Source of the DNA: a virus | DNA: 47,585 nucleotides | IMG/VR virus record: IMGVR_UViG_3300027839_000017 | Coordinates: 1 to 47,585 of that record | Direction: 5' to 3' (one strand) | In this document: in pieces, positions 1-47,585 of the stretch | Layout of the letters: each line of letters starts with the position of its first letter | Numbering within the stretch: the stretch's first letter is position 1 | Translations under genes and position numbers: made by a program | Notes under the pieces: generated by a model | Database searches by the model: none | Told to the model about the DNA's origin: nothing | The model's input: the letters and a program-made list of their open reading frames with translations, nothing else

Positions 1-70
1 CAGTAGGATTTCTCCCCTACCGATCTCCGAGATTTAACCATTAGCAACTACCATACCAACCCCTTATCTT

Positions 71-270
71 GTATACAGACAACCTTGTCTATACCACATC
101 TAGCATATACAGACAACTCTGTCCGCGTCATCTAGTCCCATGTGTGACTGTCACACTGCGTCATAAAGTCACAGTGTGACATTTCTTATTTGTGCCATTT
201 TGACCCATATATCCCTACTGTGACACTTTGTCTCCATCAAATCATCCCACTTTAGAACAGACCGGTCTGT
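71..270. promoter_or_regulatory. Cluster of palindromic operator-like sites
   Basis: Two families of sites are visible. Family 1: TATACAGACAAC at 72-83 and again at 106-117, the first being half of the dyad AGACAACCTTGTCT (77-90); a perfect 14-base palindrome ACAGACCGGTCTGT lies at 257-270. Family 2: GTGTGACTGTCACAC (142-156) and GTCACAGTGTGAC (168-180), both perfect dyads around one central base, plus a half-site TGTGACA at 219-225. Such clustered dyads usually bind dimeric regulators, but no phage repressor or HTH regulator is recognised in the window, so the binder may be a host protein. Confidence 0.6.
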
Positions 271-290
271 CCTTTATCTCTCTCTCTCCT

Positions 291-652
291 TATAGTATAA
301 CTACTTCTTTCTCCTTCCCTTCTACAAGTATCTATCCTTTCTTCTATACTTAGTTATTGAGAGAAAGAAGTAGCTAGTTACTAAGAAGTATGGCAACTGT
401 TTGGTTTTGTGGCACCTTCCTCACTACTTCCTCTATAACGAATTAAGTATTGGTGAAGTATATATACTATTATATATATATATTATTTTAATATTATAGT
501 TATAGTCAGGGGTATTCTATAAAGTTACTACTACTTCTCTATAGTAAAGAAGAAGATAAAGAAGAGTATAAGGACTTATAGAAGAGGAAGGAGGAAGTAA
601 TTGGTATGATATACCTCATACTTCTTATCACTAGAGAAGTAGTTATACTATA
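291..652. repeat. Distant 18-base inverted repeat around an AT-rich core
   Basis: TATAGTATAACTACTTCT at 291-308 is the exact reverse complement of AGAAGTAGTTATACTATA at 635-652. Related copies occur between and after (TACTTCTCTATAGTA near 533, GTAGTTATACTTCT at 656-669). Between the arms, 459-506 is almost purely A/T. This could be an unwinding element with flanking protein sites, or a large cruciform. Confidence 0.55.
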
Positions 653-698
653 GAGTAGTTATACTTCTATCAGCTACCCAAGATCAGACTTATATATA

Positions 699-708
699 GG
701 GGGGGGGG
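699..708 (+). repeat. G10 homopolymer
   Basis: Ten consecutive G residues, directly after TATATATA and before ACTCCC. The length of such a run is prone to sequencing error and could also vary biologically. Function unknown. Confidence 0.8.
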
Positions 709-831
709 ACTCCCTAAAAGGTTCTGGCGTTACCCCCACACCATCAGAAATAATATGTTAGAAATCCACTCTTGTAACTTAGTTATAGGTTAGAGAAAGG
801 AGAGATAGATAGGAGAGATAGAGGTGGTGAT

Positions 832-863
832 AGCTAGTTAGATAAGCTAGTTAGATAAGCTAG
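832..863 (+). repeat. 13-base tandem repeat
   Basis: AGCTAGTTAGATA occurs at 832-844 and 845-857, followed by a partial unit AGCTAG (858-863). It lies about 100 bases upstream of the sigma-54 promoter at 966-983, a distance where activator or bending-protein sites would be expected. Its role is not known. Confidence 0.7.
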
Positions 864-965
864 AAAGGAAAGGTGGTGTTAGACGCTAGAAAGGTTTACT
901 AAGGTGGGGGCGAGGAGATGGAGGGGGTATAGGGTAAAGGGAAATAGTTATAGGTTAGGGAGGAG

Positions 966-983
966 TTGGCACGGAACTTGCTT
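966..983 (+). promoter_or_regulatory. Sigma-54 promoter P1 for the virion arm
   Basis: TTGGCACGGAACTTGCTT matches the sigma-54 consensus TTGGCAC-N5-TTGCT fully, with the required GG-N10-GC spacing (GG at 968-969, GC at 980-981). The predicted start site is about 993, giving a leader of about 47 bases before the first plus-strand gene at 1040. It is the last element of the non-coding left end. The match is seen directly; use by the phage activator at 41123-41956 is inferred. Confidence 0.88.
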
Positions 984-1039
984 ATAGGTAGGTAGTAAGA
1001 GCTGGAGAGAGTAGAATTTTAGAAATAAGGTAAAAGAGA

Positions 1040-1243
1040 ATGAATAGCCAGGAAGAGAAAGTCAGAGATCACTTGCGCCGGATGAATGTGCCAGAGGATT
1101 GTATGGTTAAATTTCTAGGTGGGGATAAGGTTAAGGAGATGGAAGGGACTAGGTTGTGGAAATTGAGCCAGATGTTGGTAGATGGATTAGATATAGAGAG
1201 TGTCCCTGCTATGAGTGGGAGTGAGAGAAAGCGGATGGCTTAG
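1040..1243 (+). CDS. Small hypothetical protein, first gene of the virion arm
   Basis: A 67-residue charged, soluble protein that I do not recognise. It is the first gene after promoter P1, with a purine-rich leader containing AAGG about 15 bases before the ATG. It has no membrane segment and no clear DNA-binding motif. The position before terS is where phages often carry small packaging or regulatory proteins, but no function is assigned. Confidence 0.65.
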   Translation: MNSQEEKVRDHLRRMNVPEDCMVKFLGGDKVKEMEGTRLWKLSQMLVDGLDIESVPAMSGSERKRMA

Positions 1244-1309
1244 GTTTGCTGAGGTTAGAAGTTGTAGTTCATCTTTCCCTGGTCCCCGCTTTTTTAAAAT
1301 ATAGATATC

Positions 1310-1777
1310 ATGAGTGAAGTAAATGAAGAACAGATCATAGCCCTTCTTAACTTCGATATGTCTCCGGAGCAGATAGCTTCGGAGTTAGACATTCCTCTGT
1401 CTGTAGTTATTAGCGTAGAGGATAGGGTTAATAACCATACAGCTAAATCATCTGATCAGATCAAGTCTCAGATAGAGAAGAAGCTACAGATGTCTATTGA
1501 GGAGATGATTATCAACACCTTAGTAGATATCGTTCAAGACTCAGATGCTTTACCTTCTGCAAGGATTAACGCAGGCGCCGATCTACGAGAGTGGCTAGAG
1601 AAGGATGGTAAACAGATAGATGTTCCTGATCAAGTAAGGAAGTTGTCTAGGGCTATGGAGTTAGCAGAGCCTAAGATCTTCACCTTACCCAGCGAGCTAC
1701 CTAATGGTGAGACTAAGACATCCTCTACTGCTGAGGTCAACAGTGCTTTAGATGAGGCGATGACAGTTAATACATGA
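1310..1777 (+). CDS. terS: Putative terminase small subunit
   Basis: 155 residues. It would bind phage DNA and hand it to the packaging motor. The N-terminal part (about 7-35) reads as a helix-turn-helix, with a segment like MSPEQIASELDIPLSVV, followed by charged helices (about 45-110) suited to oligomerisation and an acidic tail. The assignment rests on this HTH, its size, and a 4-base ATGA overlap (1774-1777) with the large terminase gene, the usual order. No specific TerS family is recognised, so confidence is moderate. Confidence 0.65.
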   Translation: MSEVNEEQIIALLNFDMSPEQIASELDIPLSVVISVEDRVNNHTAKSSDQIKSQIEKKLQMSIEEMIINTLVDIVQDSDALPSARINAGADLREWLEKDGKQIDVPDQVRKLSRAMELAEPKIFTLPSELPNGETKTSSTAEVNSALDEAMTVNT

Positions 1778-3381
1778 ACTACGATGCCCCAGAGGTCTTC
1801 AAGACTACGCCCCTCCTAACCACTAGGAGACCAGTCCTACCTATAGCTCATCCCGCCGTCCTCACTGCTCGCTATAACAAAGCAGTGTTAGCTGGTAATG
1901 TATCTATCCATGAGTGGCAGAAGCACGTATCTATAGACTTCGCTAAGGAATACCAGGATCAGCTTCAGAACGACATGAACGTCAAGGCTGCTAATGGTAG
2001 CGGTAAGACTGCAATGCTTGTAGCACCTTGCGCCGTCTGGTCAGCTCTATTCCCTTTAGCAGAAACAGTAGTTACCTCTGCCTCTGGTGTTCAGCTTGAC
2101 CGACAAACTGGTCGTAACATTAAGGATCTAGCTCTCTCCATGAATAAGGAAGAGGGTAATGAGTGGTGGACTATCCAGAACCGTAAGCTAAACTTCGCAC
2201 CTACAGATAGTAACATAGATTTCTTTGCTACTGATGAAGCAGGGCAGGCTGAAGGTTGGCATCCTAGAGAACCAGGATCTCTCCTCACTATCATAGCTGA
2301 TGAAGCTAAGACTATTAAGGACAAGATAGCTGTATCCTTTACTCGTTGTCATGATGCTCAACGGTATATGAAGGTATCCTCTACTGATGTGGATGAAGGG
2401 TTCTTCTATCGGTCTTGTATAGGTGGAATGGCTAAGACCTTCACTGTTACAGTTAGGGATTGTCCTCACATCAAGGAACACCAGATCAACAAGATCATAG
2501 TAGAGTATGGTAAATACTCAGCAATCACCCGCTCTATCTTATGGGCGGAATTTGCATCTACTAATGACGAAGGCATCATTAACCGCAAGGAACTCCTTGC
2601 CTGTATCCATGGGGATGCAATGCTATACAAGACAGATAAACCTTTCTTTCGTATAGGACTAGATCTTGCAGCAGGTGGAGATGAGACTGTTATGGTTATC
2701 TTTAAAGGTAACAAGCAGGTAGGCTTAGAGGGGTTCGTAGAGAAAGATACTACCCTCACAGCCAAGAGGATCAACGAACTACTCCTCAACAAATACGATC
2801 TAGATCCTACCTCCGTCAACTACCGCATCAACGCTGATGACGGCGGGGTTGGTAGAGGTATTAATGATCAAATCCGTAACCACGGTTGGAGATTAAAAAG
2901 AGTCCTTAATAACTCTAAACCTTTCAACGGTAAGATCTTCCTTAACCGTGGAGCAGAACTATACTTCAACGCATCTTCTCTTATTTCTAACAAAGAGATC
3001 ATTCCTTTCTCTGATGAGAAGACTATATCCCAACTTACTAAGCGTAGATTAGCTCATTCAGAGACTGGTCGCTTTAGATTAGAGGATAAGAAGAAACTCA
3101 AGTCCAGAGAAGGTTGGTCACCTGATAGAGCTGATGCATTCGTCTTAGCACTAGCAGGACTTAAGGCTCCTTACTTCACAGCAGGTAAAGAAGCGGAGCC
3201 AGAGGAACCTTCACTCCTCCACATAGACGATGAATTCAAAAGGCTCTGTATCCAGTCCTTTAACCAAGATCAAGATCGTATGCTTAAAGGATTAGAGCCT
3301 AAGATCAAGTTAGGTGCTAGCTTAGAACGTAATAAACCTAGACCTAAGACCTTTGTGAACGCCTATTCCCGTAGACTATAA
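1774..3381 (+). CDS. terL: Terminase large subunit (packaging ATPase-nuclease)
   Basis: 535 residues, the normal length. It translocates DNA into the prohead and cuts it. The ATPase half has Walker A NGSGKT (74-79, K78) and Walker B ending in D176-E177 within LLTIIADEAKT. The RNase H-like nuclease half shows its acidic residues at D297 (IGLDLAAGGDET), D355/D356 (NADDGGVGRG) and D454 (DRADAFVLALAG). It follows terS by an ATGA overlap and precedes the portal gene by 10 bases. Motifs are intact and identification is firm; whether packaging is headful or site-specific cannot be read from it. Confidence 0.95.
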   Translation: MNYDAPEVFKTTPLLTTRRPVLPIAHPAVLTARYNKAVLAGNVSIHEWQKHVSIDFAKEYQDQLQNDMNVKAANGSGKTAMLVAPCAVWSALFPLAETVVTSASGVQLDRQTGRNIKDLALSMNKEEGNEWWTIQNRKLNFAPTDSNIDFFATDEAGQAEGWHPREPGSLLTIIADEAKTIKDKIAVSFTRCHDAQRYMKVSSTDVDEGFFYRSCIGGMAKTFTVTVRDCPHIKEHQINKIIVEYGKYSAITRSILWAEFASTNDEGIINRKELLACIHGDAMLYKTDKPFFRIGLDLAAGGDETVMVIFKGNKQVGLEGFVEKDTTLTAKRINELLLNKYDLDPTSVNYRINADDGGVGRGINDQIRNHGWRLKRVLNNSKPFNGKIFLNRGAELYFNASSLISNKEIIPFSDEKTISQLTKRRLAHSETGRFRLEDKKKLKSREGWSPDRADAFVLALAGLKAPYFTAGKEAEPEEPSLLHIDDEFKRLCIQSFNQDQDRMLKGLEPKIKLGASLERNKPRPKTFVNAYSRRL

Positions 3382-3391
3382 CCTTTCCATC

Positions 3392-5224
3392 ATGAATACC
3401 GAAGCAATACCAGTAACTAATGTGTCAACAGAGGAACTAAAGCCTAAGTCTCCAGAGAAGTATGGGGATTTTGACTTTACTAGTGCTAACCTAGGCAAGC
3501 TTATCTCTGATTGGAGCACAGTCCAGGACAAAGTAGAGCGTAACAGGAGAACTATTGACTACACTGTAGACAATAAGGAACTCAGGGCCTCTCAAGACCT
3601 ACAAGAAGATGAACTCCTCACCCCTGTGAGGATGATTAAGAAGAATATCAAGCGGTTAATCCCTTCTTACCTAGAAGCCTTAGTAGGAACGCAGGATGTA
3701 GTGTCACTTAAGAACTCCATAGACCCTACTATCTCTCCTGATGCTCTTAATTCTGAGATTACCAAACTGCTGAGGACTAACAGCTGGCTAGAGAACCACA
3801 TACTCAACATCCAAGGCTTCCTTTCCCACGGTATCAGCTACATAGTAACGGAGTTTAACGTAGATACTCCTTCTAGCATAGACAATATCAGATATAAGGT
3901 AGAGGATGTCCTCATTCCCTCTGACTTAGAGGATCTACAGTCAGCTGAGTTGATAGCATTGAGGTTAACTGTTACTCCTACTAAGTTAAGGGAGTTGGTT
4001 ACTAAGTTTGAGTTCAATAAGTCTGTAGCTGATAAGGCTATCAAGGATAAGATAGTAGATCAGGAGTCCCTTAGACCTAAGGAGAATGCTTTCCATATCT
4101 ACCACTGTTACTACAAGCAAGATGGGGTAGTGTATCATGCTTGGATCTCTAATACTAGGTCCAGCACATGGCTAAAGTCTCCTAAACCTCTATATCTAGG
4201 TAGGAGTGACAAGGAAGAGGAGCCTGAGTTAGATGTAGTAGGTCAACCTATCTTAGATCAAGAAGGTAATCCAGTAATTAAGGTTAACCTTATCCCTGCA
4301 CAAGAGTTTGAGTATCCTATAGACGTGTATTACCGTTCATTCCCTGAGAGTGGCAGGGTGCTAGAAGCTAGTGGTGTTGCAGAGGATAGTGGTCCTATCC
4401 AAGAGGCTGCTACTATCCTTTTATCTACCCACATCAACGCAACTGTTAGAAGTGGCAACCTATACGCTAGTGTTAACGCACTATCAGAAGAGGATTCAGG
4501 GGATGCACCGGCGCAACTAGATGTAAAGCTTAAAGCTGGTGAGATCCTTAACCGTCCTGTCACCTCTCACAGTGTGCAGAGGCCAGACAACACCTCTATC
4601 GAAGCTCTCTCTTATCTTTCCCAGGAGAATGCTGATGAGCAGTCACAGTTCTCTTTCCTCTTAGGTGTAGGTAGAGGAGATAGGAAAACCGCTACTGAGA
4701 CTAACGCAGCTCAGCAACAAACCTCTCAAGCATCTAGCCAAGATCTCCTAGTCTACCACTTAGCCTACCACTCTACAGTCACTAGAGCTGTGAGGATCAT
4801 GTTGAACAGGTGGAGGAATGGTAAGTTAGACATTAAGGCTCCAGAAGAGTTGAAGGATAGCAGGTGGCACATAGAGCCTGTAGCTCAGAAGGATGCTCTG
4901 ATGAAGCAGCAGAGGATTCAACAGCGGAGGATGGATTGGCCAGTAGTATCTGTTACTCCTATGGCTGATCTATTCTTTGTTGATTGGATAAGAGAAGCTT
5001 ATCCAGCGCATTCTGATAAGTATGTGCAAGCCTTGAACGATGGAGGAGGAGTTAATGGTCTTACTAAGGAGAACCAACAGCTTAAGGGTCAACTAGGCTC
5101 TGCGGCTAATATCTTAGAATCTTTACTCTCTGAGGGAATGCTAGAGGAACTAGATCCTAAAGAGAGGGAAACACTAAACCAGCAAATACAACAGATGAAA
5201 GGAGTAGCAGCAGATGAAGGCTAA
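3392..5224 (+). CDS. Portal protein
   Basis: 610 residues, acidic and mostly helical, forming the dodecameric ring through which DNA enters and leaves the capsid. Evidence is position directly after terL, length typical of podovirus portals, and portal-like passages: an N-terminal helical segment (about 30-70), the YLEAL/VSLKNS region near 95-110, and a C-terminal Gln-rich helix (about 420-450, NAAQQQTSQASSQD) with long coiled segments to the end. Its end overlaps the next gene by 11 bases. Confidence 0.85.
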   Translation: MNTEAIPVTNVSTEELKPKSPEKYGDFDFTSANLGKLISDWSTVQDKVERNRRTIDYTVDNKELRASQDLQEDELLTPVRMIKKNIKRLIPSYLEALVGTQDVVSLKNSIDPTISPDALNSEITKLLRTNSWLENHILNIQGFLSHGISYIVTEFNVDTPSSIDNIRYKVEDVLIPSDLEDLQSAELIALRLTVTPTKLRELVTKFEFNKSVADKAIKDKIVDQESLRPKENAFHIYHCYYKQDGVVYHAWISNTRSSTWLKSPKPLYLGRSDKEEEPELDVVGQPILDQEGNPVIKVNLIPAQEFEYPIDVYYRSFPESGRVLEASGVAEDSGPIQEAATILLSTHINATVRSGNLYASVNALSEEDSGDAPAQLDVKLKAGEILNRPVTSHSVQRPDNTSIEALSYLSQENADEQSQFSFLLGVGRGDRKTATETNAAQQQTSQASSQDLLVYHLAYHSTVTRAVRIMLNRWRNGKLDIKAPEELKDSRWHIEPVAQKDALMKQQRIQQRRMDWPVVSVTPMADLFFVDWIREAYPAHSDKYVQALNDGGGVNGLTKENQQLKGQLGSAANILESLLSEGMLEELDPKERETLNQQIQQMKGVAADEG

Positions 5225-5495
5225 TGTAATGAGTAGGCACGTAAGTGGTGAGGTTAAAGAGGGATTGATTAAACAGAAAGAAGAGACCTTTGAGAAGGAT
5301 AGGATCAAGCAAGCCCAAGATATAGAGAAGAGAGCATGGTTAGCTCATCCTTTATCTAGCCATCTCTTGAAACAGATCAAAGGGTTGAGGGAGATCAATA
5401 GGGATAAGCTAGTTGATCTAGATATAGAGGATCTTCCTATAGCTAAAGCTAGGGAACAGGTTTACAAGACAGTAATTAAAATGATTGAGGAATAG
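5214..5495 (+). CDS. Hypothetical protein between portal and scaffold
   Basis: 93 residues, strongly charged and helical, rich in Lys, Glu and Leu. Its start lies inside the end of the portal gene (11-base overlap) and it ends 2 bases before the next ATG, so it is co-translated with both. Not recognised; its place suggests a minor head-assembly protein. Confidence 0.65.
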   Translation: MKANVMSRHVSGEVKEGLIKQKEETFEKDRIKQAQDIEKRAWLAHPLSSHLLKQIKGLREINRDKLVDLDIEDLPIAKAREQVYKTVIKMIEE

Positions 5496-5497
5496 AT

Positions 5498-6667
5498 ATG
5501 ACACCAGAAGAACAGGCAGCACTAGACGCAGCAGTTGAACAAGAGAAGACCTTGATGAATGATGATGAATCATTAGAGGATTTCTTCGGAGGAGAATTAG
5601 AACTAGAAGAAAAGGAAGAAGATGGTTCAGCCAATAAGAAGAGTGATGATGAAGCAGAGGTTATCGAGGGTGAAGATGAATCAGGTGGAGAGGAAGGAGG
5701 AGATAAAGGAGAAGAAGGAGATTCATCTGAAGATAGTTCCAGCGAAGAAGAGAAAGATGTCTTAGCTGATCTAGGTAAAGAACCAGAGGAGAAAGAGGAG
5801 AAGGTAGAGCCAGGTAAAGAGAAGAGAGATTATTCTGAGTTCACAGTAGAGGAACAAGCAGTCCTCAAAAGAATGCCTAACGAAGCATTTAACTACACCT
5901 CTGCTAAACTTAGAGAGCACAAGCTACTAATAGCAGAAACAGCTACTCTCAAAGATACTGCTCAGCACATCTACTCTAACCCCGAAGCATACCGTATCCT
6001 TCCTGAGTCTAAGGAGATCCTAGCTAACCTTACAGATCAAGAAGATCTCAAGGGCTTCTATCAAGAACAACTCCAGCTTGCCTCACAAGGTAAAGCTTGG
6101 ACTGGGCTGAAAGAAGGAGCAGATGGTAAGCTAGAAAGATTACCTATTGCTGCTACTGTAGCTAAGAACGAGGATGGGGATGAAGTAAATGTAGCTGATC
6201 CTCAACACGTAGCTTGGATTAACCAGCAGATGGGTAAGGTTGACTCAGACAAGCAATCCCTGATCTCTCGTTATGCAGCTATCAAGAAAGAGCATGAAGA
6301 GAAGTCTAAGGATATACCTAGCTTCCTAACTGCTGCTGAGGATAAGGTCTTCCCTGATATGAAGACTCTCACTAAACCTCAACAGAAGTTTGTGGATGAA
6401 GTGGCTAAGGCTTTCCCTCTCTCACTCAGGGTAGATCCTATGATGAAATTCGTAGGTAAAGGTCTTATCCATGTCCAAGCTTTAAAGACTCAGCTAGCTG
6501 CTAAGGACGCAGAGATCGCTAAGCTCAAGGGGATTAAGGTAGAGAAGGATCTCGCCGGACCAGGAACTAAGGCTGTAACCTCAGGTGCAGGAAGTAAAGA
6601 GGCTGATGGTGACACTAAAGAGTTCAAGGACAATGACTTCGAGGGGATGGGAATGCCTAGCCTTTAG
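5498..6667 (+). CDS. Putative capsid scaffolding protein
   Basis: 389 residues. The first 115 are extremely acidic (long Glu/Asp/Ser stretches), followed by helical, coiled-coil-prone sequence and a C-terminal helix (about 340-355, LKTQLAAKDAEIAKLKGIK). Acidic, helical, low-complexity proteins between portal and capsid genes are typical scaffolds that shape the procapsid and then leave. Start chosen for GAGGAATAGATATG. Function is inferred from composition and order. Confidence 0.72.
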   Translation: MTPEEQAALDAAVEQEKTLMNDDESLEDFFGGELELEEKEEDGSANKKSDDEAEVIEGEDESGGEEGGDKGEEGDSSEDSSSEEEKDVLADLGKEPEEKEEKVEPGKEKRDYSEFTVEEQAVLKRMPNEAFNYTSAKLREHKLLIAETATLKDTAQHIYSNPEAYRILPESKEILANLTDQEDLKGFYQEQLQLASQGKAWTGLKEGADGKLERLPIAATVAKNEDGDEVNVADPQHVAWINQQMGKVDSDKQSLISRYAAIKKEHEEKSKDIPSFLTAAEDKVFPDMKTLTKPQQKFVDEVAKAFPLSLRVDPMMKFVGKGLIHVQALKTQLAAKDAEIAKLKGIKVEKDLAGPGTKAVTSGAGSKEADGDTKEFKDNDFEGMGMPSL

Positions 6668-6679
6668 ATAATAAACTTA

Positions 6680-6702
6680 TGCCATACTAGCAACATGGCA
6701 TG
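6680..6702. repeat. Small inverted repeat overlapping promoter P4
   Basis: ATGCCAT (6680-6686) and ATGGCAT (6695-6701) form perfect 7-base arms. The right arm is the -24 box of P4, so a binding protein or cruciform here could control that promoter. Confidence 0.5.
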
Positions 6703-6712
6703 ATTCCTGCTC
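6695..6712 (+). promoter_or_regulatory. Sigma-54 promoter P4 for the major capsid gene
   Basis: ATGGCATGATTCCTGCTC carries TGGCAT-N5-CTGCT with exact GG-N10-GC spacing (GG 6697-6698, GC 6709-6710). The -12 side TTCCTGCT is identical to that of P3 (45632-45649). The predicted start is about 6722, giving a leader of about 145 bases before the capsid ATG at 6867. Weaker -24 box (CAT for CAC) than P1, but the position is ideal for boosting the most abundant virion protein. Confidence 0.68.
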
Positions 6713-6737
6713 CTAATAGGTAGGACATAAATTCAGG

Positions 6738-6857
6738 CACTTCTAGTAAGTGCTTTCGCTTCTGAGGTAAGGGCATACCAATTACAATAGAGATTAGATT
6801 CTTTTCTGAATTTAGTATTTACTCTCTAGGTTCAACCCTTACTTCTAGAAGCGAAAG
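6738..6857 (+). promoter_or_regulatory. Structured leader of the capsid mRNA
   Basis: Two nested structures precede the capsid gene. A small hairpin GCACTT-CTAGT-AAGTGC lies at 6738-6753. A long stem pairs 6753-6773 with 6836-6857: 11 base pairs (CTTTCGCTTCT with AGAAGCGAAAG), an internal loop, then 6 more (TAAGGG with CCCTTA). The right arm ends 9 bases before the ATG. Likely roles are mRNA stabilisation, RNase processing, or translation control; which one is not shown by sequence. Confidence 0.65.
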
Positions 6858-6866
6858 ATACTTATT

Positions 6867-8159
6867 ATGCCAGTTGATATTGATGTAGCCATCACAACAC
6901 GTCAGTGGGATGTGGAGGATGTTAACAAGTTTAACAAACTTCCCTACTACTTTGCTAAGATGTCAGCACGGAAGTCCGTGCAATATAGCGTATGGCAGAA
7001 GCTATACGGAACACTTCCTTGGACTCCCAAACAAGGAACTACTCTTCGAGGTGTAGCTCAGGAACCTTCTCCTGTTACTCGTCAACAGTTCTCACCTAAT
7101 GCTATTACAGCTGGTGCAACTCGTGACATTATCACTACCCTCGAACGAACCTCTGATGCTCTGGTTCAACGACACAAGTTTGAATCACCTCAGTTCCACT
7201 TCCTTCAAGAGTTCCAAGACTTTGCAACTCATATCGCATTTAACAATGCTGATATTAACCGTCAGATCATGGTTGCTCAAGAAGCTTTCTTGAGAACACA
7301 AGCTCTACATAAGTCTCCTATGATGGTTATCGTAGGTAAGACGGGGACTGGAACTGCTCTATCTGAGCTTACTTCTGTTCCTCATCAAACTGGTATCGTT
7401 GATATCGCTGCTGCTTCTGGTAAGACTACTGCCTTCTGGCAGGATGCTATCTCTAAGGTAGCTCCTACAGGTGGTGAGATGAACCTCCGAGCTTTCCATC
7501 GTTGCCTAGCTTATATCTCAGAAGATATCCAAGCAGAGCCTTTCTCTTCGCTTACCTCTGTATCTAAGAAAGATGCACCTGTAGCTGATCGTTACATCAT
7601 GACTGGTGAGAACTCCTTGTATAGTAACCTTATCTTCGATCAAGAAGCTAAGGCTTTGATGAGTGCTGATAGTAACTTCCTTACTAACCAGTTCACCGGT
7701 TCGTTGTTCAATCGTTTGAACTTCATGTCAGAACAGTATCCTTTGCGATTAGATGCAGATGGAACTTTCCCAGTCCCTGAGATCATCGTATCCTCTACTA
7801 CTGGTGGAGATAACCATAACCAAACCATTCCTAACCCTGACTATGCTGCTGCTCCTTTTGGGATTGCATTCATTACAGGTGCTAATGCTTATCGAGCTAT
7901 CTCTGTTGGTGCTCCTCCTGCTGCCTTTGCTGGTCAGTCTATGAGCGAAGGTCGATTCAATAAGCTTAACTGGAATGGTCGAGCACGTCTAACGGATAAC
8001 GTCCTCATCAACTATGGTGGTGGTATCCAAGATGTTAATAACTACGGTGAGGTTATGAAGTTCATTGCTGATGCAACCTTCGCTGCCCTAGCTCAAACGT
8101 CTAGGTTCTGTATTCCAGTCCTATACCGACGTAATCGCTTCGGTTCAACTGATAGCTAA
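6867..8159 (+). CDS. Major capsid protein
   Basis: 430 residues, with no membrane segment. Assigned by order (terminase, portal, scaffold, capsid), by size, by a composition rich in Ala, Thr, Asn and Phe typical of HK97-fold shells, and by its privileged expression signals: own sigma-54 promoter P4 and a structured leader. Leader before the ATG reads GCGAAAGATACTTATT, lacking GGAGG, as for the next structural genes. No named family motif is recognised, so the fold is inferred. Confidence 0.82.
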   Translation: MPVDIDVAITTRQWDVEDVNKFNKLPYYFAKMSARKSVQYSVWQKLYGTLPWTPKQGTTLRGVAQEPSPVTRQQFSPNAITAGATRDIITTLERTSDALVQRHKFESPQFHFLQEFQDFATHIAFNNADINRQIMVAQEAFLRTQALHKSPMMVIVGKTGTGTALSELTSVPHQTGIVDIAAASGKTTAFWQDAISKVAPTGGEMNLRAFHRCLAYISEDIQAEPFSSLTSVSKKDAPVADRYIMTGENSLYSNLIFDQEAKALMSADSNFLTNQFTGSLFNRLNFMSEQYPLRLDADGTFPVPEIIVSSTTGGDNHNQTIPNPDYAAAPFGIAFITGANAYRAISVGAPPAAFAGQSMSEGRFNKLNWNGRARLTDNVLINYGGGIQDVNNYGEVMKFIADATFAALAQTSRFCIPVLYRRNRFGSTDS

Positions 8160-8187
8160 ACTTTAGTAACCTTTAAGAAAGATAATT

Positions 8188-8697
8188 ATGATTAAATTCC
8201 TAAGAACAATCTTCCTAGTGGCATTCCTCTTCACCTTGTTAGGTGTAGCTGAGGCAGGCCAAGTGGATTCAACATTTACTGGTGTAGATACTAACAGTAT
8301 CATCGTTGGTAACGTATCTGTAACCAAGGTAGAGATTGTAAATGCCACTGCTGGCACTGCAACCTTTACCCTTTATGATGCTCCTGCTGCTATTACAGGA
8401 GGTCTAACCTACAGTGTCGGAGCCTTTACTAACTTCAATATTGCTACTGCTCTAGTAACTAACACCTGGACTAATATCTTCGGTGTAAGTAACTCAGAAG
8501 TATCTACGAAGATTACGAAGACAGAGACATCAACTGCTGCCTCTACTCCTACTTACAATAAGATTCGGTCAACTATCAGTATCCCTGCTAATAGCACATC
8601 TACTGTTACCTTTCCGAACTTCACACTTACTACCTTTGGTGTAGGTGGAGTTAGCTCAACCAACCTAGTTGCTACCGTTTACTACACACCTAATTAA
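8188..8697 (+). CDS. Sec-signal protein next to the capsid gene
   Basis: 169 residues. The N-terminus is a classic Sec signal peptide: basic start MIKFLR, hydrophobic core 7-20, cleavage likely after A23 (VAEA before GQVD), with a lipobox absent. The mature part is Thr/Ser/Val-rich, beta-strand-like, low in charge, resembling an exported or surface adhesin-type domain. A secreted protein between capsid and fibre genes is unusual: it could act in the periplasm or outer surface of the infected cell, for instance in superinfection exclusion, or the leader could be retained in the virion. It is followed by a terminator at 8753-8790. Confidence 0.75.
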   Translation: MIKFLRTIFLVAFLFTLLGVAEAGQVDSTFTGVDTNSIIVGNVSVTKVEIVNATAGTATFTLYDAPAAITGGLTYSVGAFTNFNIATALVTNTWTNIFGVSNSEVSTKITKTETSTAASTPTYNKIRSTISIPANSTSTVTFPNFTLTTFGVGGVSSTNLVATVYYTPN

Positions 8698-8752
8698 AAG
8701 ACTTTCAGTTCGGGTTGTTGGGCCTGGGTTGTTGTGTATGCTGGAAAACAAG

Positions 8753-8790
8753 AAAGGGCACTCTTATAGCTGAGGGTGCCCTTTTCTTCT
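8753..8790 (+). terminator. Rho-independent terminator after capsid unit
   Basis: AAAGGGCAC (8753-8761) pairs with GTGCCCTTT (8775-8783), extended by CTC/GAG with one bulge, loop TTATAGCT, followed by TTTTCTTCT. It closes the P4 capsid transcription unit and should leave the two head genes at higher level than downstream fibre genes. Confidence 0.85.
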
Positions 8791-8823
8791 AATCAGATCT
8801 AAAGTTTAACGAAAGAATTTATT

Positions 8824-10551
8824 ATGCCACGTGGAGATGTCGGACTTAAAAAGCGTGTTGTTGCGCTAGAGAGTGTAATGGAGAACCTGGTTCCCCGAGT
8901 AGATACACTGTTTCAACAAAACGAGAACCTACTTACTAATCCCTGGTCACCTTTGGGTAGTTGGGTAGCTTCTACTAATTCACCCCCATTAGCTAATGCT
9001 GATGCTGCGGTTGCTGGGGCTAGTTATCTTGCAGCTGATGGTGGAACAGTAGATTTCGGAGCTGGTGGAGGAGGAATTGTATTCCTTGGAGGAGATCTAG
9101 TATCTAAGAACGCTGCTGGTATCTGGTTCAAGTCTGCTGGGATAGGTAGTGTTATTGCAGGCTTCGCTACATTAGCTCTTGCTAGAGCAGAGTTGGATGT
9201 AATGACTATTGGGGACGTAAACGATCGCCAGCTTTCGAAGGCTCCAAGCAATGGGCTTTATTTTGACGGGGTTGATGACTCAGCGGCAACAGCAACAGGG
9301 CTTATTGCTTCTTCCAAGTTAAGCTTTAACACCAGTGGGCTTACAGATTTACCTTTTTCCGGCAGCGCAATAATCAGGGTGGACGATGTGGCGGGTCAGT
9401 TCCAAATCGCTGGAAAAGAAAGCGGGCTAGCTCAATACGAATGGTCATGGAGAGTTAATGCCAGCGGCTTTATACTTCTCGTGTTCCGCGATGTGAGCGC
9501 GGCGGTTTACGTCATTGGAACGGCCTCAACGGGCGCACTTGTGGAGGGGCAATTCGTTCATGTGGCCTTCACTTATGATGGAGTTGGTGGAGCGTCGGCG
9601 GCGAGCAACATAAAAATCTACGTGAACGGAAGTTTGCAAACGTCGTCGGGAACGTACAACGCGAGCTATGAAGCGATGGAAGACGGCACTGCTGGGGTGA
9701 CATTTGGAAAATATGTCACTGGTGCTCTATTTGGCGAGGGAGTCATTGAATCGTGCATCATATTCAACCGCGAACTTACAGCCGCCGAGATCCTTCGCCT
9801 TTCGAACAACAACGTGCCAGAGGTTGCGGATCAGTATGCCGGCGCGGTAGATCTCACTAGCGGCACGCTCGTAATAGGCAGTCGATACAGGCTAACCAAC
9901 TGGATTACAGCCGATGATTTTACGGACGTAGGAGCTGCCAGCAACGCTGATGGAGAGGAGTTTGTCGCGAGCGGCGACACCCCGGCAACTTGGTCAAATA
10001 GTAGTGTCGTAACTCGGATCGGGGCCGTCCTATCCCTAAGCCCTGGAAACATCGAGGTAGACGGTGATTGGATCGATGCTTCAAGTAACCGCTTGAATGG
10101 AACTAACACTGGAGCCTCACCTCTTCTTACTCACCAACGTCTAGATCTTGCAGATGCTAATGCAGCAGCAGGTGAACAGGTTCTATCTGTTGGAACTGGC
10201 TTCTCAGTTAAGAAGAGTGGCTATGTTAATGCTACTCGTATCACTATTCCTACCTCTGAGCTAACTGTAGCCACAGCAGCGGTTACTGCTACTGGATCTA
10301 GACACACTATTGATACAGAAGGTGATGCTTCTGCTGATGATCTAGCTACGATTAACGGAGGAGAGGATGGAATGATCCTTGTTCTAACTGCTGAGAATGA
10401 TGCTAGGACTGTAACGGTTCAAGACTCTGTAGGTAATATTGATTGTGCTGGTGATATGGTTCTTGATGCTGTTGAAGATAGTATCGAACTCATGTATCTA
10501 TCCTCTATCAGTAAGTGGGTAGAGAAGAGTCGCAGTGCTAACGCAACCTAA
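8824..10551 (+). CDS. Fibre/appendage protein with LamG-like lectin domain
   Basis: 575 residues. Domains: N-terminal coiled coil (about 5-35), linker to about 130, a concanavalin/LamG-like jelly roll (about 140-335; strands such as WSWRVNASGFILLVF and FVHVAFTYDGVGG, then IKIYVNGSLQ and IFNRELTAAEILRLSNN), a second beta region, and a C-terminal fibre module (about 480-575) ending in ISKWVEKS. LamG folds bind glycans, so a receptor- or surface-binding role is likely. Positions about 9225-10085 have visibly higher GC and different codon choice than both flanks, a sign of a transferred module. Confidence 0.75.
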   Translation: MPRGDVGLKKRVVALESVMENLVPRVDTLFQQNENLLTNPWSPLGSWVASTNSPPLANADAAVAGASYLAADGGTVDFGAGGGGIVFLGGDLVSKNAAGIWFKSAGIGSVIAGFATLALARAELDVMTIGDVNDRQLSKAPSNGLYFDGVDDSAATATGLIASSKLSFNTSGLTDLPFSGSAIIRVDDVAGQFQIAGKESGLAQYEWSWRVNASGFILLVFRDVSAAVYVIGTASTGALVEGQFVHVAFTYDGVGGASAASNIKIYVNGSLQTSSGTYNASYEAMEDGTAGVTFGKYVTGALFGEGVIESCIIFNRELTAAEILRLSNNNVPEVADQYAGAVDLTSGTLVIGSRYRLTNWITADDFTDVGAASNADGEEFVASGDTPATWSNSSVVTRIGAVLSLSPGNIEVDGDWIDASSNRLNGTNTGASPLLTHQRLDLADANAAAGEQVLSVGTGFSVKKSGYVNATRITIPTSELTVATAAVTATGSRHTIDTEGDASADDLATINGGEDGMILVLTAENDARTVTVQDSVGNIDCAGDMVLDAVEDSIELMYLSSISKWVEKSRSANAT

Positions 10552-10579
10552 GTTAAATAATAAAGAAAGATAATATATT

Positions 10580-10873
10580 ATGGCAACAGTAAACGGAACA
10601 CAGTTGGTAGCATCGGCTGCTGGAGGATATTTAGGGCAAGCACAAGGTATTAACCTTGCAGCAACTAAGGTTGTAGATACAGCGAAGAGTGCTGTAGCAG
10701 ATCTAAAGTTTCGAGTAGATAAAGGTGAAGCTCTAGTAGAGGGTAACATCGGCGGATACCTAGCAGCAGTTAATGCTGGACTAGATTCTGTTATCGCTCA
10801 AGCACAATCCTTAAAGGCATCGCTACCTGATGAGGCTGGCTTCATTGATCTAGCTAACGAAGCAGGACAATAG
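10580..10873 (+). CDS. Small putative structural protein
   Basis: 97 residues, Ala/Gly/Val-rich, helical, without a membrane segment. It shares the GAAAGATAA leader with the capsid and neighbouring genes, suggesting strong expression, and is closed by a terminator. Not recognised; could be a decoration or appendage protein. Confidence 0.65.
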   Translation: MATVNGTQLVASAAGGYLGQAQGINLAATKVVDTAKSAVADLKFRVDKGEALVEGNIGGYLAAVNAGLDSVIAQAQSLKASLPDEAGFIDLANEAGQ

Positions 10874-10885
10874 AGTATGAAGCAC

Positions 10886-10927
10886 GAGGGGTTAGGAGAT
10901 AGTTCTAACCCTTCCTCTTCTTACTTT
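10886..10927 (+). terminator. Putative terminator
   Basis: GGGTTAG (10889-10895) pairs with CTAACCC (10905-10911) around a 9-base loop, followed by a T-rich tract (TTCCTCTTCTTACTTT). It separates the capsid/fibre genes from the membrane cassette starting at 11016. Confidence 0.65.
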
Positions 10928-11015
10928 AAGTAATAGGATTAGGTAATAGCAACGCTACTATCGTCAGTAACAAACTGAGAAATGAATAATAGAATGAATA
11001 CAGAAAGTATAATAG

Positions 11016-11372
11016 ATGTTTGCAAGCGCAACCAAGTTTTTATTATTCCATCTGGCTGCTATGATCTATCTAGGTCAAATAGATCTAACTGATCCAATGC
11101 AATTCTTAATGATATCAGGGTTAGTTAGCTTTGCTGCTGGGACAGGTGCAGCATTGAAGAGTGAGGCTAATCTTAGGCAATCATTAGCTCAGTGGATTAC
11201 AAGTGGTTCTTTTGGATGGGGTGTATCTATGGTGGCATTCCATAGGCAAGTGGCGTTGGGGATAGATCATATCTTTCTCCTAGGCTTAGCGATTTTGGTC
11301 TCCGCAGGTGGAGAGAAAGCAAGGGAGATAGTATATGGGTTTATCAACAAGTTCCTTAAGACTGGAAAATAG
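11016..11372 (+). CDS. Putative holin (multi-pass membrane protein)
   Basis: 118 residues with about three hydrophobic segments (roughly 5-20, 28-45 and 83-101) and a charged tail (GEKAREIVYGFINKFLKTGK). Size and topology fit a holin, which would permeabilise the inner membrane at lysis. It opens a cassette of membrane-associated genes (11016-12646). A weak sigma-54-like GG-N10-GC motif lies at 10942-10955. Function is inferred from topology. Confidence 0.6.
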   Translation: MFASATKFLLFHLAAMIYLGQIDLTDPMQFLMISGLVSFAAGTGAALKSEANLRQSLAQWITSGSFGWGVSMVAFHRQVALGIDHIFLLGLAILVSAGGEKAREIVYGFINKFLKTGK

Positions 11373-11374
11373 TA

Positions 11375-11863
11375 ATGAAGTTAATCTTAAATCATATAGG
11401 ACTTGTCTTTGCATTAACAATCTTCCTGTTCGTAGCAGGGTTTGGATACCACCACAGTGCTGATGAGAAGAGGGCCAAGGATGTAGTAGAAGGTCTGACT
11501 CTAGCTTTTGATTCTACAGGGACAGCAGTTATAGTTGCGGATAAGAGAGGCAAGATTAGATTCTGGACTTCAGGTGCAGAGGATCTATTCGGTTACACTA
11601 CTGAAGAAGCTCTAGGGGAGAATATCAAGATACTAATGCCAAAGTCGCTACAACCCGCGCATGCCATAGCTTTTAAAGAGGCTTTCCAATCTGGTGATAG
11701 TAGTGTGCAGGAGATAAACTGTGTCGCCGTTCTCAAAGATGGGAATCCTAAACTGATTAAGGTAAGCATGTGGAGGACTGAACAGTATGCTTACGCTATA
11801 GTCAGTGATCCTAGTAAGGTGAAGCACTTTACATCACCAGAGTTTATGAGTATCCTGCGGTAG
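11375..11863 (+). CDS. Membrane-anchored PAS-domain protein
   Basis: 162 residues. An N-terminal hydrophobic segment (about 7-24) is followed by one PAS domain (about 45-152): TGTAVIVADKRGKIRFWTSG, then AEDLFGYTTEEALGENI, then LMPKSLQPAHA, the standard PAS core. PAS domains sense redox state, light or small ligands or mediate dimerisation; no kinase, cyclase or output domain is attached. It starts 2 bases after the holin-like gene. An anchored sensor in this position might tune lysis timing or interfere with a host PAS signalling protein; both ideas are inference. The haem/flavin ligand cannot be assigned. Confidence 0.85.
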   Translation: MKLILNHIGLVFALTIFLFVAGFGYHHSADEKRAKDVVEGLTLAFDSTGTAVIVADKRGKIRFWTSGAEDLFGYTTEEALGENIKILMPKSLQPAHAIAFKEAFQSGDSSVQEINCVAVLKDGNPKLIKVSMWRTEQYAYAIVSDPSKVKHFTSPEFMSILR

Positions 11864-11890
11864 GTTATCCAGAAAGAGAAAGAAAAGGTA

Positions 11891-12250
11891 ATGAAGAAGA
11901 TAATGATATCACTTCTCCTCTTAGCTGCTGTAGGTTGCAGCACTATTGATAAAGGAGAAGATCCAATCCAAGTAAGGTCTGAGCAGGCACTAGGTGTAGC
12001 TTACATCTCTATGGATACATTCCTCACTTACGCTGATAGGCGTAGAGGTGTGATGTCTATGAGGGAAACAGATCTAGCTAACAAGATCCAGACATGGGGT
12101 AAGAGCTGGTTAAGACACTCCAGAGAAGCCCTAGAGGATTATCAGAAGACCGGAGATAAAACTTACATGAACATGGCAATGAGCTACCTGATGAAGATCG
12201 ATGATATCCTGCTTGAGATCAAAGCAGTAGAAGCTGGGAGGGTTAACTAA
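11891..12250 (+). CDS. Putative lipoprotein, possible outer-membrane spanin
   Basis: 119 residues. Lipoprotein signal peptide MKKIMISLLLLAAVGC with lipobox AVGC, lipidated Cys16 followed by Ser, favouring outer-membrane sorting. The mature part is a helical, charged periplasmic domain. In phage lysis cassettes such proteins are often o-spanins that fuse inner and outer membranes, but no classical i-spanin partner is clear. Its stop overlaps the next ATG by one base (TAATG). Confidence 0.75.
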   Translation: MKKIMISLLLLAAVGCSTIDKGEDPIQVRSEQALGVAYISMDTFLTYADRRRGVMSMRETDLANKIQTWGKSWLRHSREALEDYQKTGDKTYMNMAMSYLMKIDDILLEIKAVEAGRVN

Positions 12251-12465
12251 TGGACCCTATAATGATCATAGGTGCTATCAGTGCACTGAGTAAGTTAGTT
12301 CAAGAGTTCAGAAGGACTAAGAGTTGGGCTAGTGAGGAAGAGAAGTGGGGTTTTGAATCAGAGGTTAAGAAGCAGATGGATGTGTTGTTTGACAATGATC
12401 CTAGCAATGATCCTGAGAGATGGGTTAAACCTTTTCAGAACTTGAAAGGAACAGAAGATGCCTGA
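12250..12465 (+). CDS. Small membrane-cassette protein
   Basis: 71 residues: a short hydrophobic N-terminus (MDPIMIIGAISALSKLV) followed by a charged helical region. Chained to the lipoprotein by TAATG and to the next gene by an 8-base overlap. It could be the inner-membrane partner of the lipoprotein, but the hydrophobic segment is short. Function unknown. Confidence 0.6.
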   Translation: MDPIMIIGAISALSKLVQEFRRTKSWASEEEKWGFESEVKKQMDVLFDNDPSNDPERWVKPFQNLKGTEDA

Positions 12466-12646
12466 AGCAATTAAAGAGAACGTGTTAGGATCTTGGAAGA
12501 CTACCTTATCAGGTGCTATTCCAGGTATCATCATCCTCCTCAACGAAGGAAGAGCATTCCTTGATGGGTCAAGTGCTCCTGACTTTAACAACATAATAAT
12601 GGCAATTAGTATTATCTTAGGATTTGCTGCCGCTAAAGAAAAGTAA
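12458..12646 (+). CDS. Small two-helix membrane protein, holin-like
   Basis: 62 residues. Reads SWKTTLSGAIPGIIILL as a first membrane helix and IIMAISIILGFAAAK as a second, ending in a charged tail. The layout WKTT-helix-loop-helix-AKEK is common in small phage holins. Together with the 118-residue protein it gives two holin candidates, one possibly an antiholin. Confidence 0.65.
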   Translation: MPEAIKENVLGSWKTTLSGAIPGIIILLNEGRAFLDGSSAPDFNNIIMAISIILGFAAAKEK

Positions 12647-12652
12647 TACATC

Positions 12653-13219
12653 ATGGCTAAATACTGGCAAACATCAGCTCCGGCTACTGTGGATCTAACT
12701 AAGCAATGGAAGGATTCTATCCTTGCAACACCTGTTGGTAGACAGTTTAAGTCTGTAGCTATTGCGGCGTTTAGCGTGACAGGATTAACTTGGAGAGAAG
12801 GAAGCATTATTGGCCATGAATTCCCAGTGGTTTTGGACAATCCCTTTAGCATTAGGTTACCTATCAATACTCCTAGCAGCCCTAATTTTTGTTTGGCTGT
12901 TAGATTTGGTAGTCCTGTGCAGAGGTATAAAATATGGGGAGGAGTAGGAGAGGTCTTGAACTTTCCAGTCTACGCAGGTGAGGTTATAGAAGCCACAGCT
13001 GTATTTGAGATCTGGACAATAGCTACATCTACTGTAGTAAGTAGTGTGGCTGGAGTAGGACTAGACCTCTCTCTTACCTTCCTAAGAACTGGTTGTGATG
13101 ATGCTTCTCTAGCAGCACAGATCGCAACTGAACTAACATCCCCAACAGGGGCTAATCCTCCGGTGGTAGAGATGGGAGTCTATACTTCTCCTGCACCCCT
13201 ACCTTTAACTTTCGTATAA
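12653..13219 (+). CDS. Hypothetical virion-associated protein
   Basis: 188 residues, beta-rich, with few charges and no signal peptide; N-terminus MAKYWQTSAPATVDLTKQW. It lies between the membrane cassette and the glycosyltransferases. Composition resembles small virion or baseplate-type proteins, but no family is recognised. Confidence 0.6.
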   Translation: MAKYWQTSAPATVDLTKQWKDSILATPVGRQFKSVAIAAFSVTGLTWREGSIIGHEFPVVLDNPFSIRLPINTPSSPNFCLAVRFGSPVQRYKIWGGVGEVLNFPVYAGEVIEATAVFEIWTIATSTVVSSVAGVGLDLSLTFLRTGCDDASLAAQIATELTSPTGANPPVVEMGVYTSPAPLPLTFV

Positions 13220-13223
13220 TATA

Positions 13224-14321
13224 ATGAGATCAGGCAAAACATCTCCTTCGTTGAAAAGGAAGTCTATTCAGATAACAGGGTTTATGAATAGCTATACCAG
13301 TTACGGTATACTAACCCAGAAGTTCGCACAACACCTACTACATGGCGAGGTATCAGCAGTGGTTAGACCATTGAATTTCCAAGAGCCTTGGGGTGATGCA
13401 ACAAGGGTAGATGACCAGGTTAAGTGTATGATGATTCACAAGGATCTACATAACCTATGCACACATGAGATAGTATTCCATACTCCTAACTGCTGTCACG
13501 TAGATCTACATAAGAGTGGGTTTGCTAAGAAGAACAGGACTTTGTTTACCCTTTGGGAGAGTTCGTTAGTCAAACCTCAGTATATCCAAGACATCCACGA
13601 ACATTATGGAAGAGTTATTGTTCCCAATAGTTTTTGTAAACAGGTTCTGGAAGATAGTGGTATTGATATCCCAGTATACATTTGTCCTCTTGGTGCTGAC
13701 AATGGAACTTTTTCTCCCTCTGAGACTAAGTTTCCTAGTGACGAAGTTACTACGTTTCTTTGTGCGGGTAGGATGGCACATGGGGGCGTTAGGAAAGGGA
13801 TCAAACAGGTCATAGAGGTGTTCATGGATACCTTTGCTAATAAGCACAATGTAGCTCTGAGGGTTAAGCTTCATCCAGACTGTCCAGAGTTTCCGGCGTT
13901 TGACTGTAGAGTGAATATCACTCGCTCCTTTATGGACAAACCAGCACTCGCCGAGTGGTATAGAAGTGGTAACGCTTTCGTATCTATCTCTAGCGAAGGA
14001 TGGGGATGGCATCAACAAGAAGCGCAACTGTGTGGCTTACCTCTAGTTGGTGTTAACTGGGGTGGATTGACTAACTTCTTCCATGGGTTCGAGTGTGACT
14101 ATAAGCTAGAGAAAGCTAAGGATGCTGAGATCTATGAGAAGACTGGTTATCAACCTGTAGTGAATGAGAAGGATCTTAGGGAGAAGATGATGTTCATCTC
14201 AGAGAAGCCAGCTTACGCTCATAGGGTAGGACAAGGCGGAGTCCATAAGGCTATCAAGTATACGTGGGAAAACTCAAGAGAAGAGTTCTTAACCCTGTTG
14301 AGAAAGTTGAGGATAGCATGA
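13224..14321 (+). CDS. Glycosyltransferase family 4-like (GT-B)
   Basis: 365 residues, within the normal range for GT-B enzymes. N-terminal Rossmann half begins KSIQITGFMNSYTSYGILT; the C-terminal donor-binding half has LCAGRMAHGGVRKGIKQVI and the signature SSEGWGWHQQEAQLCGLPLV, with the two Glu seven residues apart expected in GT4. It likely transfers a sugar from a nucleotide-sugar to a virion protein or surface glycan. First of a run of three glycosyltransferases and a sulfotransferase; linked by ATGA to the next gene. Confidence 0.88.
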   Translation: MRSGKTSPSLKRKSIQITGFMNSYTSYGILTQKFAQHLLHGEVSAVVRPLNFQEPWGDATRVDDQVKCMMIHKDLHNLCTHEIVFHTPNCCHVDLHKSGFAKKNRTLFTLWESSLVKPQYIQDIHEHYGRVIVPNSFCKQVLEDSGIDIPVYICPLGADNGTFSPSETKFPSDEVTTFLCAGRMAHGGVRKGIKQVIEVFMDTFANKHNVALRVKLHPDCPEFPAFDCRVNITRSFMDKPALAEWYRSGNAFVSISSEGWGWHQQEAQLCGLPLVGVNWGGLTNFFHGFECDYKLEKAKDAEIYEKTGYQPVVNEKDLREKMMFISEKPAYAHRVGQGGVHKAIKYTWENSREEFLTLLRKLRIA

Positions 14322-15052
14322 GAGACTTTCCTATTACATTCCTTTTTCTGATTAGTAGAGAAGAGGAGAAGCCTGTTGTAAAGAAGAATCTACAGATGCT
14401 AGAGAGTATGCCTTTTAGGCATAGTGTTGCCTTAGTGCATGATGATACATTCCTTCCTTGCATAGGTGATGATTTTGCTAATGTGTTTACCATCTCACAT
14501 AGAGTTAATGGAGATTTTGCTGGACATAAGAACTATGTATTAGGCTCAGAAGCTCCTTGGCTTCCCTACATCTACTTCTGTGATGGGGATGAAGTGATAC
14601 CTGATATGTTTCCTTCGTTGTTCAGGATCATGGATGCTAACCACTCTGTTAATGATAACGAAGCTATAGCTTTTCCTCGGATGAATAGAGTTGATTGGGA
14701 TAGCGAGGAGAGTGCTTACCAGGATATGGATTTTGTATGGGACCAGTTTAAGTTGATGGAGAAAGATCACAAAGAGAACCTTGGTAGCAATGACAGGGAA
14801 TTTACTGTAGGTGTTAATGCTAAGGGAGATATAAGAGCAGATGGTCTCCTATATCCTGATTACCAAAACCGACTCTTTAACAAACAGTCTTTGATAGGTT
14901 TCGAAGGTAAGATACATGAGCAACCTATCACTAAGAACCACTACCGCTATGCTGTAGATCTAGGTGATATCATACATGAGAAGACCTTAGATGAGAGGAT
15001 TATATCTAACACTCTATACCATAACATCACACATGGGGAGGTTGCTGTATGA
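14318..15052 (+). CDS. Glycosyltransferase family 2-like (GT-A)
   Basis: 244 residues from the chosen ATG at 14318, which gives a 4-base ATGA overlap with the previous stop; an ATG 54 bases earlier would force a long overlap and is less likely. Motifs: IYFCDGDEVIP, where DGD is the metal-binding DxD, and RLFNKQSLIGFEGKIHEQPI, typical of the core-oligosaccharide (WaaE/SunS-like) GT2 group. It probably adds a hexose or heptose-type sugar. The exact donor cannot be deduced. Confidence 0.82.
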   Translation: MRDFPITFLFLISREEEKPVVKKNLQMLESMPFRHSVALVHDDTFLPCIGDDFANVFTISHRVNGDFAGHKNYVLGSEAPWLPYIYFCDGDEVIPDMFPSLFRIMDANHSVNDNEAIAFPRMNRVDWDSEESAYQDMDFVWDQFKLMEKDHKENLGSNDREFTVGVNAKGDIRADGLLYPDYQNRLFNKQSLIGFEGKIHEQPITKNHYRYAVDLGDIIHEKTLDERIISNTLYHNITHGEVAV

Positions 15053-15774
15053 GTATTCCTTGTGTAGGTTTCCTAACCTTTAACAGACCTGACTTAAGTA
15101 TTAGGTTGTTGAATTCTTTCGATGCTGAGATAGATCATCTAGTTATAATTAACAATGGGCCTTACAGTCATGAGACTTGGAAAGAGGGAGCTAAAGATAA
15201 GGCTAAGAAAGTCTCTGTTCATACTCAGTATAATACAGGTGTAGCTTGTGGATGGAATATGATTATCAAGGATGCGCCGGGAGCAGCTTATTGGATGATA
15301 CTGAATGATGACCTGATCTTAGCTCCTGGTGATATGGTTAAGCTAGGTAAAGAAGCCCTGGAAAGTGGTGAAGATGTTGCTATCTGTGCACCTAATCCAA
15401 TAGGTTTGGCTATGATGGCTGTTAAACCTGTAGCTATTAATGAGGTTGGACTATTCGATGAGAACTTCTACCCTGCTTACTTAGAGGATTGTGATTACAT
15501 GTGGAGAACAAGAGTAGCTAATCTTAAGTTCCGTTACTTCTATGGATGTGATTCAGTCCATGAGTGGAGTATGGCTAACAAGTCAGATAGAAGGGTAGCA
15601 GAGTTTAATAGCAAGGTTAGAACGCAAGCAACTCTTCCATATTATATAGCTAAGTGGGGTGGAGATGGAGGAGAAGAGAAGTATTCAATCCCTTTTAATG
15701 GGGAAAAGAATAACCAATTCCTTCCTTTTATGAGGGCTAGGATTCTAGATATAGCTAAGGAGGTAGGGCTATGA
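15049..15774 (+). CDS. Glycosyltransferase family 2-like (rhamnosyltransferase type)
   Basis: 241 residues. GT-A pattern in order: FLTFNRPDLSIRLLNSF, VIINNG, NTGVACGWN, then WMILNDDLILAPG with the catalytic metal-binding DD, and GLFDENFYPAYLEDCDYMWR, the acceptor-side motif of rhamnosyl-like GT2. Overlaps both neighbours by ATGA, so it is translated with the other glycan genes. Confidence 0.88.
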   Translation: MSIPCVGFLTFNRPDLSIRLLNSFDAEIDHLVIINNGPYSHETWKEGAKDKAKKVSVHTQYNTGVACGWNMIIKDAPGAAYWMILNDDLILAPGDMVKLGKEALESGEDVAICAPNPIGLAMMAVKPVAINEVGLFDENFYPAYLEDCDYMWRTRVANLKFRYFYGCDSVHEWSMANKSDRRVAEFNSKVRTQATLPYYIAKWGGDGGEEKYSIPFNGEKNNQFLPFMRARILDIAKEVGL

Positions 15775-15842
15775 AAGAATATGTTCTAACTTTTGTGAAG
15801 AACCTAGCTGAAGGTGAGGCTTATTATAATATATTGAAATGA
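15771..15842 (+). CDS. 23-residue mini-gene between glycan genes
   Basis: Encodes MKEYVLTFVKNLAEGEAYYN plus ILK. It starts in an ATGA overlap with the preceding glycosyltransferase (15771-15774) and stops in an ATGA overlap with the sulfotransferase (15839-15842), with AAGGAGG about 9 bases before the start. The double overlap and strong ribosome site argue it is translated, either as a peptide or merely to couple the two genes. Confidence 0.55.
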   Translation: MKEYVLTFVKNLAEGEAYYNILK

Positions 15843-16447
15843 CTAAGATATTGATACATGTTCCCAAGTCAGGAGGTATGACTATTCTTAAGGCAGGGGA
15901 AGAAGGAGGAATTAAAGTTCTGCATAAGGCAGGACTAAGAGGGTTCTTAGAATCAACAGAAGAAGAGATTGAATCTTGCGATCTTTTTGTTTCTCACTCT
16001 CCTTATTCTGTTTATCTGAAAAGGGGCATAAAAAATCTTGAGTTCTTTTCATTAGTGAGATGTCCTTACACTAGGATCATCTCTAACTATTACCAGGATA
16101 AGTTAGCTTCTGTAGCTATTGATAGTCTATATCAATATCTTAACTATTACCAAGGAAGAGGTTTATCAGCGATGGTTAATAGTTTCTGCTCTGATCTATC
16201 TAAACCTTTGCCTGAGCAGCTAGATTCTGCTAAAGAGAATGTAAAAAGGTTTAAGCTATTTATGTTCTCTGAGATGAATAATGAATGGGATAAGATTACA
16301 GATTACATAGGGACTAAAAAGATGCCTTTAATTTTTTGTAATAGTAGAACAGGGGATTCAATAATAAGTAGAGGGACACTAGATTACATGGATGAGCTTC
16401 TTAGGTATGAGATGGAGCTTTACAATTACATCAAGACTTTAAAATAG
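15839..16447 (+). CDS. Sulfotransferase
   Basis: 202 residues. The 5'-phosphosulfate loop is seen at 7-16 (HVPKSGGMTI, compare HxPKTGGTS), and the 3'-phosphate site at 72-85 (LVRCPYTRIISNYY; R74 and S82). It therefore should use host PAPS to sulfate an acceptor, and the genes before it make a sugar acceptor the natural guess. Smaller than many carbohydrate sulfotransferases but complete from loop to C-terminus. Phage sulfotransferases are uncommon. Confidence 0.85.
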   Translation: MTKILIHVPKSGGMTILKAGEEGGIKVLHKAGLRGFLESTEEEIESCDLFVSHSPYSVYLKRGIKNLEFFSLVRCPYTRIISNYYQDKLASVAIDSLYQYLNYYQGRGLSAMVNSFCSDLSKPLPEQLDSAKENVKRFKLFMFSEMNNEWDKITDYIGTKKMPLIFCNSRTGDSIISRGTLDYMDELLRYEMELYNYIKTLK

Positions 16448-16460
16448 ATAGGATAGAATT

Positions 16461-17684
16461 ATGGCAGTAGATTACCCATTAACCCCAGGATATGATCCGA
16501 CTAGTGACACAGAGATTACCTCTGCTGAGCTGTTACAGATGGTATCCTTAGCTACTCCTAAAGGAGGATTCGGTTTCGTCATCATAGGGTCCGCCGCTCC
16601 TGATACAGCTCTTAACCCTTGGATGGTTAGATGTCTGTGGATTGATAACAGTGATGCTAACGATGTAGTAGTTAGACAGTATGATACAGTAGGTGGAGGT
16701 TGGGAACCCATTGGCTTAGCTGATGGTTCGGTGACTAATGATAAGATAGCTGCGCAAACTATTAAAGGGACTGAGAAGTTTGCTTTAGATGGCGGGACGG
16801 CTTATCAGGTGTATAGGATCAATGCTGGTGGCACTGCTTGGGAAGTGGTAGATCCTTCTGATGTATTCGCCGTAGGTAGTTTCGCTCTGGATAAGCTAGT
16901 GACTGGAGCTGATGGACAGTTCCTAGTAGTTAGTGGATCTGCTGCTGCTTGGACTACGCTAGGTGCTTCTCATGTTAACGATGCGTTAGGATCAGGAGGA
17001 TTGACTATCTCTAGTATAGCTGCTGGTTCTCCTCTGTATGTGCTCAGGACTCAAGCTGATGGTAGTGCACCTGAGTGGGTAGCTACTACTAGTATAGTAA
17101 CCCTTGGATCTGTTCAATCTGCTCTAGCTTTTAATAGGTTAGGGTTTGAATATATACAGCTTATCGGGTCTAATATGGTTCCTGTAGTTAATGCTACAGG
17201 AACTGGATGGACTGGTGTTAGTAAGTCTACTCTAGCTGGAACTCCCCAGTTGACTGTAGGAACATTGATCTCGACAGATCTAATCTTAACTGGTTCTGGA
17301 GGTGGAGGTGTATCACCTTACTCCATTGCTCATACCCTAGGAGTTCTACCTGTTATAGTAACGGCTAGGTTGAAGTGTATTGCTAATGATGCATCCCATG
17401 GATGGAACACTGGGGACTATCTTGATGTCAAAGATTGTGTATGTTCAGTAGCTACAGGAAACTTTGCCAGCTTTATTACTGGTCCAGTTGTCCCTTACAT
17501 TACTATAACTACTACCTCTGGACTGGTTAACATCTACTTGAATAAAGCACCTCACGCAGGGATTCAGCATGTCTGGATACCTAAGAATCAACAAGGAGCG
17601 ATGGGATCTGTAGATTATGTAGACCTACCCGCAGCCAGACGTGTTGACTTCGAGATCCACATCAACGTCTTCTCAATAGCTTAA
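16461..17684 (+). CDS. Putative tail fibre / receptor-binding protein
   Basis: 407 residues, rich in Gly, Ala, Thr, Ser and Val with repeating short beta segments (for example DGSVTNDKIAAQTI and ALDKLVTGADGQFLVV, a recurrent fibre repeat) and a globular C-terminal part (about 270-407) of beta strands. Assigned by composition, the NDKI-type repeat and location next to tail genes and sugar-modifying enzymes, whose target it may be. Confidence 0.72.
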   Translation: MAVDYPLTPGYDPTSDTEITSAELLQMVSLATPKGGFGFVIIGSAAPDTALNPWMVRCLWIDNSDANDVVVRQYDTVGGGWEPIGLADGSVTNDKIAAQTIKGTEKFALDGGTAYQVYRINAGGTAWEVVDPSDVFAVGSFALDKLVTGADGQFLVVSGSAAAWTTLGASHVNDALGSGGLTISSIAAGSPLYVLRTQADGSAPEWVATTSIVTLGSVQSALAFNRLGFEYIQLIGSNMVPVVNATGTGWTGVSKSTLAGTPQLTVGTLISTDLILTGSGGGGVSPYSIAHTLGVLPVIVTARLKCIANDASHGWNTGDYLDVKDCVCSVATGNFASFITGPVVPYITITTTSGLVNIYLNKAPHAGIQHVWIPKNQQGAMGSVDYVDLPAARRVDFEIHINVFSIA

Positions 17685-17694
17685 GGAAACTGTT

Positions 17695-18645
17695 ATGCCA
17701 TTAATTGATATACTAACTCCTTTAGCTGTGCAGACAGGCTTGAGGTTAGACAATGCTAATAGCAAACAGAAAGCTATAGACATTGTTAATGAAGGAGCAA
17801 GAAGGTTATATGAATCTACTGACATGCAGTTCTGTCTGTATGAGCAAGTATTTGATTTTGATCTGACTAACGAGCTAGTAACCTTACCTTATTACGTAGA
17901 TATAGTAAGAGGGATTAGATGCCAAAGCAGTAATATGCCCTTAACTCTGATAGATAAAAGACCTAGGTATCAGTATGGTAAGTATTACCAGGATGCTTTG
18001 GACATAAGAGTGAAGCAAAAGGTAGCTTTGAACAGGGATCTGGAGAATGAATCTCCGTTTACCTTTACCATATCTGCGCAGAATGACGAAGCTTTTACTG
18101 TGACAGTAGTAGGATCTACGAGTAGTAGAGATAGAGTAGAGGAAACCCTCTCCTTCTCAGCTACTGATGTGACTAAGACTACGGTTAACTCCTTCCTTAA
18201 CCATCCTCCGTTGCGCGGGATCTATAAGAACAAGAGGACTAAATACAACGTAGTCGTCACCGATGCAAGTGCTAATGAGATCGCCGAGATAGCCTCGCAT
18301 AGGAAGGAAAGCAAGTATCTTATGGTCCAGATTAGAGATCCTTCGCTAACCGGCTCAGGTAGTAAGTGCTATGAGATCCTATACAAATACGTATATGAGC
18401 CCTTTGACACAGATTACAGTGACTTCGTATGCCCTGGTTTTGATGACGCTATCCTACACATGGCACTCAGTGTATTCTATATGGCCAGTAAAGATCAAGA
18501 GGAAATGGTTAAAGCTGTAGCTGAAGAAGGTGTAGCTAAGAAGATTGCTAGGAATATCAATAAGGATAGTGAGAGGTCTAATGAGCATAGACTCCAGACT
18601 AAACCTAGTGGTTTGATGACTGCGCACAATAGGATTACACGATGA
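17695..18645 (+). CDS. Putative head-tail adaptor (T7 gp11-like tail tubular A)
   Basis: 316 residues. N-terminal helices (QKAIDIVNEGARRLYESTD) and a C-terminal helix pair (PGFDDAILHMALSVFYMASK) match the layout of podovirus adaptor or tail-tubular A proteins; a beta-rich insertion fills 110-200. It directly precedes the nozzle gene, as in T7, and its stop overlaps that start by ATGA. Assignment depends largely on order. Confidence 0.62.
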   Translation: MPLIDILTPLAVQTGLRLDNANSKQKAIDIVNEGARRLYESTDMQFCLYEQVFDFDLTNELVTLPYYVDIVRGIRCQSSNMPLTLIDKRPRYQYGKYYQDALDIRVKQKVALNRDLENESPFTFTISAQNDEAFTVTVVGSTSSRDRVEETLSFSATDVTKTTVNSFLNHPPLRGIYKNKRTKYNVVVTDASANEIAEIASHRKESKYLMVQIRDPSLTGSGSKCYEILYKYVYEPFDTDYSDFVCPGFDDAILHMALSVFYMASKDQEEMVKAVAEEGVAKKIARNINKDSERSNEHRLQTKPSGLMTAHNRITR

Positions 18646-21107
18646 GTGATACCCTACAGATAGATCAGTTTAATGGAGGGATGTCCTATAAGGAAGATAG
18701 GGCTAAGATAGGTAAGGGCCAGTATTACCTGATGGTTAATGGTAGGAATAGGTTTAACTCTATCAAGCCCATCAAGGGACCAGAGGATCTGACTAGTAAG
18801 TTGCCTATAGACGGAGCGATTAACTTGCAGGGAGTGTATAGTTTCTCTGACTTCGTGGTAGTATTCGCTGGAGGTAAAGGGTATTATAAGAACTATAATG
18901 ATACCGCAGGGTTTAACAAGATTCCCGCGCTCACCCTATCTGCTACGGCGGTTAAGATATACGTAGCTGCGGTGCCTTCTTCTACTGTTAACAAGGACAG
19001 GAAAGCCTTCTCCTCTACAGACTCTACCTTAGGTTCAACCGAAGGGGAGTTTGACGAAGGAACTGAGTCTGGCTTTATCGTATGTGATGGAGTAACTCAG
19101 CCCTGGTTTGTATTCGCTGATGGTTCAGCTAGGCAGACTAAGGCTTACAGTGCATGGAACAACTCACTAGGTGAGAGAGAGTATGTGCCTATTGGTATCA
19201 AACCTCAGTTCCACGATGGTATCCTCTACATGGTAGCTAAGGATAGTAAGGGTAAGTATACTAAGATTTATCGCAGTGTTACTGGTAGACCTACTGACTT
19301 CATGGTTAACATCGATATCAACGGTGATAAGCTACCTGAAGAGAGTAAGGGTGGAGCTGATAGCGTTAGCCATAGTATCTCCTTGGACGAGATCACTAGC
19401 TTCTATCCTTCTTCGCTAGAGAATAGAGGGTTGATAGTATCTACGTTGAAAGGGACTTGGTTTGTTATTCCAGATTATGGAAGGACTATCTTTGGAGAGC
19501 CCTCGTTTACTAGCCAAGGTCCTATCTTTAACACCGGCGCAGTAAGTGAGAATTCTCTAGTCGAGAACAATAGTGATACGGTGTTGATAGATCAGTCAGG
19601 GTTAAGAAGCTTTAATGATATCGCCGTCAGTAAGAATGAGGGAAGGAACAAGAGCTTCTCAGAGTCGATACAGAGGATCTTCGGGGAAGAGTTACAGGAT
19701 GAGAATAGTGTGGCAGTGGAATACGAGGACTACTTACTCTTCTCAGTTCAGACCTCCTACGGACCAGTGGTCATAGTGTTCGATACTATCACCCAATCCT
19801 TTGCTAGTGTGGATAACTACCCTAACATTGGACAGATCAAACAGTTTGCTATACTGAGGATCAACGGGATACAGAGGTTGTTCGGGATAACTACTAGCGA
19901 TAAGTTTGTAGAGCTATTCGTTGGAGAGGTAGTTACGTGTATGTTTTACCAGGCTGATTACGGAGGAAGTAATGAGAAGGGTGAGAGGTCTATGATGAGG
20001 GTAGCTAAGACTACCATAGGCTGCAGCAAGATCAGGACTAGTGGTAAGATACAGTTCACTTACTTCTACGATGGAGTAAGGGGTGAGACTCAGGAGGTTA
20101 ACGTAACTCAGAGCGAACCTGAGAATGTGACTAAGCCATTACCTTATCTACCTAATATCATACCAGGTGGGATAACCAGGACAGCAGCCTTTAACACTCC
20201 TCATGCTAGGAGAACAGCAGTGATGATCGAGACTAACGTCGACCTAGCTATAGATTGGATTCAGCATGAAGTGGAGAGTGTATCTGTAGAGTATGATAGC
20301 CCTAGTGACTATGATGATATAAAGCAATTAGGAGGAGATGTGTATCCTTACGACCTAGTATTTTTTGGTAACAACTTTGAGACCACCGGAGACAAGGTAA
20401 CTCTGATCGAGGCTGCTAAGGCAATCTTGCCTGATCTATACCTTGGTGGCGGAAACCAGGTTGCAGGCTCCGGTGGTTCTCTTACCCTTACACCGTTAAG
20501 TGACTACCTAGATTATGAGAATACCTTGAAGAAGGTGTATTGTTGTCTAGGTGCTACGGAATACTCAGAGGACTATGGAAGGGATCTGATAGAGTATATG
20601 TTAGGTCATCACTACAATAGGTATATGGAGTATGTGCATAAGAACATGCAGATCTTCTTGTTGAGTAGTGGGTATGACCAAGCAGGTGTGCTGAAAGAAC
20701 CTCATGGTGTGGATGTGAATAGCGAACAGTATAGCTGGTTCAAGGCTACTATCGCTAAGTCTACTGCGCGGTTCAAGATAGTGATGATGCATCACGCTCC
20801 TTATACCTCGTTCAATCCTGTAGCTAAAACGGATCTGAGATGGAACTTTGCAGAGCTAGGTGTAGATCTAGTCCTATCCTCTCGCACCGCTGCTTATGAA
20901 AGGCTACAGGTAGATAACATACCTTACGTTAATGTCTATAGTGGTAATTCAAGGGAGACAGCAATAGATAACTTGCAGGCTGAGAGTAAGGTAATTCACT
21001 TCACGACTAGCACCATACTTAAGCTACACGCTGATGAGTTTAATCTGTATTGTAAGGCAATCGATACATCGGAGAATGTAATAGACCAGTTCATTATTAA
21101 CAAGTAA
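18642..21107 (+). CDS. Tail nozzle protein fused to degenerate metallophosphatase domain
   Basis: 821 residues, long for a nozzle. The first about 560 residues begin IDQFNGGMSYKEDRAKIGKG and match tail tubular B/nozzle proteins, which form the tube tip. Residues about 568-821 resemble a purple-acid-phosphatase/calcineurin fold: VYPYDLVFFGNN (576-578, where GDN is expected), GATEY (637-641, for GNHDY), MMHHAPYTS (H717, H718 kept), and a VDLVLSSRTAAYERL segment (YER 752-754 kept, GHxH lost). Several metal ligands are replaced, so it is probably inactive and may bind a receptor. Confidence 0.82.
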   Translation: MSDTLQIDQFNGGMSYKEDRAKIGKGQYYLMVNGRNRFNSIKPIKGPEDLTSKLPIDGAINLQGVYSFSDFVVVFAGGKGYYKNYNDTAGFNKIPALTLSATAVKIYVAAVPSSTVNKDRKAFSSTDSTLGSTEGEFDEGTESGFIVCDGVTQPWFVFADGSARQTKAYSAWNNSLGEREYVPIGIKPQFHDGILYMVAKDSKGKYTKIYRSVTGRPTDFMVNIDINGDKLPEESKGGADSVSHSISLDEITSFYPSSLENRGLIVSTLKGTWFVIPDYGRTIFGEPSFTSQGPIFNTGAVSENSLVENNSDTVLIDQSGLRSFNDIAVSKNEGRNKSFSESIQRIFGEELQDENSVAVEYEDYLLFSVQTSYGPVVIVFDTITQSFASVDNYPNIGQIKQFAILRINGIQRLFGITTSDKFVELFVGEVVTCMFYQADYGGSNEKGERSMMRVAKTTIGCSKIRTSGKIQFTYFYDGVRGETQEVNVTQSEPENVTKPLPYLPNIIPGGITRTAAFNTPHARRTAVMIETNVDLAIDWIQHEVESVSVEYDSPSDYDDIKQLGGDVYPYDLVFFGNNFETTGDKVTLIEAAKAILPDLYLGGGNQVAGSGGSLTLTPLSDYLDYENTLKKVYCCLGATEYSEDYGRDLIEYMLGHHYNRYMEYVHKNMQIFLLSSGYDQAGVLKEPHGVDVNSEQYSWFKATIAKSTARFKIVMMHHAPYTSFNPVAKTDLRWNFAELGVDLVLSSRTAAYERLQVDNIPYVNVYSGNSRETAIDNLQAESKVIHFTTSTILKLHADEFNLYCKAIDTSENVIDQFIINK

Positions 21108-21111
21108 GCAT

Positions 21112-21468
21112 ATGAATTTAGCCAATGTAGTAGAGTATGTAATGAGCCATGATACAGGCCCGGCGTTCAGAGGTAAGAATTTCGCGGGAGTAACTAAGGC
21201 TGTTTTAGAGAACAAGGTAGCAATGGTGGTGAATGGGGATAAGATAGTGGGGGTTATGACAGTTAAGGTAAGGGAAGGTTTATTGTTAGAGGTATTGAAT
21301 CTCTACACCTCACACCCTAAAGCTCTAGCTGGGCTATTAGATAACCTATACAATCGATTCCCATTCCATTCATTCACAGCATTAAGGGCAGTGAAGAACC
21401 TTCCAGGTAAAGTTAGAAGGGTTAACTACTCTTGGAACCAATTTTTAAAGATAAGAGGGAGATTATAA
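21112..21468 (+). CDS. Small tail-module protein, possibly GNAT-like (T7 gp13 position)
   Basis: 118 residues. Beta-rich: NKVAMVVNGDKIVGVMTVKV followed by EGLLLEVLNLYTSHPKAL reads like a shortened acetyltransferase core, and T7 gp13, which sits between nozzle and ejection genes, also has a GNAT-like look. The order 11-12-13-14-15-16 is thus reproduced. No catalytic residue can be confirmed, so it may be purely structural. Confidence 0.6.
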   Translation: MNLANVVEYVMSHDTGPAFRGKNFAGVTKAVLENKVAMVVNGDKIVGVMTVKVREGLLLEVLNLYTSHPKALAGLLDNLYNRFPFHSFTALRAVKNLPGKVRRVNYSWNQFLKIRGRL

Positions 21469-21469
21469 T

Positions 21470-22291
21470 ATGAGTAAATCTAAGAATAGTGCAGGTGAAA
21501 CTACTGATGCATCAATGCAGGCAACGATTAAGAACTTGCCTAAACTGACACAGTTAATTACAGAACTTACTCCAGCAGTAGAGCAAGGAAGGTTTGATGT
21601 TGCTCAACAGATATCTCCTCAATTTGCGAGGCTGGCTAATGAGCTGCTAGATACTGAGGGAAGAAGATCAGCTCAGATAGGTGGTGAGATATCAGCGGCG
21701 AACCGTAACCAACAGGTAACTAGTGAGCTAGAAACCCTACGAGGTCCAGGGAAAGAACTCTTAGCTGCTGCAACTGAGGCAGCTAGAGAAGCTGATCCTG
21801 AGTTCTTCGAAGGCAGGGAAGCCGCTGGAGCCAAGCTTTTAGAGCTTCTCAACGGTGTGAGCGTGGATGGCTCAGGTGGTGAGTTAGCTGCTAGTGAGCG
21901 AGGGATCAATAGATTGAACCAAGGTAGGACATCTGGAGTAGGAAGCAATACTGATACTATCAGGAACGCTATCAACTTCGGAGATGAAAGGTTGAAGAGA
22001 GTAGGTGCTGTTAGTGCTGCTATCAATACAGCTAGTAACCTCCTTCCTGCTACAAGGCAAGGGATAGATACCTTTGCTCAGGCTACAGGTAGAGTTGGAA
22101 CTACTAACCTAGGCCAGCAAACTAATACAGGGGTGAGGACTCAAAGTAATGATACTTTGAGTCAAGGTCAGCAAGTGTTTGGTGAGGCAAATAGTAACGC
22201 AAGACAAGCTAATCAGCTTAACTCTGATAATAGTTTCGCTAACAACTTCTCTAAGATCGCAGGAGGTATCGGATCAATCGCAGGACCTTAA
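21470..22291 (+). CDS. Internal virion/ejection protein (T7 gp14 position)
   Basis: 273 residues, strongly helical, rich in Gln, Asn, Ala, with long amphipathic segments and a Gly-rich end (NNFSKIAGGIGSIAGP). Composition and place between gp13-like and larger ejection genes suit an internal core protein that leaves the capsid to form the trans-envelope channel. Homology is not recognisable by eye. Confidence 0.62.
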   Translation: MSKSKNSAGETTDASMQATIKNLPKLTQLITELTPAVEQGRFDVAQQISPQFARLANELLDTEGRRSAQIGGEISAANRNQQVTSELETLRGPGKELLAAATEAAREADPEFFEGREAAGAKLLELLNGVSVDGSGGELAASERGINRLNQGRTSGVGSNTDTIRNAINFGDERLKRVGAVSAAINTASNLLPATRQGIDTFAQATGRVGTTNLGQQTNTGVRTQSNDTLSQGQQVFGEANSNARQANQLNSDNSFANNFSKIAGGIGSIAGP

Positions 22292-22304
22292 TAAGGATAA
22301 AGTT

Positions 22305-23597
22305 ATGGCAAGTGCAGCAAGTAATATATTAAACCTACTGACTGGTGGCAGCGGTAAGGTTAAGGAAAGAGAAGATTTTGAGGGAGCAACTGTTGATCCT
22401 GCTACAGGTGAGATAGTAGGAGGGAGGGATAGGTTTACGCAGAGTAAGATTGGATCTTTTCTAGCTAGGCTTAGTGGTGATGATACTGCTAGGAGTAAGA
22501 ACATAGAGCAGAATGATCTGTTACAGCAGATGCAGTTACAGAGCATGTTGAGTAGGTCTAATAATACCCAGAGTAATCAGTTTGCTGATGCTAGGCAGGC
22601 GAAGATGAATAAGTTTACTGCTGGTCAGGGAGTAATAGATACTCAGAATAGAAAAAGCACCGCAGAAAACTTAGCTAGTACTAATGCTGATGCCGCAAGA
22701 GAGCTTGAACAAAATAGGGTGGGTGCGGCTATTACTGACAGATTTGAGAATAGAGCAGATACCGCTTTAGCTGTAGAGACTGATAAGAATGTAGCGGAAG
22801 CGTTAGCTAATACTAATGCTGCGTCTAAACAGACTGGTTTTACTAACTCAGAGCAGGCTGCCGAATCTGCTGCTATAAGAGCGATAATGGTTGACACTGC
22901 CCAAGAATTAAACCTTACACCTGAACAATTAGAACATCCAGCGTTTCAACAGCTCCTTCAAGACAGGGCAATAGCAAGTGTAAGAGGTGATACAGCAGGG
23001 TTTGATCTAGGTAGAACAAAGTCACTAGCTGAAATTCCTGGAGCAGGTGATCTAGTCAGAGCAAATCAAGATGCTGAGCAGGCATTAGCAGAGGATAAGG
23101 TAGAAGGTCTTGCCACTAAGAAATTCTTTGGTGATACTCCTGTGGATGTAGGAGATAATAAGTTTCCTTTAAGAATTCTTTTGGATAATCCTGCACTTCC
23201 AAATGTAGGTTCTGCTAATCAGAGTCTTCCTATGGGTATAAGGATGGAGCAGGCTTTATCAAACATTAGATCAAATAAGACTTCGTCTGATTTAAACATA
23301 CTCAGAGGATTAGATATGGAGGATATGATAGAGGTAGTGAGAAAGGAAGGAGAACCTACTGTAGGGGAAAGGTTAGAAAGAAGAGGAAGAGGAAGAGGAA
23401 CAGGTCTAGCTAGTGCTAGATTGCCTGTCCCTTCTAGGTTAGATATCACCCAAGGCAACCTAGGTGTAACACCTAATCCAGACGCCGGTCTACCTGATGG
23501 AACAGTGATAGGTCAGGGAGGTAATCAGGCTATCATTATAAATGGGGAGACTGTCCCTCTAGCCGAATGGAAAGCATTCCAAGAATCAAGGAGGTAA
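22305..23597 (+). CDS. Internal virion/ejection protein (T7 gp15 position)
   Basis: 430 residues from ATG at 22305 (MASAASNILNLLTGG), chosen for the AAGGATAAAGTT leader and because it follows the previous stop; an upstream ATG at 22179 would overlap the previous gene by 113 bases. Very helical, rich in Ala, Asn, Gln and Arg, with an RRGRGRGTG basic patch near 375-385. Expected role is ejectosome component. Confidence 0.66.
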   Translation: MASAASNILNLLTGGSGKVKEREDFEGATVDPATGEIVGGRDRFTQSKIGSFLARLSGDDTARSKNIEQNDLLQQMQLQSMLSRSNNTQSNQFADARQAKMNKFTAGQGVIDTQNRKSTAENLASTNADAARELEQNRVGAAITDRFENRADTALAVETDKNVAEALANTNAASKQTGFTNSEQAAESAAIRAIMVDTAQELNLTPEQLEHPAFQQLLQDRAIASVRGDTAGFDLGRTKSLAEIPGAGDLVRANQDAEQALAEDKVEGLATKKFFGDTPVDVGDNKFPLRILLDNPALPNVGSANQSLPMGIRMEQALSNIRSNKTSSDLNILRGLDMEDMIEVVRKEGEPTVGERLERRGRGRGTGLASARLPVPSRLDITQGNLGVTPNPDAGLPDGTVIGQGGNQAIIINGETVPLAEWKAFQESRR

Positions 23598-23601
23598 TAT
23601 T

Positions 23602-26600
23602 ATGGCAACTTTAAATGACAAACAAAGAGAGGGGCTAAGGAGGCTAGGGATAGATCCTGATAACGCCCAGGTTACTCCACCTAGTGAAAGGAGTGGTGTA
23701 GGTAACACAGTAGAGGATATGGGATTTGCAGCCTTGAATGCTACTATCCCTACTGCTGGAGGGTTTGCTGGTGCAGGTTTAGGGATGGCAGCAGGTGCCA
23801 TGACTGGACCTTTTGCACCTGTTGCTATACCTGCGTTTGGGTTAATAGGTGGGTTAGGTCTAGGCTTCGGAACAGCTAAAGCGCAAGAAGCTATCCTTCC
23901 TCATATACCAGGAGGCCAAGACTTCCAGAACAAAGTAGTTAGTAGTAGGGAGACATCACCTAATGCTACTTTTGCCGCGGAGTTCATACCTGAGATTGTT
24001 GGTATGCGTCCTTCAGTTAGGAATGTTGGTAAGCTATTGAAAGGGGTTAAGAACTTTATAACACCTAAGAAGAAGTTGAGTGATCTGGAGAAGGATGCCT
24101 TGATGCAGGCTGCTATAGGTGGGACAGTAGAAGCAGGAGTAGAGCTAGGTGCTCAGTCCTTACAAGGAGAAGGGTTAGATCTGGGTAAGGTTAGCTTCGC
24201 TTCCCTGATAGGGGGAGGTATCTCTGGTGCTGGAAGAGGTAACTTTATTAAGTCAGCAGATGATATACCCTTAACCCCTGAAACTAATATACCTAAGAAT
24301 GAAAATGTTAAAGGTGGTGTAGATATTGCTACTACTGGAGGAATACCAATTCCTCTAGGTGTTAATCGCCCTACCATAAGAAATAGAGAGTTGGAATCCC
24401 TAAGTGATAAACAGTTTGAGGATATGCAGGCCAAGAATGATGTAGCCTTAGGACTAAAAGAAGAGGAGCTAGATCTGAGAGAGTTCAGTAGGAAAGAGAA
24501 TATAGAATTAGCTATCCTTCAGGATGAGTTCTCAGCTATAGAGCTTGAACATTATAGACGCCAACAGTCCTTTTCTTCTCCTGAGGAGATAGCCCAAAAC
24601 GTAAGGTTAATCCTATCCGAAGGTGATAGAGCGGATAAACTAAAGGTTAGAGTAGGGCTAGAGGAACTGAAAAAGAAAGGTGTAACTTTAGAGCAGGCCT
24701 TCGGAGCAAGCTTGGATGTGTTCGAAGGAATCGCGCCTGAGCTGTTTAAGGGAGAGCTGACAAAACTAAAAGAATTTTTATCTGTCAAGAATGAAAACGC
24801 TATTACTACCGATGATGTTAATCCTTCTAGCGTCGTTAATAATCCTAGAGCGGTTCAACCCGTTATGTTTAGTAAGCTGGATAGCGCAGAAGGTGGAGTC
24901 CATGACCAGATTCCTACGCAAGGGGGAGAAGTCATAGTTAGACCAGAGACAGTAGTAGCTGAGAACATAGCTAACACTGACCCTGTATTAGCTGAGAGCG
25001 TAGCTAGAGATAACTACCTATCTGATATGGAAGTAGGAGCTATGGCTCCATTAGATGTAGAGGGGATCAAATCCTATACCTCAGCTAACCCTTTCACCTC
25101 AGGTAAACCTCTTACAGTCAGGGATAGATTAGTGAATAGGGTTACTAAACCTGATAGTAATACTCAACACCTGATAGATAAAGGAGTAGAAGCTTGGGAT
25201 GGTGGAGGTAAAACCCTTGATGACTTCAAGGATATCTTAGGTAAGGATGGGGATGTTATAGGGAATAGGATTCCTTTACCAGTCCTACACAAGGTAGTTA
25301 AGAACATGGCCAGAGAGGTAGAAGATGTAGAGGATCTAGTTCTGCCTCCTCCTATCAACTCAGGTCCAGGTAATCCTAGGGATCTTATAACGAAGGCCAT
25401 AGGAGCAGTAGGGCATTTCATGTCTCCTACTATCGAGAAAGTTAGAAGGACTGGACCAGTAGGTGAGTATATGGCTCCCAAGTTTACCCAAGCTATCAGA
25501 GATGAGAGGAAGATATTTGGAAAGAACTCTACCCCTTTCTTAAGGGAAGTAGCTAGGTATAAGAGAGCCTATCGGATAACCCAGTTAAAAGGGTTAGCCA
25601 AAATGACGACATTGAATAATGCTTCTCTTCCTAAAAGGTTAAAGACAAAACTGGATGAGGTAGGGCAGGTGCTCAGTGATGAGATAGATGCAGGATTAGG
25701 GGGGAGTAAGATTAAACTAGATGCAGAACAGAAGGTTCTCTATGATAGCTTCAGGGAGTCTATGCTTAAATATAGGAAATACCAGAATGAAGATGTAGGG
25801 TTAGGCATTAAGGAAACTGTAGATGTAGATGGGAAGAAGGTTAAGACTGCTAGGTTTGGATCTGAAGACCCTACCTTCTATCCTCAAGGATTAACAAGGG
25901 AAGCCTTGAATGATCTTACTTTAGTCAAGAGGTTCAGAGGTGCATCAGCTGAGGATAGAAGAACAGCTAGGGGTATAGAATATGTTAAACATGTAAGACC
26001 TAAGCTAGAGGCTCTAGATATAGAAGCAGTTACTTTAGGTAAAAAGAAGAAACTTAAAACATCAGCCCAACTAGATGCTGCTGCTGAGTCTGCGTGGGTT
26101 AAGTATAGAGATAGCTTTGGATCTTTGGAGTCAGGGAATAAAGCTAGTGGGTTTGGACCTTTAGATAAGCCAGGGGGATTAGGTATTCCACCAAGCTGGA
26201 GGAACAAGGATATAGTAATAGCAAATGAAAGGTATGGAAGAAGAGCAGCTAAGAGGTTAGCCTTCGCTAAGAACATAGAACTTGATCCTGTAATGAGGAA
26301 AGCCCTTGGGATAAAAGGTGATCTGTTTACTGTTAACCCTAATCGCGGAGCAGAAGGAGAGCCTGATTTCCTAAAGAGATCACAGAAGCAAGTATACTCA
26401 CAAGGTGAACAAGTACCTAGACCTGGTGGCGGTTTCCATAAGATGGAAGGATCACAGACTATGGGTTCAGATGTCTCTGATTTTATGGTAGAAATGGAAG
26501 GCAAGGACAGTAGTAACAATCTATTCTTTGAGGCTATAAGTGGCGGTGTCAAATCTTTGATCATGGGATTTGCTACTGGAGGAAGGGATCTTGCTAATAT

Positions 26601-28128
26601 GGTTCTGATAGGTATGCCACATCTAACACCTGAGACTATGGTAAGATTAGGAGTTGATGGAGCAAAGAAGGCAGCTGAGTTAAAGCTGGGATCTATTAAG
26701 GCAAGTTATAAGGCTGTAGCTAAATCTATTGCGGATGGGATGGAAGAGGGAGTTATCACTGCTGATGTGGGATCAAATGAAACTACACAGTTTGCTACAG
26801 GAGGAGCAATAGAAACCATGTTTAAGTTCAGAGATGTAGCTAACAAGATACAAGGGCGTTCACTATTCGAGCAGATATCTAGGGGGACTAATTTCATGCT
26901 AGGTAAGTATGGAGCCTTTGATGCCGCGCTTGCTTTAGCTGGTAAGAGGGTGATAACTAATAACCAGAGCAGGAAGAATATGGAAGCTTTCTTTGATGAG
27001 TTTGCACCAGAAGGAATAGATTGGAGAAAGAAGTATATTGAGGAAGGTAAGGGGATAATCCCCCAAGAAGACCTAGAGCATATAGCTGCAAGGTATGTAG
27101 AGACGACGCAGGGAACATATGATCATAGAGGCTTACCTGCATGGGCTACAAGTAAAGGTATCTCTCCTTTCATTGGTCTCCAAAGGTGGGGGCTAGAGAG
27201 ATCTATTACTGCTAATAGGACTATCATTAAACCTATGAAAGATGGTAATTATATGAGAGCCTTTATGACTCTAGCAGGAGCAGCAGGCTTAACTCCTATA
27301 CTAGAGGTAGGGATAGAAGCCTTGAATGGAGGTAGAAGATTAGCTCATGCTAAGTGGAGAGAGATCTATGCAGCAGCTATGGATGGGGATAATGAGGAGC
27401 CTATTGCAGATGAAGTATTCTATAGAGTAACATCTCAGTTAGCCCTGGCCTCACAGTTTGGTATCCAGATGGATATCATAAACAACATAGTGAGTGCTAG
27501 GCAGACAGGTAGGGTTATGCCTGTTGTATCAGATACCTTGCTAGGGTATAAGGATGATGTAGGCAAAGAGGTGATGACAATGCTTATCAATATGTCTGAA
27601 GGTAACTATGATACTGAAGGTGCTTTCATGGATGACTTTGATAGCATCTTATCTAGGATGAACCAGACAATAAGGTTAGTCAACAAGGTAATGTTTCCAG
27701 GCCAGAGAAAGATAACAAAAGAACTGAATGAGAAGAAAGAATATGCTGTGTTTAATAGGCTGTATGGGTATAATAATCCTGCTCCCCTAGCCCCTGATAT
27801 TAGGGTAAGCAATAAGATGAAGAAGGACTTCGCAAAAGAGGAGGATTTAAGCAAAGCTGCTACTATGGTTCCAGGTCTAGTAGCTAGAGCTAAGGAGAGA
27901 GCAGGAAATAATAGAGATAAGCTCAAGTCTGAGTTTAACAAACTAGACGTAGCTAATACTACTCCTGTCCCTAACCCTAGGACTAGCAGGACTCAGTTCA
28001 AGGACTTCAAAACCTTTATGAACAGTGTTCCTTTCAGAGATGATAAGGAAACAGCTGCATTGATTAAAGAGTCAAGGATAGAGAGGAGAATTAATAGCCG
28101 TAAGAACGCTATGACCCCCAACCTCTAA
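23602..28128 (+). CDS. Large internal virion/ejection protein (T7 gp16 position)
   Basis: 1508 residues, the largest protein, with a strong AAGGAGG site 6 bases before the ATG. A Gly/Ala-rich hydrophobic stretch (about 53-93) could cross a membrane. The rest is long helical, charged sequence. Size and last position in the virion arm match T7 gp16, the ejected inner-membrane channel. Unlike T7 gp16, no lytic transglycosylase motif is visible at the N-terminus. Its stop TAA overlaps the stop of the convergent helicase gene. Confidence 0.75.
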   Translation: MATLNDKQREGLRRLGIDPDNAQVTPPSERSGVGNTVEDMGFAALNATIPTAGGFAGAGLGMAAGAMTGPFAPVAIPAFGLIGGLGLGFGTAKAQEAILPHIPGGQDFQNKVVSSRETSPNATFAAEFIPEIVGMRPSVRNVGKLLKGVKNFITPKKKLSDLEKDALMQAAIGGTVEAGVELGAQSLQGEGLDLGKVSFASLIGGGISGAGRGNFIKSADDIPLTPETNIPKNENVKGGVDIATTGGIPIPLGVNRPTIRNRELESLSDKQFEDMQAKNDVALGLKEEELDLREFSRKENIELAILQDEFSAIELEHYRRQQSFSSPEEIAQNVRLILSEGDRADKLKVRVGLEELKKKGVTLEQAFGASLDVFEGIAPELFKGELTKLKEFLSVKNENAITTDDVNPSSVVNNPRAVQPVMFSKLDSAEGGVHDQIPTQGGEVIVRPETVVAENIANTDPVLAESVARDNYLSDMEVGAMAPLDVEGIKSYTSANPFTSGKPLTVRDRLVNRVTKPDSNTQHLIDKGVEAWDGGGKTLDDFKDILGKDGDVIGNRIPLPVLHKVVKNMAREVEDVEDLVLPPPINSGPGNPRDLITKAIGAVGHFMSPTIEKVRRTGPVGEYMAPKFTQAIRDERKIFGKNSTPFLREVARYKRAYRITQLKGLAKMTTLNNASLPKRLKTKLDEVGQVLSDEIDAGLGGSKIKLDAEQKVLYDSFRESMLKYRKYQNEDVGLGIKETVDVDGKKVKTARFGSEDPTFYPQGLTREALNDLTLVKRFRGASAEDRRTARGIEYVKHVRPKLEALDIEAVTLGKKKKLKTSAQLDAAAESAWVKYRDSFGSLESGNKASGFGPLDKPGGLGIPPSWRNKDIVIANERYGRRAAKRLAFAKNIELDPVMRKALGIKGDLFTVNPNRGAEGEPDFLKRSQKQVYSQGEQVPRPGGGFHKMEGSQTMGSDVSDFMVEMEGKDSSNNLFFEAISGGVKSLIMGFATGGRDLANMVLIGMPHLTPETMVRLGVDGAKKAAELKLGSIKASYKAVAKSIADGMEEGVITADVGSNETTQFATGGAIETMFKFRDVANKIQGRSLFEQISRGTNFMLGKYGAFDAALALAGKRVITNNQSRKNMEAFFDEFAPEGIDWRKKYIEEGKGIIPQEDLEHIAARYVETTQGTYDHRGLPAWATSKGISPFIGLQRWGLERSITANRTIIKPMKDGNYMRAFMTLAGAAGLTPILEVGIEALNGGRRLAHAKWREIYAAAMDGDNEEPIADEVFYRVTSQLALASQFGIQMDIINNIVSARQTGRVMPVVSDTLLGYKDDVGKEVMTMLINMSEGNYDTEGAFMDDFDSILSRMNQTIRLVNKVMFPGQRKITKELNEKKEYAVFNRLYGYNNPAPLAPDIRVSNKMKKDFAKEEDLSKAATMVPGLVARAKERAGNNRDKLKSEFNKLDVANTTPVPNPRTSRTQFKDFKTFMNSVPFRDDKETAALIKESRIERRINSRKNAMTPNL

Positions 28129-29516
28129 CCGATAGCATTCTTCAATGCCTGCTTGACATTAATAGCTAGCACCTTATACCCGTCAACGACTCCTTTATTC
28201 CTAAGGATCTTGGCGGGTTTTATTATGCCCATTTGCTGTAACAGGTTTTTCACATCCATAGATCCTTTCCCATCTGTGTATCTTTGTAAGGAACTAAAGA
28301 GTTCACTGAAGGTTAGGTGAAGCTCTGATGCACCTGACTCATCCATCTCTTTATTGAACTCCCTTAGTATATCTGTCTTGACCTTATCTATGATATCTCG
28401 CAAGGCTTCCATGAATGGGATAGCCATTCTCTTCTCTGCATGTCGTAGGATATTAGAGGCTCTAACGAAGTGGTGGTATTCTACGAAAGGAGTAGATGGA
28501 TCTTCTGATAGCTTAAGGATCTGAGCCAGTGGCCAGTGGTGTCGCTTCCTCCTCTTAAAGTATTCGCGCAGATGTGGGTTATTGTTCTTGTGGTTTATGA
28601 ATTCCTTCTTATGTAAAGCCTCGACCTGTTCACATACCTCCTCGGTTACGTATAGCATACGGGAGTTCATAGCTACATAGTGTAGCCACTTAGCAAACTC
28701 TTCGAAGAACAGATCCTCTTTCTCTGAGCGAGAGTGGAAGTAAGGGTCAGCTTGGAGTGCTCCGTTAAGGATAACGAAACGAGATAACAAGCCTTCATCA
28801 GCGGAGGTAGTCTTAGCTATTCTTCCGAACCAACTAGGTGTGGCTGCTCCTATAAGGGATACGCAACTATGGTCTACGTCTACTGAGGATCTAGAGATAC
28901 GGCGAGAGGAGAAGGAACCTCCATCAAAGCACTGGTTAAAGACACCAGAGATATCATCGTTACGATTACCATAGCAACTACCCATCTCGTTGACGATGAG
29001 AGTGCCTATACTTACCTTGCGATTTACCGGGACTAGGAGTCCGCCCTTCTCATTAGATCGGTATTTCCATTTGATCTCCTGCTCGCAGTCCTTAGCTAGA
29101 TGTTTGATCATAGCCTCAGGAGTCATATCTTCTGGAAGGATGTTAGTCTTACAGTCTCTAGGCATATCACCTGAGAGTTTCTCTACGTATTTATTAGCTC
29201 TCTTAAAGAACTTAGGTAAGTGTTTAATTGCATTGGTCTTACCAGAACCAGACTCACCTACTATCATGACGAACAAGTTCATCTCCATCGTGTCTACTTT
29301 CTTAACCAGCCTGTTCTTATCTTTATTGTCTGGTTTGAGTGGATTGAGATCATTCTCATATATGGCTCCGATGCCATACTTGCCTGTCCCTGCTGTAAGG
29401 ATAGAGAAGTAGAAACCCCAATCAATGTATTCAGGTGCTACGTTAGTGTTACGCATGAATGCGCGGTATTTGTTAAGAAGCTCGTCCCTCTCATACCTGA
29501 TCTTCTCGTTTGCCAT
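28125..29516 (-). CDS. DUF3987-type replicative helicase/ATPase
   Basis: 463 residues. Walker A is GESGSGKT (87-94, K93); a downstream segment IGTLIVNEMGS gives a Walker B-like strand, and FNQCFDGGSFSSRR and VSLIGAATP follow, typical of DUF3987/YfjI proteins that act as phage replicative helicases. It would unwind DNA at the fork with the family A polymerase. Last gene of the minus arm. No separate primase is recognised, so priming may be carried by this protein or by the host. Confidence 0.8.
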   Translation of the reverse strand: MANEKIRYERDELLNKYRAFMRNTNVAPEYIDWGFYFSILTAGTGKYGIGAIYENDLNPLKPDNKDKNRLVKKVDTMEMNLFVMIVGESGSGKTNAIKHLPKFFKRANKYVEKLSGDMPRDCKTNILPEDMTPEAMIKHLAKDCEQEIKWKYRSNEKGGLLVPVNRKVSIGTLIVNEMGSCYGNRNDDISGVFNQCFDGGSFSSRRISRSSVDVDHSCVSLIGAATPSWFGRIAKTTSADEGLLSRFVILNGALQADPYFHSRSEKEDLFFEEFAKWLHYVAMNSRMLYVTEEVCEQVEALHKKEFINHKNNNPHLREYFKRRKRHHWPLAQILKLSEDPSTPFVEYHHFVRASNILRHAEKRMAIPFMEALRDIIDKVKTDILREFNKEMDESGASELHLTFSELFSSLQRYTDGKGSMDVKNLLQQMGIIKPAKILRNKGVVDGYKVLAINVKQALKNAIG

Positions 29517-29535
29517 GATAGTAAGTGTGAGTGTG

Positions 29536-29751
29536 TTACTGCTTATGTGATCGTTCTAGTATCTCCGCGCTGAGTTCCTGGAAGTAAGTCTGTGCAGGTC
29601 CTCTAGCTGTGAATGGTATCCTTTGGAGATAGGAATGATCGTGGGTTGTGAGGTCCACGAAGTAAGTATAGACTCCATTCCAATGCCTGTCAGTGATAGT
29701 TACCCTCCAGTCTGCTAGGTTAGGTATGTGTTTGGGTAGGTGAGAGATCAT
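29536..29751 (-). CDS. Hypothetical protein
   Basis: 71 residues, with aromatic and His-rich beta segments (WRVTITDRHWNGVYTYFVDL, then THDHSYLQRIPF). No family recognised. Overlaps the next upstream gene by ATGA at 29748-29751. Confidence 0.6.
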   Translation of the reverse strand: MISHLPKHIPNLADWRVTITDRHWNGVYTYFVDLTTHDHSYLQRIPFTARGPAQTYFQELSAEILERSHKQ

Positions 29752-29870
29752 TTACCTAACAACCTAACCTTCAACGCTGCCACTAACTCATTGTATAGAG
29801 TAGTAGGAGTAGGTATCTCATCATACTCTTTAGTTAAAAGAGGGATAGCTACCCCCTCCTTATCCTTCAT
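29748..29870 (-). CDS. 40-residue mini-gene
   Basis: Begins MKDKEGVAIPLLTKEYDEIP and ends in LKVRLLGK. Short, but its start overlaps the end of the DUF3820-like gene by 11 bases and its stop forms an ATGA overlap with the next gene, filling the gap exactly as other genes here do. Function unknown. Confidence 0.6.
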   Translation of the reverse strand: MKDKEGVAIPLLTKEYDEIPTPTTLYNELVAALKVRLLGK

Positions 29871-30105
29871 CACTACCTCGACTGTTATTCTTTTCATTCT
29901 CTTCCTTCAACCTATCTTGATTCCTTCTAATGTAATCTATGATAGCTAGATTACCTGTGACTGCATGATCGAAAGTATCCCATATCCATTTAAGATAATC
30001 AGCAGGGACAGAGGATAACCTTGTTCCTTTATACTTTCCGAAAGGCATAACCTGGCTGTCTAGCATAGGCATAAACTTTACCTCCTTACTATCTTGTGTC
30101 TTCAC
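29860..30105 (-). CDS. DUF3820-like protein
   Basis: 81 residues. The core VMPFGKYKGTRLSSVPADYL followed by KWIWD is the hallmark of the DUF3820 family, small proteins of uncertain role found in phages and bacteria, sometimes fused to exonuclease domains. Start is GTG in a GTGA overlap (30102-30105) with GGAGG about 8 bases upstream; an internal ATG 12 codons in is possible. Confidence 0.78.
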   Translation of the reverse strand: MKTQDSKEVKFMPMLDSQVMPFGKYKGTRLSSVPADYLKWIWDTFDHAVTGNLAIIDYIRRNQDRLKEENEKNNSRGSDEG

Positions 30106-30299
30106 TCTGCCTCCAATTCCCAGGACTTGAATCCCTTACTGCTACCTTCATCTCCATCTAACTTAACGAACACATTGCCTAGAGGAGAGTTGACTGTAAC
30201 TATACCTCTCTCGCAATCAGCGTGGTCCTTACTTCCATGTGCATGTTGTGGGATGAAGATCACTCTATCCCCTGCGTGGTGTTTAATTCTCTTGCTCAT
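30102..30299 (-). CDS. Hypothetical SH3-like small protein
   Basis: 65 residues, with a beta-barrel-like pattern (GDRVIFIPQHAHGS, GIVTVNSPLGNVFVKLDGD), as in small KOW/SH3-type folds. Overlaps both neighbours by 4 bases. Role unknown. Confidence 0.62.
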   Translation of the reverse strand: MSKRIKHHAGDRVIFIPQHAHGSKDHADCERGIVTVNSPLGNVFVKLDGDEGSSKGFKSWELEAE

Positions 30300-30661
30300 C
30301 TTGGTTCTTTTAATAGTGCAGTTAATCTATCAGCCATACTTAGCGCTGTTAGAGGAGTAGAACATTCTATATCTACAACCTCCCTCTCTAACACACCCTT
30401 AAGTTGGACTGTTGTGCTTTTATCTTTGAGGAATACCCAAGGGCCTTCATCACTTCTAACCCTACTAGGAACATCTACATCATTCCCATAATCTATCTCC
30501 TTCCCACATTGGATACAGAATTTAAACCTCTTACCTGCGTGTGGTTGAGAGAGGACTTGGGTAGGCTCTGTCGGATCATCTGGACTAGGGTTACAAGTTG
30601 TGCGATAGGTATAATCATACAACCCTTGGAAGCTCTTATCCCATTTACATTTATCTTTCAT
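30296..30661 (-). CDS. Hypothetical zinc-ribbon protein
   Basis: 121 residues. A likely zinc site is formed by C5, C23 and a CIQC pair (FCIQCGKEIDYG). Zinc ribbons of this type are common in small phage proteins of unknown role. Overlaps neighbours by ATGA on both sides. Confidence 0.65.
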   Translation of the reverse strand: MKDKCKWDKSFQGLYDYTYRTTCNPSPDDPTEPTQVLSQPHAGKRFKFCIQCGKEIDYGNDVDVPSRVRSDEGPWVFLKDKSTTVQLKGVLEREVVDIECSTPLTALSMADRLTALLKEPR

Positions 30662-30810
30662 AAATTCATTATCTTATTTGAATATCCAGTAATTAATACA
30701 ATGGACCAGAAGGTTAATATTCCTTCTATCCTACCGAAGACTGCTATGCTAATACTTAATGCTACTGCTAGTATCACCAAGCTTAGCCATTTCTCAGACA
30801 GTGATTCCAT
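30658..30810 (-). CDS. 50-residue two-helix membrane protein
   Basis: Begins MESLSEKWLSLVILAVALSI and contains two hydrophobic stretches (about 9-25 and 30-41) joined by GRIEG. It starts 17 bases inside the end of the papain-like protease gene and ends with an ATGA overlap. Topology resembles a tiny holin or an anchor for the protease; both are guesses. Confidence 0.68.
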   Translation of the reverse strand: MESLSEKWLSLVILAVALSISIAVFGRIEGILTFWSIVLITGYSNKIMNL

Positions 30811-31519
30811 AACAGCTTTTCAATGCAAGGTTAGCATAGGTTTTGATATCCATATATCCATAGCCTCTTCTACCCCACCTAGTTCCCCAGCTATTCTTGA
30901 TGATGTAACCTTGGGGAGTATAGCCGCAGATGATGATAGCATGTCCCGGACTCATAGGAGGTTGGATCTTATAGTTAGCTAACCTCTTAGTATTAAAGGA
31001 CATGAACTGTGGATCAGGAGTGAGGTGCGTGACTAAAGGACCATGTTCATGTAGCCATGCCTTGATCTTCTTCTCTGATCTACCTACGTTGTAATAGGAT
31101 TTGATCTTATTCTTAGCTGCTTCCTTGATATAATCTGCTTGGGAAAGGTTACAGAACCTACCCATAGGCATCTGCTTCCTGGTAAGACAGCCATGCTTCT
31201 TAGCTACAGAGAGCGCGTCCTTGATATAGGTTCCGGCGGTAGTCAGTGCTGTGGTAGGCAATACCTTATAAGCATCTGATTCCTTACTACACATCCACAG
31301 GAAGTTAGGTGATAGATCCTCAAGGGTATGCCATTCCATTACACCCGTAACTGCAAAGCCTACACATGCACCAGATTGGTATTGGTTCTTCATCTTCCAA
31401 CTCCTCCTCCTAAGGTCTAGGTGAGTGGGTGCACTGTTATCTGTTAGATCGTAACGGTAATCCGTTGAAGTGTTACGGTCTTTGAATGCTGTTAGTAGTG
31501 GTTTCATTTCTTGTTTCAT
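30794..31519 (-). CDS. Papain-family (C1) cysteine protease
   Basis: 241 residues. The full catalytic set is visible: oxyanion Gln46 and nucleophile Cys52 in QYQSGACVGFA, His193 in GHAIIICGY, and Asn209 in KNSWGTRWGRRGYGYMD. The N-terminal part before the catalytic domain is only about 30 residues (starting near APTHLDLR), so the usual inhibitory propeptide and signal peptide are missing and it should act in the cytoplasm without activation. It sits in the replication operon beside the polymerase. Targets may be host proteins; unknown. Confidence 0.9.
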   Translation of the reverse strand: MKQEMKPLLTAFKDRNTSTDYRYDLTDNSAPTHLDLRRRSWKMKNQYQSGACVGFAVTGVMEWHTLEDLSPNFLWMCSKESDAYKVLPTTALTTAGTYIKDALSVAKKHGCLTRKQMPMGRFCNLSQADYIKEAAKNKIKSYYNVGRSEKKIKAWLHEHGPLVTHLTPDPQFMSFNTKRLANYKIQPPMSPGHAIIICGYTPQGYIIKNSWGTRWGRRGYGYMDIKTYANLALKSCYGITV

Positions 31520-31785
31520 GTTACTTTATATACTTTGGTTAGTTGATATCTGTCTCCGGTTAGCTCTCTCAAGTTCCAAGTCAAGCCTCTCTGTGCTAGA
31601 TCTAGGAGGAGGTCTAAGCTAGCTTGAGACTTGGCTTCCATGTATAGTTTGCAGTCACTGTTACTACAACTCGCCCATCCAGTAGTCCCTTCATCCTCTT
31701 CTGGTATCTCTATATCACCCTCCAAACATACAGGGCAATTCTCATCATGGACTAGCTGTTCATCTCCGTCTCTATTATAGCTCAT
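31516..31785 (-). CDS. Hypothetical zinc-ribbon protein
   Basis: 89 residues. A CPVC pair (about 17-20) and a second CSNSDC pair (about 41-46) make a four-Cys zinc ribbon, similar in layout to Lar-type restriction-alleviation proteins, though homology is not claimed. Overlaps the protease start by ATGA. Confidence 0.68.
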   Translation of the reverse strand: MSYNRDGDEQLVHDENCPVCLEGDIEIPEEDEGTTGWASCSNSDCKLYMEAKSQASLDLLLDLAQRGLTWNLRELTGDRYQLTKVYKVT

Positions 31786-32014
31786 CTATTATCTCCTTCT
31801 GTTCTATTACTCTTCTCTGTGCCCATTCCCTAATCATCTTCAACAGCTCTATGTTAATGAAGTCAGGGTTAACTGGTATATCGTCAAACCTAATATAGAT
31901 CTTAGGATGGACCATGTTACTGTGGCACTTACTATATTGTAAGAGGTGTTCTAGTTCGACCAGGATCTTAGTCTCGATCTCTAGCTTAGTTGGTATGTAT
32001 GCGTTGTTGCTCAT
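31775..32014 (-). CDS. Hypothetical protein downstream of polymerase
   Basis: 79 residues from ATG at 32014 (MSNNAYIPTKLEIE), chosen because it forms an ATGA overlap with the polymerase stop (32011-32014); an in-frame ATG 27 bases earlier would overlap more. Helical, with a C-terminal charged end. Not recognised. Confidence 0.62.
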   Translation of the reverse strand: MSNNAYIPTKLEIETKILVELEHLLQYSKCHSNMVHPKIYIRFDDIPVNPDFINIELLKMIREWAQRRVIEQKEIIDEL

Positions 32015-34494
32015 ATCTCTACATCCTCCAAATCTTTCCAATTATATCCGACTTGACCCTCACACCTAATTGTAAAGGTCCCATGTTTAGTTGTGAATTC
32101 CTCCTCCATATACCCCGACATCTCCTTAGCTACCATCAACTCCTTTCCTATATCACACTGTGACATCATAGAGTCATGGACGTTAACTAAGAAATCTACT
32201 GACCTCATCTTCGGGTCATGAATTACTGCATGCTCTAACCTCTGTATCCCTACGTTAGTAAGGACTCCGATGGTTGATTGAGGCACCCATGAGTAGGCAT
32301 CTCTATACATAGCATCATCGGTGGGAGCATTGAATACTCTACGATCTCCGAATAGATTGGTAAGGGTTCTGTTGATAGCAAGCTGTTGCTTAACTTCTAC
32401 ATGCCACTTAGCTATCTCAGGAAACAAAGAGTAATACATAGCGAGCATAGCCTTAGCCTCCTTAGCCGTTAGAACGATAGCGCCGTCCGTCTCCTCCATG
32501 ATGGAGTTGATAAAGGTATTGAATCCCATGCCATAGTTACTAGCGTGGCATACCTTCTTCCCGAGGTAATAATATCTCTTACCTTCCCATCCATCTGAGT
32601 CCTTGATCAGTTTCGCTAACTCTTTCCATCTCTTATGTAAGACCAACTCCTCTACCTCTACGTTCAAGAAGCCTAGAATATAATCCGCCATCTTCATATC
32701 CATTAGCTTCGCGAACTCCTTAGCGAATAGGTGCATAGCGATGAAGCTATGTGGCTTGACGCCGTTTAAGAATAGCTTACGGTAGCGTCCAGGGGGGCTG
32801 AGGTAGGCAACAACCAGGGCCTCAGCACCCGCCTGATCGACGTTCACCAGAATCTTGTTAGCATCAGGGATGAAGAACTTTCTGAGGCTCTTGGTTATGT
32901 TCTGGACGTTAGAGCCGTATCCTATAGCCGCCGTTCGCTGCTGCCCGCTGGCTAGGGTGAATTGCCGCTTGAACACCAGTAAAGCTGACGAAGCATTACG
33001 CATAGTTTTGGTGCCAGCTGGCTTTATGGATGAGGTGAACCTATCCCCATTCTTACCCCAAGCTGCGAAGTCAAGGACTCCTCTATCCTTAGCTAGCTTC
33101 CTCATAGATAACAGGCAACGGATAGCTGGTATCTTATTGGTTCTAAGCAAACGGATCAGAGTCTCTGAGTTAGTCTTCCTCTTCACATACTTCTTACCTA
33201 GCCCCTTAAAGTCGAATAGGTATTCACCTACTTGGAGAGGAGAGTTGGCGTTGAGATCATAGCCTACTAGGATGTTAAGGATACGCTGTTGCTGTGTGTA
33301 TAGGCGGTCGAGTCGTTCCCTCTCCTTAGTTAATCCTGCCCGATCTACCTTTATTCCATGCAGCGCGGAGAACAGGAATGGGCGGATGAACGAGTTCCCT
33401 CTAACCACTGACTCCCTTAACTCCTTATCCTTACCTAGCACCACCTCTTGAGCTTCATAGATCCAAGCAGTAGTCTCTACATCCTTAGCATTATAATCCC
33501 ACAACTGTGTCTGTTGCCAATGGTTATGAGGTTCGAAACATCCCTCATCTTTGTGATATGGTAGGTCTAGGTAATGGGATATGCAATGACCTAAAGATTT
33601 CTCTGACTCAACTGACATCCTATGTTGAGCTATCATCGTATCATACATCCTCAACGGAGGAGATAGCTTGAACCTCCAGGCTAAGATGAAGAAGTCAAAG
33701 GAACCATTGTGTGCTATCCATCTATTCTCATCAAAGGCTTTCTGTAATACCTTGAAGAAGATACGGTAGTCCTCTTCTGAGAACATGATAGCCTTATCGT
33801 AGAGAGAGATAGGGATGACGAAGACTTCTCTAGTAGACATCCTTCCGATAGATAGGACAGTGATACCGTAGTTGATAGTAGTCTCTATGTCTATCACCCA
33901 GTCCTCGTTGATAGAGGAGTGAAGGATCTTAGTTACTAAGGAGATCTGCGCAGGGTTATGGTGTGTGAAGGGGGCAGGTTTAGTGATACCTTTCTCTAGT
34001 ATCCTTAACGCTTTCTTCACATCCTGGTAGAACCAGAAGCGGAAGTTCTTTCTTTGTGTGCCTCCGTGGTTCTTCTCATCCTTATCTAGTTCATCAGATA
34101 GATTCTCTTCATCCTTTGGATACTCTCGATTCAAGAAGTCATAGGCATTTTGCGGTGCATAGGTAGGGATGTAGACTATCTTATCCTCTCCTTCATACAC
34201 GTTACCTCTAACCTCATTCATCTCTGGATCTTTCTTGCCAGGTAGGTATTTATCAATAGCGTAAGGATCACACAACACTACTACCTTAGTGCCAGGAGAG
34301 AACTTGTTATTGTATATAGTCCTGTGTTGCTCCACTGTCCTAACATCTACGTTGAAGATAAGGTAAGGGTGAAGTATCTTCTGGAACCACTCACCTCCGT
34401 AACCAGTAAGTAGACGGGACTGGTCGAACCTAGAGGGTTTAGATAAGAGGAAGGTTATACCCTTGTATAAGGGTGCTTTGAAATCCTTAGTCAT
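32011..34494 (-). CDS. Family A DNA polymerase with 3'-5' exonuclease
   Basis: 827 residues, replicating the phage genome. Exonuclease: Exo I DIET (D202, E204), Exo II HNGSFDFF, Exo III YNAKDVETT. Polymerase: motif A NVDQAGAE (D553, E558), motif B ending HASNYGMG (N653, Y654), motif C VHDS (H773, D774). The last is HDS where most family A enzymes have HDE, an unusual change. An extra about 170-residue N-terminal region precedes the exonuclease. Starts in an ATGA overlap with the upstream gene. Confidence 0.95.
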   Translation of the reverse strand: MTKDFKAPLYKGITFLLSKPSRFDQSRLLTGYGGEWFQKILHPYLIFNVDVRTVEQHRTIYNNKFSPGTKVVVLCDPYAIDKYLPGKKDPEMNEVRGNVYEGEDKIVYIPTYAPQNAYDFLNREYPKDEENLSDELDKDEKNHGGTQRKNFRFWFYQDVKKALRILEKGITKPAPFTHHNPAQISLVTKILHSSINEDWVIDIETTINYGITVLSIGRMSTREVFVIPISLYDKAIMFSEEDYRIFFKVLQKAFDENRWIAHNGSFDFFILAWRFKLSPPLRMYDTMIAQHRMSVESEKSLGHCISHYLDLPYHKDEGCFEPHNHWQQTQLWDYNAKDVETTAWIYEAQEVVLGKDKELRESVVRGNSFIRPFLFSALHGIKVDRAGLTKERERLDRLYTQQQRILNILVGYDLNANSPLQVGEYLFDFKGLGKKYVKRKTNSETLIRLLRTNKIPAIRCLLSMRKLAKDRGVLDFAAWGKNGDRFTSSIKPAGTKTMRNASSALLVFKRQFTLASGQQRTAAIGYGSNVQNITKSLRKFFIPDANKILVNVDQAGAEALVVAYLSPPGRYRKLFLNGVKPHSFIAMHLFAKEFAKLMDMKMADYILGFLNVEVEELVLHKRWKELAKLIKDSDGWEGKRYYYLGKKVCHASNYGMGFNTFINSIMEETDGAIVLTAKEAKAMLAMYYSLFPEIAKWHVEVKQQLAINRTLTNLFGDRRVFNAPTDDAMYRDAYSWVPQSTIGVLTNVGIQRLEHAVIHDPKMRSVDFLVNVHDSMMSQCDIGKELMVAKEMSGYMEEEFTTKHGTFTIRCEGQVGYNWKDLEDVEI

Positions 34495-34982
34495 ATTCCG
34501 CCGCCTCCGAAACCTTGCTTGAACAACTCCCTCATTAACTCTTCCATAGTCTTACCAGTAGCAGATACATTTGGATTATATGCTCTCTGTTGCTGCTGTT
34601 TATACTGCGCCTTGAAAGGATCTTCATATTCATATTTGCTCCAAGCACTATACTGAGGATTATAAGACCTGCTATCTATTGCTGATCTAAGTACTAAGTG
34701 ATACAACTCTTCCATAACAGTCTCCTCATTAAAGGAGTAGCAGATGAAACGCACACTTAAACTTTCTCTTCCGTCCGTTAAATGCTTAAGGAAACATTTA
34801 CATTTAAATTCTTTCCTATCTTTAAACTCTAAGGAATCTATATACCTAAGCCCTCTAGCTGAGATAGTCTTACCTACAGGAAGGATAAAAGCTACTTCCT
34901 TTCTAACTATCTTCAACAGCATCTTCTGTTCTAAGTTATACACGCTAACCTTCTTACACATCTCTATCTGTTTATCATTCAT
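34491..34982 (-). CDS. Hypothetical protein before polymerase
   Basis: 163 residues, Lys- and Tyr-rich, with a Gln/Tyr-rich region (about 115-140) and a Gly-rich end (FKQGFGGGGI). No family recognised. Translationally linked to the polymerase by ATGA and overlaps the upstream gene by 8 bases; a polymerase accessory role is possible. Confidence 0.62.
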   Translation of the reverse strand: MNDKQIEMCKKVSVYNLEQKMLLKIVRKEVAFILPVGKTISARGLRYIDSLEFKDRKEFKCKCFLKHLTDGRESLSVRFICYSFNEETVMEELYHLVLRSAIDSRSYNPQYSAWSKYEYEDPFKAQYKQQQQRAYNPNVSATGKTMEELMRELFKQGFGGGGI

Positions 34983-35235
34983 AGGTTTGGCAAAGGTGAT
35001 TGATCTCTATCTCTAACCATTTCCTTATCAATGGTTTATCTTCTCTTAAACATGAGATAGCTACGTAAACATTCTCATCTAATCCCTTCACCTCTGTCTC
35101 TATTAGCGTGATCCCAATAGCAAGTGTATCTTTCGCGCATGACAGTAAGTGAGCATCCCTATACAGATAGACCTTCATACATGGCCTGATCCTAGGGAAC
35201 TCCGTCAGCACTATAATCTTTTCTTCATCACTCAT
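34975..35235 (-). CDS. Hypothetical protein
   Basis: 86 residues, mixed alpha/beta, no membrane segment, not recognised. First gene after the structured non-coding stretch 35236-35494, so it may open a sub-operon reaching down to the helicase at 28125. Confidence 0.6.
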   Translation of the reverse strand: MSDEEKIIVLTEFPRIRPCMKVYLYRDAHLLSCAKDTLAIGITLIETEVKGLDENVYVAISCLREDKPLIRKWLEIEINHLCQTYE

Positions 35236-35494
<259 letters not shown>

Positions 35495-36028
35495 CTATTC
35501 GAACACTCTAAGTTTAACGAAGACCTCTCCGATATTCAACCTCGTAGAGACTAGCTGTTCCCCGGTGTCAGGGTTAGTGATAGCCTCGCCAGTCTCCTCG
35601 TCTACTTGCGCTACTGTCTCTGTTCGGAATCGCCCAGACATAGACTCTCCTTTGAGGATCTCAGCTATATCGTCTAGGTTATTATCCATAACCGCAGCTA
35701 CTTGTTCCAGGTTATCACACTCCTCGAACAGAGATAGACCTGCCTTCTCTACTACTGCTGCAACCTGTTGCAACCCAGGTGCTGTTGCCTTGATGACGAA
35801 CCAGTTCTTACACTTCCTTCCGTTAGGATCTACCATCAAGACATTACCTGCTTCATCTTGTCCTGAAGGAACCTCTCCATTACCTGAGATCTCCACGTCA
35901 CATGCAAGCATGTGGACGCTAGGGTCTTTACGTGTAGACTTAACCTCAATAGCTTTGATGATGAAGTTGTATACGTTGGATGGGATGTTGTTTGGTTTCT
36001 CGCCTGCTGTGATATTTGCTAGTGACAT
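35495..36028 (-). CDS. DUF669-like, putative single-strand DNA-binding protein
   Basis: 177 residues from ATG at 36028 (MSLANITAGEKPNNIPSNVY). A TTG at 36082 would extend it into the Sak4 gene and is less likely. Beta-rich N-terminal half (YNFIIKAIEVKSTRKDPSVH, a typical OB-like strand pair) and helical C-terminal half. DUF669 genes commonly accompany Sak4-type ATPases, and this one directly follows it. Role in single-strand binding is inferred from family and place. Confidence 0.55.
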   Translation of the reverse strand: MSLANITAGEKPNNIPSNVYNFIIKAIEVKSTRKDPSVHMLACDVEISGNGEVPSGQDEAGNVLMVDPNGRKCKNWFVIKATAPGLQQVAAVVEKAGLSLFEECDNLEQVAAVMDNNLDDIAEILKGESMSGRFRTETVAQVDEETGEAITNPDTGEQLVSTRLNIGEVFVKLRVFE

Positions 36029-36068
36029 AATGTATAATATATGTAAGGGTTGTTTGTTTGTGTCCGAG

Positions 36069-36770
36069 TTACTTCGCCTCAACAGGAGGTAAAGCTAAAG
36101 TGTTACCGATGGTATAGAATTCATACACCCTCTCCAGCACTGGAAGGAGATCGTTAGGTATGAACCTCCTTCCCTCATACATACCTAGAGGGGTTTTAGC
36201 TGTATTGGAGTTGCCGTTATTAGTCTCCATCACATACTCCTTATCTTTCATCTGAGAGAACATGACCATAGTAAAGTTAGCTTCTAGCCTACCCCTCATC
36301 TTCTGGCCTTGCAACGCAGCACATAGGTTCTGAGAGGTAGTCATTACTCCACCCTTCATAGCCGTAGCCTCGATGACCTCAGAGATAGCAGTGACTATGA
36401 CTATCTTGTTCATCTTCTTAATGGATCGGATGATCTTGAACATGATCTTCTTGTAGTCAGCGTATAGATCGAACCCATTGTTATGGATAAGAGCCAGCTC
36501 TGATTCCACCGACTCACCCAATATGGTTATGGAATCCAATATCACTACTGATATGTTATCCATCTTATCTATCTGCTGCAATCTTATCGATATAGCAGAT
36601 GCCTTCATCACCTCTTCGTAATGTCCGAGGTTAGCTTTAGGAAAAGGTAGAGCCTTATCATCTCCGTTGATCAGAGCTACTTGAGGTAGCATTAGATTCC
36701 TTAGAGAAGAGGTCTTACCTGAACCTGATCTTCCTACTAGCAGGATCTTAGGATAATCTGTTGGTTTCAT
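36069..36770 (-). CDS. Sak4-type RecA-like ATPase
   Basis: 233 residues. Walker A GRSGSGKT (13-20, K19), Walker B ISVVILDSITIL, followed by a sensor region IVIVTAISEVIE. Length and motif order match Sak4/AAA_24 proteins, which act in phage recombination with a single-strand binding partner. ATGA-linked to the upstream MazG-like gene. Confidence 0.82.
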   Translation of the reverse strand: MKPTDYPKILLVGRSGSGKTSSLRNLMLPQVALINGDDKALPFPKANLGHYEEVMKASAISIRLQQIDKMDNISVVILDSITILGESVESELALIHNNGFDLYADYKKIMFKIIRSIKKMNKIVIVTAISEVIEATAMKGGVMTTSQNLCAALQGQKMRGRLEANFTMVMFSQMKDKEYVMETNNGNSNTAKTPLGMYEGRRFIPNDLLPVLERVYEFYTIGNTLALPPVEAK

Positions 36771-37141
36771 ATCTTATTCTCTCCTTCTATATGCTGTCCA
36801 TCATCTACTGCCTTGAAGTTCTTGTTAGGGTGTTCACCTTCTGTATGACATAGCATGAGGATGTTGCAAGCATCTACTAAGTATTCCACATTACCTGTCT
36901 TGATATATTCTTCTGCTCTCCTATGTGCATCCTTGACATACCTCTTAGCAGTAGTGAAAGAGAACTTCTTAGGTCTACCATACCTCATCAAGCCCATACA
37001 TAATCTGTTATGTTGTAGCTCCCAGAAGTGCATGGTGTCCTGAGTAATGACTGTGTTAGATAGCTGGTCATAGTCCTTGTTGAAGTCCCAGAGTTCAGCC
37101 TTGATAAGTAACCGCCGTCTCATGTAGTCGAAGTTGGTCAT
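36767..37141 (-). CDS. Possible MazG-like nucleotide pyrophosphohydrolase
   Basis: 124 residues, all-helical. The stretch YIKTGNVEYLVDACNILMLC followed by HPNKNFKAVDDGQH resembles phage MazG-like proteins, but the acidic metal-binding ExxE pattern is not clear, so activity is uncertain. It would cleanse or adjust nucleotide pools. Confidence 0.45.
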   Translation of the reverse strand: MTNFDYMRRRLLIKAELWDFNKDYDQLSNTVITQDTMHFWELQHNRLCMGLMRYGRPKKFSFTTAKRYVKDAHRRAEEYIKTGNVEYLVDACNILMLCHTEGEHPNKNFKAVDDGQHIEGENKI

Positions 37142-37145
37142 CTCT

Positions 37146-37232
37146 TTATTTCATTGCTGAGTAGATTAGGATTAACATTGTGAGGATGACTATGAGTAGT
37201 CCTGCTATGAGCGATAGTAGTATTGTTGTCAT
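37146..37232 (-). CDS. 28-residue single-helix membrane peptide
   Basis: Begins MTTILLSLIAGLLIVILTML: practically a single membrane helix with a short Lys tail. It fills the gap between two genes, with AGAGGAGAG upstream as ribosome site. One of several tiny membrane peptides in this operon; too short for family assignment. Confidence 0.6.
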   Translation of the reverse strand: MTTILLSLIAGLLIVILTMLILIYSAMK

Positions 37233-37253
37233 TCTTTTATCTCTTACTCTCCT

Positions 37254-38189
37254 CTAGTTCTGGAACTTGAGGGGCTCATACGGTCCCTCTTCGAACTTCG
37301 TCTTCAACAACTCATACAATCCCTGATCTCTATCAGCATTGCATAGATCCATATAGCTACAGTCACCCCAATACCCCGAGCATTGCATCCAATCCATAGG
37401 CCATGACTGCCTATTCCCTACATCTTGATGATCTAGATAGCCTATCCATTTCGCCATCGTCCGGTGCAACATCTCTTCGAAGATCTTCATGTCTTCTTCT
37501 AAGTAGATGGAGCTATCCGATTGTTCTACGTAACAGATCTTCTCTAGCTTAGGATCTTTCTTCTGTAACCTAGAGAGGAAGATACCTTCTAACCTAGACG
37601 AGGGGTAGTAACTCAACCCTAAGAACTTCTTCAACATCATAGAGTAGAACCTTAGCTGAGGTATATGAGCTGCCTTCTGTAGATACATCCGGCTATCCCA
37701 TGTAGCTGTGAACTTATAGTCTATGATCTCCAACTGCCTATCTGCTTTCTTCACCACCTTATCTATAGTGCCACACAGGATTACCTGTAGGTCATCCGTA
37801 ACCTTATAGGGGAGCGCGAAGTTCAACTCAGTTCCAAGAATCTTCTTATCTCCCTCGCCAATCTTTATAGGCATCTGGTGTAGATATTTAGATAGATGGT
37901 TCTGATAGTAGTTCAGACATACTAGTTGGAGATGTTGACAAGTCCTGAACTCCTTAGAATCTAAGATCTTACCTTCTGTATTCTCTTGGTAATACTCAGA
38001 GGCGTAGGCTAGAGCTGGGTTAAACCCTTCTCCTTCATACAACTTCCTCAAGAACCTATGTCCGGCGTTACCATAGATAGCTGCTATGGAATCAAACTTT
38101 GTTTGGGTATTCTCTACCTGCCTATAGAACATAGCTCTAGGGCAGAAGGTAGATGTTAGTAATGATGGGTCGAAGTATACTGTTCTCAT
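37254..38189 (-). CDS. PD-(D/E)XK nuclease with Fe-S cluster motif
   Basis: 311 residues. Nuclease core: GTIDKV, then EIIDYKFTAT with D157 and K159 of the DxK motif. Four Cys (C16 in TSTFCPRAMFY, and C270, C277, C283 in the C-terminal CSGYWGDCSYMDLC) match the [4Fe-4S]-binding arrangement of Cas4/AddB-type exonucleases. Likely resects DNA ends for recombination with Sak4 and the DUF669-like protein. Confidence 0.87.
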   Translation of the reverse strand: MRTVYFDPSLLTSTFCPRAMFYRQVENTQTKFDSIAAIYGNAGHRFLRKLYEGEGFNPALAYASEYYQENTEGKILDSKEFRTCQHLQLVCLNYYQNHLSKYLHQMPIKIGEGDKKILGTELNFALPYKVTDDLQVILCGTIDKVVKKADRQLEIIDYKFTATWDSRMYLQKAAHIPQLRFYSMMLKKFLGLSYYPSSRLEGIFLSRLQKKDPKLEKICYVEQSDSSIYLEEDMKIFEEMLHRTMAKWIGYLDHQDVGNRQSWPMDWMQCSGYWGDCSYMDLCNADRDQGLYELLKTKFEEGPYEPLKFQN

Positions 38190-38196
38190 CTTCTCT

Positions 38197-38478
38197 CTAT
38201 TTCCTTTGCTTCATGAAATCTCCCATTGCCTTCTCAACATCTACCCCGCTACTCATAATCTGTGTCATTAGCATCTCTTTCTCTTTAGTATCCTTTACCT
38301 TCTTATCTTTCTTCTTCACTACCTTCTTAGCCTTGACCTCTAACTTAGACTGGAGCCACTTAGCTTCTATAGGTGGACAGTCATTCAGAGAAGAGGATAG
38401 ACTAGACCTAAGCTCTTGCTCAGACATAGCCTCTAAGGTAGAAGGATCATCGATTAGTAATAGGTCTTCGAATGTCAT
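38197..38478 (-). CDS. Hypothetical Lys-rich protein
   Basis: 93 residues, with acidic N-terminal helices and a run of Lys in the middle (KAKKVVKKKDKKVKD), suggesting nucleic-acid contact. Ends 7 bases before the nuclease start. Not recognised. Confidence 0.62.
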   Translation of the reverse strand: MTFEDLLLIDDPSTLEAMSEQELRSSLSSSLNDCPPIEAKWLQSKLEVKAKKVVKKKDKKVKDTKEKEMLMTQIMSSGVDVEKAMGDFMKQRK

Positions 38479-38482
38479 CTCC

Positions 38483-38821
38483 TCAAGGCTTAAACAAATC
38501 CTTCTCTTCCAACTTCATCAGATACTTTACAAACTGCCACGTAGGAACTAGCTTGCCCTCTAACTGTGACATAGGTTGACCAGCGTTAGGTTCTCCTATA
38601 GGTATCACTGCTACTGCTCCTTGGACAGATGCGTATAGCACTCCAGCCCACCTCATCTTAGCATCTCGCGACGGAATGATGTTAATGATGAAGTGCTCTA
38701 ATGATTCCGTATCTGTTATACCATCCAATACCGTCGATGGTGGTATAGCTTGGTTGATTACAGAATCTAAACCTGGAACCTGTGCCTTACCTACTCTTTT
38801 AATGTTACCTCGTTTACTCAT
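38483..38821 (-). CDS. Hypothetical protein
   Basis: 112 residues, basic N-terminus (MSKRGNIKRVGKAQVPGLDS), mixed alpha/beta. Not recognised; between recombination genes in the operon. Confidence 0.6.
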   Translation of the reverse strand: MSKRGNIKRVGKAQVPGLDSVINQAIPPSTVLDGITDTESLEHFIINIIPSRDAKMRWAGVLYASVQGAVAVIPIGEPNAGQPMSQLEGKLVPTWQFVKYLMKLEEKDLFKP

Positions 38822-38824
38822 AAC

Positions 38825-39061
38825 TTATTCTGTTGGTGTTCCGTCTTCATGGGATTCTCTATCTTTAGTGATTGTGTTTTGTGCCTTCGTTATTAACTCA
38901 TACCCGTGGATGGACTTTGTTTCGTATCCGGTATCCTTGTATCCCTCTTGTCTCAGGAGATCCTCTAACTCAGGGTGTTCGATGTCAACGGACTTCAGTG
39001 AGTAAACTTCCCCTCCACCATTCGGCAAGGATGTTGACTCTCTCACTATTATTCTGATCAT
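38825..39061 (-). CDS. Hypothetical protein
   Basis: 78 residues, acidic and soluble, no recognised motif. Overlaps the upstream gene by ATGA (39058-39061). Confidence 0.58.
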   Translation of the reverse strand: MIRIIVRESTSLPNGGGEVYSLKSVDIEHPELEDLLRQEGYKDTGYETKSIHGYELITKAQNTITKDRESHEDGTPTE

Positions 39062-39696
39062 CCCTCTTCCTCTACTTCTTCTTCTCTAACCCTTAACACA
39101 GTCAAGATCCTTACATCTTTCATATAGATCCATTCAAAGATTATCCCTTCCATCTTGATCTGATCTAAGAACTTCTGCTCATCAAGAGTGACCTCGATGT
39201 TATCCACAATCTTACGGTCCTCTCCACCTACATCTTCTAGCCACTCACTGAGTTCATCCTTTAAAGAGAAGTGCTTACTGACTACCTTTGTTGCCATGTC
39301 GATAGCATCCACTGACTTACCTAACATGTCTACCCGTTGCTTGTTATACTCAAGCTTACTAAGAACAGTTATTGTATTCCCTTGCATCCTAGTTCGATAC
39401 CCTTGGTTAATAGAAGAGAACTTCTCCTTAGTAGAGTATAGCTCCAGGACAGTGAGCGCGGAACAGATGTAGTTGTAGATCGTGTTGATCGTAAAGGGTA
39501 ACTTATCTACATCTATAGTGATACCCGGCGGCCTATCATTAGCTAACATAAGCACCAGTTGCCTGACCCTCAAAGCCATAGCAATTCTTCTCCTATAAGA
39601 AGCCTCGTTCTTACTAGTAGATTTGATTTCAGCAGCTAAGCCCATCTCCTCCAAGTAATCCTCAGCTACCTCAACTGTTTGGAATATATCTGACAT
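39058..39696 (-). CDS. Hypothetical helical protein
   Basis: 212 residues, mostly helical with coiled-coil-prone segments (about 20-130), then a mixed C-terminus ending in acidic residues. No family recognised. Tightly packed in the replication operon. Confidence 0.62.
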   Translation of the reverse strand: MSDIFQTVEVAEDYLEEMGLAAEIKSTSKNEASYRRRIAMALRVRQLVLMLANDRPPGITIDVDKLPFTINTIYNYICSALTVLELYSTKEKFSSINQGYRTRMQGNTITVLSKLEYNKQRVDMLGKSVDAIDMATKVVSKHFSLKDELSEWLEDVGGEDRKIVDNIEVTLDEQKFLDQIKMEGIIFEWIYMKDVRILTVLRVREEEVEEEG

Positions 39697-39697
39697 A

Positions 39698-39976
39698 CTA
39701 TTCTATTTCCCTTTCATCATTCTGTTTCATGTGTTCTGTGATCTTATCAAGGTTACTTACTTTCAGAGAGTTAACCATAGAGTGAAGGCAGGATAACTCT
39801 TTAGCTATAGCTACCTGCTCGATAGGGATATTGTAAACCTCTCCTCCCACTAAGAACTCACAGAATACTTCATACTCATCCTTATCAGAATACTCTTTAT
39901 CCACGTAGTTAAGAGTGACAGCATCTATACGATCCTCTTCCACTATAGTTTCTTCGTCTAAAAATATTAAACCCAT
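39698..39976 (-). CDS. Hypothetical acidic protein
   Basis: 92 residues, Glu/Asp-rich with no membrane segment. Good ribosome site AAGGAAAGAATAAAGTT before the ATG. Function unknown. Confidence 0.6.
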   Translation of the reverse strand: MGLIFLDEETIVEEDRIDAVTLNYVDKEYSDKDEYEVFCEFLVGGEVYNIPIEQVAIAKELSCLHSMVNSLKVSNLDKITEHMKQNDEREIE

Positions 39977-39980
39977 AACT

Positions 39981-40220
39981 TTATTCTTTCCTTAAGTAAA
40001 CAATCTCCAAGTCATTACCGAAGATGAAGCCTTGATATACTTCACCACTAAAGTTAGTGATAAGGAGGAGGTCTATCTCCCTGGACCTATGAGTTTCTAT
40101 CAACTCCCTTTCCTGTAGTAACCTAGCTTTCTTCCATGTCTTCCTTCCTTCGTTGATAGAGAGGAGGATGACTGCTAGGGCTACTGTTACTGTTACATAA
40201 AACTGTGTTCTATCGCTCAT
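39981..40220 (-). CDS. Single-pass membrane protein
   Basis: 79 residues with one membrane helix near the N-terminus (about 7-22, FYVTVTVALAVILLS), then a basic helix and a beta-rich cytoplasmic part. Overlaps the 28-residue membrane peptide gene. Could form a complex with the tiny neighbouring membrane protein; role unknown. Confidence 0.65.
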   Translation of the reverse strand: MSDRTQFYVTVTVALAVILLSINEGRKTWKKARLLQERELIETHRSREIDLLLITNFSGEVYQGFIFGNDLEIVYLRKE

Positions 40221-40296
40221 AAGTAGATCGGATGGCTTTAACGGTTAGGTCTAGGAGGAACAGAAAAGATAGGGTGAGTGGGATTAGATAGATCAT
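40210..40296 (-). CDS. 28-residue membrane peptide
   Basis: Begins MIYLIPLTLSFLFLLDLTVK: one hydrophobic helix and a basic tail (RSTYER). Start forms an ATGA overlap with the glycosyltransferase stop (40293-40296) and its end overlaps the next gene by 11 bases, so it is translated in series with them. Confidence 0.62.
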   Translation of the reverse strand: MIYLIPLTLSFLFLLDLTVKAIRSTYER

Positions 40297-41039
40297 ACCT
40301 CTTTCCCTTCTCTCTCACTCAAGAGATCTCTATGGTATCTATCCATTCTCTCTTGCTCTGCTACTGACTTCCGATGTTGAATGACAGGGAAGAAGTCAAC
40401 AGTCATCCCATTCTCCTCTGATCTCTTAGCTATAGGCATCTCATGTGTAACACCTATCACCTCATCCGTCAACGCTATACTCATCAGCCTTGGCTGGATG
40501 TCAGGCCACATCCACCGTTGTAGATAGTGCTCTCTCATACCCCTAGGTAACACGGCACTTCCCTCATATACATTATTGCCTCCACCTGTTTCCTTTAAAC
40601 TCTTCAACACTTCCAGATCTTTAGGGCCTACACCCTTGATAGTATTGTTCCTTGGCATACCTATACAGAAGGGAGAGGAGAAATCTATGTGAGTAGGGAG
40701 CGAGTTGGATAGGTGAGAGAGGGAGTCTAAGGTTAGATACTCATCTCCATCTAAGAAGAAGATCCATCCTTCTTTCTTCTCCTGTTGCAACTGACGAAGG
40801 AGTTCAGTCTTCCTCTGCCCGAAGTTATTCTTGAAGGCATAACTGATAGGGTTATACCTATCATCATCTAACTCACTCAGCAACGCAGGATGTTGCTCAG
40901 AGTTACTATCTACCACCGGAACATAGGTTATATTCTCTTGCCCCCTATAGTAGTGACGAGCATTAACTAACTCATCCTTTCTTGAGAAGAACTGGTATAG
41001 GTAGAGGTGTGGTATGGGGGTGCTGGTTGTTGGATTCAT
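40293..41039 (-). CDS. Glycosyltransferase family 2-like, replication arm
   Basis: 248 residues. WIFFLDGDEYLTLDS carries the GT-A DxD, and PRLMSIALTDEVIGVTHEMP is a typical core-oligosaccharide GT2 tail, similar in layout to the enzyme at 14318-15052. It is separated from the three other glycosyltransferases, directly behind sigma-54 promoter P2, and heads the replication operon. Timing suggests it modifies something different from the virion glycan genes, perhaps host surface or a DNA-linked sugar. Confidence 0.75.
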   Translation of the reverse strand: MNPTTSTPIPHLYLYQFFSRKDELVNARHYYRGQENITYVPVVDSNSEQHPALLSELDDDRYNPISYAFKNNFGQRKTELLRQLQQEKKEGWIFFLDGDEYLTLDSLSHLSNSLPTHIDFSSPFCIGMPRNNTIKGVGPKDLEVLKSLKETGGGNNVYEGSAVLPRGMREHYLQRWMWPDIQPRLMSIALTDEVIGVTHEMPIAKRSEENGMTVDFFPVIQHRKSVAEQERMDRYHRDLLSEREGKEV

Positions 41040-41072
41040 AGCTGTGTGAAGTTTTAATGTATAACTATATAG

Positions 41073-41090
41073 AGCAGGTTCCGTGCCACA
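41073..41090 (-). promoter_or_regulatory. Sigma-54 promoter P2 for replication operon
   Basis: On the minus strand TGTGGCACGGAACCTGCT: TGGCAC-N5-CTGCT with GG-N10-GC spacing. The 11 bases TGGCACGGAAC are identical to those of P1. Predicted start near 41062, about 22 bases before the glycosyltransferase ATG. Located just after the gene for the activator itself. Confidence 0.8.
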
Positions 41091-41106
41091 TTATTAGTAG
41101 CTTATA

Positions 41107-41121
41107 TTTATCTTTGATAAA
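41107..41121 (-). terminator. Weak hairpin after the activator gene
   Basis: TTTATC-TTT-GATAAA forms a perfect 6-base stem. It lies between the activator stop and promoter P2. AT-rich and without a T-run on the minus strand, so at best a weak terminator. Confidence 0.35.
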
Positions 41122-41122
41122 C

Positions 41123-41956
41123 TTATTGTGTAGATGGTGGTAAGATCTTATTAACCATAAGTTGGAACACGTAGTTAATGATAGCCCTACAGTTTCCCTG
41201 GTCTAGGAAAATCTTACCTTCCTTTGCTTTGATAATGAATGTGTTAGTATCATACTCACTAGGTGATTGGTTGAAGATCTTAGAGTAATAGTAGATGAAC
41301 ATCATCTCCAAGTCATCTATCCTCTTAGCTATAGGCGGGATGGAGAAGGTTAGCTTAGCTATCCTGAAGTATAGATCACTACGGAACTCCTCCTTATCCA
41401 TCATCTCAGGTAGGTTCTTATTCGTTGCGGCTACGACACGACACCTAAAGCCATAGTCTTCTTGTCCTCCGATAGCTCTAGCTCGTTGAGTCTCTAAGGC
41501 TCTGAGAAGCTTAGCCTGCATGGATAGAGGGAGTTCGCCGATCTCATCTAGGAACAGAGTCCCATGATTAGCCTGTTGAAACAAACCCTCCCTATCCTTA
41601 ACACACCCCGTGTAACTACCTTTCTTAGCTCCGAAGAACTCAGCCTCTATCAACTCAGATGGTATAGCTCCGCAGTTAACTACTACGAACTTACCTTCCC
41701 TGCCATTGTGTAGGCGGTAAGCTAAGGCTTCCTTACCTACCCCTGAAGGACCACTAATCAGACATGAGATATCTAACTTACTCACTACCTCTATCTGATT
41801 CAAGGTATGAATGAGCTTATCATCCTGAGTATAGAAGGTTCCTTTCCATCTACTCCTTAGAGAAGACTCGAGGTTGAAGATGTCTAGCTTCTTATCAGGA
41901 AGTATATCCTCTTGGAATTCATCTAAGATAGTCTGCTTGGTATGTTGGGCTTGCAT
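41123..41956 (-). CDS. Sigma-54 activator ATPase (AAA+ domain only)
   Basis: 277 residues. Walker A GPSGVGKE (K75), sigma-54 contact loop GSYTGC (113-118, replacing GAFTGA; key Thr and Gly kept), Walker B LFLDEIGELP (D137, E138), sensor AATN, arginine residues FRSDLYFR (R192, R198), and lid GNCRA (254-258). These are the marks of bacterial enhancer-binding proteins, which use ATP to open sigma-54 promoters. No receiver or other sensory domain precedes it and no HTH follows: it ends about 20 residues after the lid. Enhancer-less activators such as FlgR and CtcC are known. The phage promoters P1-P4 are its likely targets. Confidence 0.93.
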   Translation of the reverse strand: MQAQHTKQTILDEFQEDILPDKKLDIFNLESSLRSRWKGTFYTQDDKLIHTLNQIEVVSKLDISCLISGPSGVGKEALAYRLHNGREGKFVVVNCGAIPSELIEAEFFGAKKGSYTGCVKDREGLFQQANHGTLFLDEIGELPLSMQAKLLRALETQRARAIGGQEDYGFRCRVVAATNKNLPEMMDKEEFRSDLYFRIAKLTFSIPPIAKRIDDLEMMFIYYYSKIFNQSPSEYDTNTFIIKAKEGKIFLDQGNCRAIINYVFQLMVNKILPPSTQ

Positions 41957-41962
41957 AGCTGG

Positions 41963-42148
41963 TTAGATTGTGTGTCTTATGTATGTGTCTAAGTTTTCAG
42001 ATAACTTATTCAAGAGTGGCTCATCTTTCTTATTGTTGGATAAGTGTTGGATGAGTAGGTCTGCCTCTGCCTCTAAGCCTCTTACCTTCTGCTTGATAGA
42101 TTGTCTAAGTTGTTTCTCGAAGACATTATTCCCTGCATTATCTGGCAC
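41963..42148 (-). CDS. Small coiled-coil protein
   Basis: 61 residues, helical and charged, ending in DTYIRHTI. Overlaps the upstream gene by 11 bases and stops 6 bases before the activator start. A partner or regulator of the activator is conceivable but unsupported. Confidence 0.6.
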   Translation of the reverse strand: MPDNAGNNVFEKQLRQSIKQKVRGLEAEADLLIQHLSNNKKDEPLLNKLSENLDTYIRHTI

Positions 42149-42332
42149 TGTTACCTCCTCTCAAATCCCTTAACATCATCTTGCTATCAGTCAACACCTC
42201 TAACAGAGTATCAACTCTAGCCCTATCCTTCATCTTCATCTCCGTGTCTACCCTTATACCTTGAAGAGCTTTCTTAGCTCCTATCTCCACCTTTTTCCAG
42301 ATCTTCTGTAGTTCTCTTGTTTCAGTTGTCAT
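42138..42332 (-). CDS. Small helical protein
   Basis: 64 residues, helical and very charged (MTTETRELQKIWKKVEIGAK). Not recognised. Part of a run of three small helical genes between the SF2 helicase and the sigma-54 activator. Confidence 0.58.
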   Translation of the reverse strand: MTTETRELQKIWKKVEIGAKKALQGIRVDTEMKMKDRARVDTLLEVLTDSKMMLRDLRGGNSAR

Positions 42333-42336
42333 AATG

Positions 42337-42534
42337 TTATCTTATTAGTTTTACGTTGCTCTTCTCAATGATGAGATTGGTTTGCTTACAGTGGTCTATA
42401 AGATTGTATAGATCTTTTGCGCGAATATCAAGAGGCATTATCATTTTATTTAACTGATCCCTATGCTCCTCTACTAATCCTAACTCTTCCTTATAGATAG
42501 CTATCTGCCTGAGGTTACGGTTAACGGAGGTCAT
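42337..42534 (-). CDS. Small helical protein
   Basis: 65 residues with coiled-coil-like heptads (LRQIAIYKEELGLVEEHRDQ). No family recognised. Starts 3 bases after the stop of the 36-residue membrane peptide. Confidence 0.58.
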   Translation of the reverse strand: MTSVNRNLRQIAIYKEELGLVEEHRDQLNKMIMPLDIRAKDLYNLIDHCKQTNLIIEKSNVKLIR

Positions 42535-42537
42535 CTA

Positions 42538-42648
42538 TCATCCTCTCTTTATTGTTTCCATGATTGCGTGGATTACCCACATCACTGAGACTATACCTGC
42601 CCCCATAATGAATCCGATAAAGAACTCTATTCCTATTGCTGCTATCAT
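42538..42648 (-). CDS. 36-residue membrane peptide
   Basis: Begins MIAAIGIEFFIGFIMGAGIV: one or one and a half membrane helices then a basic end. Its ATG overlaps the helicase stop as ATGA (42645-42648) and its stop lies 3 bases before the next start, so translation is very likely. Fourth tiny membrane protein of the minus arm. Confidence 0.68.
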   Translation of the reverse strand: MIAAIGIEFFIGFIMGAGIVSVMWVIHAIMETIKRG

Positions 42649-44222
42649 ACACTCATTTCTATCTGTAATGTTTTCGTATCTTCCTCTTGATCCATGAAGT
42701 CACCAGACTCCAAACTCTCTTCTGTATCTCCATCCCCGCTATCACTTACCATTAACCCGGAGTCATCTATGTTCTTCTTACCCTTGATCCTCTTCTCTTC
42801 TGGTATGAATAGGTCTGCCCAACTCTCACCCTTAGCTATCATCTTGCTCATACAATTGAGTTTCTTCTCTAGCTTATGAGATACATACTCTTCTACAGTA
42901 TCCTTGAAGTATAGCATGTAGATGAAGGTGTTAGATATGGAGTTGATACGGTGAGGTCTACCTGCTGTTTGTGCTACTTCGATAGCGTTGAAGGCAGGTG
43001 ACATATAGAGATCTCGAGGATGAGTAGTGGTTGCGTTATCAGGGTTATGATGAGCTGATAGCCCAGTTCCGCCGGCTCCGATAGTAAGGACTAACACCTG
43101 AGTCTTACCTGTTTGGTAGTCATCTAGTTGCTGTTGCCTTTCTTCCATAGACTGTCCTCCTTTGATATAGGAAGCAGTGAGTTTCTGTTGCTTGAAGCAG
43201 AAGCCTAACAACTCCACTGTGTCTAGATACTTAATCGCTATGATAGGAGAGCGACCATTATCTATAGACTGCTTCGCCGCCATAGCTAGGTATTGAGCGC
43301 GGATCGACTCGGCTCTCTTCTGTAGCTTACCAAGAGCTATAGCCTTCTGCAACGCTGTGTTCTGAGTTACTACCTTACCTAAGATCTCCAACTCTCTCAT
43401 ATAATCATCCCAAGCTGCATCATACATCTCTCTATGCTGAGGAGTAGCGAAAGGGATTACTAGTTGGGTAGCCTTAGCTTTATGCTTGAACCTTACTCCC
43501 TTAACTGCTACGAAGCTACGATCTAAGGCTCTCTTGATCCTCTCTACTCCCGAAGCATTCAGTTCATCTGGATTCCCTGCCGTATCCCATATCCAATCCT
43601 TCCACTTATCATGGGTCAACCTCAACCTCTTATCCATAGATCCAGGGATAGTCTTAACTCCGCAGCTATAGCAGATCCACCAGCTCTCGCCAGGTTTGAT
43701 GAAGGGAGTATAGCCTACGTTTAAGAACTGTGTCTCTTGGCTATCTATGAGTAAGGAGGAGAGTAACTGAGTTATCTTAGCTGCCTTATTCCTTAACGCC
43801 TGCGGTTCATCCACTATCACATACCTCGGAAAGAGTTCTGGTTTCCAGTGATACTCTATCTCTTCCTCCATCCCTACGTAATACTTCTCCTCATTGAAGT
43901 ATAGTTTCTTATAATGTTTAGTTCGAAGGTTAGCATAGGACATACAGATAACCTGGTTAGGTCCAAGGCCAAACTCCTTGAACACACGTTGAGATTGCTT
44001 GACTACAGAAGAGGGGCTGATGTATAGGAAGGGAGAGTGAATGCTACCGTTGATCGGCGAGACGCCTCCTTCCCTCTTCAATAACTCCTTAATCAATAGA
44101 GCTACCATATACGTCTTACCTAAACCTGTCATAGCTGACAAGTGAATGCCTCTCTCTATAGCTAGAGCTAGGATCATCTCATCCTTAGCTTTAACTTGGA
44201 ACTCGAAGTGTTGGATGCTCAT
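42645..44222 (-). CDS. SF2/SNF2-like helicase
   Basis: 525 residues. Motif I MTGLGKT (K36), motif II VDEPQ (D138) where most have DEAH/DExH, and motif VI QTAGRPHRI (Q418-R425), plus LTIGAGGTGLSAHHN as motif V. A Cys pair (CYSC) lies in an inserted segment around residues 175-200. Close to SNF2-type and phage recombination/replication helicases. It could remodel DNA or displace proteins. Confidence 0.87.
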   Translation of the reverse strand: MSIQHFEFQVKAKDEMILALAIERGIHLSAMTGLGKTYMVALLIKELLKREGGVSPINGSIHSPFLYISPSSVVKQSQRVFKEFGLGPNQVICMSYANLRTKHYKKLYFNEEKYYVGMEEEIEYHWKPELFPRYVIVDEPQALRNKAAKITQLLSSLLIDSQETQFLNVGYTPFIKPGESWWICYSCGVKTIPGSMDKRLRLTHDKWKDWIWDTAGNPDELNASGVERIKRALDRSFVAVKGVRFKHKAKATQLVIPFATPQHREMYDAAWDDYMRELEILGKVVTQNTALQKAIALGKLQKRAESIRAQYLAMAAKQSIDNGRSPIIAIKYLDTVELLGFCFKQQKLTASYIKGGQSMEERQQQLDDYQTGKTQVLVLTIGAGGTGLSAHHNPDNATTTHPRDLYMSPAFNAIEVAQTAGRPHRINSISNTFIYMLYFKDTVEEYVSHKLEKKLNCMSKMIAKGESWADLFIPEEKRIKGKKNIDDSGLMVSDSGDGDTEESLESGDFMDQEEDTKTLQIEMSV

Positions 44223-44224
44223 CT

Positions 44225-44692
44225 CTAAATAGTCTCCTTTGTTGGTCTCTCTAATTGGTGATAGCTGTTGTAGATATCCTCTACTGATCCTAGTATCTGA
44301 TACTTCTCTAACACATCTACCTTCTGGTTGAGAAAGGATCTATGAAGTATCTCTTTGATGGTAGATGCCATACCAGGAAGCGCGGACTCTAACACGTTGC
44401 AGAAAGTATCTAACTTCTTCTCGAACTTCAGTAAGAGGACACGTCTTTCGTTATGGTATTCCTTCTCTTTTAGCTGAAGGAGATTGATCTGATCCCACTC
44501 ACTCTTCCTGAACAACCTATACTCATTCTCTAGTGTAGACTCTACTGAACAGAGTTGTTGGTATCCGTTAACTTTCCTAATCGAAATCGCTTGTTCCCTA
44601 CTGATATAGGTGAACTTGAGTAGAGGGTTAGATTTATCCCTCAGTAACTCTATGTATTCTTTGAGTGGTATGGGTATGATGGGGATGCTCAT
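44225..44692 (-). CDS. Hypothetical coiled-coil protein
   Basis: 155 residues, helical throughout, with heptads in the middle (about 60-110). Two bases from the helicase start, so probably a helicase partner. First gene after the terminator at 44732-44767. Confidence 0.62.
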   Translation of the reverse strand: MSIPIIPIPLKEYIELLRDKSNPLLKFTYISREQAISIRKVNGYQQLCSVESTLENEYRLFRKSEWDQINLLQLKEKEYHNERRVLLLKFEKKLDTFCNVLESALPGMASTIKEILHRSFLNQKVDVLEKYQILGSVEDIYNSYHQLERPTKETI

Positions 44693-44731
44693 GTTGGTGA
44701 GAGAGATAGGGTTATTTTAGCTTATAGGAAA

Positions 44732-44767
44732 AGGATAGGGGAAGTAAGCAACTCCCTCCCCTATCCT
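44732..44767 (-). terminator. Terminator after the 211-residue gene
   Basis: AGGATAGGGGA (44732-44742) and TCCCCTATCCT (44757-44767) are perfect 11-base arms around a 14-base loop. In the minus direction the stem is followed by TTTTCC. It closes the P3 transcription unit; some readthrough to the helicase operon may occur. Confidence 0.8.
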
Positions 44768-44795
44768 ATACACAACACGGACCAATCTTTAGAGA

Positions 44796-45431
44796 CTAGC
44801 TCTCGTCATCTTCTGCTGCTTGTTTAGCCAGCTTAAGAGCTGAAGCCACTGCATCTCCATCTCCACCTTGAGCCTCCAAGAAGGCTGCGAACTGTGACAA
44901 GGTATCTCCATCTGCTTTGCCCAAGTAGTCTTTGATCTTCTTGGTATCTGCTGCCTTTGCGGATACTGCTTTCTTGAATAGGGAATCTTTCTCATTCCCA
45001 TATCCTTCTAGGAATTTATCCGAAGAGTCTCCGTATTTCTGGGAGAAGTCAGTTGCTACTTTAGCAGAGAGAGCACCATGCAACATCCGAATTGCATCAT
45101 CATCAAGCCATGTGCAGACATCTTCAGCTGATACCAACTCCTTAACCTCTTCACCTTCACCATCCTCTTGGAACAGTGGCTTCCAAGTATACTCCATAGA
45201 GCCTCGACCTTTCTTGCTCCAGATGAAGGTGATAGATACTCCGTTGCGGACCACGTCTCTAGTAGTTCCAGGGGTTAGTGTTTCTCCGCCGATCTCATAA
45301 GACTTAACTGCCTTAACCTCTGGTGCAGAAACATCTTGTCCAAAGGTTGGAGCTGGTGCTACAGCTCCAGTTGCATCTTCTCCATACAGGTTTTTTGTTG
45401 GTCCGTTATTCGTGATTGATTGTGTGAGCAT
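44796..45431 (-). CDS. Abundant-type acidic protein under promoter P3
   Basis: 211 residues, acidic, Ala/Asp/Lys-rich, soluble; a beta-rich middle (about 45-90, VVRNGVSITFIWSKKGRG) and helical C-terminus ending EDDES. Not recognised. It forms a single-gene unit: own sigma-54 promoter, 190-base structured leader, AAAGG ribosome site and strong terminator, the pattern of a protein needed in large amounts such as a DNA-binding protein, inhibitor or host-takeover factor. An acidic tail resembles those of single-strand DNA-binding proteins, but no OB-fold is demonstrated. Confidence 0.68.
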   Translation of the reverse strand: MLTQSITNNGPTKNLYGEDATGAVAPAPTFGQDVSAPEVKAVKSYEIGGETLTPGTTRDVVRNGVSITFIWSKKGRGSMEYTWKPLFQEDGEGEEVKELVSAEDVCTWLDDDAIRMLHGALSAKVATDFSQKYGDSSDKFLEGYGNEKDSLFKKAVSAKAADTKKIKDYLGKADGDTLSQFAAFLEAQGGDGDAVASALKLAKQAAEDDES

Positions 45432-45450
45432 ATTGTGCCTTTTCTATTGG

Positions 45451-45573
45451 TTAACTAGTTAAACAGAATTCTTAACATTAAGAACTCCCGTCATAGCTTA
45501 AAGGTTAAGTATTAAAGAAGATACTCTCTAAGCTATGGGAGGAGATATCAATGGGCTGATAATTTATGATATC
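45451..45573. promoter_or_regulatory. Dyads and long hairpin in the P3 leader
   Basis: Four inverted repeats sit between P3 and the gene: perfect palindrome TTAACTAGTTAA (45451-45462); TTCTTAACATTAAGAA (45469-45484); a long stem CATAGCTTA/TAAGCTATG (45492-45500 with 45529-45537, outer CTCC/GGAG, inner AGTAT/ATACT); and GATATCA/TGATATC (45544-45550 with 45567-45573). In the mRNA they form a structured leader similar in kind to the capsid leader. Confidence 0.65.
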
Positions 45574-45631
45574 CTAAGTAGGGAAATATTACGGAGTGTG
45601 ATTTGTGAAGCATGATCTATACCTACTATAT

Positions 45632-45649
45632 AGCAGGAAGTGTGCCAAG
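45632..45649 (-). promoter_or_regulatory. Sigma-54 promoter P3
   Basis: On the minus strand CTTGGCACACTTCCTGCT: TTGGCAC-N5-CTGCT, GG-N10-GC spacing exact. Predicted start near 45621, giving a leader of about 190 bases before the ATG at 45431. It lies 6 bases after the end of the gene at 45656-46000. Confidence 0.8.
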
Positions 45650-45655
45650 TGTGGT

Positions 45656-46000
45656 TTATGGGATAACTTTAAATACGCAAGGCGAGAAGCAGCTAGAGTT
45701 ACTTGAGGAGTCATAGTTATATCCTTCTTTGAGTAGATAATCCCTAAGTCTAAGGTTCTGGACATTCTCTATGAAGGATACTCTACCGCATTCCTTAGCT
45801 GTCCTCTCGAATCTTAAGAGGAATTGCTTAAAGATTCCTTCTCCTCTCTTTCCTTCATCTACTTCGACTGAGGCTATGTCTAGGCAATCGAAAGATTCTT
45901 CATTCAGGTAGCGTGAAGACTTGCGAACGTAGATAGAGATATCTTTCTCTCTTATCCATTGGTTACGCATAGGTAAGGATATGAATTCTTGTAGGTTCAT
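45656..46000 (-). CDS. Putative GNAT acetyltransferase
   Basis: 114 residues. DIASVEVDEGKRGEGIFKQF is the CoA-binding motif A (R/Q-x-x-G-x-G/A form), followed by ENVQNLRLRDYLLKEGY, the usual end of GNAT cores. It might acetylate host or phage proteins. Upstream of P3 in the operon. Confidence 0.75.
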   Translation of the reverse strand: MNLQEFISLPMRNQWIREKDISIYVRKSSRYLNEESFDCLDIASVEVDEGKRGEGIFKQFLLRFERTAKECGRVSFIENVQNLRLRDYLLKEGYNYDSSSNSSCFSPCVFKVIP

Positions 46001-46014
46001 TTCTTATCTTTCTC

Positions 46015-46368
46015 TTAGTGCAACATCCCACATAGGCAGGTAAAGGGTTTACCTTTGCTTGTCCTCTTTTCCATAATCTTCATACAATCCATGTGTCTAC
46101 GGTATACCTCGAGGATTCTAGAGGATGGCATATTCGCCGTTATCATCAAGCACTCCCTTTCTTCCCAAGATATCTCCTTGTTATTAACAAAGGCTCTTGC
46201 AGCTAGTTCGACATGAGAGATGACGTAAGGAGTAGCAGTGTATTCTAAAGGATAAACTGTGATAGCTCTCCCGTTGTGGGGATAGGTTCCTTCAGGTTGT
46301 ATAGGGACAGCACAATCGAACTCACGGTAAGAGATCCCTGATAACTTGACTAATTTATTGATGTTCAT
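46015..46368 (-). CDS. Hypothetical protein
   Basis: 117 residues with a Cys pair near the C-terminus (CLCGM). Mixed alpha/beta; not recognised. In the first-transcribed end of the minus arm, where takeover genes are expected. Confidence 0.58.
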   Translation of the reverse strand: MNINKLVKLSGISYREFDCAVPIQPEGTYPHNGRAITVYPLEYTATPYVISHVELAARAFVNNKEISWEERECLMITANMPSSRILEVYRRHMDCMKIMEKRTSKGKPFTCLCGMLH

Positions 46369-46374
46369 AGATGT

Positions 46375-46560
46375 TTAACCTGTTACTTCAATGTTTAATT
46401 TATCGACCTCTTCTTTTGATAGAGGATACCCATCAAGATAGATAGTATGTTCTCCTATTCTATCCATATCACTTAACTCTACCTCTACATTTATCTTATG
46501 TCCTTTGAGAATAGAAGAGAGTTCTTCTACTAATTGTAGATGTTCTTCTGGTGTGTCCAT
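46375..46560 (-). CDS. Hypothetical small acidic protein
   Basis: 61 residues, acidic, no motif. Shares the AGAAAGATAAGGAATA leader with its neighbours, so it is probably translated at a similar level. Confidence 0.58.
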   Translation of the reverse strand: MDTPEEHLQLVEELSSILKGHKINVEVELSDMDRIGEHTIYLDGYPLSKEEVDKLNIEVTG

Positions 46561-46580
46561 ATTTATTCCTTATCTTTCTT

Positions 46581-47000
46581 CTAAAAAGTTATATCCAAGC
46601 CTTCTTCATTCTCATCTCTAGCTATATCAAAACCATTTATGGATATAACTCCTTCACCGCAATAACTAGCAGATACTTGGACAGTTACTCCAGTTTCCGC
46701 GATTAAGTCATTCAGTTTAGAAACGAATAGATCCTTGGCTACCTCTTGTTCTCTAGCTCTCTTTCTTTGCTCTGCTATCCAATCAGATAGAACTGAGAAC
46801 TGTTTCTTAACTTCTATTACTTGTAGTTGCTCCTTGGCATTAGAGTATAGGCCCCCTCGATATAGATCACTTAGGTAATAAGCATCAGCTAGGTTTTCAA
46901 TCAATCTCCTTGCTTCTTTCTCATCAGGAGTGTTAGAGACTATATCTCTAGCCTTCTTTTGGATCTCTTCAATCCATTCTTTACTGTGTCTTATAGTCAT
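46581..47000 (-). CDS. Hypothetical helical protein
   Basis: 139 residues, helical and charged through about 105, then a short beta pattern. Leader AAGATAAGGAATAGATT gives a good ribosome site. Not recognised. Confidence 0.62.
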   Translation of the reverse strand: MTIRHSKEWIEEIQKKARDIVSNTPDEKEARRLIENLADAYYLSDLYRGGLYSNAKEQLQVIEVKKQFSVLSDWIAEQRKRAREQEVAKDLFVSKLNDLIAETGVTVQVSASYCGEGVISINGFDIARDENEEGLDITF

Positions 47001-47098
47001 AATCTATTCCTTATCTTTTCTTTTCTTTCTTCTAACTTATAACTGATCCGCCATCCATCTCTCCAACATTCCCAAGCATCCTCTTTAATGACTAACAT
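46997..47098 (-). CDS. 33-residue mini-gene
   Basis: Begins MLVIKEDAWECWRDGWRISY and ends in a basic helix (RKEKIRNRL). Stop overlaps the next start as ATGA (46997-47000), with AGG about 6 bases upstream of its own ATG. Plausible small gene; function unknown. Confidence 0.5.
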   Translation of the reverse strand: MLVIKEDAWECWRDGWRISYKLEERKEKIRNRL

Positions 47099-47198
47099 CT
47101 ACCTAAAAAGGATACCGTCTCTGCTAACAAGTAGTAGAGTGAATCTCGGAAGAGATTTGACGATACGCAGGTTGTTGGCTGAGAGTTATTCTTCTTGA

Positions 47199-47435
47199 TT
47201 AACTAACTTCGTATCTATTCAACAATCCTGCTTTGACTTGCAAGATTCTATTCCATATCTCTGCTTTGGATAAGAATCCTTCTACATCTTCATGATTAGG
47301 AGCAATGATCAAAATGTTTTTATTGTTCTTACCTAAAAACTTAATATCTGTTTCGATATTTTGCAGAGAGCCTTCTTGTTGGCGAAATAAAGTCTCTGTA
47401 AAAATATATTTTAGTGCGTGTTGATTAATCTTCAT
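47199..47435 (-). CDS. Hypothetical protein
   Basis: 78 residues, mixed alpha/beta, no membrane segment. Its start overlaps the end of the partial gene at the window edge by 11 bases. Not recognised. Confidence 0.58.
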   Translation of the reverse strand: MKINQHALKYIFTETLFRQQEGSLQNIETDIKFLGKNNKNILIIAPNHEDVEGFLSKAEIWNRILQVKAGLLNRYEVS

Positions 47436-47585
47436 TGAACAATGATTTTAGTTCGTCTGCCTCTTGAGGCTTAATTTTTCCTCCCAAGATTAGTCGAAGT
47501 TGACGTCGCCTTAGAGCACTCTTATATAAGGTTTTTTCTTCTTTGCTTTCCGGTGTAATATTAGGTACTGCCTGGGGTTTTCCTT
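47425..47585 (-). CDS. Partial gene cut by the window end
   Basis: Open from the window edge to TAA at 47425-47427; 52 residues seen, ending KIKPQEADELKSLFNED, basic middle (LRRRQLRLILGG). No ATG is present, so the 5' part is missing. Joining position 1 after the end gives a stop within six codons and no start, so a simple circular closure does not repair it. Confidence 0.7.
   Translation of the reverse strand, partial: GKPQAVPNITPESKEEKTLYKSALRRRQLRLILGGKIKPQEADELKSLFNED

What the first reader, a model, noticed from the sequence alone, without database searches (positions are those of the whole stretch)
1..47585. T7-like virion plan driven by host sigma-54 in place of a phage RNA polymerase
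The tail and ejection genes follow the T7 order 11-12-13-14-15-16, but no single-subunit RNA polymerase is present. In its place are an activator ATPase and four matched promoters covering all major units. I know of no described podovirus class defined by such a circuit. As a system this may be previously undescribed.
Basis: inference. Interest (0 to 1): 0.95.

Follow-up and report, generated by a model that had tools for sequence, protein, structure and literature searches.

The report
Phage family run by host sigma-54
This virus of bacteria carries a small ATP-driven switch protein, plus matching start signals before its main gene blocks, that appear to redirect the host's specialised sigma-54 RNA polymerase; the arrangement is conserved across a large uncultured family of short-tailed phages, and some members carry their own altered sigma-54.

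Summary
Window ORF 41123-41956(-) is a sigma-54 activator ATPase (PF00158, 7e-56) that ends at the AAA+ lid. The four best GG-N10-GC sites in 47.6 kb are all intergenic and correctly oriented (0.04 expected at that score). No T7-type RNA polymerase was found.

Relatives settle it. All 37 long contigs chosen only by capsid-protein similarity encode a short activator. Of 80 capsid genes, 73 have TGGCA-N8-GCW within 300 bp upstream on the same strand, against 0 with spacer 9, 11 or 12 and 0 on the other strand. All 16 capsid clusters (<60% identity) have it. Of 44 activator loci, 36 have a site just after the activator (0.2 expected). None of 63 records has the RNA polymerase; T7 rings.

Five family genomes, and a further contig with the same replication genes, encode a diverged sigma-54. 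In those genomes the promoters change from TGC to AGC at -12, and their recognition helix differs.

Corrections: no RNA polymerase is already known in T7-supergroup phages; the tail is generic podoviral; terminase is first and early/late blocks converge, unlike T7. No isolate or host is known; nothing is tested experimentally. No published precedent was found in the open-access library searched.

The parts
41123..41956 (-). short sigma-54 activator (AAA+ bEBP core only: no receiver domain, no C-terminal HTH), 277 aa
   Evidence: PF00158 E=6.7e-56; best solved relatives NtrC/FleQ/FlrC/PspF AAA+ domains; alignment with 20 relatives shows all end about 20-30 residues after the GNVR motif
967..982 (+). 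sigma-54 promoter TGGCACGGAACTTGCT before the terminase/portal/scaffold unit
   Evidence: top score of the window, 18.9 bits; a site lies within 2 kb upstream of TerL in 13/19 genomes, 0.64 expected
6696..6711 (+). sigma-54 promoter TGGCATGATTCCTGCT, 155 bp before the major capsid gene
   Evidence: score 16.1; same place in 70/79 MCP loci and with N10 spacing in 73/80
41073..41088 (-). sigma-54 promoter TGGCACGGAACCTGCT, 35 bp after the activator gene, before the replication/recombination operon
   Evidence: score 17.6; same place in 36/44 activator loci, 0.2 expected
45632..45647 (-). sigma-54 promoter TGGCACACTTCCTGCT heading the operon that holds the helicase and the activator itself
   Evidence: score 16.7; a site within 2.5 kb upstream of the helicase in 11/20 genomes, 0.8 expected
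43..58 (-). weak fifth sigma-54-like site TGGTATGGTAGTTGCT; would fire into the right-end early genes only if the genome ends are joined
   Evidence: score 12.5; not counted as established
1774..3381 (+). terminase large subunit
   Evidence: phrog_2 E=1.8e-16
3392..5224 (+). portal protein (by position and family conservation)
   Evidence: homologues at the same place in relatives; no library hit
5498..6667 (+). probable scaffold protein
   Evidence: position between portal and capsid, acidic, homologues in relatives
6867..8159 (+). major capsid protein (family marker)
   Evidence: 29-37% identity to relatives' proteins at the same position; family profile finds 79 loci; no PHROG, Pfam or PDB-profile hit
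17695..18645 (+). gp11-type tail adaptor
   Evidence: model pLDDT 81; Foldseek prob 1.0 to SU10, A4, N4, Pa223, VP1 tail adaptors
18642..21107 (+). gp12-type tail nozzle with an extra C-terminal domain
   Evidence: model pLDDT 70; Foldseek E=1.5e-21 Pa223, 1.6e-14 P22 gp10, 4.3e-13 T7 gp12
21470..22291 (+). gp14-like internal/ejection protein (by position)
   Evidence: homologues in 18+ relatives at the same position
22293..23597 (+). gp15-like internal/ejection protein (by position)
   Evidence: weak PHROG virion hit E=0.0025; position
23602..28128 (+). gp16-like large internal/ejection protein (by position and size)
   Evidence: 1508 aa; homologues of 1020-2416 aa in relatives
28125..29516 (-). 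primase/helicase-type replication protein
   Evidence: phrog_2373 1e-9, DUF3987 3.5e-18
32011..34494 (-). family A DNA polymerase
   Evidence: phrog_17 8.7e-60
36069..36770 (-). Sak4-like recombination ATPase
   Evidence: phrog_2872 2.5e-31
37254..38189 (-). PD-(D/E)XK exonuclease
   Evidence: PF12705 5.2e-15
42645..44222 (-). SNF2/DEAD-type helicase
   Evidence: phrog_62 5.9e-23

Best explanation
The window is the genome, or nearly so, of a lytic-type podovirus of an unnamed, uncultured family that expresses most of its genes through the enhancer-dependent form of the host RNA polymerase. The host sigma-54 holoenzyme binds GG-N10-GC promoters before the terminase unit, the capsid/tail unit, the replication operon and the helicase-activator operon, and stays there as an inert closed complex. 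Early genes are first read by another route: most likely host sigma-70 at the right end, possibly with basal help from host activators. That read-through makes the phage's 277-aa activator. The activator is a bare AAA+ ring: it lacks both the sensory domain that would hold it off and the DNA-binding domain that would tether it to an enhancer. It would therefore be constitutively active and act from solution on every sigma-54 promoter of the phage at once, opening them by ATP hydrolysis. Because the activator lies behind one of them, the switch is self-amplifying. It plays the role that the T7 RNA polymerase plays in T7. A subset of the family has gone further and encodes its own diverged sigma-54, with an altered -12 helix and matching AGC promoters, which would separate phage promoters from the host regulon. 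Shown here by sequence: the activator family and its missing domains; the promoters, their positions and strict spacing across divergent relatives; the absence of a single-subunit polymerase; and the co-variation of phage sigma-54 with the -12 base. Inferred: ATPase activity, promoter opening, action without an enhancer, temporal order, positive feedback and host rpoN dependence.
For: Activator E=6.7e-56 with the catalytic motifs kept. Four sites score >=16.1 against 0.04 expected. Conservation: 36/44 short-activator loci carry a site just after the activator (0.2 expected), against 3/31 for other activators. MCP 16/19 (0.09 expected), TerL 13/19 (0.64), activator-downstream 16/21 (0.14); 83 strong sites in 22 genomes against 7.0 expected, with 62 intergenic although 13% of the sequence is intergenic. 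Capsid-selected, hence non-circular, set: an activator in 37/37 long contigs; a promoter in 70/79 loci, 0.66 expected. Spacing control: N10 73/80; N9, N11 and N12 0/80; opposite strand 0/80; 16/16 clusters below 60% identity. No single-subunit polymerase in 63 records, with T7 as a positive control. Gene order is colinear at 20-39% protein identity. Phage sigma-54: G023 has AID, CBD and DBD domains; also four of 37 contigs and L161. -12 base counts are T130:A20 without rpoN and T2:A18 with it. No shared upstream element was found near the promoters, in line with activators that lack an HTH.
Against: No isolate, host, transcriptome or rpoN test exists. Seven capsid loci of one marine subgroup (L194-L197, L202, L207, L239) have no canonical site before the capsid gene, although long members carry the activator. 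G058 has AGC-type promoters but no detectable rpoN, and G052 is mixed, so the link between phage sigma-54 and the -12 base is not perfect. How the activator is first made is not shown; no convincing sigma-70 promoter was found at the right end. The position weights for scoring were approximate and from memory; the spacing control does not use them.
Confidence: 0.88

Rival explanations
1. The phage promoters are real sigma-54 promoters but are fired mainly by host activators (for example nitrogen or envelope-stress regulators), so the phage senses host physiology. The phage activator mainly rewires host genes.
For: The phage early region offers no obvious sigma-70 start. A sigma-54 promoter also heads the operon that encodes the activator (45632). 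That host activators can work from solution at high level is general knowledge.
Against: An activator is present in all 37 long contigs selected by capsid, and a promoter sits directly after it in most. No shared upstream binding element for a host activator was found. Phages with their own sigma-54 also keep the activator.
Confidence: 0.07
2. The GG-N10-GC motif is the binding site of another regulator or a packaging/replication signal, not a sigma-54 promoter.
For: No transcription data exist; the downstream TATAGGTAGG-like stretch in the window sites is unexplained.
Against: Strict N10 spacing (73/80 against 0 for N9/N11/N12), strict strand, intergenic position before genes, linkage to an activator whose only known partner is sigma-54, and the coupled change of the -12 base where the phage encodes sigma-54.
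Confidence: 0.03
3. The four sites and the activator gene are chance or a recent stray acquisition with no regulatory role.
For: Single-genome motif searches with loose patterns give no excess.
Against: Score-based test 4 against 0.04; conservation across relatives at about 30% capsid identity.
Confidence: 0.01

Closest known systems
Autographiviridae (T7) transcription programme
   Same: A dedicated phage protein, made early, switches on several matched promoters before the late and replication units; podoviral tail with gp11- and gp12-type proteins.
   Different: The switch is an ATPase that remodels host sigma-54 polymerase, not a single-subunit polymerase. Terminase is at the start of the late block, and late and early blocks converge on opposite strands.
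RNA-polymerase-less T7 supergroup podoviruses (SIO1, VpV262, cobaviruses; PMC6775973)
   Same: Podoviral tail and T7-type replication genes without a phage polymerase.
   Different: No sigma-54 activator or sigma-54 promoter set is described for them in the paper read (the word sigma does not occur there).
Minimal bacterial enhancer-binding proteins: FleT (no regulatory and no DNA-binding domain), FlgR and CtcC (no DNA-binding domain) (PMC7175178)
   Same: AAA+ core with GAFTGA loop, no HTH; FleT also lacks the sensory domain.
   Different: Virus-encoded; the review read calls FleT the only known activator lacking both domains, whereas here a whole viral family does.
Phage factors that redirect host polymerase (T4 gp55 with gp45 clamp, AsiA/MotA, SPO1 gp28; from general knowledge)
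   Same: Host core enzyme kept, promoter choice changed by a phage protein.
   Different: Those act on or replace sigma-70-type initiation; here the enhancer-dependent, ATP-driven sigma-54 path is used.

Membership tests
sigma-54 activators (bEBP, PF00158) | AAA+ domain with Walker A/B, GAFTGA loop, R fingers | tested here: met
   PF00158 E=6.7e-56; motifs, loop variant GSYTGC
sigma-54 activators (bEBP, PF00158) | C-terminal Fis-type HTH for enhancer binding | tested here: not met
   absent in the window and all 20 aligned relatives; a known optional domain (FlgR, CtcC, FleT)
sigma-54 activators (bEBP, PF00158) | ATP-dependent remodelling of sigma-54 closed complexes | not testable with these tools
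   needs biochemistry
sigma-54 promoters | GG-N10-GC within YTGGCACG-N4-TTGCW | tested here: met
   (spacing control)
Autographiviridae | single-subunit RNA polymerase gene | tested here: not met
   PF00940 absent in the window and 62 relatives, present in T7
Autographiviridae | unidirectional gene order with terminase at the right end | tested here: not met
   terminase starts the late block; early block on the opposite strand
podoviral tail homology group (T7/P22/N4 type) | gp11/gp4-type adaptor and gp12/gp10-type nozzle | tested here: met
   Foldseek against PDB
podoviral tail homology group (T7/P22/N4 type) | T7-type gp14/gp15/gp16 ejection proteins | tested here: inconclusive
   position and size only; no fold or sequence match to T7 proteins obtained
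sigma-54 factor (RpoN), in relatives | AID, core-binding and DNA-binding domains with RpoN box | tested here: met
   G023 protein: PF00309 4.5e-13, PF04963 4e-32, PF04552 9.4e-51, ARRTAAKYR box

The most novel reading that the evidence does not exclude
A large family of podoviruses uses ATP-driven sigma-54 initiation as its master gene-expression switch, and one branch has evolved a virus-encoded, promoter-orthogonal sigma-54 plus cognate activator: a complete private sigma-54 system with -12 specificity shifted from TGC to AGC.
Probability: 0.75. Interest if true: 0.95.

Novelty: new variant of a known kind. Interest (0 to 1): 0.92.

Why it matters
Phages are known to take over transcription with their own polymerase, a sigma-70-like factor, or an antiterminator. 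This would be a route based on the enhancer-dependent, ATP-driven sigma-54 machinery, used by a broad environmental phage family with no cultured member found here. It predicts a host range limited to rpoN-bearing bacteria, except for the branch that brings its own sigma-54. It supplies dozens of natural minimal activators without DNA-binding or sensory domains, useful for testing how such activators work without enhancers. The sigma-54 variants with a changed -12 base are natural experiments on promoter recognition and candidate orthogonal parts for gene circuits.

Tried and rejected
Loose IUPAC searches (TGGCACNNNNNTTGCA with 3 mismatches; TGGNANNNNNNTTGC with 1) show no excess over shuffles; only a weighted score separates the four sites.

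Single-protein searches of viral contigs with the activator, capsid or terminase found nothing, nor did a two-sequence activator alignment or the pattern FR[ST]DLY[FY]RIA. The activator aligned with four diverse activators worked.

Hits of the activator and of rpoN in the phage collection are mostly bacterial sequence filed as phage, so they were not used as phage evidence.

The Desulfofustis phage site (score 16.8) lies inside a gene and the phage has no activator hit, so it was dropped. MT121960 has a short activator but no supporting promoter set.

Host finding: one genome-collection hit, a Methanoregulaceae MAG contig, taken as misbinned because archaea are not known to have sigma-54. A search for a shared upstream enhancer motif gave nothing consistent. 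T7 homology by sequence profile against the PDB failed for gp11-like, gp12-like, portal and capsid and was replaced by predicted structures for the first two.
Full report
WHAT IS IN THE WINDOW. The 47,585-base window is a virus record with no near relative in 50,697 phage records (first 25 kb searched). The left 28 kb reads rightward: small terminase unit, TerL, portal, probable scaffold, capsid, tail and ejection genes. The right 19 kb reads leftward: primase, family A polymerase, Sak4, exonuclease, activator, helicase. ORF 41123-41956(-) is a sigma-54 activator AAA+ protein (PF00158, 6.7e-56) whose closest solved relatives are NtrC, FleQ and PspF domains. It has about 42 residues before the AAA+ domain and ends at the lid: no sensory domain and no helix-turn-helix.

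THE PROMOTERS. Loose pattern searches show no excess. A weighted score separates four sites from everything else: 967-982(+) TGGCACGGAACTTGCT, 41073-41088(-) TGGCACGGAACCTGCT, 45632-45647(-) TGGCACACTTCCTGCT and 6696-6711(+) TGGCATGATTCCTGCT. Expected at that score: 0.04. All are intergenic and point at a gene or operon. The weights were my approximation of the published consensus, so a weight-free control was added below.

RELATIVES. A profile of the activator plus four other activators found 80 viral contigs. Of these, 46 have a short activator next to the same replication genes. In 36 of the 44 with enough sequence a strong site lies within 400 bp after the activator gene (0.2 expected), against 3 of 31 for other activators. 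Full contigs of 21 relatives are colinear with the window at 20-39% protein identity. A site precedes the capsid gene in 16/19 (0.09 expected), the terminase in 13/19 (0.64) and follows the activator in 16/21 (0.14). Over 22 genomes there are 83 strong sites against 7.0 expected, 62 of them intergenic although 13% of the sequence is intergenic.

A NON-CIRCULAR TEST. Relatives were then chosen by the capsid protein alone (79 loci). All 37 long contigs checked carry an activator with an open frame of about 230-310 aa. 70 of 79 capsid genes have a site within 300 bp upstream (0.66 expected). With a plain pattern, TGGCA-N8-GCW occurs in 73 of 80 upstream regions on the coding strand. Spacings one shorter, one longer or two longer occur in none, and the opposite strand has none with the right spacing. 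All 16 capsid clusters below 60% identity have the site. This is the signature of sigma-54, whose two promoter elements are known to need a fixed spacing.

NO T7-TYPE POLYMERASE. PF00940 is absent from the window and 62 related records; T7 itself rings at 1e-109. Records may be incomplete, but absence in all 63 is hard to explain by fragments. Lack of the polymerase alone is not new: SIO1 and VpV262 lack it (PMC6775973).

HOW T7-LIKE IS IT. Predicted structures place the gp11-like protein with podovirus adaptors (SU10, cyanophage A4, N4, Pa223) and the gp12-like protein with nozzles of Pa223, VP1, P22 and T7. So the tail belongs to the broad T7/P22/N4 structural group rather than to T7 in particular. 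Terminase begins the late block, and early and late blocks converge; in T7 all genes run one way and terminase comes last. The gp14/15/16 labels rest on order and size.

PHAGES WITH THEIR OWN SIGMA-54. No sigma-54 gene was found in the window or in most relatives; they presumably use the host's. Five family genomes do encode one: G023 (all three domains; 28-37% identical to the RpoN hits listed) and G055, G057, G059 and G060. Two further contigs, L159 and L160, carry a 95% identical gene in the same context, and L161 carries a second-lineage gene beside a short activator. In the five genomes, intergenic sites read TGGCAY-N6-AGCW. They stand before the capsid gene in all five. In the four-genome group G055-G060 they also stand before the gene upstream of rpoN; before rpoN itself in G055, G057 and G060 (the equivalent site in G059 is TGGCACACTTTAGGCT); and before the terminase unit in G059 and G060. 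Counting the base at that position: T130, A20, C8, G4 in genomes without rpoN and T2, A18, C2, G1 with it (Fisher p=6e-12, though sites within related genomes are not independent). At the capsid promoter of long contigs it is 5 of 5 A with rpoN, against 28 T, 2 A and 3 no site without. All six phage sigma-54 proteins aligned read HETTVSRAV where bacterial ones read HESTVSRVT in the -12-reading helix. Exceptions are G058 (AGC promoters, no rpoN found) and G052 (mixed).

MECHANISM. Best reading: closed sigma-54 complexes wait on phage promoters; early read-through makes the activator; the activator, free of sensory and tethering domains, opens all of them from solution; and because its own operon is behind one of them the switch feeds itself. 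No consistent shared upstream element was found near the promoters in seven genomes, as expected if no enhancer is used. A review lists FleT as the only known activator lacking both flanking domains (PMC7175178); here a whole viral family lacks them. The first burst of activator is unexplained: no good sigma-70 site was seen at the right end. A weak fifth site at 43-58(-) would serve if the genome ends join.

NOVELTY. Ten full-text searches of the open-access library returned no paper describing a phage sigma-54 activator circuit or a phage-encoded sigma-54 (one search asked only about the Desulfofustis phage). Subscription papers and preprints were not searchable, so this is weak evidence of absence. 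The parts are known families; their use as a viral master switch, and a virus-borne sigma-54 with shifted specificity, appear new.

LIMITS. Everything is computational. No host, isolate or transcript is known. One marine subgroup (L194-L197, L202, L207, L239) keeps the activator, where contigs are long enough to tell, but lacks the capsid promoter.

Noticed in passing
L148:2730-4196(+) (G023); G055, G057, G059, G060; L159, L160, L161: Virus-encoded full-length sigma-54 with altered -12 helix and AGC-type promoters; in G055, G057 and G060 an AGC site lies 35-45 bp upstream of the rpoN gene itself.
   Followed up: yes
L257-L259 (G058): AGC-type promoters before capsid and early genes but no detectable rpoN; the gene may have been lost or the host sigma-54 may share the specificity.
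   Followed up: partly
L194-L197, L202, L207, L239, upstream of capsid gene: Marine subgroup without a canonical site; a conserved GGGCATACCAYTGCT (spacing one short) stands at a similar place.
   Followed up: no
L002:19773-20687 (MT121960, human gut phage with baseplate genes): An unrelated contractile-tail-type phage also encodes a 304-aa activator without HTH, so short activators may have entered phages more than once.
   Followed up: partly
L037:9914-10798; L058, L059: Short activators (295 and 248 aa) in viral contigs that share no detected gene with the window; L037 also has three strong sigma-54 sites.
   Followed up: no
window 18642-21107: The gp12-like nozzle carries an extra, poorly predicted C-terminal domain (about residues 550-821) with an HHAPY motif resembling metallophosphoesterases; several relatives have similarly long forms.
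   Followed up: partly
window 13224-16447 and 40293-41039: A cluster of glycosyltransferase-like and sulfotransferase-like genes inside the structural block, and another glycosyltransferase-like gene directly behind the activator-linked promoter.
   Followed up: no
window 30794-31519(-): Papain-family cysteine protease (PF00112, 2.4e-18) in the replication block; the gut phage MT121960 has a similar-looking gene near its activator.
   Followed up: no
window 35243-35281: Perfect (GTTA)x9.8 tandem repeat between replication genes.
   Followed up: no
L153 (JACTVG010000014.1): A contig binned as a Methanoregulaceae archaeon encodes this family's capsid protein (85% identity to a relative); probably misbinned.
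   Followed up: no
phages collection, Acinetobacter phage MD-2021a, Listeria LM, Salmonella S.Kent and similar records: Records filed as phages hold bacterial chromosome (atoC, glnG, rpoN and others), which inflates apparent phage hits for sigma-54 proteins.
   Followed up: partly

Follow-up and report, generated by a model that had tools for sequence, protein, structure and literature searches.

A phage family with a minimal sigma-54 activator: a probable sigma-54 promoter ahead of the capsid gene, and a candidate RNA hairpin in the capsid leader

Phages usually take over transcription by replacing, modifying or appropriating the sigma-70 polymerase, or by bringing a polymerase of their own. 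Sigma-54-type late promoters are already known from the Pseudomonas phage YuA (Yuavirus), and single sigma-54-type regulators are likewise known from phages, namely that of phi1422 and phrog_7998. YuA resembles the virus analysed here in being a tailed phage whose particle-formation region contains -24/-12 promoters, and its authors are said to have shown in 2008 that these promoters depend on the host rpoN. Three promoters carry the annotation 'high activity, -24/-12 consensus sequence' in its GenBank record (AM749441). Phage phi1422 encodes a sigma-54 type regulator, alongside which the excerpted text of the corresponding article (PMC3391216) describes no phage sigma-54 promoters. A phage sigma-54 regulon served by an activator of the phage itself was not found described in the titles and abstracts of the open-licence PMC literature, and because of this scope the novelty of such a regulon is provisional. 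If our reading is correct, a phage family that supplies the ATPase for the normally silent sigma-54 holoenzyme of its host would represent a different route of takeover, with late promoters that have almost no basal activity before the activator appears.

The window, as the DNA analysed here is called, comprises a 47,585-bp virus record from IMG/VR with a GC content of 42.6%. The genes leading up to the capsid are arranged as follows:

1774-3381, plus strand: terminase large subunit (PHROG 2, E 1.8e-16)
3392-5224, plus strand: portal-like gene, named from gene order and kept in relatives
5498-6667, plus strand: scaffold-like gene preceding the promoter, named from gene order
6867-8159, plus strand: capsid-like gene of 430 aa, named from gene order

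From this order we infer that the 430-aa protein, which has no library match, is the major capsid protein. A gap of 199 bp (6668-6866) separates the scaffold-like from the capsid-like gene. An earlier note on this DNA had described it as the only non-coding gap of the head module, which is correct in so far as it is the sole sizeable gap from terminase to capsid, but not beyond, since more gaps lie downstream of the capsid-like gene (8698-8823 and 10874-11015). Elsewhere in the window, a PAS-domain protein (11375-11863; PF00989, E 5.7e-10) is located inside the structural region, and a papain-family cysteine protease (30794-31519, minus strand; PF00112, E 2.4e-18) amid the replication genes. 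Positions 1-960 are non-coding and of low complexity, with frequent runs of AGAAGTA and TATA; this end of the window may serve replication or packaging.

The 199-bp gap holds one of four sigma-54-type sites of the window:

966-982, plus strand: sigma-54 site ahead of the terminase/head unit (pattern and matrix)
6695-6711, plus strand: putative capsid-gene promoter of the sigma-54 type, -24 TGGCAT and -12 TGCT (pattern, weight matrix, 38 of 41 capsids)
6722, plus strand: predicted transcription start of the capsid mRNA, from the geometry of the -12 element
41073-41089, minus strand: sigma-54 site immediately behind the activator gene and directed towards gene 40293-41039 (pattern and matrix)
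45632-45648, minus strand: sigma-54 site upstream of gene 44796-45431 (pattern and matrix)

At the site in the gap, the plus strand reads TGGCATGATTCCTGCT (6696-6711), with the canonical GG-to-GC spacing: a -24 GG and a -12 GC are 10 bp apart, in agreement with the sigma-54 consensus YTGGCACGN4TTGCW. The exactly spaced -24/-12 match that had been reported upstream of the capsid gene is indeed present and unique, for TGGCAT-N5-CTGCT occurs a single time in the window versus 0.04 expected occurrences. The more general pattern TGGCAYN6TGCW has four exact matches (967+, 6696+, 41073- and 45632-) versus a mean expectation of 0.22, and none of 100 shuffled windows contained four. All four are situated between genes and oriented into transcription units, and the -12 side of the 6696 site, CCTGCT, is common to the sites at 41073 and 45632. 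A hand-made weight matrix ranks the same four sites at the top of all window positions, and the reversed window contains no score of 11 or more. On the other hand, 4 of 200 order-3 Markov simulations contained at least four sites with such a score, and the 6696 site is the lowest of the four (12.96), so that the window on its own would not settle the promoter. Both observations lend some support to the reading that the 6696 match arose by chance and that the capsid mRNA is made solely as part of the unit that begins upstream, at 967.

The relatives of the window, however, argue against chance. They were gathered by the capsid profile alone, to avoid circularity, which yielded 66 loci; together with the window these represent 41 distinct capsids, and the capsid proteins of the relatives are merely about 28-35% identical to that of the window. 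An exact sigma-54 site is found within 350 bp upstream of the capsid gene in 38 of the 41, at a median distance of 154 bp from the start codon, compared to 1.04% of control segments and to none of the 41 for the reversed pattern. The corresponding binomial p of about 5e-72 takes the capsids as independent and, as related phages are counted in this way, overstates the certainty; the contrast with the controls holds regardless of this assumption. With a site at the same place in so many distinct relatives, a chance match at 6696 is hardly credible. The promoter is not obligatory, because a marine-type subclade lacks the capsid site while it has kept the activator and the leader hairpins discussed below.

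Positions that the search pattern left free follow the sigma-54 consensus as well: T precedes TGG in 27 of the 38 capsid-upstream sites, G follows TGGCAY in 27, and T precedes TGCW in 24. All 38 end in TGCT, though TGCA was permitted, which points to a preference specific to the family. Such a preference would also suit a DNA element of another kind, either a site to which a phage protein binds or the promoter of an unrecognised phage polymerase. We regard this as very unlikely, given that the spacing and the free positions fit the sigma-54 consensus, that the sites are directional relative to the genes, and that the cognate activator domain is present in these genomes; in addition, a search for a T7-type polymerase, run without a positive control, found none.

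The activator gene of the window is located next to one of the four sites:

41123-41956, minus strand: minimal sigma-54 activator of 277 aa, AAA+ core only (PF00158, E 6.7e-56)

The protein contains Walker A (GPSGVGKE), Walker B (FLDEIG), sensor I (ATN), an arginine-finger region (FRSDLYFR) and sensor II (GNCR), shortly after which it ends, and thus combines PF00158 with the motifs by which bEBPs are recognised. Its sigma-54-contacting loop reads GSYTGC instead of GAFTGA, as does that of the activator from locus L012, and most relatives' activators have G(S/A)(F/Y)(T/S)GA at this place. Neither a receiver or sensor domain nor a Fis helix-turn-helix was detected in the window protein; a Fis-type DNA-binding domain is missing in 17 of 17 aligned activators, and HTH_8 was not found across 21 records. 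A C-terminal domain of the Fis type is usual in bEBPs, though not universal, and as it does not define them, we describe the window protein as a variant without DNA-binding domain. An alignment-based AlphaFold model (pLDDT 82.6) retrieved the AAA+ domains of FleQ/FlrC/NtrC in Foldseek (E about 1e-22), with FleQ, NtrC-family proteins and PspF among the solved relatives, and phrog_7998, labelled as of unknown function, matches the window activator with E 1.7e-35. Some database 'phage' matches to the activator look like host DNA; one of them, L006, is a full cellular response regulator when translated.

A search of IMG/VR with a profile of the AAA+ core yielded 80 loci, 43 of which encode minimal activators of 235-304 aa, whereas a two-sequence activator profile had found no relatives. 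Sigma-54 sites are concentrated at the 43 minimal-activator loci (71 versus 2 for the reversed sequence) as compared to loci with longer proteins (14 versus 5), and 27 whole records with minimal activators contain 82 sites versus 1 in the reversed control. In the tree, 35 minimal activators constitute one supported clade; the activators of the window and of L012 form a pair whose long branch is of unsure placement. Another set of minimal activators (282-304 aa) is encoded on the IMG/VR contigs L024, L026 and L079, at loci without a strict sigma-54 site; the whole record behind L079 has one such site, and the L024 and L079 activators form a separate branch.

Twelve minimal-activator records have terminase, portal-like, capsid, tail and polymerase genes in common with the window, and the scaffold-like gene and the helicases only in part. 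The site upstream of the capsid is present in 11 of the 12; in one of these 11 (G001) the two candidates score lower, at 12.8 and 12.2. Conversely, among 33 records selected by the capsid profile, PF00158 was detected in 29, the other four being contigs of 20-37 kb, and all 33 carry sigma-54 sites (171 in total versus 10 in the control). An RpoN DNA-binding domain was found in none of 21 records. The window has no close relatives among the results of single-protein IMG/VR scans (capsid, terminase, activator and polymerase) or in INPHARED, searched by DNA and by capsid protein; the terminase search returned distant matches only, with Akkermansia phages as the best, and the capsid profile identified no host in GTDB genomes.

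The earlier note's central claim, that the capsid gene has a sigma-54 promoter of its own, is therefore strongly supported, both by the site at 38 of 41 capsids and by the activator encoded in the family. That note names neither the activator nor the hairpins of the leader. Which protein opens this promoter is a separate matter. The promoter might depend on sigma-54 and be opened by an enhancer-binding protein of the host, with the phage AAA+ protein acting elsewhere, for example by stirring host sigma-54 genes or by serving another remodelling step. The phage protein has no DNA-binding domain and a GSYTGC rather than a GAFTGA loop, and YuA has annotated -24/-12 promoters without PF00158, a host activator being presumed there; all of this would suit a host protein. 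Activator gene and sigma-54 sites nevertheless co-occur across the family, and in 28 of 39 distinct cases a site follows the activator gene within 450 bp, as in the window, which makes the involvement of a host activator unlikely. We therefore consider it very probable that the capsid gene is served by a genuine sigma-54 promoter at 6696, within a phage regulon that is run by the phage activator.

Three further features belong to the promoter and to the leader that would be transcribed from it:

6679-6701, no strand assigned: inverted repeat ATGCCAT/ATGGCAT over the -24 box, arms 6679-6685 and 6695-6701, 9 nt apart
6722-6866, plus strand: structured leader of the capsid mRNA (folding versus shuffles)
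6758-6782, plus strand: conserved leader hairpin, loop AAGGGCAU at 6769-6776, stem 6766-6768/6777-6779 (covariance model 29.6 bits)

The inverted repeat, to which the earlier note had drawn attention, exists, but by eye it is not conserved upstream of the capsid sites of relatives. A role as terminator or operator was rejected, as the minus-strand terminator-like match is at chance level and the relatives lack it by eye; the overlap with the -24 box is probably incidental.

The capsid leader is predicted to fold with -60.9 kcal/mol versus -34.0 kcal/mol for shuffles (z -7.3). In the predicted fold the start codon lies buried in a long hairpin with the arms 6753-6763/6847-6857. According to the earlier note the promoter would explain high capsid expression, but the leader may just as well hold translation down. 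This long hairpin is not general: two relatives have z values between about -4 and -5, and several are near 0. Another leader of the window, from the 45632 site to gene 44796-45431 (45432-45631, minus strand), likewise looks structured by eye (CTCCCATAGC ... GCTATGACGGGAG).

The short hairpin, by comparison, recurs among the relatives (leaders in L091, L098, L100, L103, L105, L111, L114, L120, L125 and many of L127-L192) as a GCUUCUA-like sequence followed by a stem of 3-5 bp with the loop AAGGGCAU, often as a tandem pair. When every AAGGGCAT in the leaders is considered, with no filter for a stem, 54 of 55 are flanked by three complementary pairs. In 38 distinct copies picked on the loop only, stem pairing amounts to 86.8% versus 43.4% in shuffled copies, and the covariation score to 0.997 versus 0.17, a signal that is lost when the partners are slid. 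By the loop pattern, a hairpin is present in 30 of 41 distinct leaders versus 1.2% of control segments, and several of the other 11 leaders have, by eye, related hairpins with different loops. A covariance model run over 692 kb gave 17 matches, every one in a capsid leader. No Rfam family scored above its gathering threshold; the best matches were two microRNA families (E 0.64-0.65), far under their gathering scores. These comparisons suggest a candidate new RNA element that is essentially confined to capsid leaders. Since the subclade mentioned above has hairpins and no sigma-54 site, the element is separable from the promoter.

The occurrence of hairpins where the capsid promoter is missing means that no link to the promoter is needed, and it could also be taken in favour of an element acting at the DNA level, such as a protein-binding or cruciform site. 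We consider this rather improbable: an invariant loop between stems that are free in sequence, yet complementary, is the opposite of a palindromic protein site, and the hairpins are restricted to one strand and to the capsid leader. Two specific functions of the leader hairpin were rejected. Pairing of the loop with the start codon (GGGCAU/AUGCC) suits Met-Pro starts, not Met-Ala starts, and is not general. The CsrA motif contains GGA, which the hairpin loop lacks.

Taken together, a mechanism can be proposed as follows. The phage has no detectable sigma-54 of its own, and host RpoN is assumed. The phage would make a minimal AAA+ activator with a sigma-54-contacting loop, which would turn the host's sigma-54 RNA polymerase from the closed to the open complex at the -24/-12 sites of the phage. 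Lacking a DNA-binding domain, it would act from solution or via another protein, the former being the probable mode; some cellular bEBPs activate without such a domain. Late transcription of at least four units would follow: the terminase/head unit, the capsid gene alone, gene 44796-45431, and the gene that follows the activator. A separate capsid mRNA would begin near 6722 with the hairpin-bearing leader, whose hairpin is most likely either the target of a regulatory protein or a determinant of translation or stability. The full proposal, in which a private sigma-54 late regulon is combined with a leader RNA (GCUUCUA followed by stem-AAGGGCAU-stem) that tunes the capsid and might be an operator to which the capsid protein binds, appears to us moderately probable. 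The model predicts that hosts carry RpoN and that, in infected cells, their own sigma-54 regulons may respond to the activator. The leader hairpin, as a candidate RNA family tied to one structural gene, makes the control of capsid dosage testable.

Compared with known systems, the leader element broadly resembles mini-ykkC tandem hairpins, CsrA sites and coat-protein operators, which are short stem-loops of 5'-leaders with a conserved loop and a free stem. The loop AAGGGCAU, by contrast, neither reads ACGR nor contains GGA. YuA differs from the window in several respects: strict-pattern sigma-54 sites and matches to the hairpin model are absent from the 50 kb read, its record lacks the GCTWCTA-N-GGGCA leader pattern, and it has no PF00158 activator, whereas the window encodes one and thus is not a sigma-54 phage of the YuA type. 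Phage DP SC_2_H4_2017 from the human gut encodes, like the window, a sigma-54 activator-like protein without DNA-binding domain (303 aa; L005, 19776-20687). This protein has the P-loop GETGTDKE and is placed elsewhere in the tree than that of the window, and the 38.7 kb read of this phage contains no strict sigma-54 site, the best matrix score being 12.2. Unlike cellular bEBPs, the phage activators are mostly 235-323 aa long and have neither an N-terminal sensor nor a C-terminal Fis helix-turn-helix; with NtrC, FleQ/FlrC and PspF they share the same AAA+ sigma-54-interaction domain, including all of its catalytic motifs.

Follow-up and report, generated by a model that had tools for sequence, protein, structure and literature searches.

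A translationally chained glycosyltransferase and sulfotransferase operon in an uncultured tailed phage, a candidate cassette for virion glycan sulfation

To our knowledge, glycosylation of phage virions has been demonstrated in few systems only. Phage sulfotransferases, in turn, mostly appear as auxiliary metabolic genes (AMGs) with no substrate assigned. Among the described systems, the mycobacteriophages Che8 and Rita bear capsid glycans (Freeman et al. 2023, as cited in PMC11256854 and PMC12619734). As in the phage analyzed here, the glycosyltransferases (GTs) are phage-encoded; the glycans are placed on capsid and tail subunits, and the excerpts of PMC11256854 and PMC12619734 consulted here do not mention sulfate. 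In the genome of the related phage Maravista, the GT genes are located close to the 3' end. A second type of locus is found in Pontimonas phage phiPsal1 and Synechococcus phage S-CBS4, which combine a GT-B enzyme, a GT2 enzyme and a SAM methyltransferase. The gene order is capsid, GT, methyltransferase, GT2 and neck in phiPsal1, and portal, hypothetical protein, GT, galactosyl transferase and methyltransferase in S-CBS4.

Sulfotransferases themselves are known from phages. The original prediction held that a sulfated glycan would be rare for phages, which is overstated: one narrow two-peptide pattern retrieved 27 viral contigs, several phage proteins in BFVD are annotated as sulfotransferases, and a 2021 paper already counted viral sulfotransferases among the reported AMGs (PMC8290583). 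A named family also exists in PHROGs, since phrog_3347 (“Galactose-3-O-sulfotransferase”) matched 18 of the 19 members of our alignment, that is, every viral relative used. In the isolated phages Pelagibacter phage Mosig and Synechococcus phage ACG-2014f, sulfotransferases adjoin GT genes. As in our locus, a Sulfotransfer_2 enzyme is embedded there among overlapping GT genes; however, both are large T4-like phages whose clusters lie outside the capsid module, amid nucleotide-metabolism or photosynthesis genes, their GTs belong to other families (GT8, GT6, GT11, GT25), and the Mosig enzyme is only about 26% identical to ours. Another phage sulfotransferase (L016) is fused to a GlcNAc-transferase domain. 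Elsewhere, the neighbors of phage sulfotransferases are often other sugar enzymes, several of them sugar-nucleotide enzymes, or methyltransferases. GTs of the PF00535 and PF13692 families occurred in 5 and 2, respectively, of 23 sulfotransferase records searched, so that a GT2 or GT4 gene is no general rule for phages with a sulfotransferase.

The window analyzed here is a stretch of 47,585 nucleotides from an uncultured tailed phage, in which GTs and a divergent sulfotransferase form one tightly coupled operon (Table 1). As predicted, its five open reading frames (positions 13224-16447) are chained by ATGA, and all four junctions are 4-nt overlaps. For the second gene this places the start at the ATG at 14318, which is preceded by AGGA 5 nt upstream; the GTG at 14264 given by the ORF lister extends the frame upstream of this start.

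Table 1 Features of the operon and an additional glycosyltransferase gene in the window
Feature	Position	Strand	Characteristics
GT-B glycosyltransferase (GT4-like, Glyco_trans_1_4)	13224..14321	+	PF13692, phrog_2170, EX7E motif EGWGWHQQE
GT-A-type glycosyltransferase	14318..15052	+	DGDE (DxD-type) motif; start ATG overlaps GT-B stop
GT2 glycosyltransferase	15049..15774	+	PF00535, phrog_29879; NDD and EDCD motifs
23-codon ORF	15771..15842	+	ATGA overlap at each end; proposed translational-coupling leader
Sulfotransferase, 202 residues (Sulfotransfer_2 / 3-OST-like fold)	15839..16447	+	HVPKSGG 5'-PSB loop, RCPYTRIIS 3'-PB motif
Fourth GT-A-like glycosyltransferase	40293..41039	-	In minus-strand replication block, unlinked to cluster

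The GTs had been predicted as one GT4 and two GT2 enzymes. The first assignment holds in that the leading enzyme is a GT4-like GT-B (PF13692, E 2.9e-6; phrog_2170, E 9.7e-15), and one GT2 is confirmed (PF00535, E 6.4e-5; phrog_29879 “galactosyl transferase”, E 8.9e-24). The middle enzyme is instead of GT-A type and had no match in Pfam; it hit phrog_37334, a family of unknown function, at E 3.4e-5 and showed a weak similarity to SunS (E 0.073). As for the position of the cluster, said to lie between structural genes, it does share its strand block (1310-28128, +) with the terminase gene terL, but TerL is the sole product there proven by homology (phrog_2, E 1.8e-16). The structural identity of the neighbors lacks homology support, as neither PHROGs, Pfam nor the phages searched gave a match to the putative portal, capsid or tail protein. 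Candidate genes of the structural module lie at 3392-5224, 6867-8159, 16461-17684 and 17695-21107. Single-protein searches of viral contigs with the sulfotransferase, capsid, terminase and GT2 returned no relatives, nor did a search of genome contigs with the capsid protein. DNA polymerase and terminase gave distant matches only, scattered across several hosts, and the host was therefore left uninferred. Helicase matches span at most one third of the protein and carry little meaning.

There is good support for reading the last gene product as a PAPS-type sulfotransferase that is coupled to enzymes of glycan synthesis. The identification is based on a leave-one-out profile, invariant motifs and fold rather than on Pfam, which misses the protein (PF03567, 13.9 bits against a cut-off of 22; E 0.06). 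With the window protein left out, a profile made from 18 viral relatives recovered it at E 1.9e-19, with the next ORF at 0.63. In the alignment of 19 sequences, H7, P9, K10, G12 and G13 of the 5'-PSB loop (HxPKxGG, in which K binds the 5'-phosphosulfate) are invariant, as are R74, P76 and S82 of the 3'-PB motif (RxPxxRxxS), in which R79 is conserved in more than 90%. H53 is a putative catalytic base, to judge from an HxPY pattern that the window protein shares with the sequences L004 and L019. Since single-sequence AF2 reached a pLDDT of 36, an alignment-based model was taken in its place, which is of moderate confidence (pLDDT 70.8, pTM 0.66). The best 22 rows returned by VIA-align for this model are all sulfotransferases (Z 10.6-8.7), with unrelated P-loop kinases at about 8. 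The fold was not used alone because Foldseek by itself also placed P-loop kinases high. The best match is 3-OST-1 (Z 10.6); heparan sulfate 3-O-sulfotransferase and NDST align with Z 10.6-10.5 over 188-191 residues and have the PAPS-binding motifs in common, whereas the window protein is smaller and only 11-15% identical in those rows. A phmmer search of the PDB with the single sequence gave only noise (guanine deaminase). Although the protein aligns with PHROG 3347 members and keeps their invariant residues, it did not match phrog_3347 even at E 1. By sequence, it is thus best described as a divergent relative or sister of that family, not filed as a member.

The predicted overlap-coupled mini-gene of 23 residues was likewise found, with no family match in Pfam or PHROGs. 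Its start shows the strongest anti-Shine-Dalgarno pairing among 45 genes (-13.4 kcal/mol, AAGGAGG), and the sulfotransferase ORF lacks a Shine-Dalgarno sequence (pairing +1.8). This combination suggests that the mini-gene loads ribosomes and most likely supplies them to the sulfotransferase through termination-reinitiation.

We then compared the GT pair with related viral loci. A leave-one-out profile of the phiPsal1 and S-CBS4 GT2s detected the window GT2 at E 1.8e-25, showing a common family, and the window encodes GT-B and GT2 together, with the GT-Bs falling into the same PHROG 2170 and the GT genes within what, in the window, is a probable virion gene block. When aligned, the GT-Bs share invariant R190, K191, E258 and E266. 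A profile built from the phiPsal1 and S-CBS4 GT-Bs alone, however, misses the window enzyme (E 0.13), which therefore is a highly diverged member of the capsid-linked family. Among 80 viral loci with relatives of the window GT2, 61 also encode a GT-B, and in 41 of these 61 a capsid protein was recognized by profiles built in this analysis, always just upstream (within 800 bp); both counts take in closely related contigs. The order in the capsid-linked loci is protease, capsid, GT-B, GT2 and neck, and a sample of related loci contains genes that PHROGs assigns to head, protease, head-tail adaptor and tape measure. In contrast to phiPsal1 and S-CBS4, the window has a sulfotransferase in place of the methyltransferase, adds the GT-A enzyme and the coupled 23-codon ORF, and its cassette does not adjoin the putative capsid gene. 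The less usual part is thus the sulfotransferase joined to a GT-B/GT2 cassette of capsid-module type.

Because related phages keep similar sugar enzymes beside the capsid gene, a sulfated sugar that the phage attaches to its own particle is the most likely product, and the comparison favors the virion over the host surface as the probable target. We regard it as an even call that the cluster is a virion-glycosylation cassette with a sulfate-capping enzyme. More tentatively, this tailed phage may use self-encoded enzymes both to assemble a glycan on its own virion and to sulfate it, with sulfotransferase expression tuned by a dedicated 23-codon coupling leader; a sulfated phage glycoprotein as virion decoration was not found in the literature searched. 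GT-B, GT-A and GT2 would link sugars into a short glycan on a virion protein that is expressed from the same late transcript. Candidate acceptors are the products of 12653-13219, 16461-17684 and 6867-8159. The sulfotransferase, its translation presumably coupled to the 23-codon ORF with its near-perfect ribosome-binding site, would then transfer sulfate from PAPS to a hydroxyl of this glycan. The PAPS is assumed to be supplied by the host, the phage having no recognizable APS kinase. The outcome would be a negatively charged sugar coat on the particle, which could change adsorption, aggregation or recognition. The virion reading is weakened by the divergence of the GT-B, by its start about 5 kb past the putative capsid gene and by structural assignments made without homology, as well as by the position of the Mosig and ACG-2014f clusters. 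If correct, the GT-sulfotransferase chain within the terminase strand block points to the phage's own particle as a concrete, testable substrate of phage sulfotransferases. As the capsid-linked order recurs across many environmental phages, in some with a methyltransferase, it may be common for capsids to carry glycans whose terminal modification is exchangeable.

The main rival places the target on the host, where the enzymes would remodel and sulfate a surface glycan (LPS, capsule or exopolysaccharide) during infection, for example blocking superinfection or re-adsorption of progeny to debris. Such genes have been interpreted as host-surface modification in cyanophages (PMC9602691), and T4-like marine phages do carry sulfotransferases with GTs and sugar-nucleotide enzymes outside structural modules, the latter adjoining several sulfotransferases. 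Against this, many viral contigs have a GT2 relative beside capsid genes, neither a flippase, a polymerase nor an acyltransferase was recognized near the cluster, and no integrase was recognized among the ORFs examined, which leaves this explanation unlikely, though a serious one. Even if the GTs glycosylate the virion, the sulfotransferase might be a passenger acting on tyrosine, a lipid or a small molecule. Its G+C content of 34.8%, the lowest of 41 genes longer than 300 bp (mean 42.7, sd 2.5), suggests a separate, recent acquisition; none of the 80 GT2-related loci holds a sulfotransferase, so that the cassette functions without one; and sulfotransferase folds serve many acceptors. We consider this improbable, as the modelled protein is structurally closest to glycan sulfotransferases (3-OST, NDST) and to glycopeptide enzymes, the gene is translationally chained to the GT genes, and phage homologues occur repeatedly in sugar-gene context. 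The neighborhood of other phage sulfotransferases and the L016 fusion are also why we read the substrate as a glycan.

Finally, the target of the GTs could be the phage DNA, as is the case in T4-like or hypermodified phages, with the sulfotransferase extending the modification. GTs that hypermodify DNA are known from phages (Pyle et al. 2024, cited in PMC12619734), and an additional GT is encoded in the replication block. Yet the cluster sits in the terminase strand block, relatives pair such enzymes with capsid genes, no N6/N4 methylase homologue was found, and the 47.6-kb record, which may be incomplete, gave no PF00303 match for a thymidylate synthase/hydroxymethylase, while control genomes were positive. 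A role in DNA modification is therefore very improbable. The additional GT matches PF13704 at E 3.7e-4, under the cut-off, and is distantly similar to the GT-A enzyme of the operon (blastp E 3e-4); it is possibly accessory to the cluster.

In the window, an IMG/VR virus record of 47,585 bases, all five ORFs that the original prediction placed in the cluster were found on the plus strand, and each of their four junctions is indeed a 4-nt ATGA overlap. Among the listed genes of the window there is no second run of four consecutive ATGA junctions; isolated 4-nt overlaps occur at TerS/TerL, 17695/18642, PolA/163 aa ORF and AAA/124 aa ORF.

Features of the glycosyltransferase-sulfotransferase cluster and the evidence for their assignment
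Feature	Position	Strand	Evidence
GT-B	13224-14321	+	PF13692, phrog_2170, EX7E motif
GT-A (probable)	14318-15052	+	DGDE motif, phrog_37334, weak SunS similarity
GT2	15049-15774	+	PF00535, phrog_29879
23-codon ORF (mini-gene)	15771-15842	+	ATGA overlap at each end
Sulfotransferase	15839-16447	+	motifs, leave-one-out profile, modelled fold

The GT-B protein matched PF13692 with E = 2.9e-6 and phrog_2170 with E = 9.7e-15, and the GT2 protein matched PF00535 with E = 6.4e-5 and phrog_29879 ('galactosyl transferase') with E = 8.9e-24. The protein encoded between them gave no match in the Pfam search and is probably a GT-A enzyme, judging from the features listed in the table.

The sulfotransferase had no match in PHROGs and stayed under the Pfam cut-off (PF03567, E = 0.06, 13.9 bits; cut-off 22). 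The initial clue was the 'putative sulfotransfer' protein of Pelagibacter phage Mosig, which itself matches PF03567 (E = 4e-12). An alignment of the Mosig and window proteins retrieved 27 viral loci, and all 23 searched records of these passed the PF03567 cut-off. In a 19-sequence alignment, the window protein retains both the 5'-PSB motif (H7, P9, K10, G12, G13) and the 3'-PB motif (R74, P76, R79, S82). A profile built without the window recovered it with E = 1.9e-19, the next ORF scoring 0.63. The alignment-based structure model (pLDDT 70.8, pTM 0.66) yielded only sulfotransferases in rows 1-22 of VIA-align (3-OST-1, Z 10.6; NDST1, Teg12, 2-OST), with P-loop folds ranking after them at about Z 8. 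At 34.8% G+C, the gene is the most A+T-rich of the 41 genes longer than 300 bp (42.7 +/- 2.5), which suggests a recent acquisition.

Anti-Shine-Dalgarno pairing energies, calculated for 45 genes, were strongest for the mini-gene (AAGGAGG, -13.4 kcal/mol) and among the weakest for the sulfotransferase start (+1.8 kcal/mol). Because the mini-gene stop overlaps this start, ribosomes loaded at the mini-gene could reinitiate there; alternatively, the mini-gene product may be a functional peptide.

Relatives of the window GT2 lie near capsid genes in many viral contigs. Counted as contigs rather than independent events, many of the loci being closely related, 61 of 80 viral loci with such relatives also carry a GT-B, and 41 of the 61 have a recognisable capsid protein, which in every case lies upstream of the GT-B, at a distance of at most 800 bp. 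The profiles for capsid, protease and neck were made from these loci's own members and annotated phiPsal1 genes, and gave the order protease, capsid, GT-B, GT2, neck; PHROGs names in sampled loci included major head, protease, head-tail adaptor, portal and tape-measure proteins. The arrangement in these loci (L034-L113 of the homologue search), in part with a methyltransferase between GT-B and GT2, is thus widespread in uncultured phages, suggesting that capsid glycosylation may be common. The window GT-B itself is divergent (E = 0.13 against a profile from the phiPsal1 and S-CBS4 GT-Bs alone), and its tie to the capsid-linked enzymes depends on the common PHROG 2170. In phiPsal1 and S-CBS4, both annotated phages, a similar GT-B/GT2 arrangement includes a methyltransferase, whereas the window has a sulfotransferase. 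None of the 80 GT2 loci contains a sulfotransferase, nor did a PF03567 search of 32 whole records from them find one, the same search being positive in 23/23 control records.

Phage sulfotransferases are already known: 18 of the 19 aligned proteins matched phrog_3347 'Galactose-3-O-sulfotransferase', several annotated examples are present in BFVD, and a 2021 paper lists viral sulfotransferase as an AMG that had been reported before (PMC8290583). Those of Mosig and Synechococcus phage ACG-2014f are embedded in glycosyltransferase runs, and one viral protein (locus L016, 4564-6660) is a fusion of a GlcNAc-transferase domain (PF11397, E = 5.6e-48) with a sulfotransferase domain. Methyltransf_24, GT2 and GT8 were the top families among 91 sulfotransferase neighbours, of which this fusion is one; GT2 occurred in just 5 and GT4 in 2 of 23 records.

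Sugar hydroxyls are commonly capped by methyl as well as by sulfate groups, so a sulfotransferase in the methyltransferase's place could represent an exchange of the terminal sugar decoration. The most economical reading is a virion-glycosylation cassette that gained a sulfotransferase where its relatives have a methyltransferase. As the phage record holds no recognisable APS kinase, the PAPS donor would be supplied by the host. Mycobacteriophages are known to have glycosylated virions (Freeman et al. 2023, as cited in PMC11256854 and PMC12619734); no report of a sulfated phage virion glycan was found in the literature searched, whose coverage was incomplete. Modification of the host surface is a less probable but serious candidate, since the T4-like phages that have sulfotransferases encode them elsewhere than in the head module, and since homology searches did not confirm the capsid and tail genes of the window. 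Phage DNA is a very improbable target, as thymidylate synthase and N6/N4 methylases are absent from the record.

Searches of 50,697 phage records, PHROGs and Pfam detected no relatives of the putative portal, capsid and large tail protein in the plus-strand block 1310-28128, and the window therefore seems to represent a phage lineage that has diverged deeply. A putative virion protein (8824-10551, plus) carries a Concanavalin/LamG-type lectin domain (PF13385, E = 1.1e-12), a possible glycan-binding decoration. In the plus-strand block, a small membrane-like ORF is closely followed by a PAS-domain protein with a hydrophobic N-terminus (11375-11863, plus; PF00989, E = 5.7e-10). The C-terminal part (20004-21104, plus) of the putative tail protein ORF 18642-21107 resembles calcineurin-like metallophosphatases, slightly under the cut-off (PF00149, E = 9.4e-4, 20.1 bits; cut-off 21.5). 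On the minus strand, 30794-31519 encodes a cysteine protease of the papain family (C1; PF00112, E = 2.4e-18), seemingly an unusual enzyme in a tailed phage, and 41123-41956 a protein with an NtrC-like AAA+ domain of the sigma-54 interaction type (PF00158, E = 6.7e-56) that may redirect host sigma-54 transcription.

Follow-up and report, generated by a model that had tools for sequence, protein, structure and literature searches.

A predicted purple acid phosphatase-fold domain with replaced metal ligands at the C-terminus of a phage tail nozzle protein

The 47,585-base virus record analysed here over its whole length (hereafter the window) contains, at 18642-21107 on the plus strand, an ORF of 821 aa with an ATG start, and the question raised by this locus is why a phage tail protein should end in a domain that resembles a phosphatase and has had its metal ligands changed. 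A reading made from the sequence alone had proposed that the gene codes for a nozzle protein with a dead phosphatase-like domain, which would serve at the tail tip in receptor binding or wall contact. The assignment as a nozzle held. The full-length AlphaFold model, for which the input alignment consisted of 34 phage sequences (including the relatives L022 and L001 described below) and no bacterial ones, matched the nozzle of Pseudomonas phage Pa223 with a Foldseek E value of 2.3e-20, and its residues 1-551 (18642-20294, +) aligned to residues 2-513 of the Pa223 chain 9nwi_Y with a VIA-align Z of 25.2 over 440 aligned residues. The same stretch also matched the nozzles of SU10, crAss001, P22 (gp10, Z 21) and T7 (gp12). 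The predicted core has the fold of podophage nozzles, i.e., a beta-propeller plus a platform made of N- and C-terminal parts, and we describe the gene as a nozzle (tail tubular protein B or gp12-like) that by homology is expected to be hexameric. A tblastn search with the window protein and the proteins of L022 and L007 against 50,697 phage records gave zero matches and, at the sensitivity used, no isolate phage has this nozzle. The core is followed by a short linker, approximately residues 552-565 (20295-20336, +), seen as low pLDDT at 550-569 of the full-length model, and by the C-terminal domain at residues ~566-821 (20337-21104, +), supported by AlphaFold, the match to pig purple acid phosphatase and the comparison of ligands.

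This C-terminal domain is where the likeness to purple acid phosphatases (PAPs) lies. The last 277 aa of the protein, submitted alone, matched Pfam Metallophos with an E value of 5e-4 (21.0 bits, half a bit below the curated cut-off of 21.5), and the full-length model, which has low confidence in its C-terminal part, matched PAPs with a Foldseek E value of 3.5e-8 (rat PAP). A second AlphaFold model covering residues 541-821 (pLDDT 81.2, pTM 0.83) gave 1e-13 against PAPs and aligned to pig PAP over 251 residues with a Z of 28.2, 2.8 Å and 12% identity; the alignment behind this model includes bacterial metallophosphatases, which favours a PAP fold. The predicted structure is the beta-sandwich alpha/beta fold of the superfamily, in agreement with the PAP-like domain proposed in the sequence-only reading, for which fold prediction had been suggested as the check; the outcome named as refuting it, a predicted fold unlike metallophosphatases, did not occur. 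The idea that bias in alignment or modelling has lent a PAP look to an unrelated domain might draw on those bacterial sequences and on the slightly sub-threshold Pfam score, but we give it hardly any credit, as the model obtained without bacterial sequences still matched PAPs, the single sequence on its own reached the Pfam E value given above and the whole domain aligns collinearly to those of L022 and L001. The likeness is nevertheless remote and easily overlooked, because sequence searches with the whole 821-aa protein at default thresholds drew a blank in PHROG and Pfam and yielded nothing useful from the PDB, and a six-frame Metallophos scan of the complete record gave nothing at E 0.001. 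The top viral structural match to the domain was the BFVD entry A0A6J5NEL2 (E=3e-17, 21% identity), an uncultured Caudovirales protein of 554 aa that is possibly another tail protein bearing a PAP-fold domain.

Scans of viral contigs yielded 156 nozzle ORFs, about 100 of them distinct by their last 100 residues, in a set that includes some truncated ORFs and some from overlapping loci. A metallophosphatase domain was present on the same nozzle protein in four further uncultured phages, L022 (E=9.5e-10 against Pfam Metallophos), L001, L217 and L002, the last with its domain cut by the contig end. Most of the approximately 100 distinct ORFs were without it. In five of them (L011, L012, L014, L025 and L088) the nozzle is extended at this point by some other C-terminal stretch of 350-775 aa; of these extensions only that of L025 gave a clear domain match, to TIG (E=1.3e-4). 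The remaining nozzles that we read either end near core residue 550-600 or have insertions within the core. A metallophosphatase found in a faecal “Bacteriophage sp.” record (H7, L180) was judged to be bacterial, with TonB-type and other bacterial genes around it, and was discarded.

The gene order around the nozzles bearing the domain was conserved. Upstream of the nozzle, in an order common to L001, L002, L005, L022 and L217, there is a gene of 316 aa (17695-18645, +) that gave no match in the family search and that, from its position, would code for the tail adaptor. Downstream, two genes of 118 and 273 aa (21112-22291, +) correspond in order and size to genes of L001, L022 and L217. In L217 the nozzle gene is divided into two ORFs in the same frame (5959-7113 and 7114-9402); the first contains the N-terminal nozzle strands and an extra region of ~320 aa and ends in a TAA immediately followed by the ATG of the remainder, which may be a natural split nozzle or a sequence error. 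Elsewhere in the window we found a 575-aa protein with a lectin-like Laminin_G_3 domain (8824-10551, +; E=1e-12) that is a candidate fibre or decoration protein, a papain-family cysteine protease (30794-31519, −; Peptidase_C1 E=2e-18), and three glycosyltransferase-like genes (13224-14321, +; 15049-15774, +; 40293-41039, −), two of them within the structural module. By eye, a glycosyltransferase-like gene lies upstream of the L022 nozzle too. There is also a stand-alone sigma-54 activator AAA+ domain of 277 aa (41123-41956, −; PF00158 E=7e-56), with a further match to phrog_7998 (E=1.7e-35), a family of unknown function; it may divert the sigma-54 transcription of the host.

The metal site was compared with a reference set of 82 bacterial metallophosphatases obtained from a genome scan, in which the seven metal-ligand positions are conserved in 81-82 of the 82 sequences. 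The window reads N, N, A, T, H, R and A there, so that a single ligand is kept. The two aspartates are replaced by Asn577 (D-I, FFGNN; 20370-20372, +) and Asn605 (D-II, GGGNQ; 20454-20456, +), the ligand/catalytic pair N-III and H-III by Ala638 and Thr639 (LGATEY; 20553-20558, +), and H-V1 and H-V2 by Arg748 and Ala750 (SSRTAAYERL; 20883-20891, +). The survivor is H-IV, His717 (MMHHAPYTS; 20790-20792, +). The tyrosine of PAPs is absent too. All the motifs quoted in the sequence-only reading were located, GNN at 576-578, GATE at 637-640, HHAPYTS at 717-723 and SRTAAYERL in the 748-756 region, and its claim of changed metal ligands stands, with six of the seven replaced. Could the domain nonetheless catalyse a reaction through a site that is altered or mononuclear? 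His717 remains and there is an asparagine at both aspartate positions, but motif III has lost its N-H pair and motif V its two histidines, all nearly invariant in the bacterial relatives, and we regard activity as very improbable. Among the other phages the state of the site is graded. L022 has all seven ligands, the Asp of motif II being counted as present because, one column off in the alignment, it is read by eye in GLGDY; L001 has four (D-I, N-III, H-IV and H-V1) and L217 only one, N-III, which differs from the residue surviving in the window. Window and L217 have in common the change of D to N at both aspartate positions and a serine in place of the glycine of GHxH. Because few nozzles bear the domain, the ligand states are graded and other nozzles bear other additions, we consider it an exchangeable addition. 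It probably came in as an enzyme, and afterwards the metal site was lost and the hydrophobic core kept.

The retention of the fold can be followed in the core columns, defined as those hydrophobic in at least 85% of the non-redundant bacteria. They are kept at 53 of 62 in the window, 55 of 65 in L217 and 47 of 59 in the intact L022. Conserved positions other than ligands are kept at 28/60 in the window and 39/60 in L217, against 1/7 ligands in each; the excess of ligand loss is significant in L217 (p=0.015) and not in the window alone (Fisher p=0.13). Regarding descent, the identity of the domain between relatives tracks that of the nozzle core (28% vs. 36% for window and L217). The window domain has 24-28% identity to its phage relatives, no close relatives of it were found, and it sits on a long branch in the domain tree. 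L022 and L001 are sisters (support 100/100). The nearest relatives of the L022 domain are bacterial metallophosphoesterases, such as a Hymenobacter plasmid protein (32% identity, E=8e-22); the bacterial scan confirmed 223 loci, of which the best 80 were kept. Given the conserved active site of all the bacterial relatives, the intact metal site would be the ancestral state. A single origin of the fusion is compatible with the trees and not resolved by them (p-AU 0.447 for the nozzle tree with five rows and 0.646 for the domain tree), and a single clade of the four complete fusions had a support of 35/68 in the nozzle tree.

The location of the domain in the virion can be predicted from known nozzles. 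In T7 gp12 the C-terminal domain and the N-terminal 45 residues form a platform on the adaptor, beside the fibre dock (PMC6702177), and in the muzzle of crAss001 an equivalent domain joins the rings (PMC10172136). Because the core of the window protein ends at ~551, like nozzles that finish in the platform, and the PAP domain starts ~15 residues on, it is expected at the level of the adaptor and the fibre dock. By this analogy it should hang at the nozzle rim near the adaptor, and the position at the tail tip proposed earlier is not supported.

The explanation that we favour is that a bacterial-type PAP-like domain became fused to the C-terminus of a podophage nozzle, behind the platform contacting the adaptor. 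It would have been captured as an enzyme, of which L022 still has every ligand, and in the window lineage the metal site would have been lost and the fold retained. The domain would now be a passive surface module, with six copies round the upper rim of the nozzle, binding a ligand of the host envelope at adsorption and occupying the site where relatives have other add-ons, for example the TIG/Ig-like domain. Passive binding to the host envelope is the role with the best support, and we assign it a probability of about 0.5. Receptor binding by nozzle and adaptor proteins has a precedent in TTPA and TTPB of the Vibrio phage OWB, which bind Vp0980 (PMC7241545), and by analogy the putative role in receptor or wall contact suggested for this domain is plausible. 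A more specific history, in which a bacterial PAP-like enzyme was taken onto the nozzle to modify the envelope and became in some lineages a pseudo-enzyme that binds its former substrate or a protein receptor, is conceivable, and we hold it only tentatively. Against envelope binding, a position at the platform level speaks against first contact with the cell and would suit the docking of a fibre equally well, and the window's loss of ligands, taken alone, is not significantly above that at other conserved positions (1/7 vs. 28/60).

Fibre docking is indeed the main rival, although we consider it rather unlikely. The domain would pack on the adaptor and, at the rim of the nozzle, hold a fibre or other appendage of the tail, making no contact with the host. 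It comes directly after the platform, which in T7 touches the adaptor, with the fibre held between the fibre docks of nozzle and adaptor (PMC6702177), and a protein with the PAP fold, Plasmodium GAP50 (Z 26.3), acts as an anchor (PMC8949495). But most relatives are without such a domain and others have unrelated additions at that place, therefore it cannot be a general dock, and no fibre partner was found. The domain might also be a relic of a former envelope phosphatase, which L022 may still possess, now dispensable in the window. The graded loss of ligands and the long branch would fit with this, but a useless domain is expected to vanish fast from a phage genome. Here the frame is open, 85% of the hydrophobic core is kept in spite of the low identity to the phage relatives, and a second copy eroded in a different way (L217) has retained the fold too, so that a mere remnant is the less probable of these two alternatives. 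Envelope binding is the reading that we retain.

One enzyme domain on one virion protein is seen here in intact, partial and lost states, and the change from a tail enzyme to a tail adhesin could be tested with the purified domains of this series; if the history of recruitment outlined above is correct, that route would be traceable through it. Foreign domains are moreover taken up at the predicted adaptor-side end of the nozzle, besides the insertions at the tip, and nozzle-borne domains like this one can escape default family searches.

Among known systems, the closest in the core are the podophage nozzles (Pa223, P22 gp10, T7 gp12, SU10 and the crAss001 muzzle gp44). The short ones, such as those of Pa223 and P22, align to residues 1-551 over almost their full length, and several nozzles bear extra domains, as the one in the window does. 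The extras that we read about are insertions such as Ig-like domains and the crass domain of crAss001 (PMC10172136), and we found none with a metallophosphatase fold, whereas the extra domain of the window is C-terminal. Searches of the open-access literature gave no account of a phage nozzle that carries a metallophosphatase or a pseudo-enzyme. Purple acid phosphatases, both of the pig, human and rat TRAP type and of the plant type, have their fold in common with residues ~566-821 and differ in the ligands, replaced at six of seven positions in the window, and in that the domain of the window sits on a phage nozzle. The bacterial secreted-type metallophosphoesterases (Hymenobacter, Chloroflexota, Planctomycetota and Ignavibacteria) are the closest in sequence to the L022 copy, with intact ligands and no fusion to a tail protein in the loci that we read. 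Plasmodium GAP50 has the PAP fold and a non-catalytic role described as membrane anchor, but it is a eukaryotic membrane protein of disputed catalytic status, for which acid phosphatase activity has been reported (PMC8949495). Nozzles decorated with domains were already known; what these phages add is a PAP-fold domain on the nozzle, with the metal site lost in the window and intact in L022.

Follow-up and report, generated by a model that had tools for sequence, protein, structure and literature searches.

Minimal activators of sigma-54 in bacteria and in a phage

Transcription dependent on sigma-54 is a very strict on/off switch, with essentially no leak in the absence of an ATP-driven activator. 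The known switches of T4 (AsiA/MotA, gp55/gp33), lambda Q, N4 and T7 RNA polymerase rely on sigma-70, a phage sigma factor, antitermination or a phage polymerase, and to our knowledge none of them employs sigma-54 with an AAA+ activator. They resemble the system considered here in that an early protein redirects or replaces the polymerase for the later operons. No phage-encoded sigma-54 activator was found in the literature, a search restricted to openly licensed papers and hence no proof of absence. The protein and promoter parts discussed below are of known kinds; their use as the main switch of a phage appears to be undescribed and new.

A Fis-type C-terminal HTH is typical of bEBPs, and it is absent in some activators of type Ic (PMC3162934, PMC3372290). 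Helicobacter FlgR, Chlamydia CtcC and Rhodobacter FleT are such HTH-less activators of type Ic (PMC3162934, PMC3372290), and FlgR activates without an enhancer (PMC3372290). The phage protein shares with these three the AAA+ activator type, a GAFTGA-type loop and the lack of a DNA-binding domain, and with FleT also the lack of a sensor domain. However, they are bacterial proteins controlling bacterial genes, for example flagellar ones, whereas the phage gene adjoins the phage's own sigma-54 promoter. The same domain content is found in PspF(1-275) and in the AAA+-only DctD250, which is constitutive and, in Salmonella, promiscuous, with activity at many sigma-54 promoters (PMC3844500), but these are laboratory truncations and the phage proteins are natural.

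The DNA analysed, referred to as the window, comprises all 47,585 bases of the record for an uncultivated virus. Its minus strand bears, at 41123-41956, a gene for a 277-aa AAA+ sigma-54 activator (bEBP; PF00158, E 6.7e-56). The product contains Walker A and B motifs, a GAFTGA-type loop and a FRSDLYFR arginine-finger box, ends just past sensor II, and has neither an HTH nor a receiver domain. Its loop reads GSYTGC, and the forms met in relatives are GAFTGA, GSFTGA, GAYTGA, GSYTGA, GSYTGC or GSYSGA. Taken singly, the substitutions of the window loop are all classed as compatible, or probably so, with a working activator (PMC3162934). The loop is accepted on this ground, the function of its combination of three changes being inferred. 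In an AF2 model the core was predicted with pLDDT of about 90 and the lid domain poorly; the best PDB matches of the predicted fold were FleQ, NtrC1, NtrC4, FlrC and PspF, in agreement with sequence profiles. Neither an HTH_8 domain nor a Pfam-recognisable sensor domain was detected in any of 34 family members, and the lack of HTH_8 throughout places the family with the known HTH-less type. All 34 proteins match phrog_7998, a PHROGs family with no function assigned, and one is suggested here. Membership in the sigma-54 activator family is supported by these features, and ATPase-driven activation of sigma-54 RNA polymerase would be the inferred activity.

Sigma-54 sites of the window and the genes behind them

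The first-pass annotation had claimed that two promoters, P1 on the plus and P2 on the minus strand, share 11 identical bases. The 11-mer TGGCACGGAAC indeed occurs exactly twice in the window (967-977, plus; 41078-41088, minus), and the similarity reaches further. P1 (TGGCACGGAACTTGCT, 967-982, plus) and P2 (TGGCACGGAACCTGCT, 41073-41088, minus) are identical at 15 of 16 bases, the match ending at the -12 element. Their common form, TGGCACGGAAC(T/C)TGCT, corresponds to the consensus of sigma-54 promoters, in which -24 is marked by GG and -12 by GC (in P2, 41087-41086 and 41075-41074, respectively). Measured against TGGCA at -24 and TTGC at -12, with GG and GC 10 bases apart, P1 is exact and P2 has CTGC for TTGC. 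The spacer bases common to P1 and P2 are unnecessary for sigma-54; they are not kept in relatives, where the -24 and -12 elements are. Taken alone, the 11-mer represents only a modest excess, because with one mismatch allowed shuffles averaged 0.17 matches and 2 of 100 shuffles reached two. This figure is what could be cited for a chance match, with the replication genes read from upstream only; the enrichment of sites and their conserved position across the clade, described below, leave that explanation with practically no credit.

The strict pattern TGGCAY-N5-HTGCT occurs four times in the window; from dinucleotide shuffles 0.15 occurrences would be expected. Besides P1 and P2, it marks P3 (TGGCATGATTCCTGCT, 6696-6711, plus) and P4 (TGGCACACTTCCTGCT, 45632-45647, minus). 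All four sites are intergenic, each pointing into genes. They were also the top four of the window with a scoring matrix trained only on sites following the activator gene in relatives, the window being left out: 24.5 for P1, which ranked first, 23.0 for P4, 21.0, and 19.7 for P2. The runners-up scored 15.6, at position 58 (minus), and 9.9. The former is a possible fifth site (TGGTATGGTAGTTGCT, 43-58, minus), weaker and uncertain, which is directed out of the window at its left end; in a circular or permuted genome, the early genes near 47435 would lie in front of it. By motif, P1-P4 can be regarded as sigma-54 promoters; that they fire is inferred, as there are no transcript data. The earlier picture of two such promoters thus holds for both of them and is refined to at least four.

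The expected start of P2, 12 bases past the C of the -12 element, falls at 41062, the same figure as proposed before, and lies 23 bp ahead of the ATG at 41039. The promoter had also been described as lying directly behind the activator gene and heading the replication operon. Both statements agree with our results: P2 is located 34 bp past the activator stop codon, and the genes behind it (28125-41039, minus) are all co-directional, an arrangement that recurs in distant phages, as does the position behind the activator gene. The operon includes, by Pfam and PHROGs matches, an exonuclease (37254-38189), DNA polymerase A (32011-34494) and a primase/helicase-like gene (28125-29516), all on the minus strand. 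Its first gene (40293-41039, minus) gave a weak glycosyltransferase-2 match (PF13704, below the cut-off), which would be an unusual gene to open a replication operon.

P1, with an expected start at about 993, precedes the operon of the terminase large subunit (1774-3381, plus; phrog_2, E 1.8e-16). P4, expected to start at about 45621, lies upstream of the operon containing the activator and, upstream of it, a DEAD/SNF2-type helicase gene (42645-44222, minus; Pfam, PHROGs), which has an ortholog close to the activator in each of the five relatives examined. P3 (expected start about 6722) stands ahead of a 430-aa capsid-like gene (6867-8159, plus) with orthologs in five relatives. Its identity as a capsid gene is inferred from position only; Pfam and PHROGs gave no family match for the protein and the pLDDT of its AF2 model was only 30.

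A separate observation concerns the leader of the capsid-like gene. Behind P3, at 6758-6779 (plus), there is an RNA element of the form GCTTCTG-stem-AGGGCA-stem, present as a single copy in the window and in tandem in most relatives (L120:14599-14690, L127:14397-14450, L155 and others). In relatives it consists of GCTTCTA, a short stem, the loop AGGGCA and the stem again, just ahead of the capsid-like gene. Covariation over 20 sequences was seen at all four stem pairs, the elements having been picked for a stem of at least three pairs, and all 29 hits of a scan fall in the leader of the capsid-like gene. No Rfam match was found for this element.

Among the four sites of the window, a search for enhancer-like upstream words of at least 9 bases common to three of them gave none. 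This is expected, since the activator lacks an HTH or any other DNA-binding domain and therefore no enhancer site is foreseen for it. Sigma-70-like sites in the early region showed no excess over shuffles.

Activator and sites in related phages

The terminase or the DNA polymerase, at about 30-40% identity, and not the promoter or the activator, served to recruit relatives, with the exception of G020, which was first met through the promoter pattern and was also part of the polymerase bait. Viral contigs gave no matches when a single activator or polymerase sequence was the query, and alignments of two and of six sequences were needed. Activator matches in records labelled as phage were set aside, as most of them look like bacterial contigs deposited under that name. 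The polymerase alignment brought six contigs at 31-38% identity; the activator was present in five of these, namely all the longer ones, the sixth being a 9-kb fragment. With the terminase alignment 80 loci were recovered and 42 records screened. The activator was found in 27 of the 42, every one of which also had strict sigma-54 sites, and 11 records of an outgroup branch had neither activator nor strict sites. Four further screened records, 18-37 kb long, contained sites and no activator. One of these, G077, is probably a partial contig, because it shares an identical terminase with G076, which bears the activator; in the clade of the window the HTH-less activator occurs in all long records except one partial contig.

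Strict sites numbered 29 in six genomes, against about 1.0 expected, and exceeded the reversed pattern by 118 to 4 in the terminase-recruited records and by 45 to 2 in another count. A single branch of the terminase tree separates the records without activator from the others, so that the co-occurrence of activator and sites amounts to a single event. Since that event, both have been kept while the proteins diverged to about 30% identity, and their conserved neighbourhood inside the clade is a stronger argument than the co-occurrence in comparison with the outgroup.

This neighbourhood was compared in 33 activator-bearing records, the window included. A site on the same strand lies within 700 bp past the activator stop codon in 31 of them, and within 50 bp in 18; the exceptions are G052, where the site is about 2 kb from the activator, and G074, with no site found after the activator. 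In the six fully compared genomes, sites stand ahead of the terminase operon; similarly to P4, they also precede the helicase/activator operon in G050, G051 and G052. The capsid-like gene has a site 109-195 bp ahead in most relatives where it could be placed, and no recognisable site was found ahead of it in one subclade (L129, L138, L141 and others).

Sigma-54-like sites were also noticed in another phage group, represented by two 21-kb fragments, G001 (L093/L094) with 16 and G002 (L095/L096) with 12 of them. They lie mostly just 5' of a small gene and are followed by TATATAGGTA. The transcripts may be leaderless, because the ATG is often about 27 bases from the start of the site. No activator was found in these fragments.

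It might be asked whether the sites serve another DNA-binding factor, such as a repressor or a replication or packaging protein, and merely resemble sigma-54 promoters. Like operators, they are few in number and lie between genes, and in G001 and G002 conservation extends downstream of -12 as well (TATATAGGTA). Nevertheless, the bases conserved are those of the -24 and -12 elements (some of them fixed by the search pattern itself), the sites precede genes and are oriented in the sense direction, and in the clade they always occur together with a sigma-54 activator gene. We thus consider such a factor very unlikely, and sigma-54 the preferred reader of the sites. The first-pass annotation had further suggested that one factor could switch both arms. 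This part is supported by recurrence of the arrangement in dozens of distant phages; the factor, however, would be the sigma-54 holoenzyme opened by the activator rather than a DNA-binding protein reading the 11-mer.

A proposed switch based on host sigma-54

At the level of sequence we regard as established the family of the activator, the promoter motifs, their positions, their conservation in the clade and the absence of a phage sigma-54 gene. PF04552 (sigma-54/RpoN) was absent from the 24 records searched and was detected in the positive controls (E. coli, B. subtilis, Caulobacter and Bacteroides). As no tested record has its own RpoN, host sigma-54 is the likely, inferred partner. Its presence in the host is assumed, since no host has been identified: relatives by terminase or polymerase were found in none of 84,980 genome species, and for this reason no host could be named. 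The best named matches of the terminase are Akkermansia phages, whose 28-30% identity is too weak for a claim about the host.

We find it highly probable that host sigma-54 RNA polymerase, opened by the phage activator, turns on the replication and virion operons. In the early phase, a timing that is itself inferred, the minus-strand helicase and activator operon would be read, probably from a host housekeeping promoter, and host RNA polymerase with host sigma-54 would wait in closed complexes at P1, P2 and P3. The activator, devoid of receiver and DNA-binding domains, is inferred to act as a constitutive, ATP-driven ring in solution that remodels these complexes; for work from solution, DctD250 and the enhancer-independent FlgR offer precedents. 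The three promoters would then be opened together, P2 giving the replication operon, P1 the terminase operon and P3 the capsid-like gene. P4 perhaps provides positive feedback on the activator's own operon, again by inference.

A different arrangement would be that host activators open the phage promoters, linking them to host physiology, and that the phage AAA+ protein is directed mainly at sigma-54 genes of the host. Without a DNA-binding domain, the protein could act on host promoters too. An unrelated human-faecal phage (MT121960.1; L104 and L097) encodes an unannotated HTH-less sigma-54 activator and has no recognisable sites, so that opening phage promoters need not be the role of such an activator in every case. 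Yet in nearly all relatives the activator gene adjoins a phage site, and the outgroup phages lack both; we therefore judge this arrangement improbable and retain the opening of phage promoters by the phage's own activator. We favour only slightly the broader proposal that, in a whole clade of tailed phages, host sigma-54 and a natural AAA+-only activator take the place of the usual sigma-70, antitermination or phage-polymerase switches in controlling replication and virion genes, and that this activator, being soluble, turns on the host sigma-54 regulon during infection as well.

With an activator of its own, a phage acquires a tight switch made of a single protein. The prediction follows that the host range of these phages is set by rpoN. 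A function is also suggested for the unannotated phage family phrog_7998, and natural minimal activators may serve as tools for reading host sigma-54 regulons. If the proposed mechanism is true, sigma-54 can be central to a viral life cycle.
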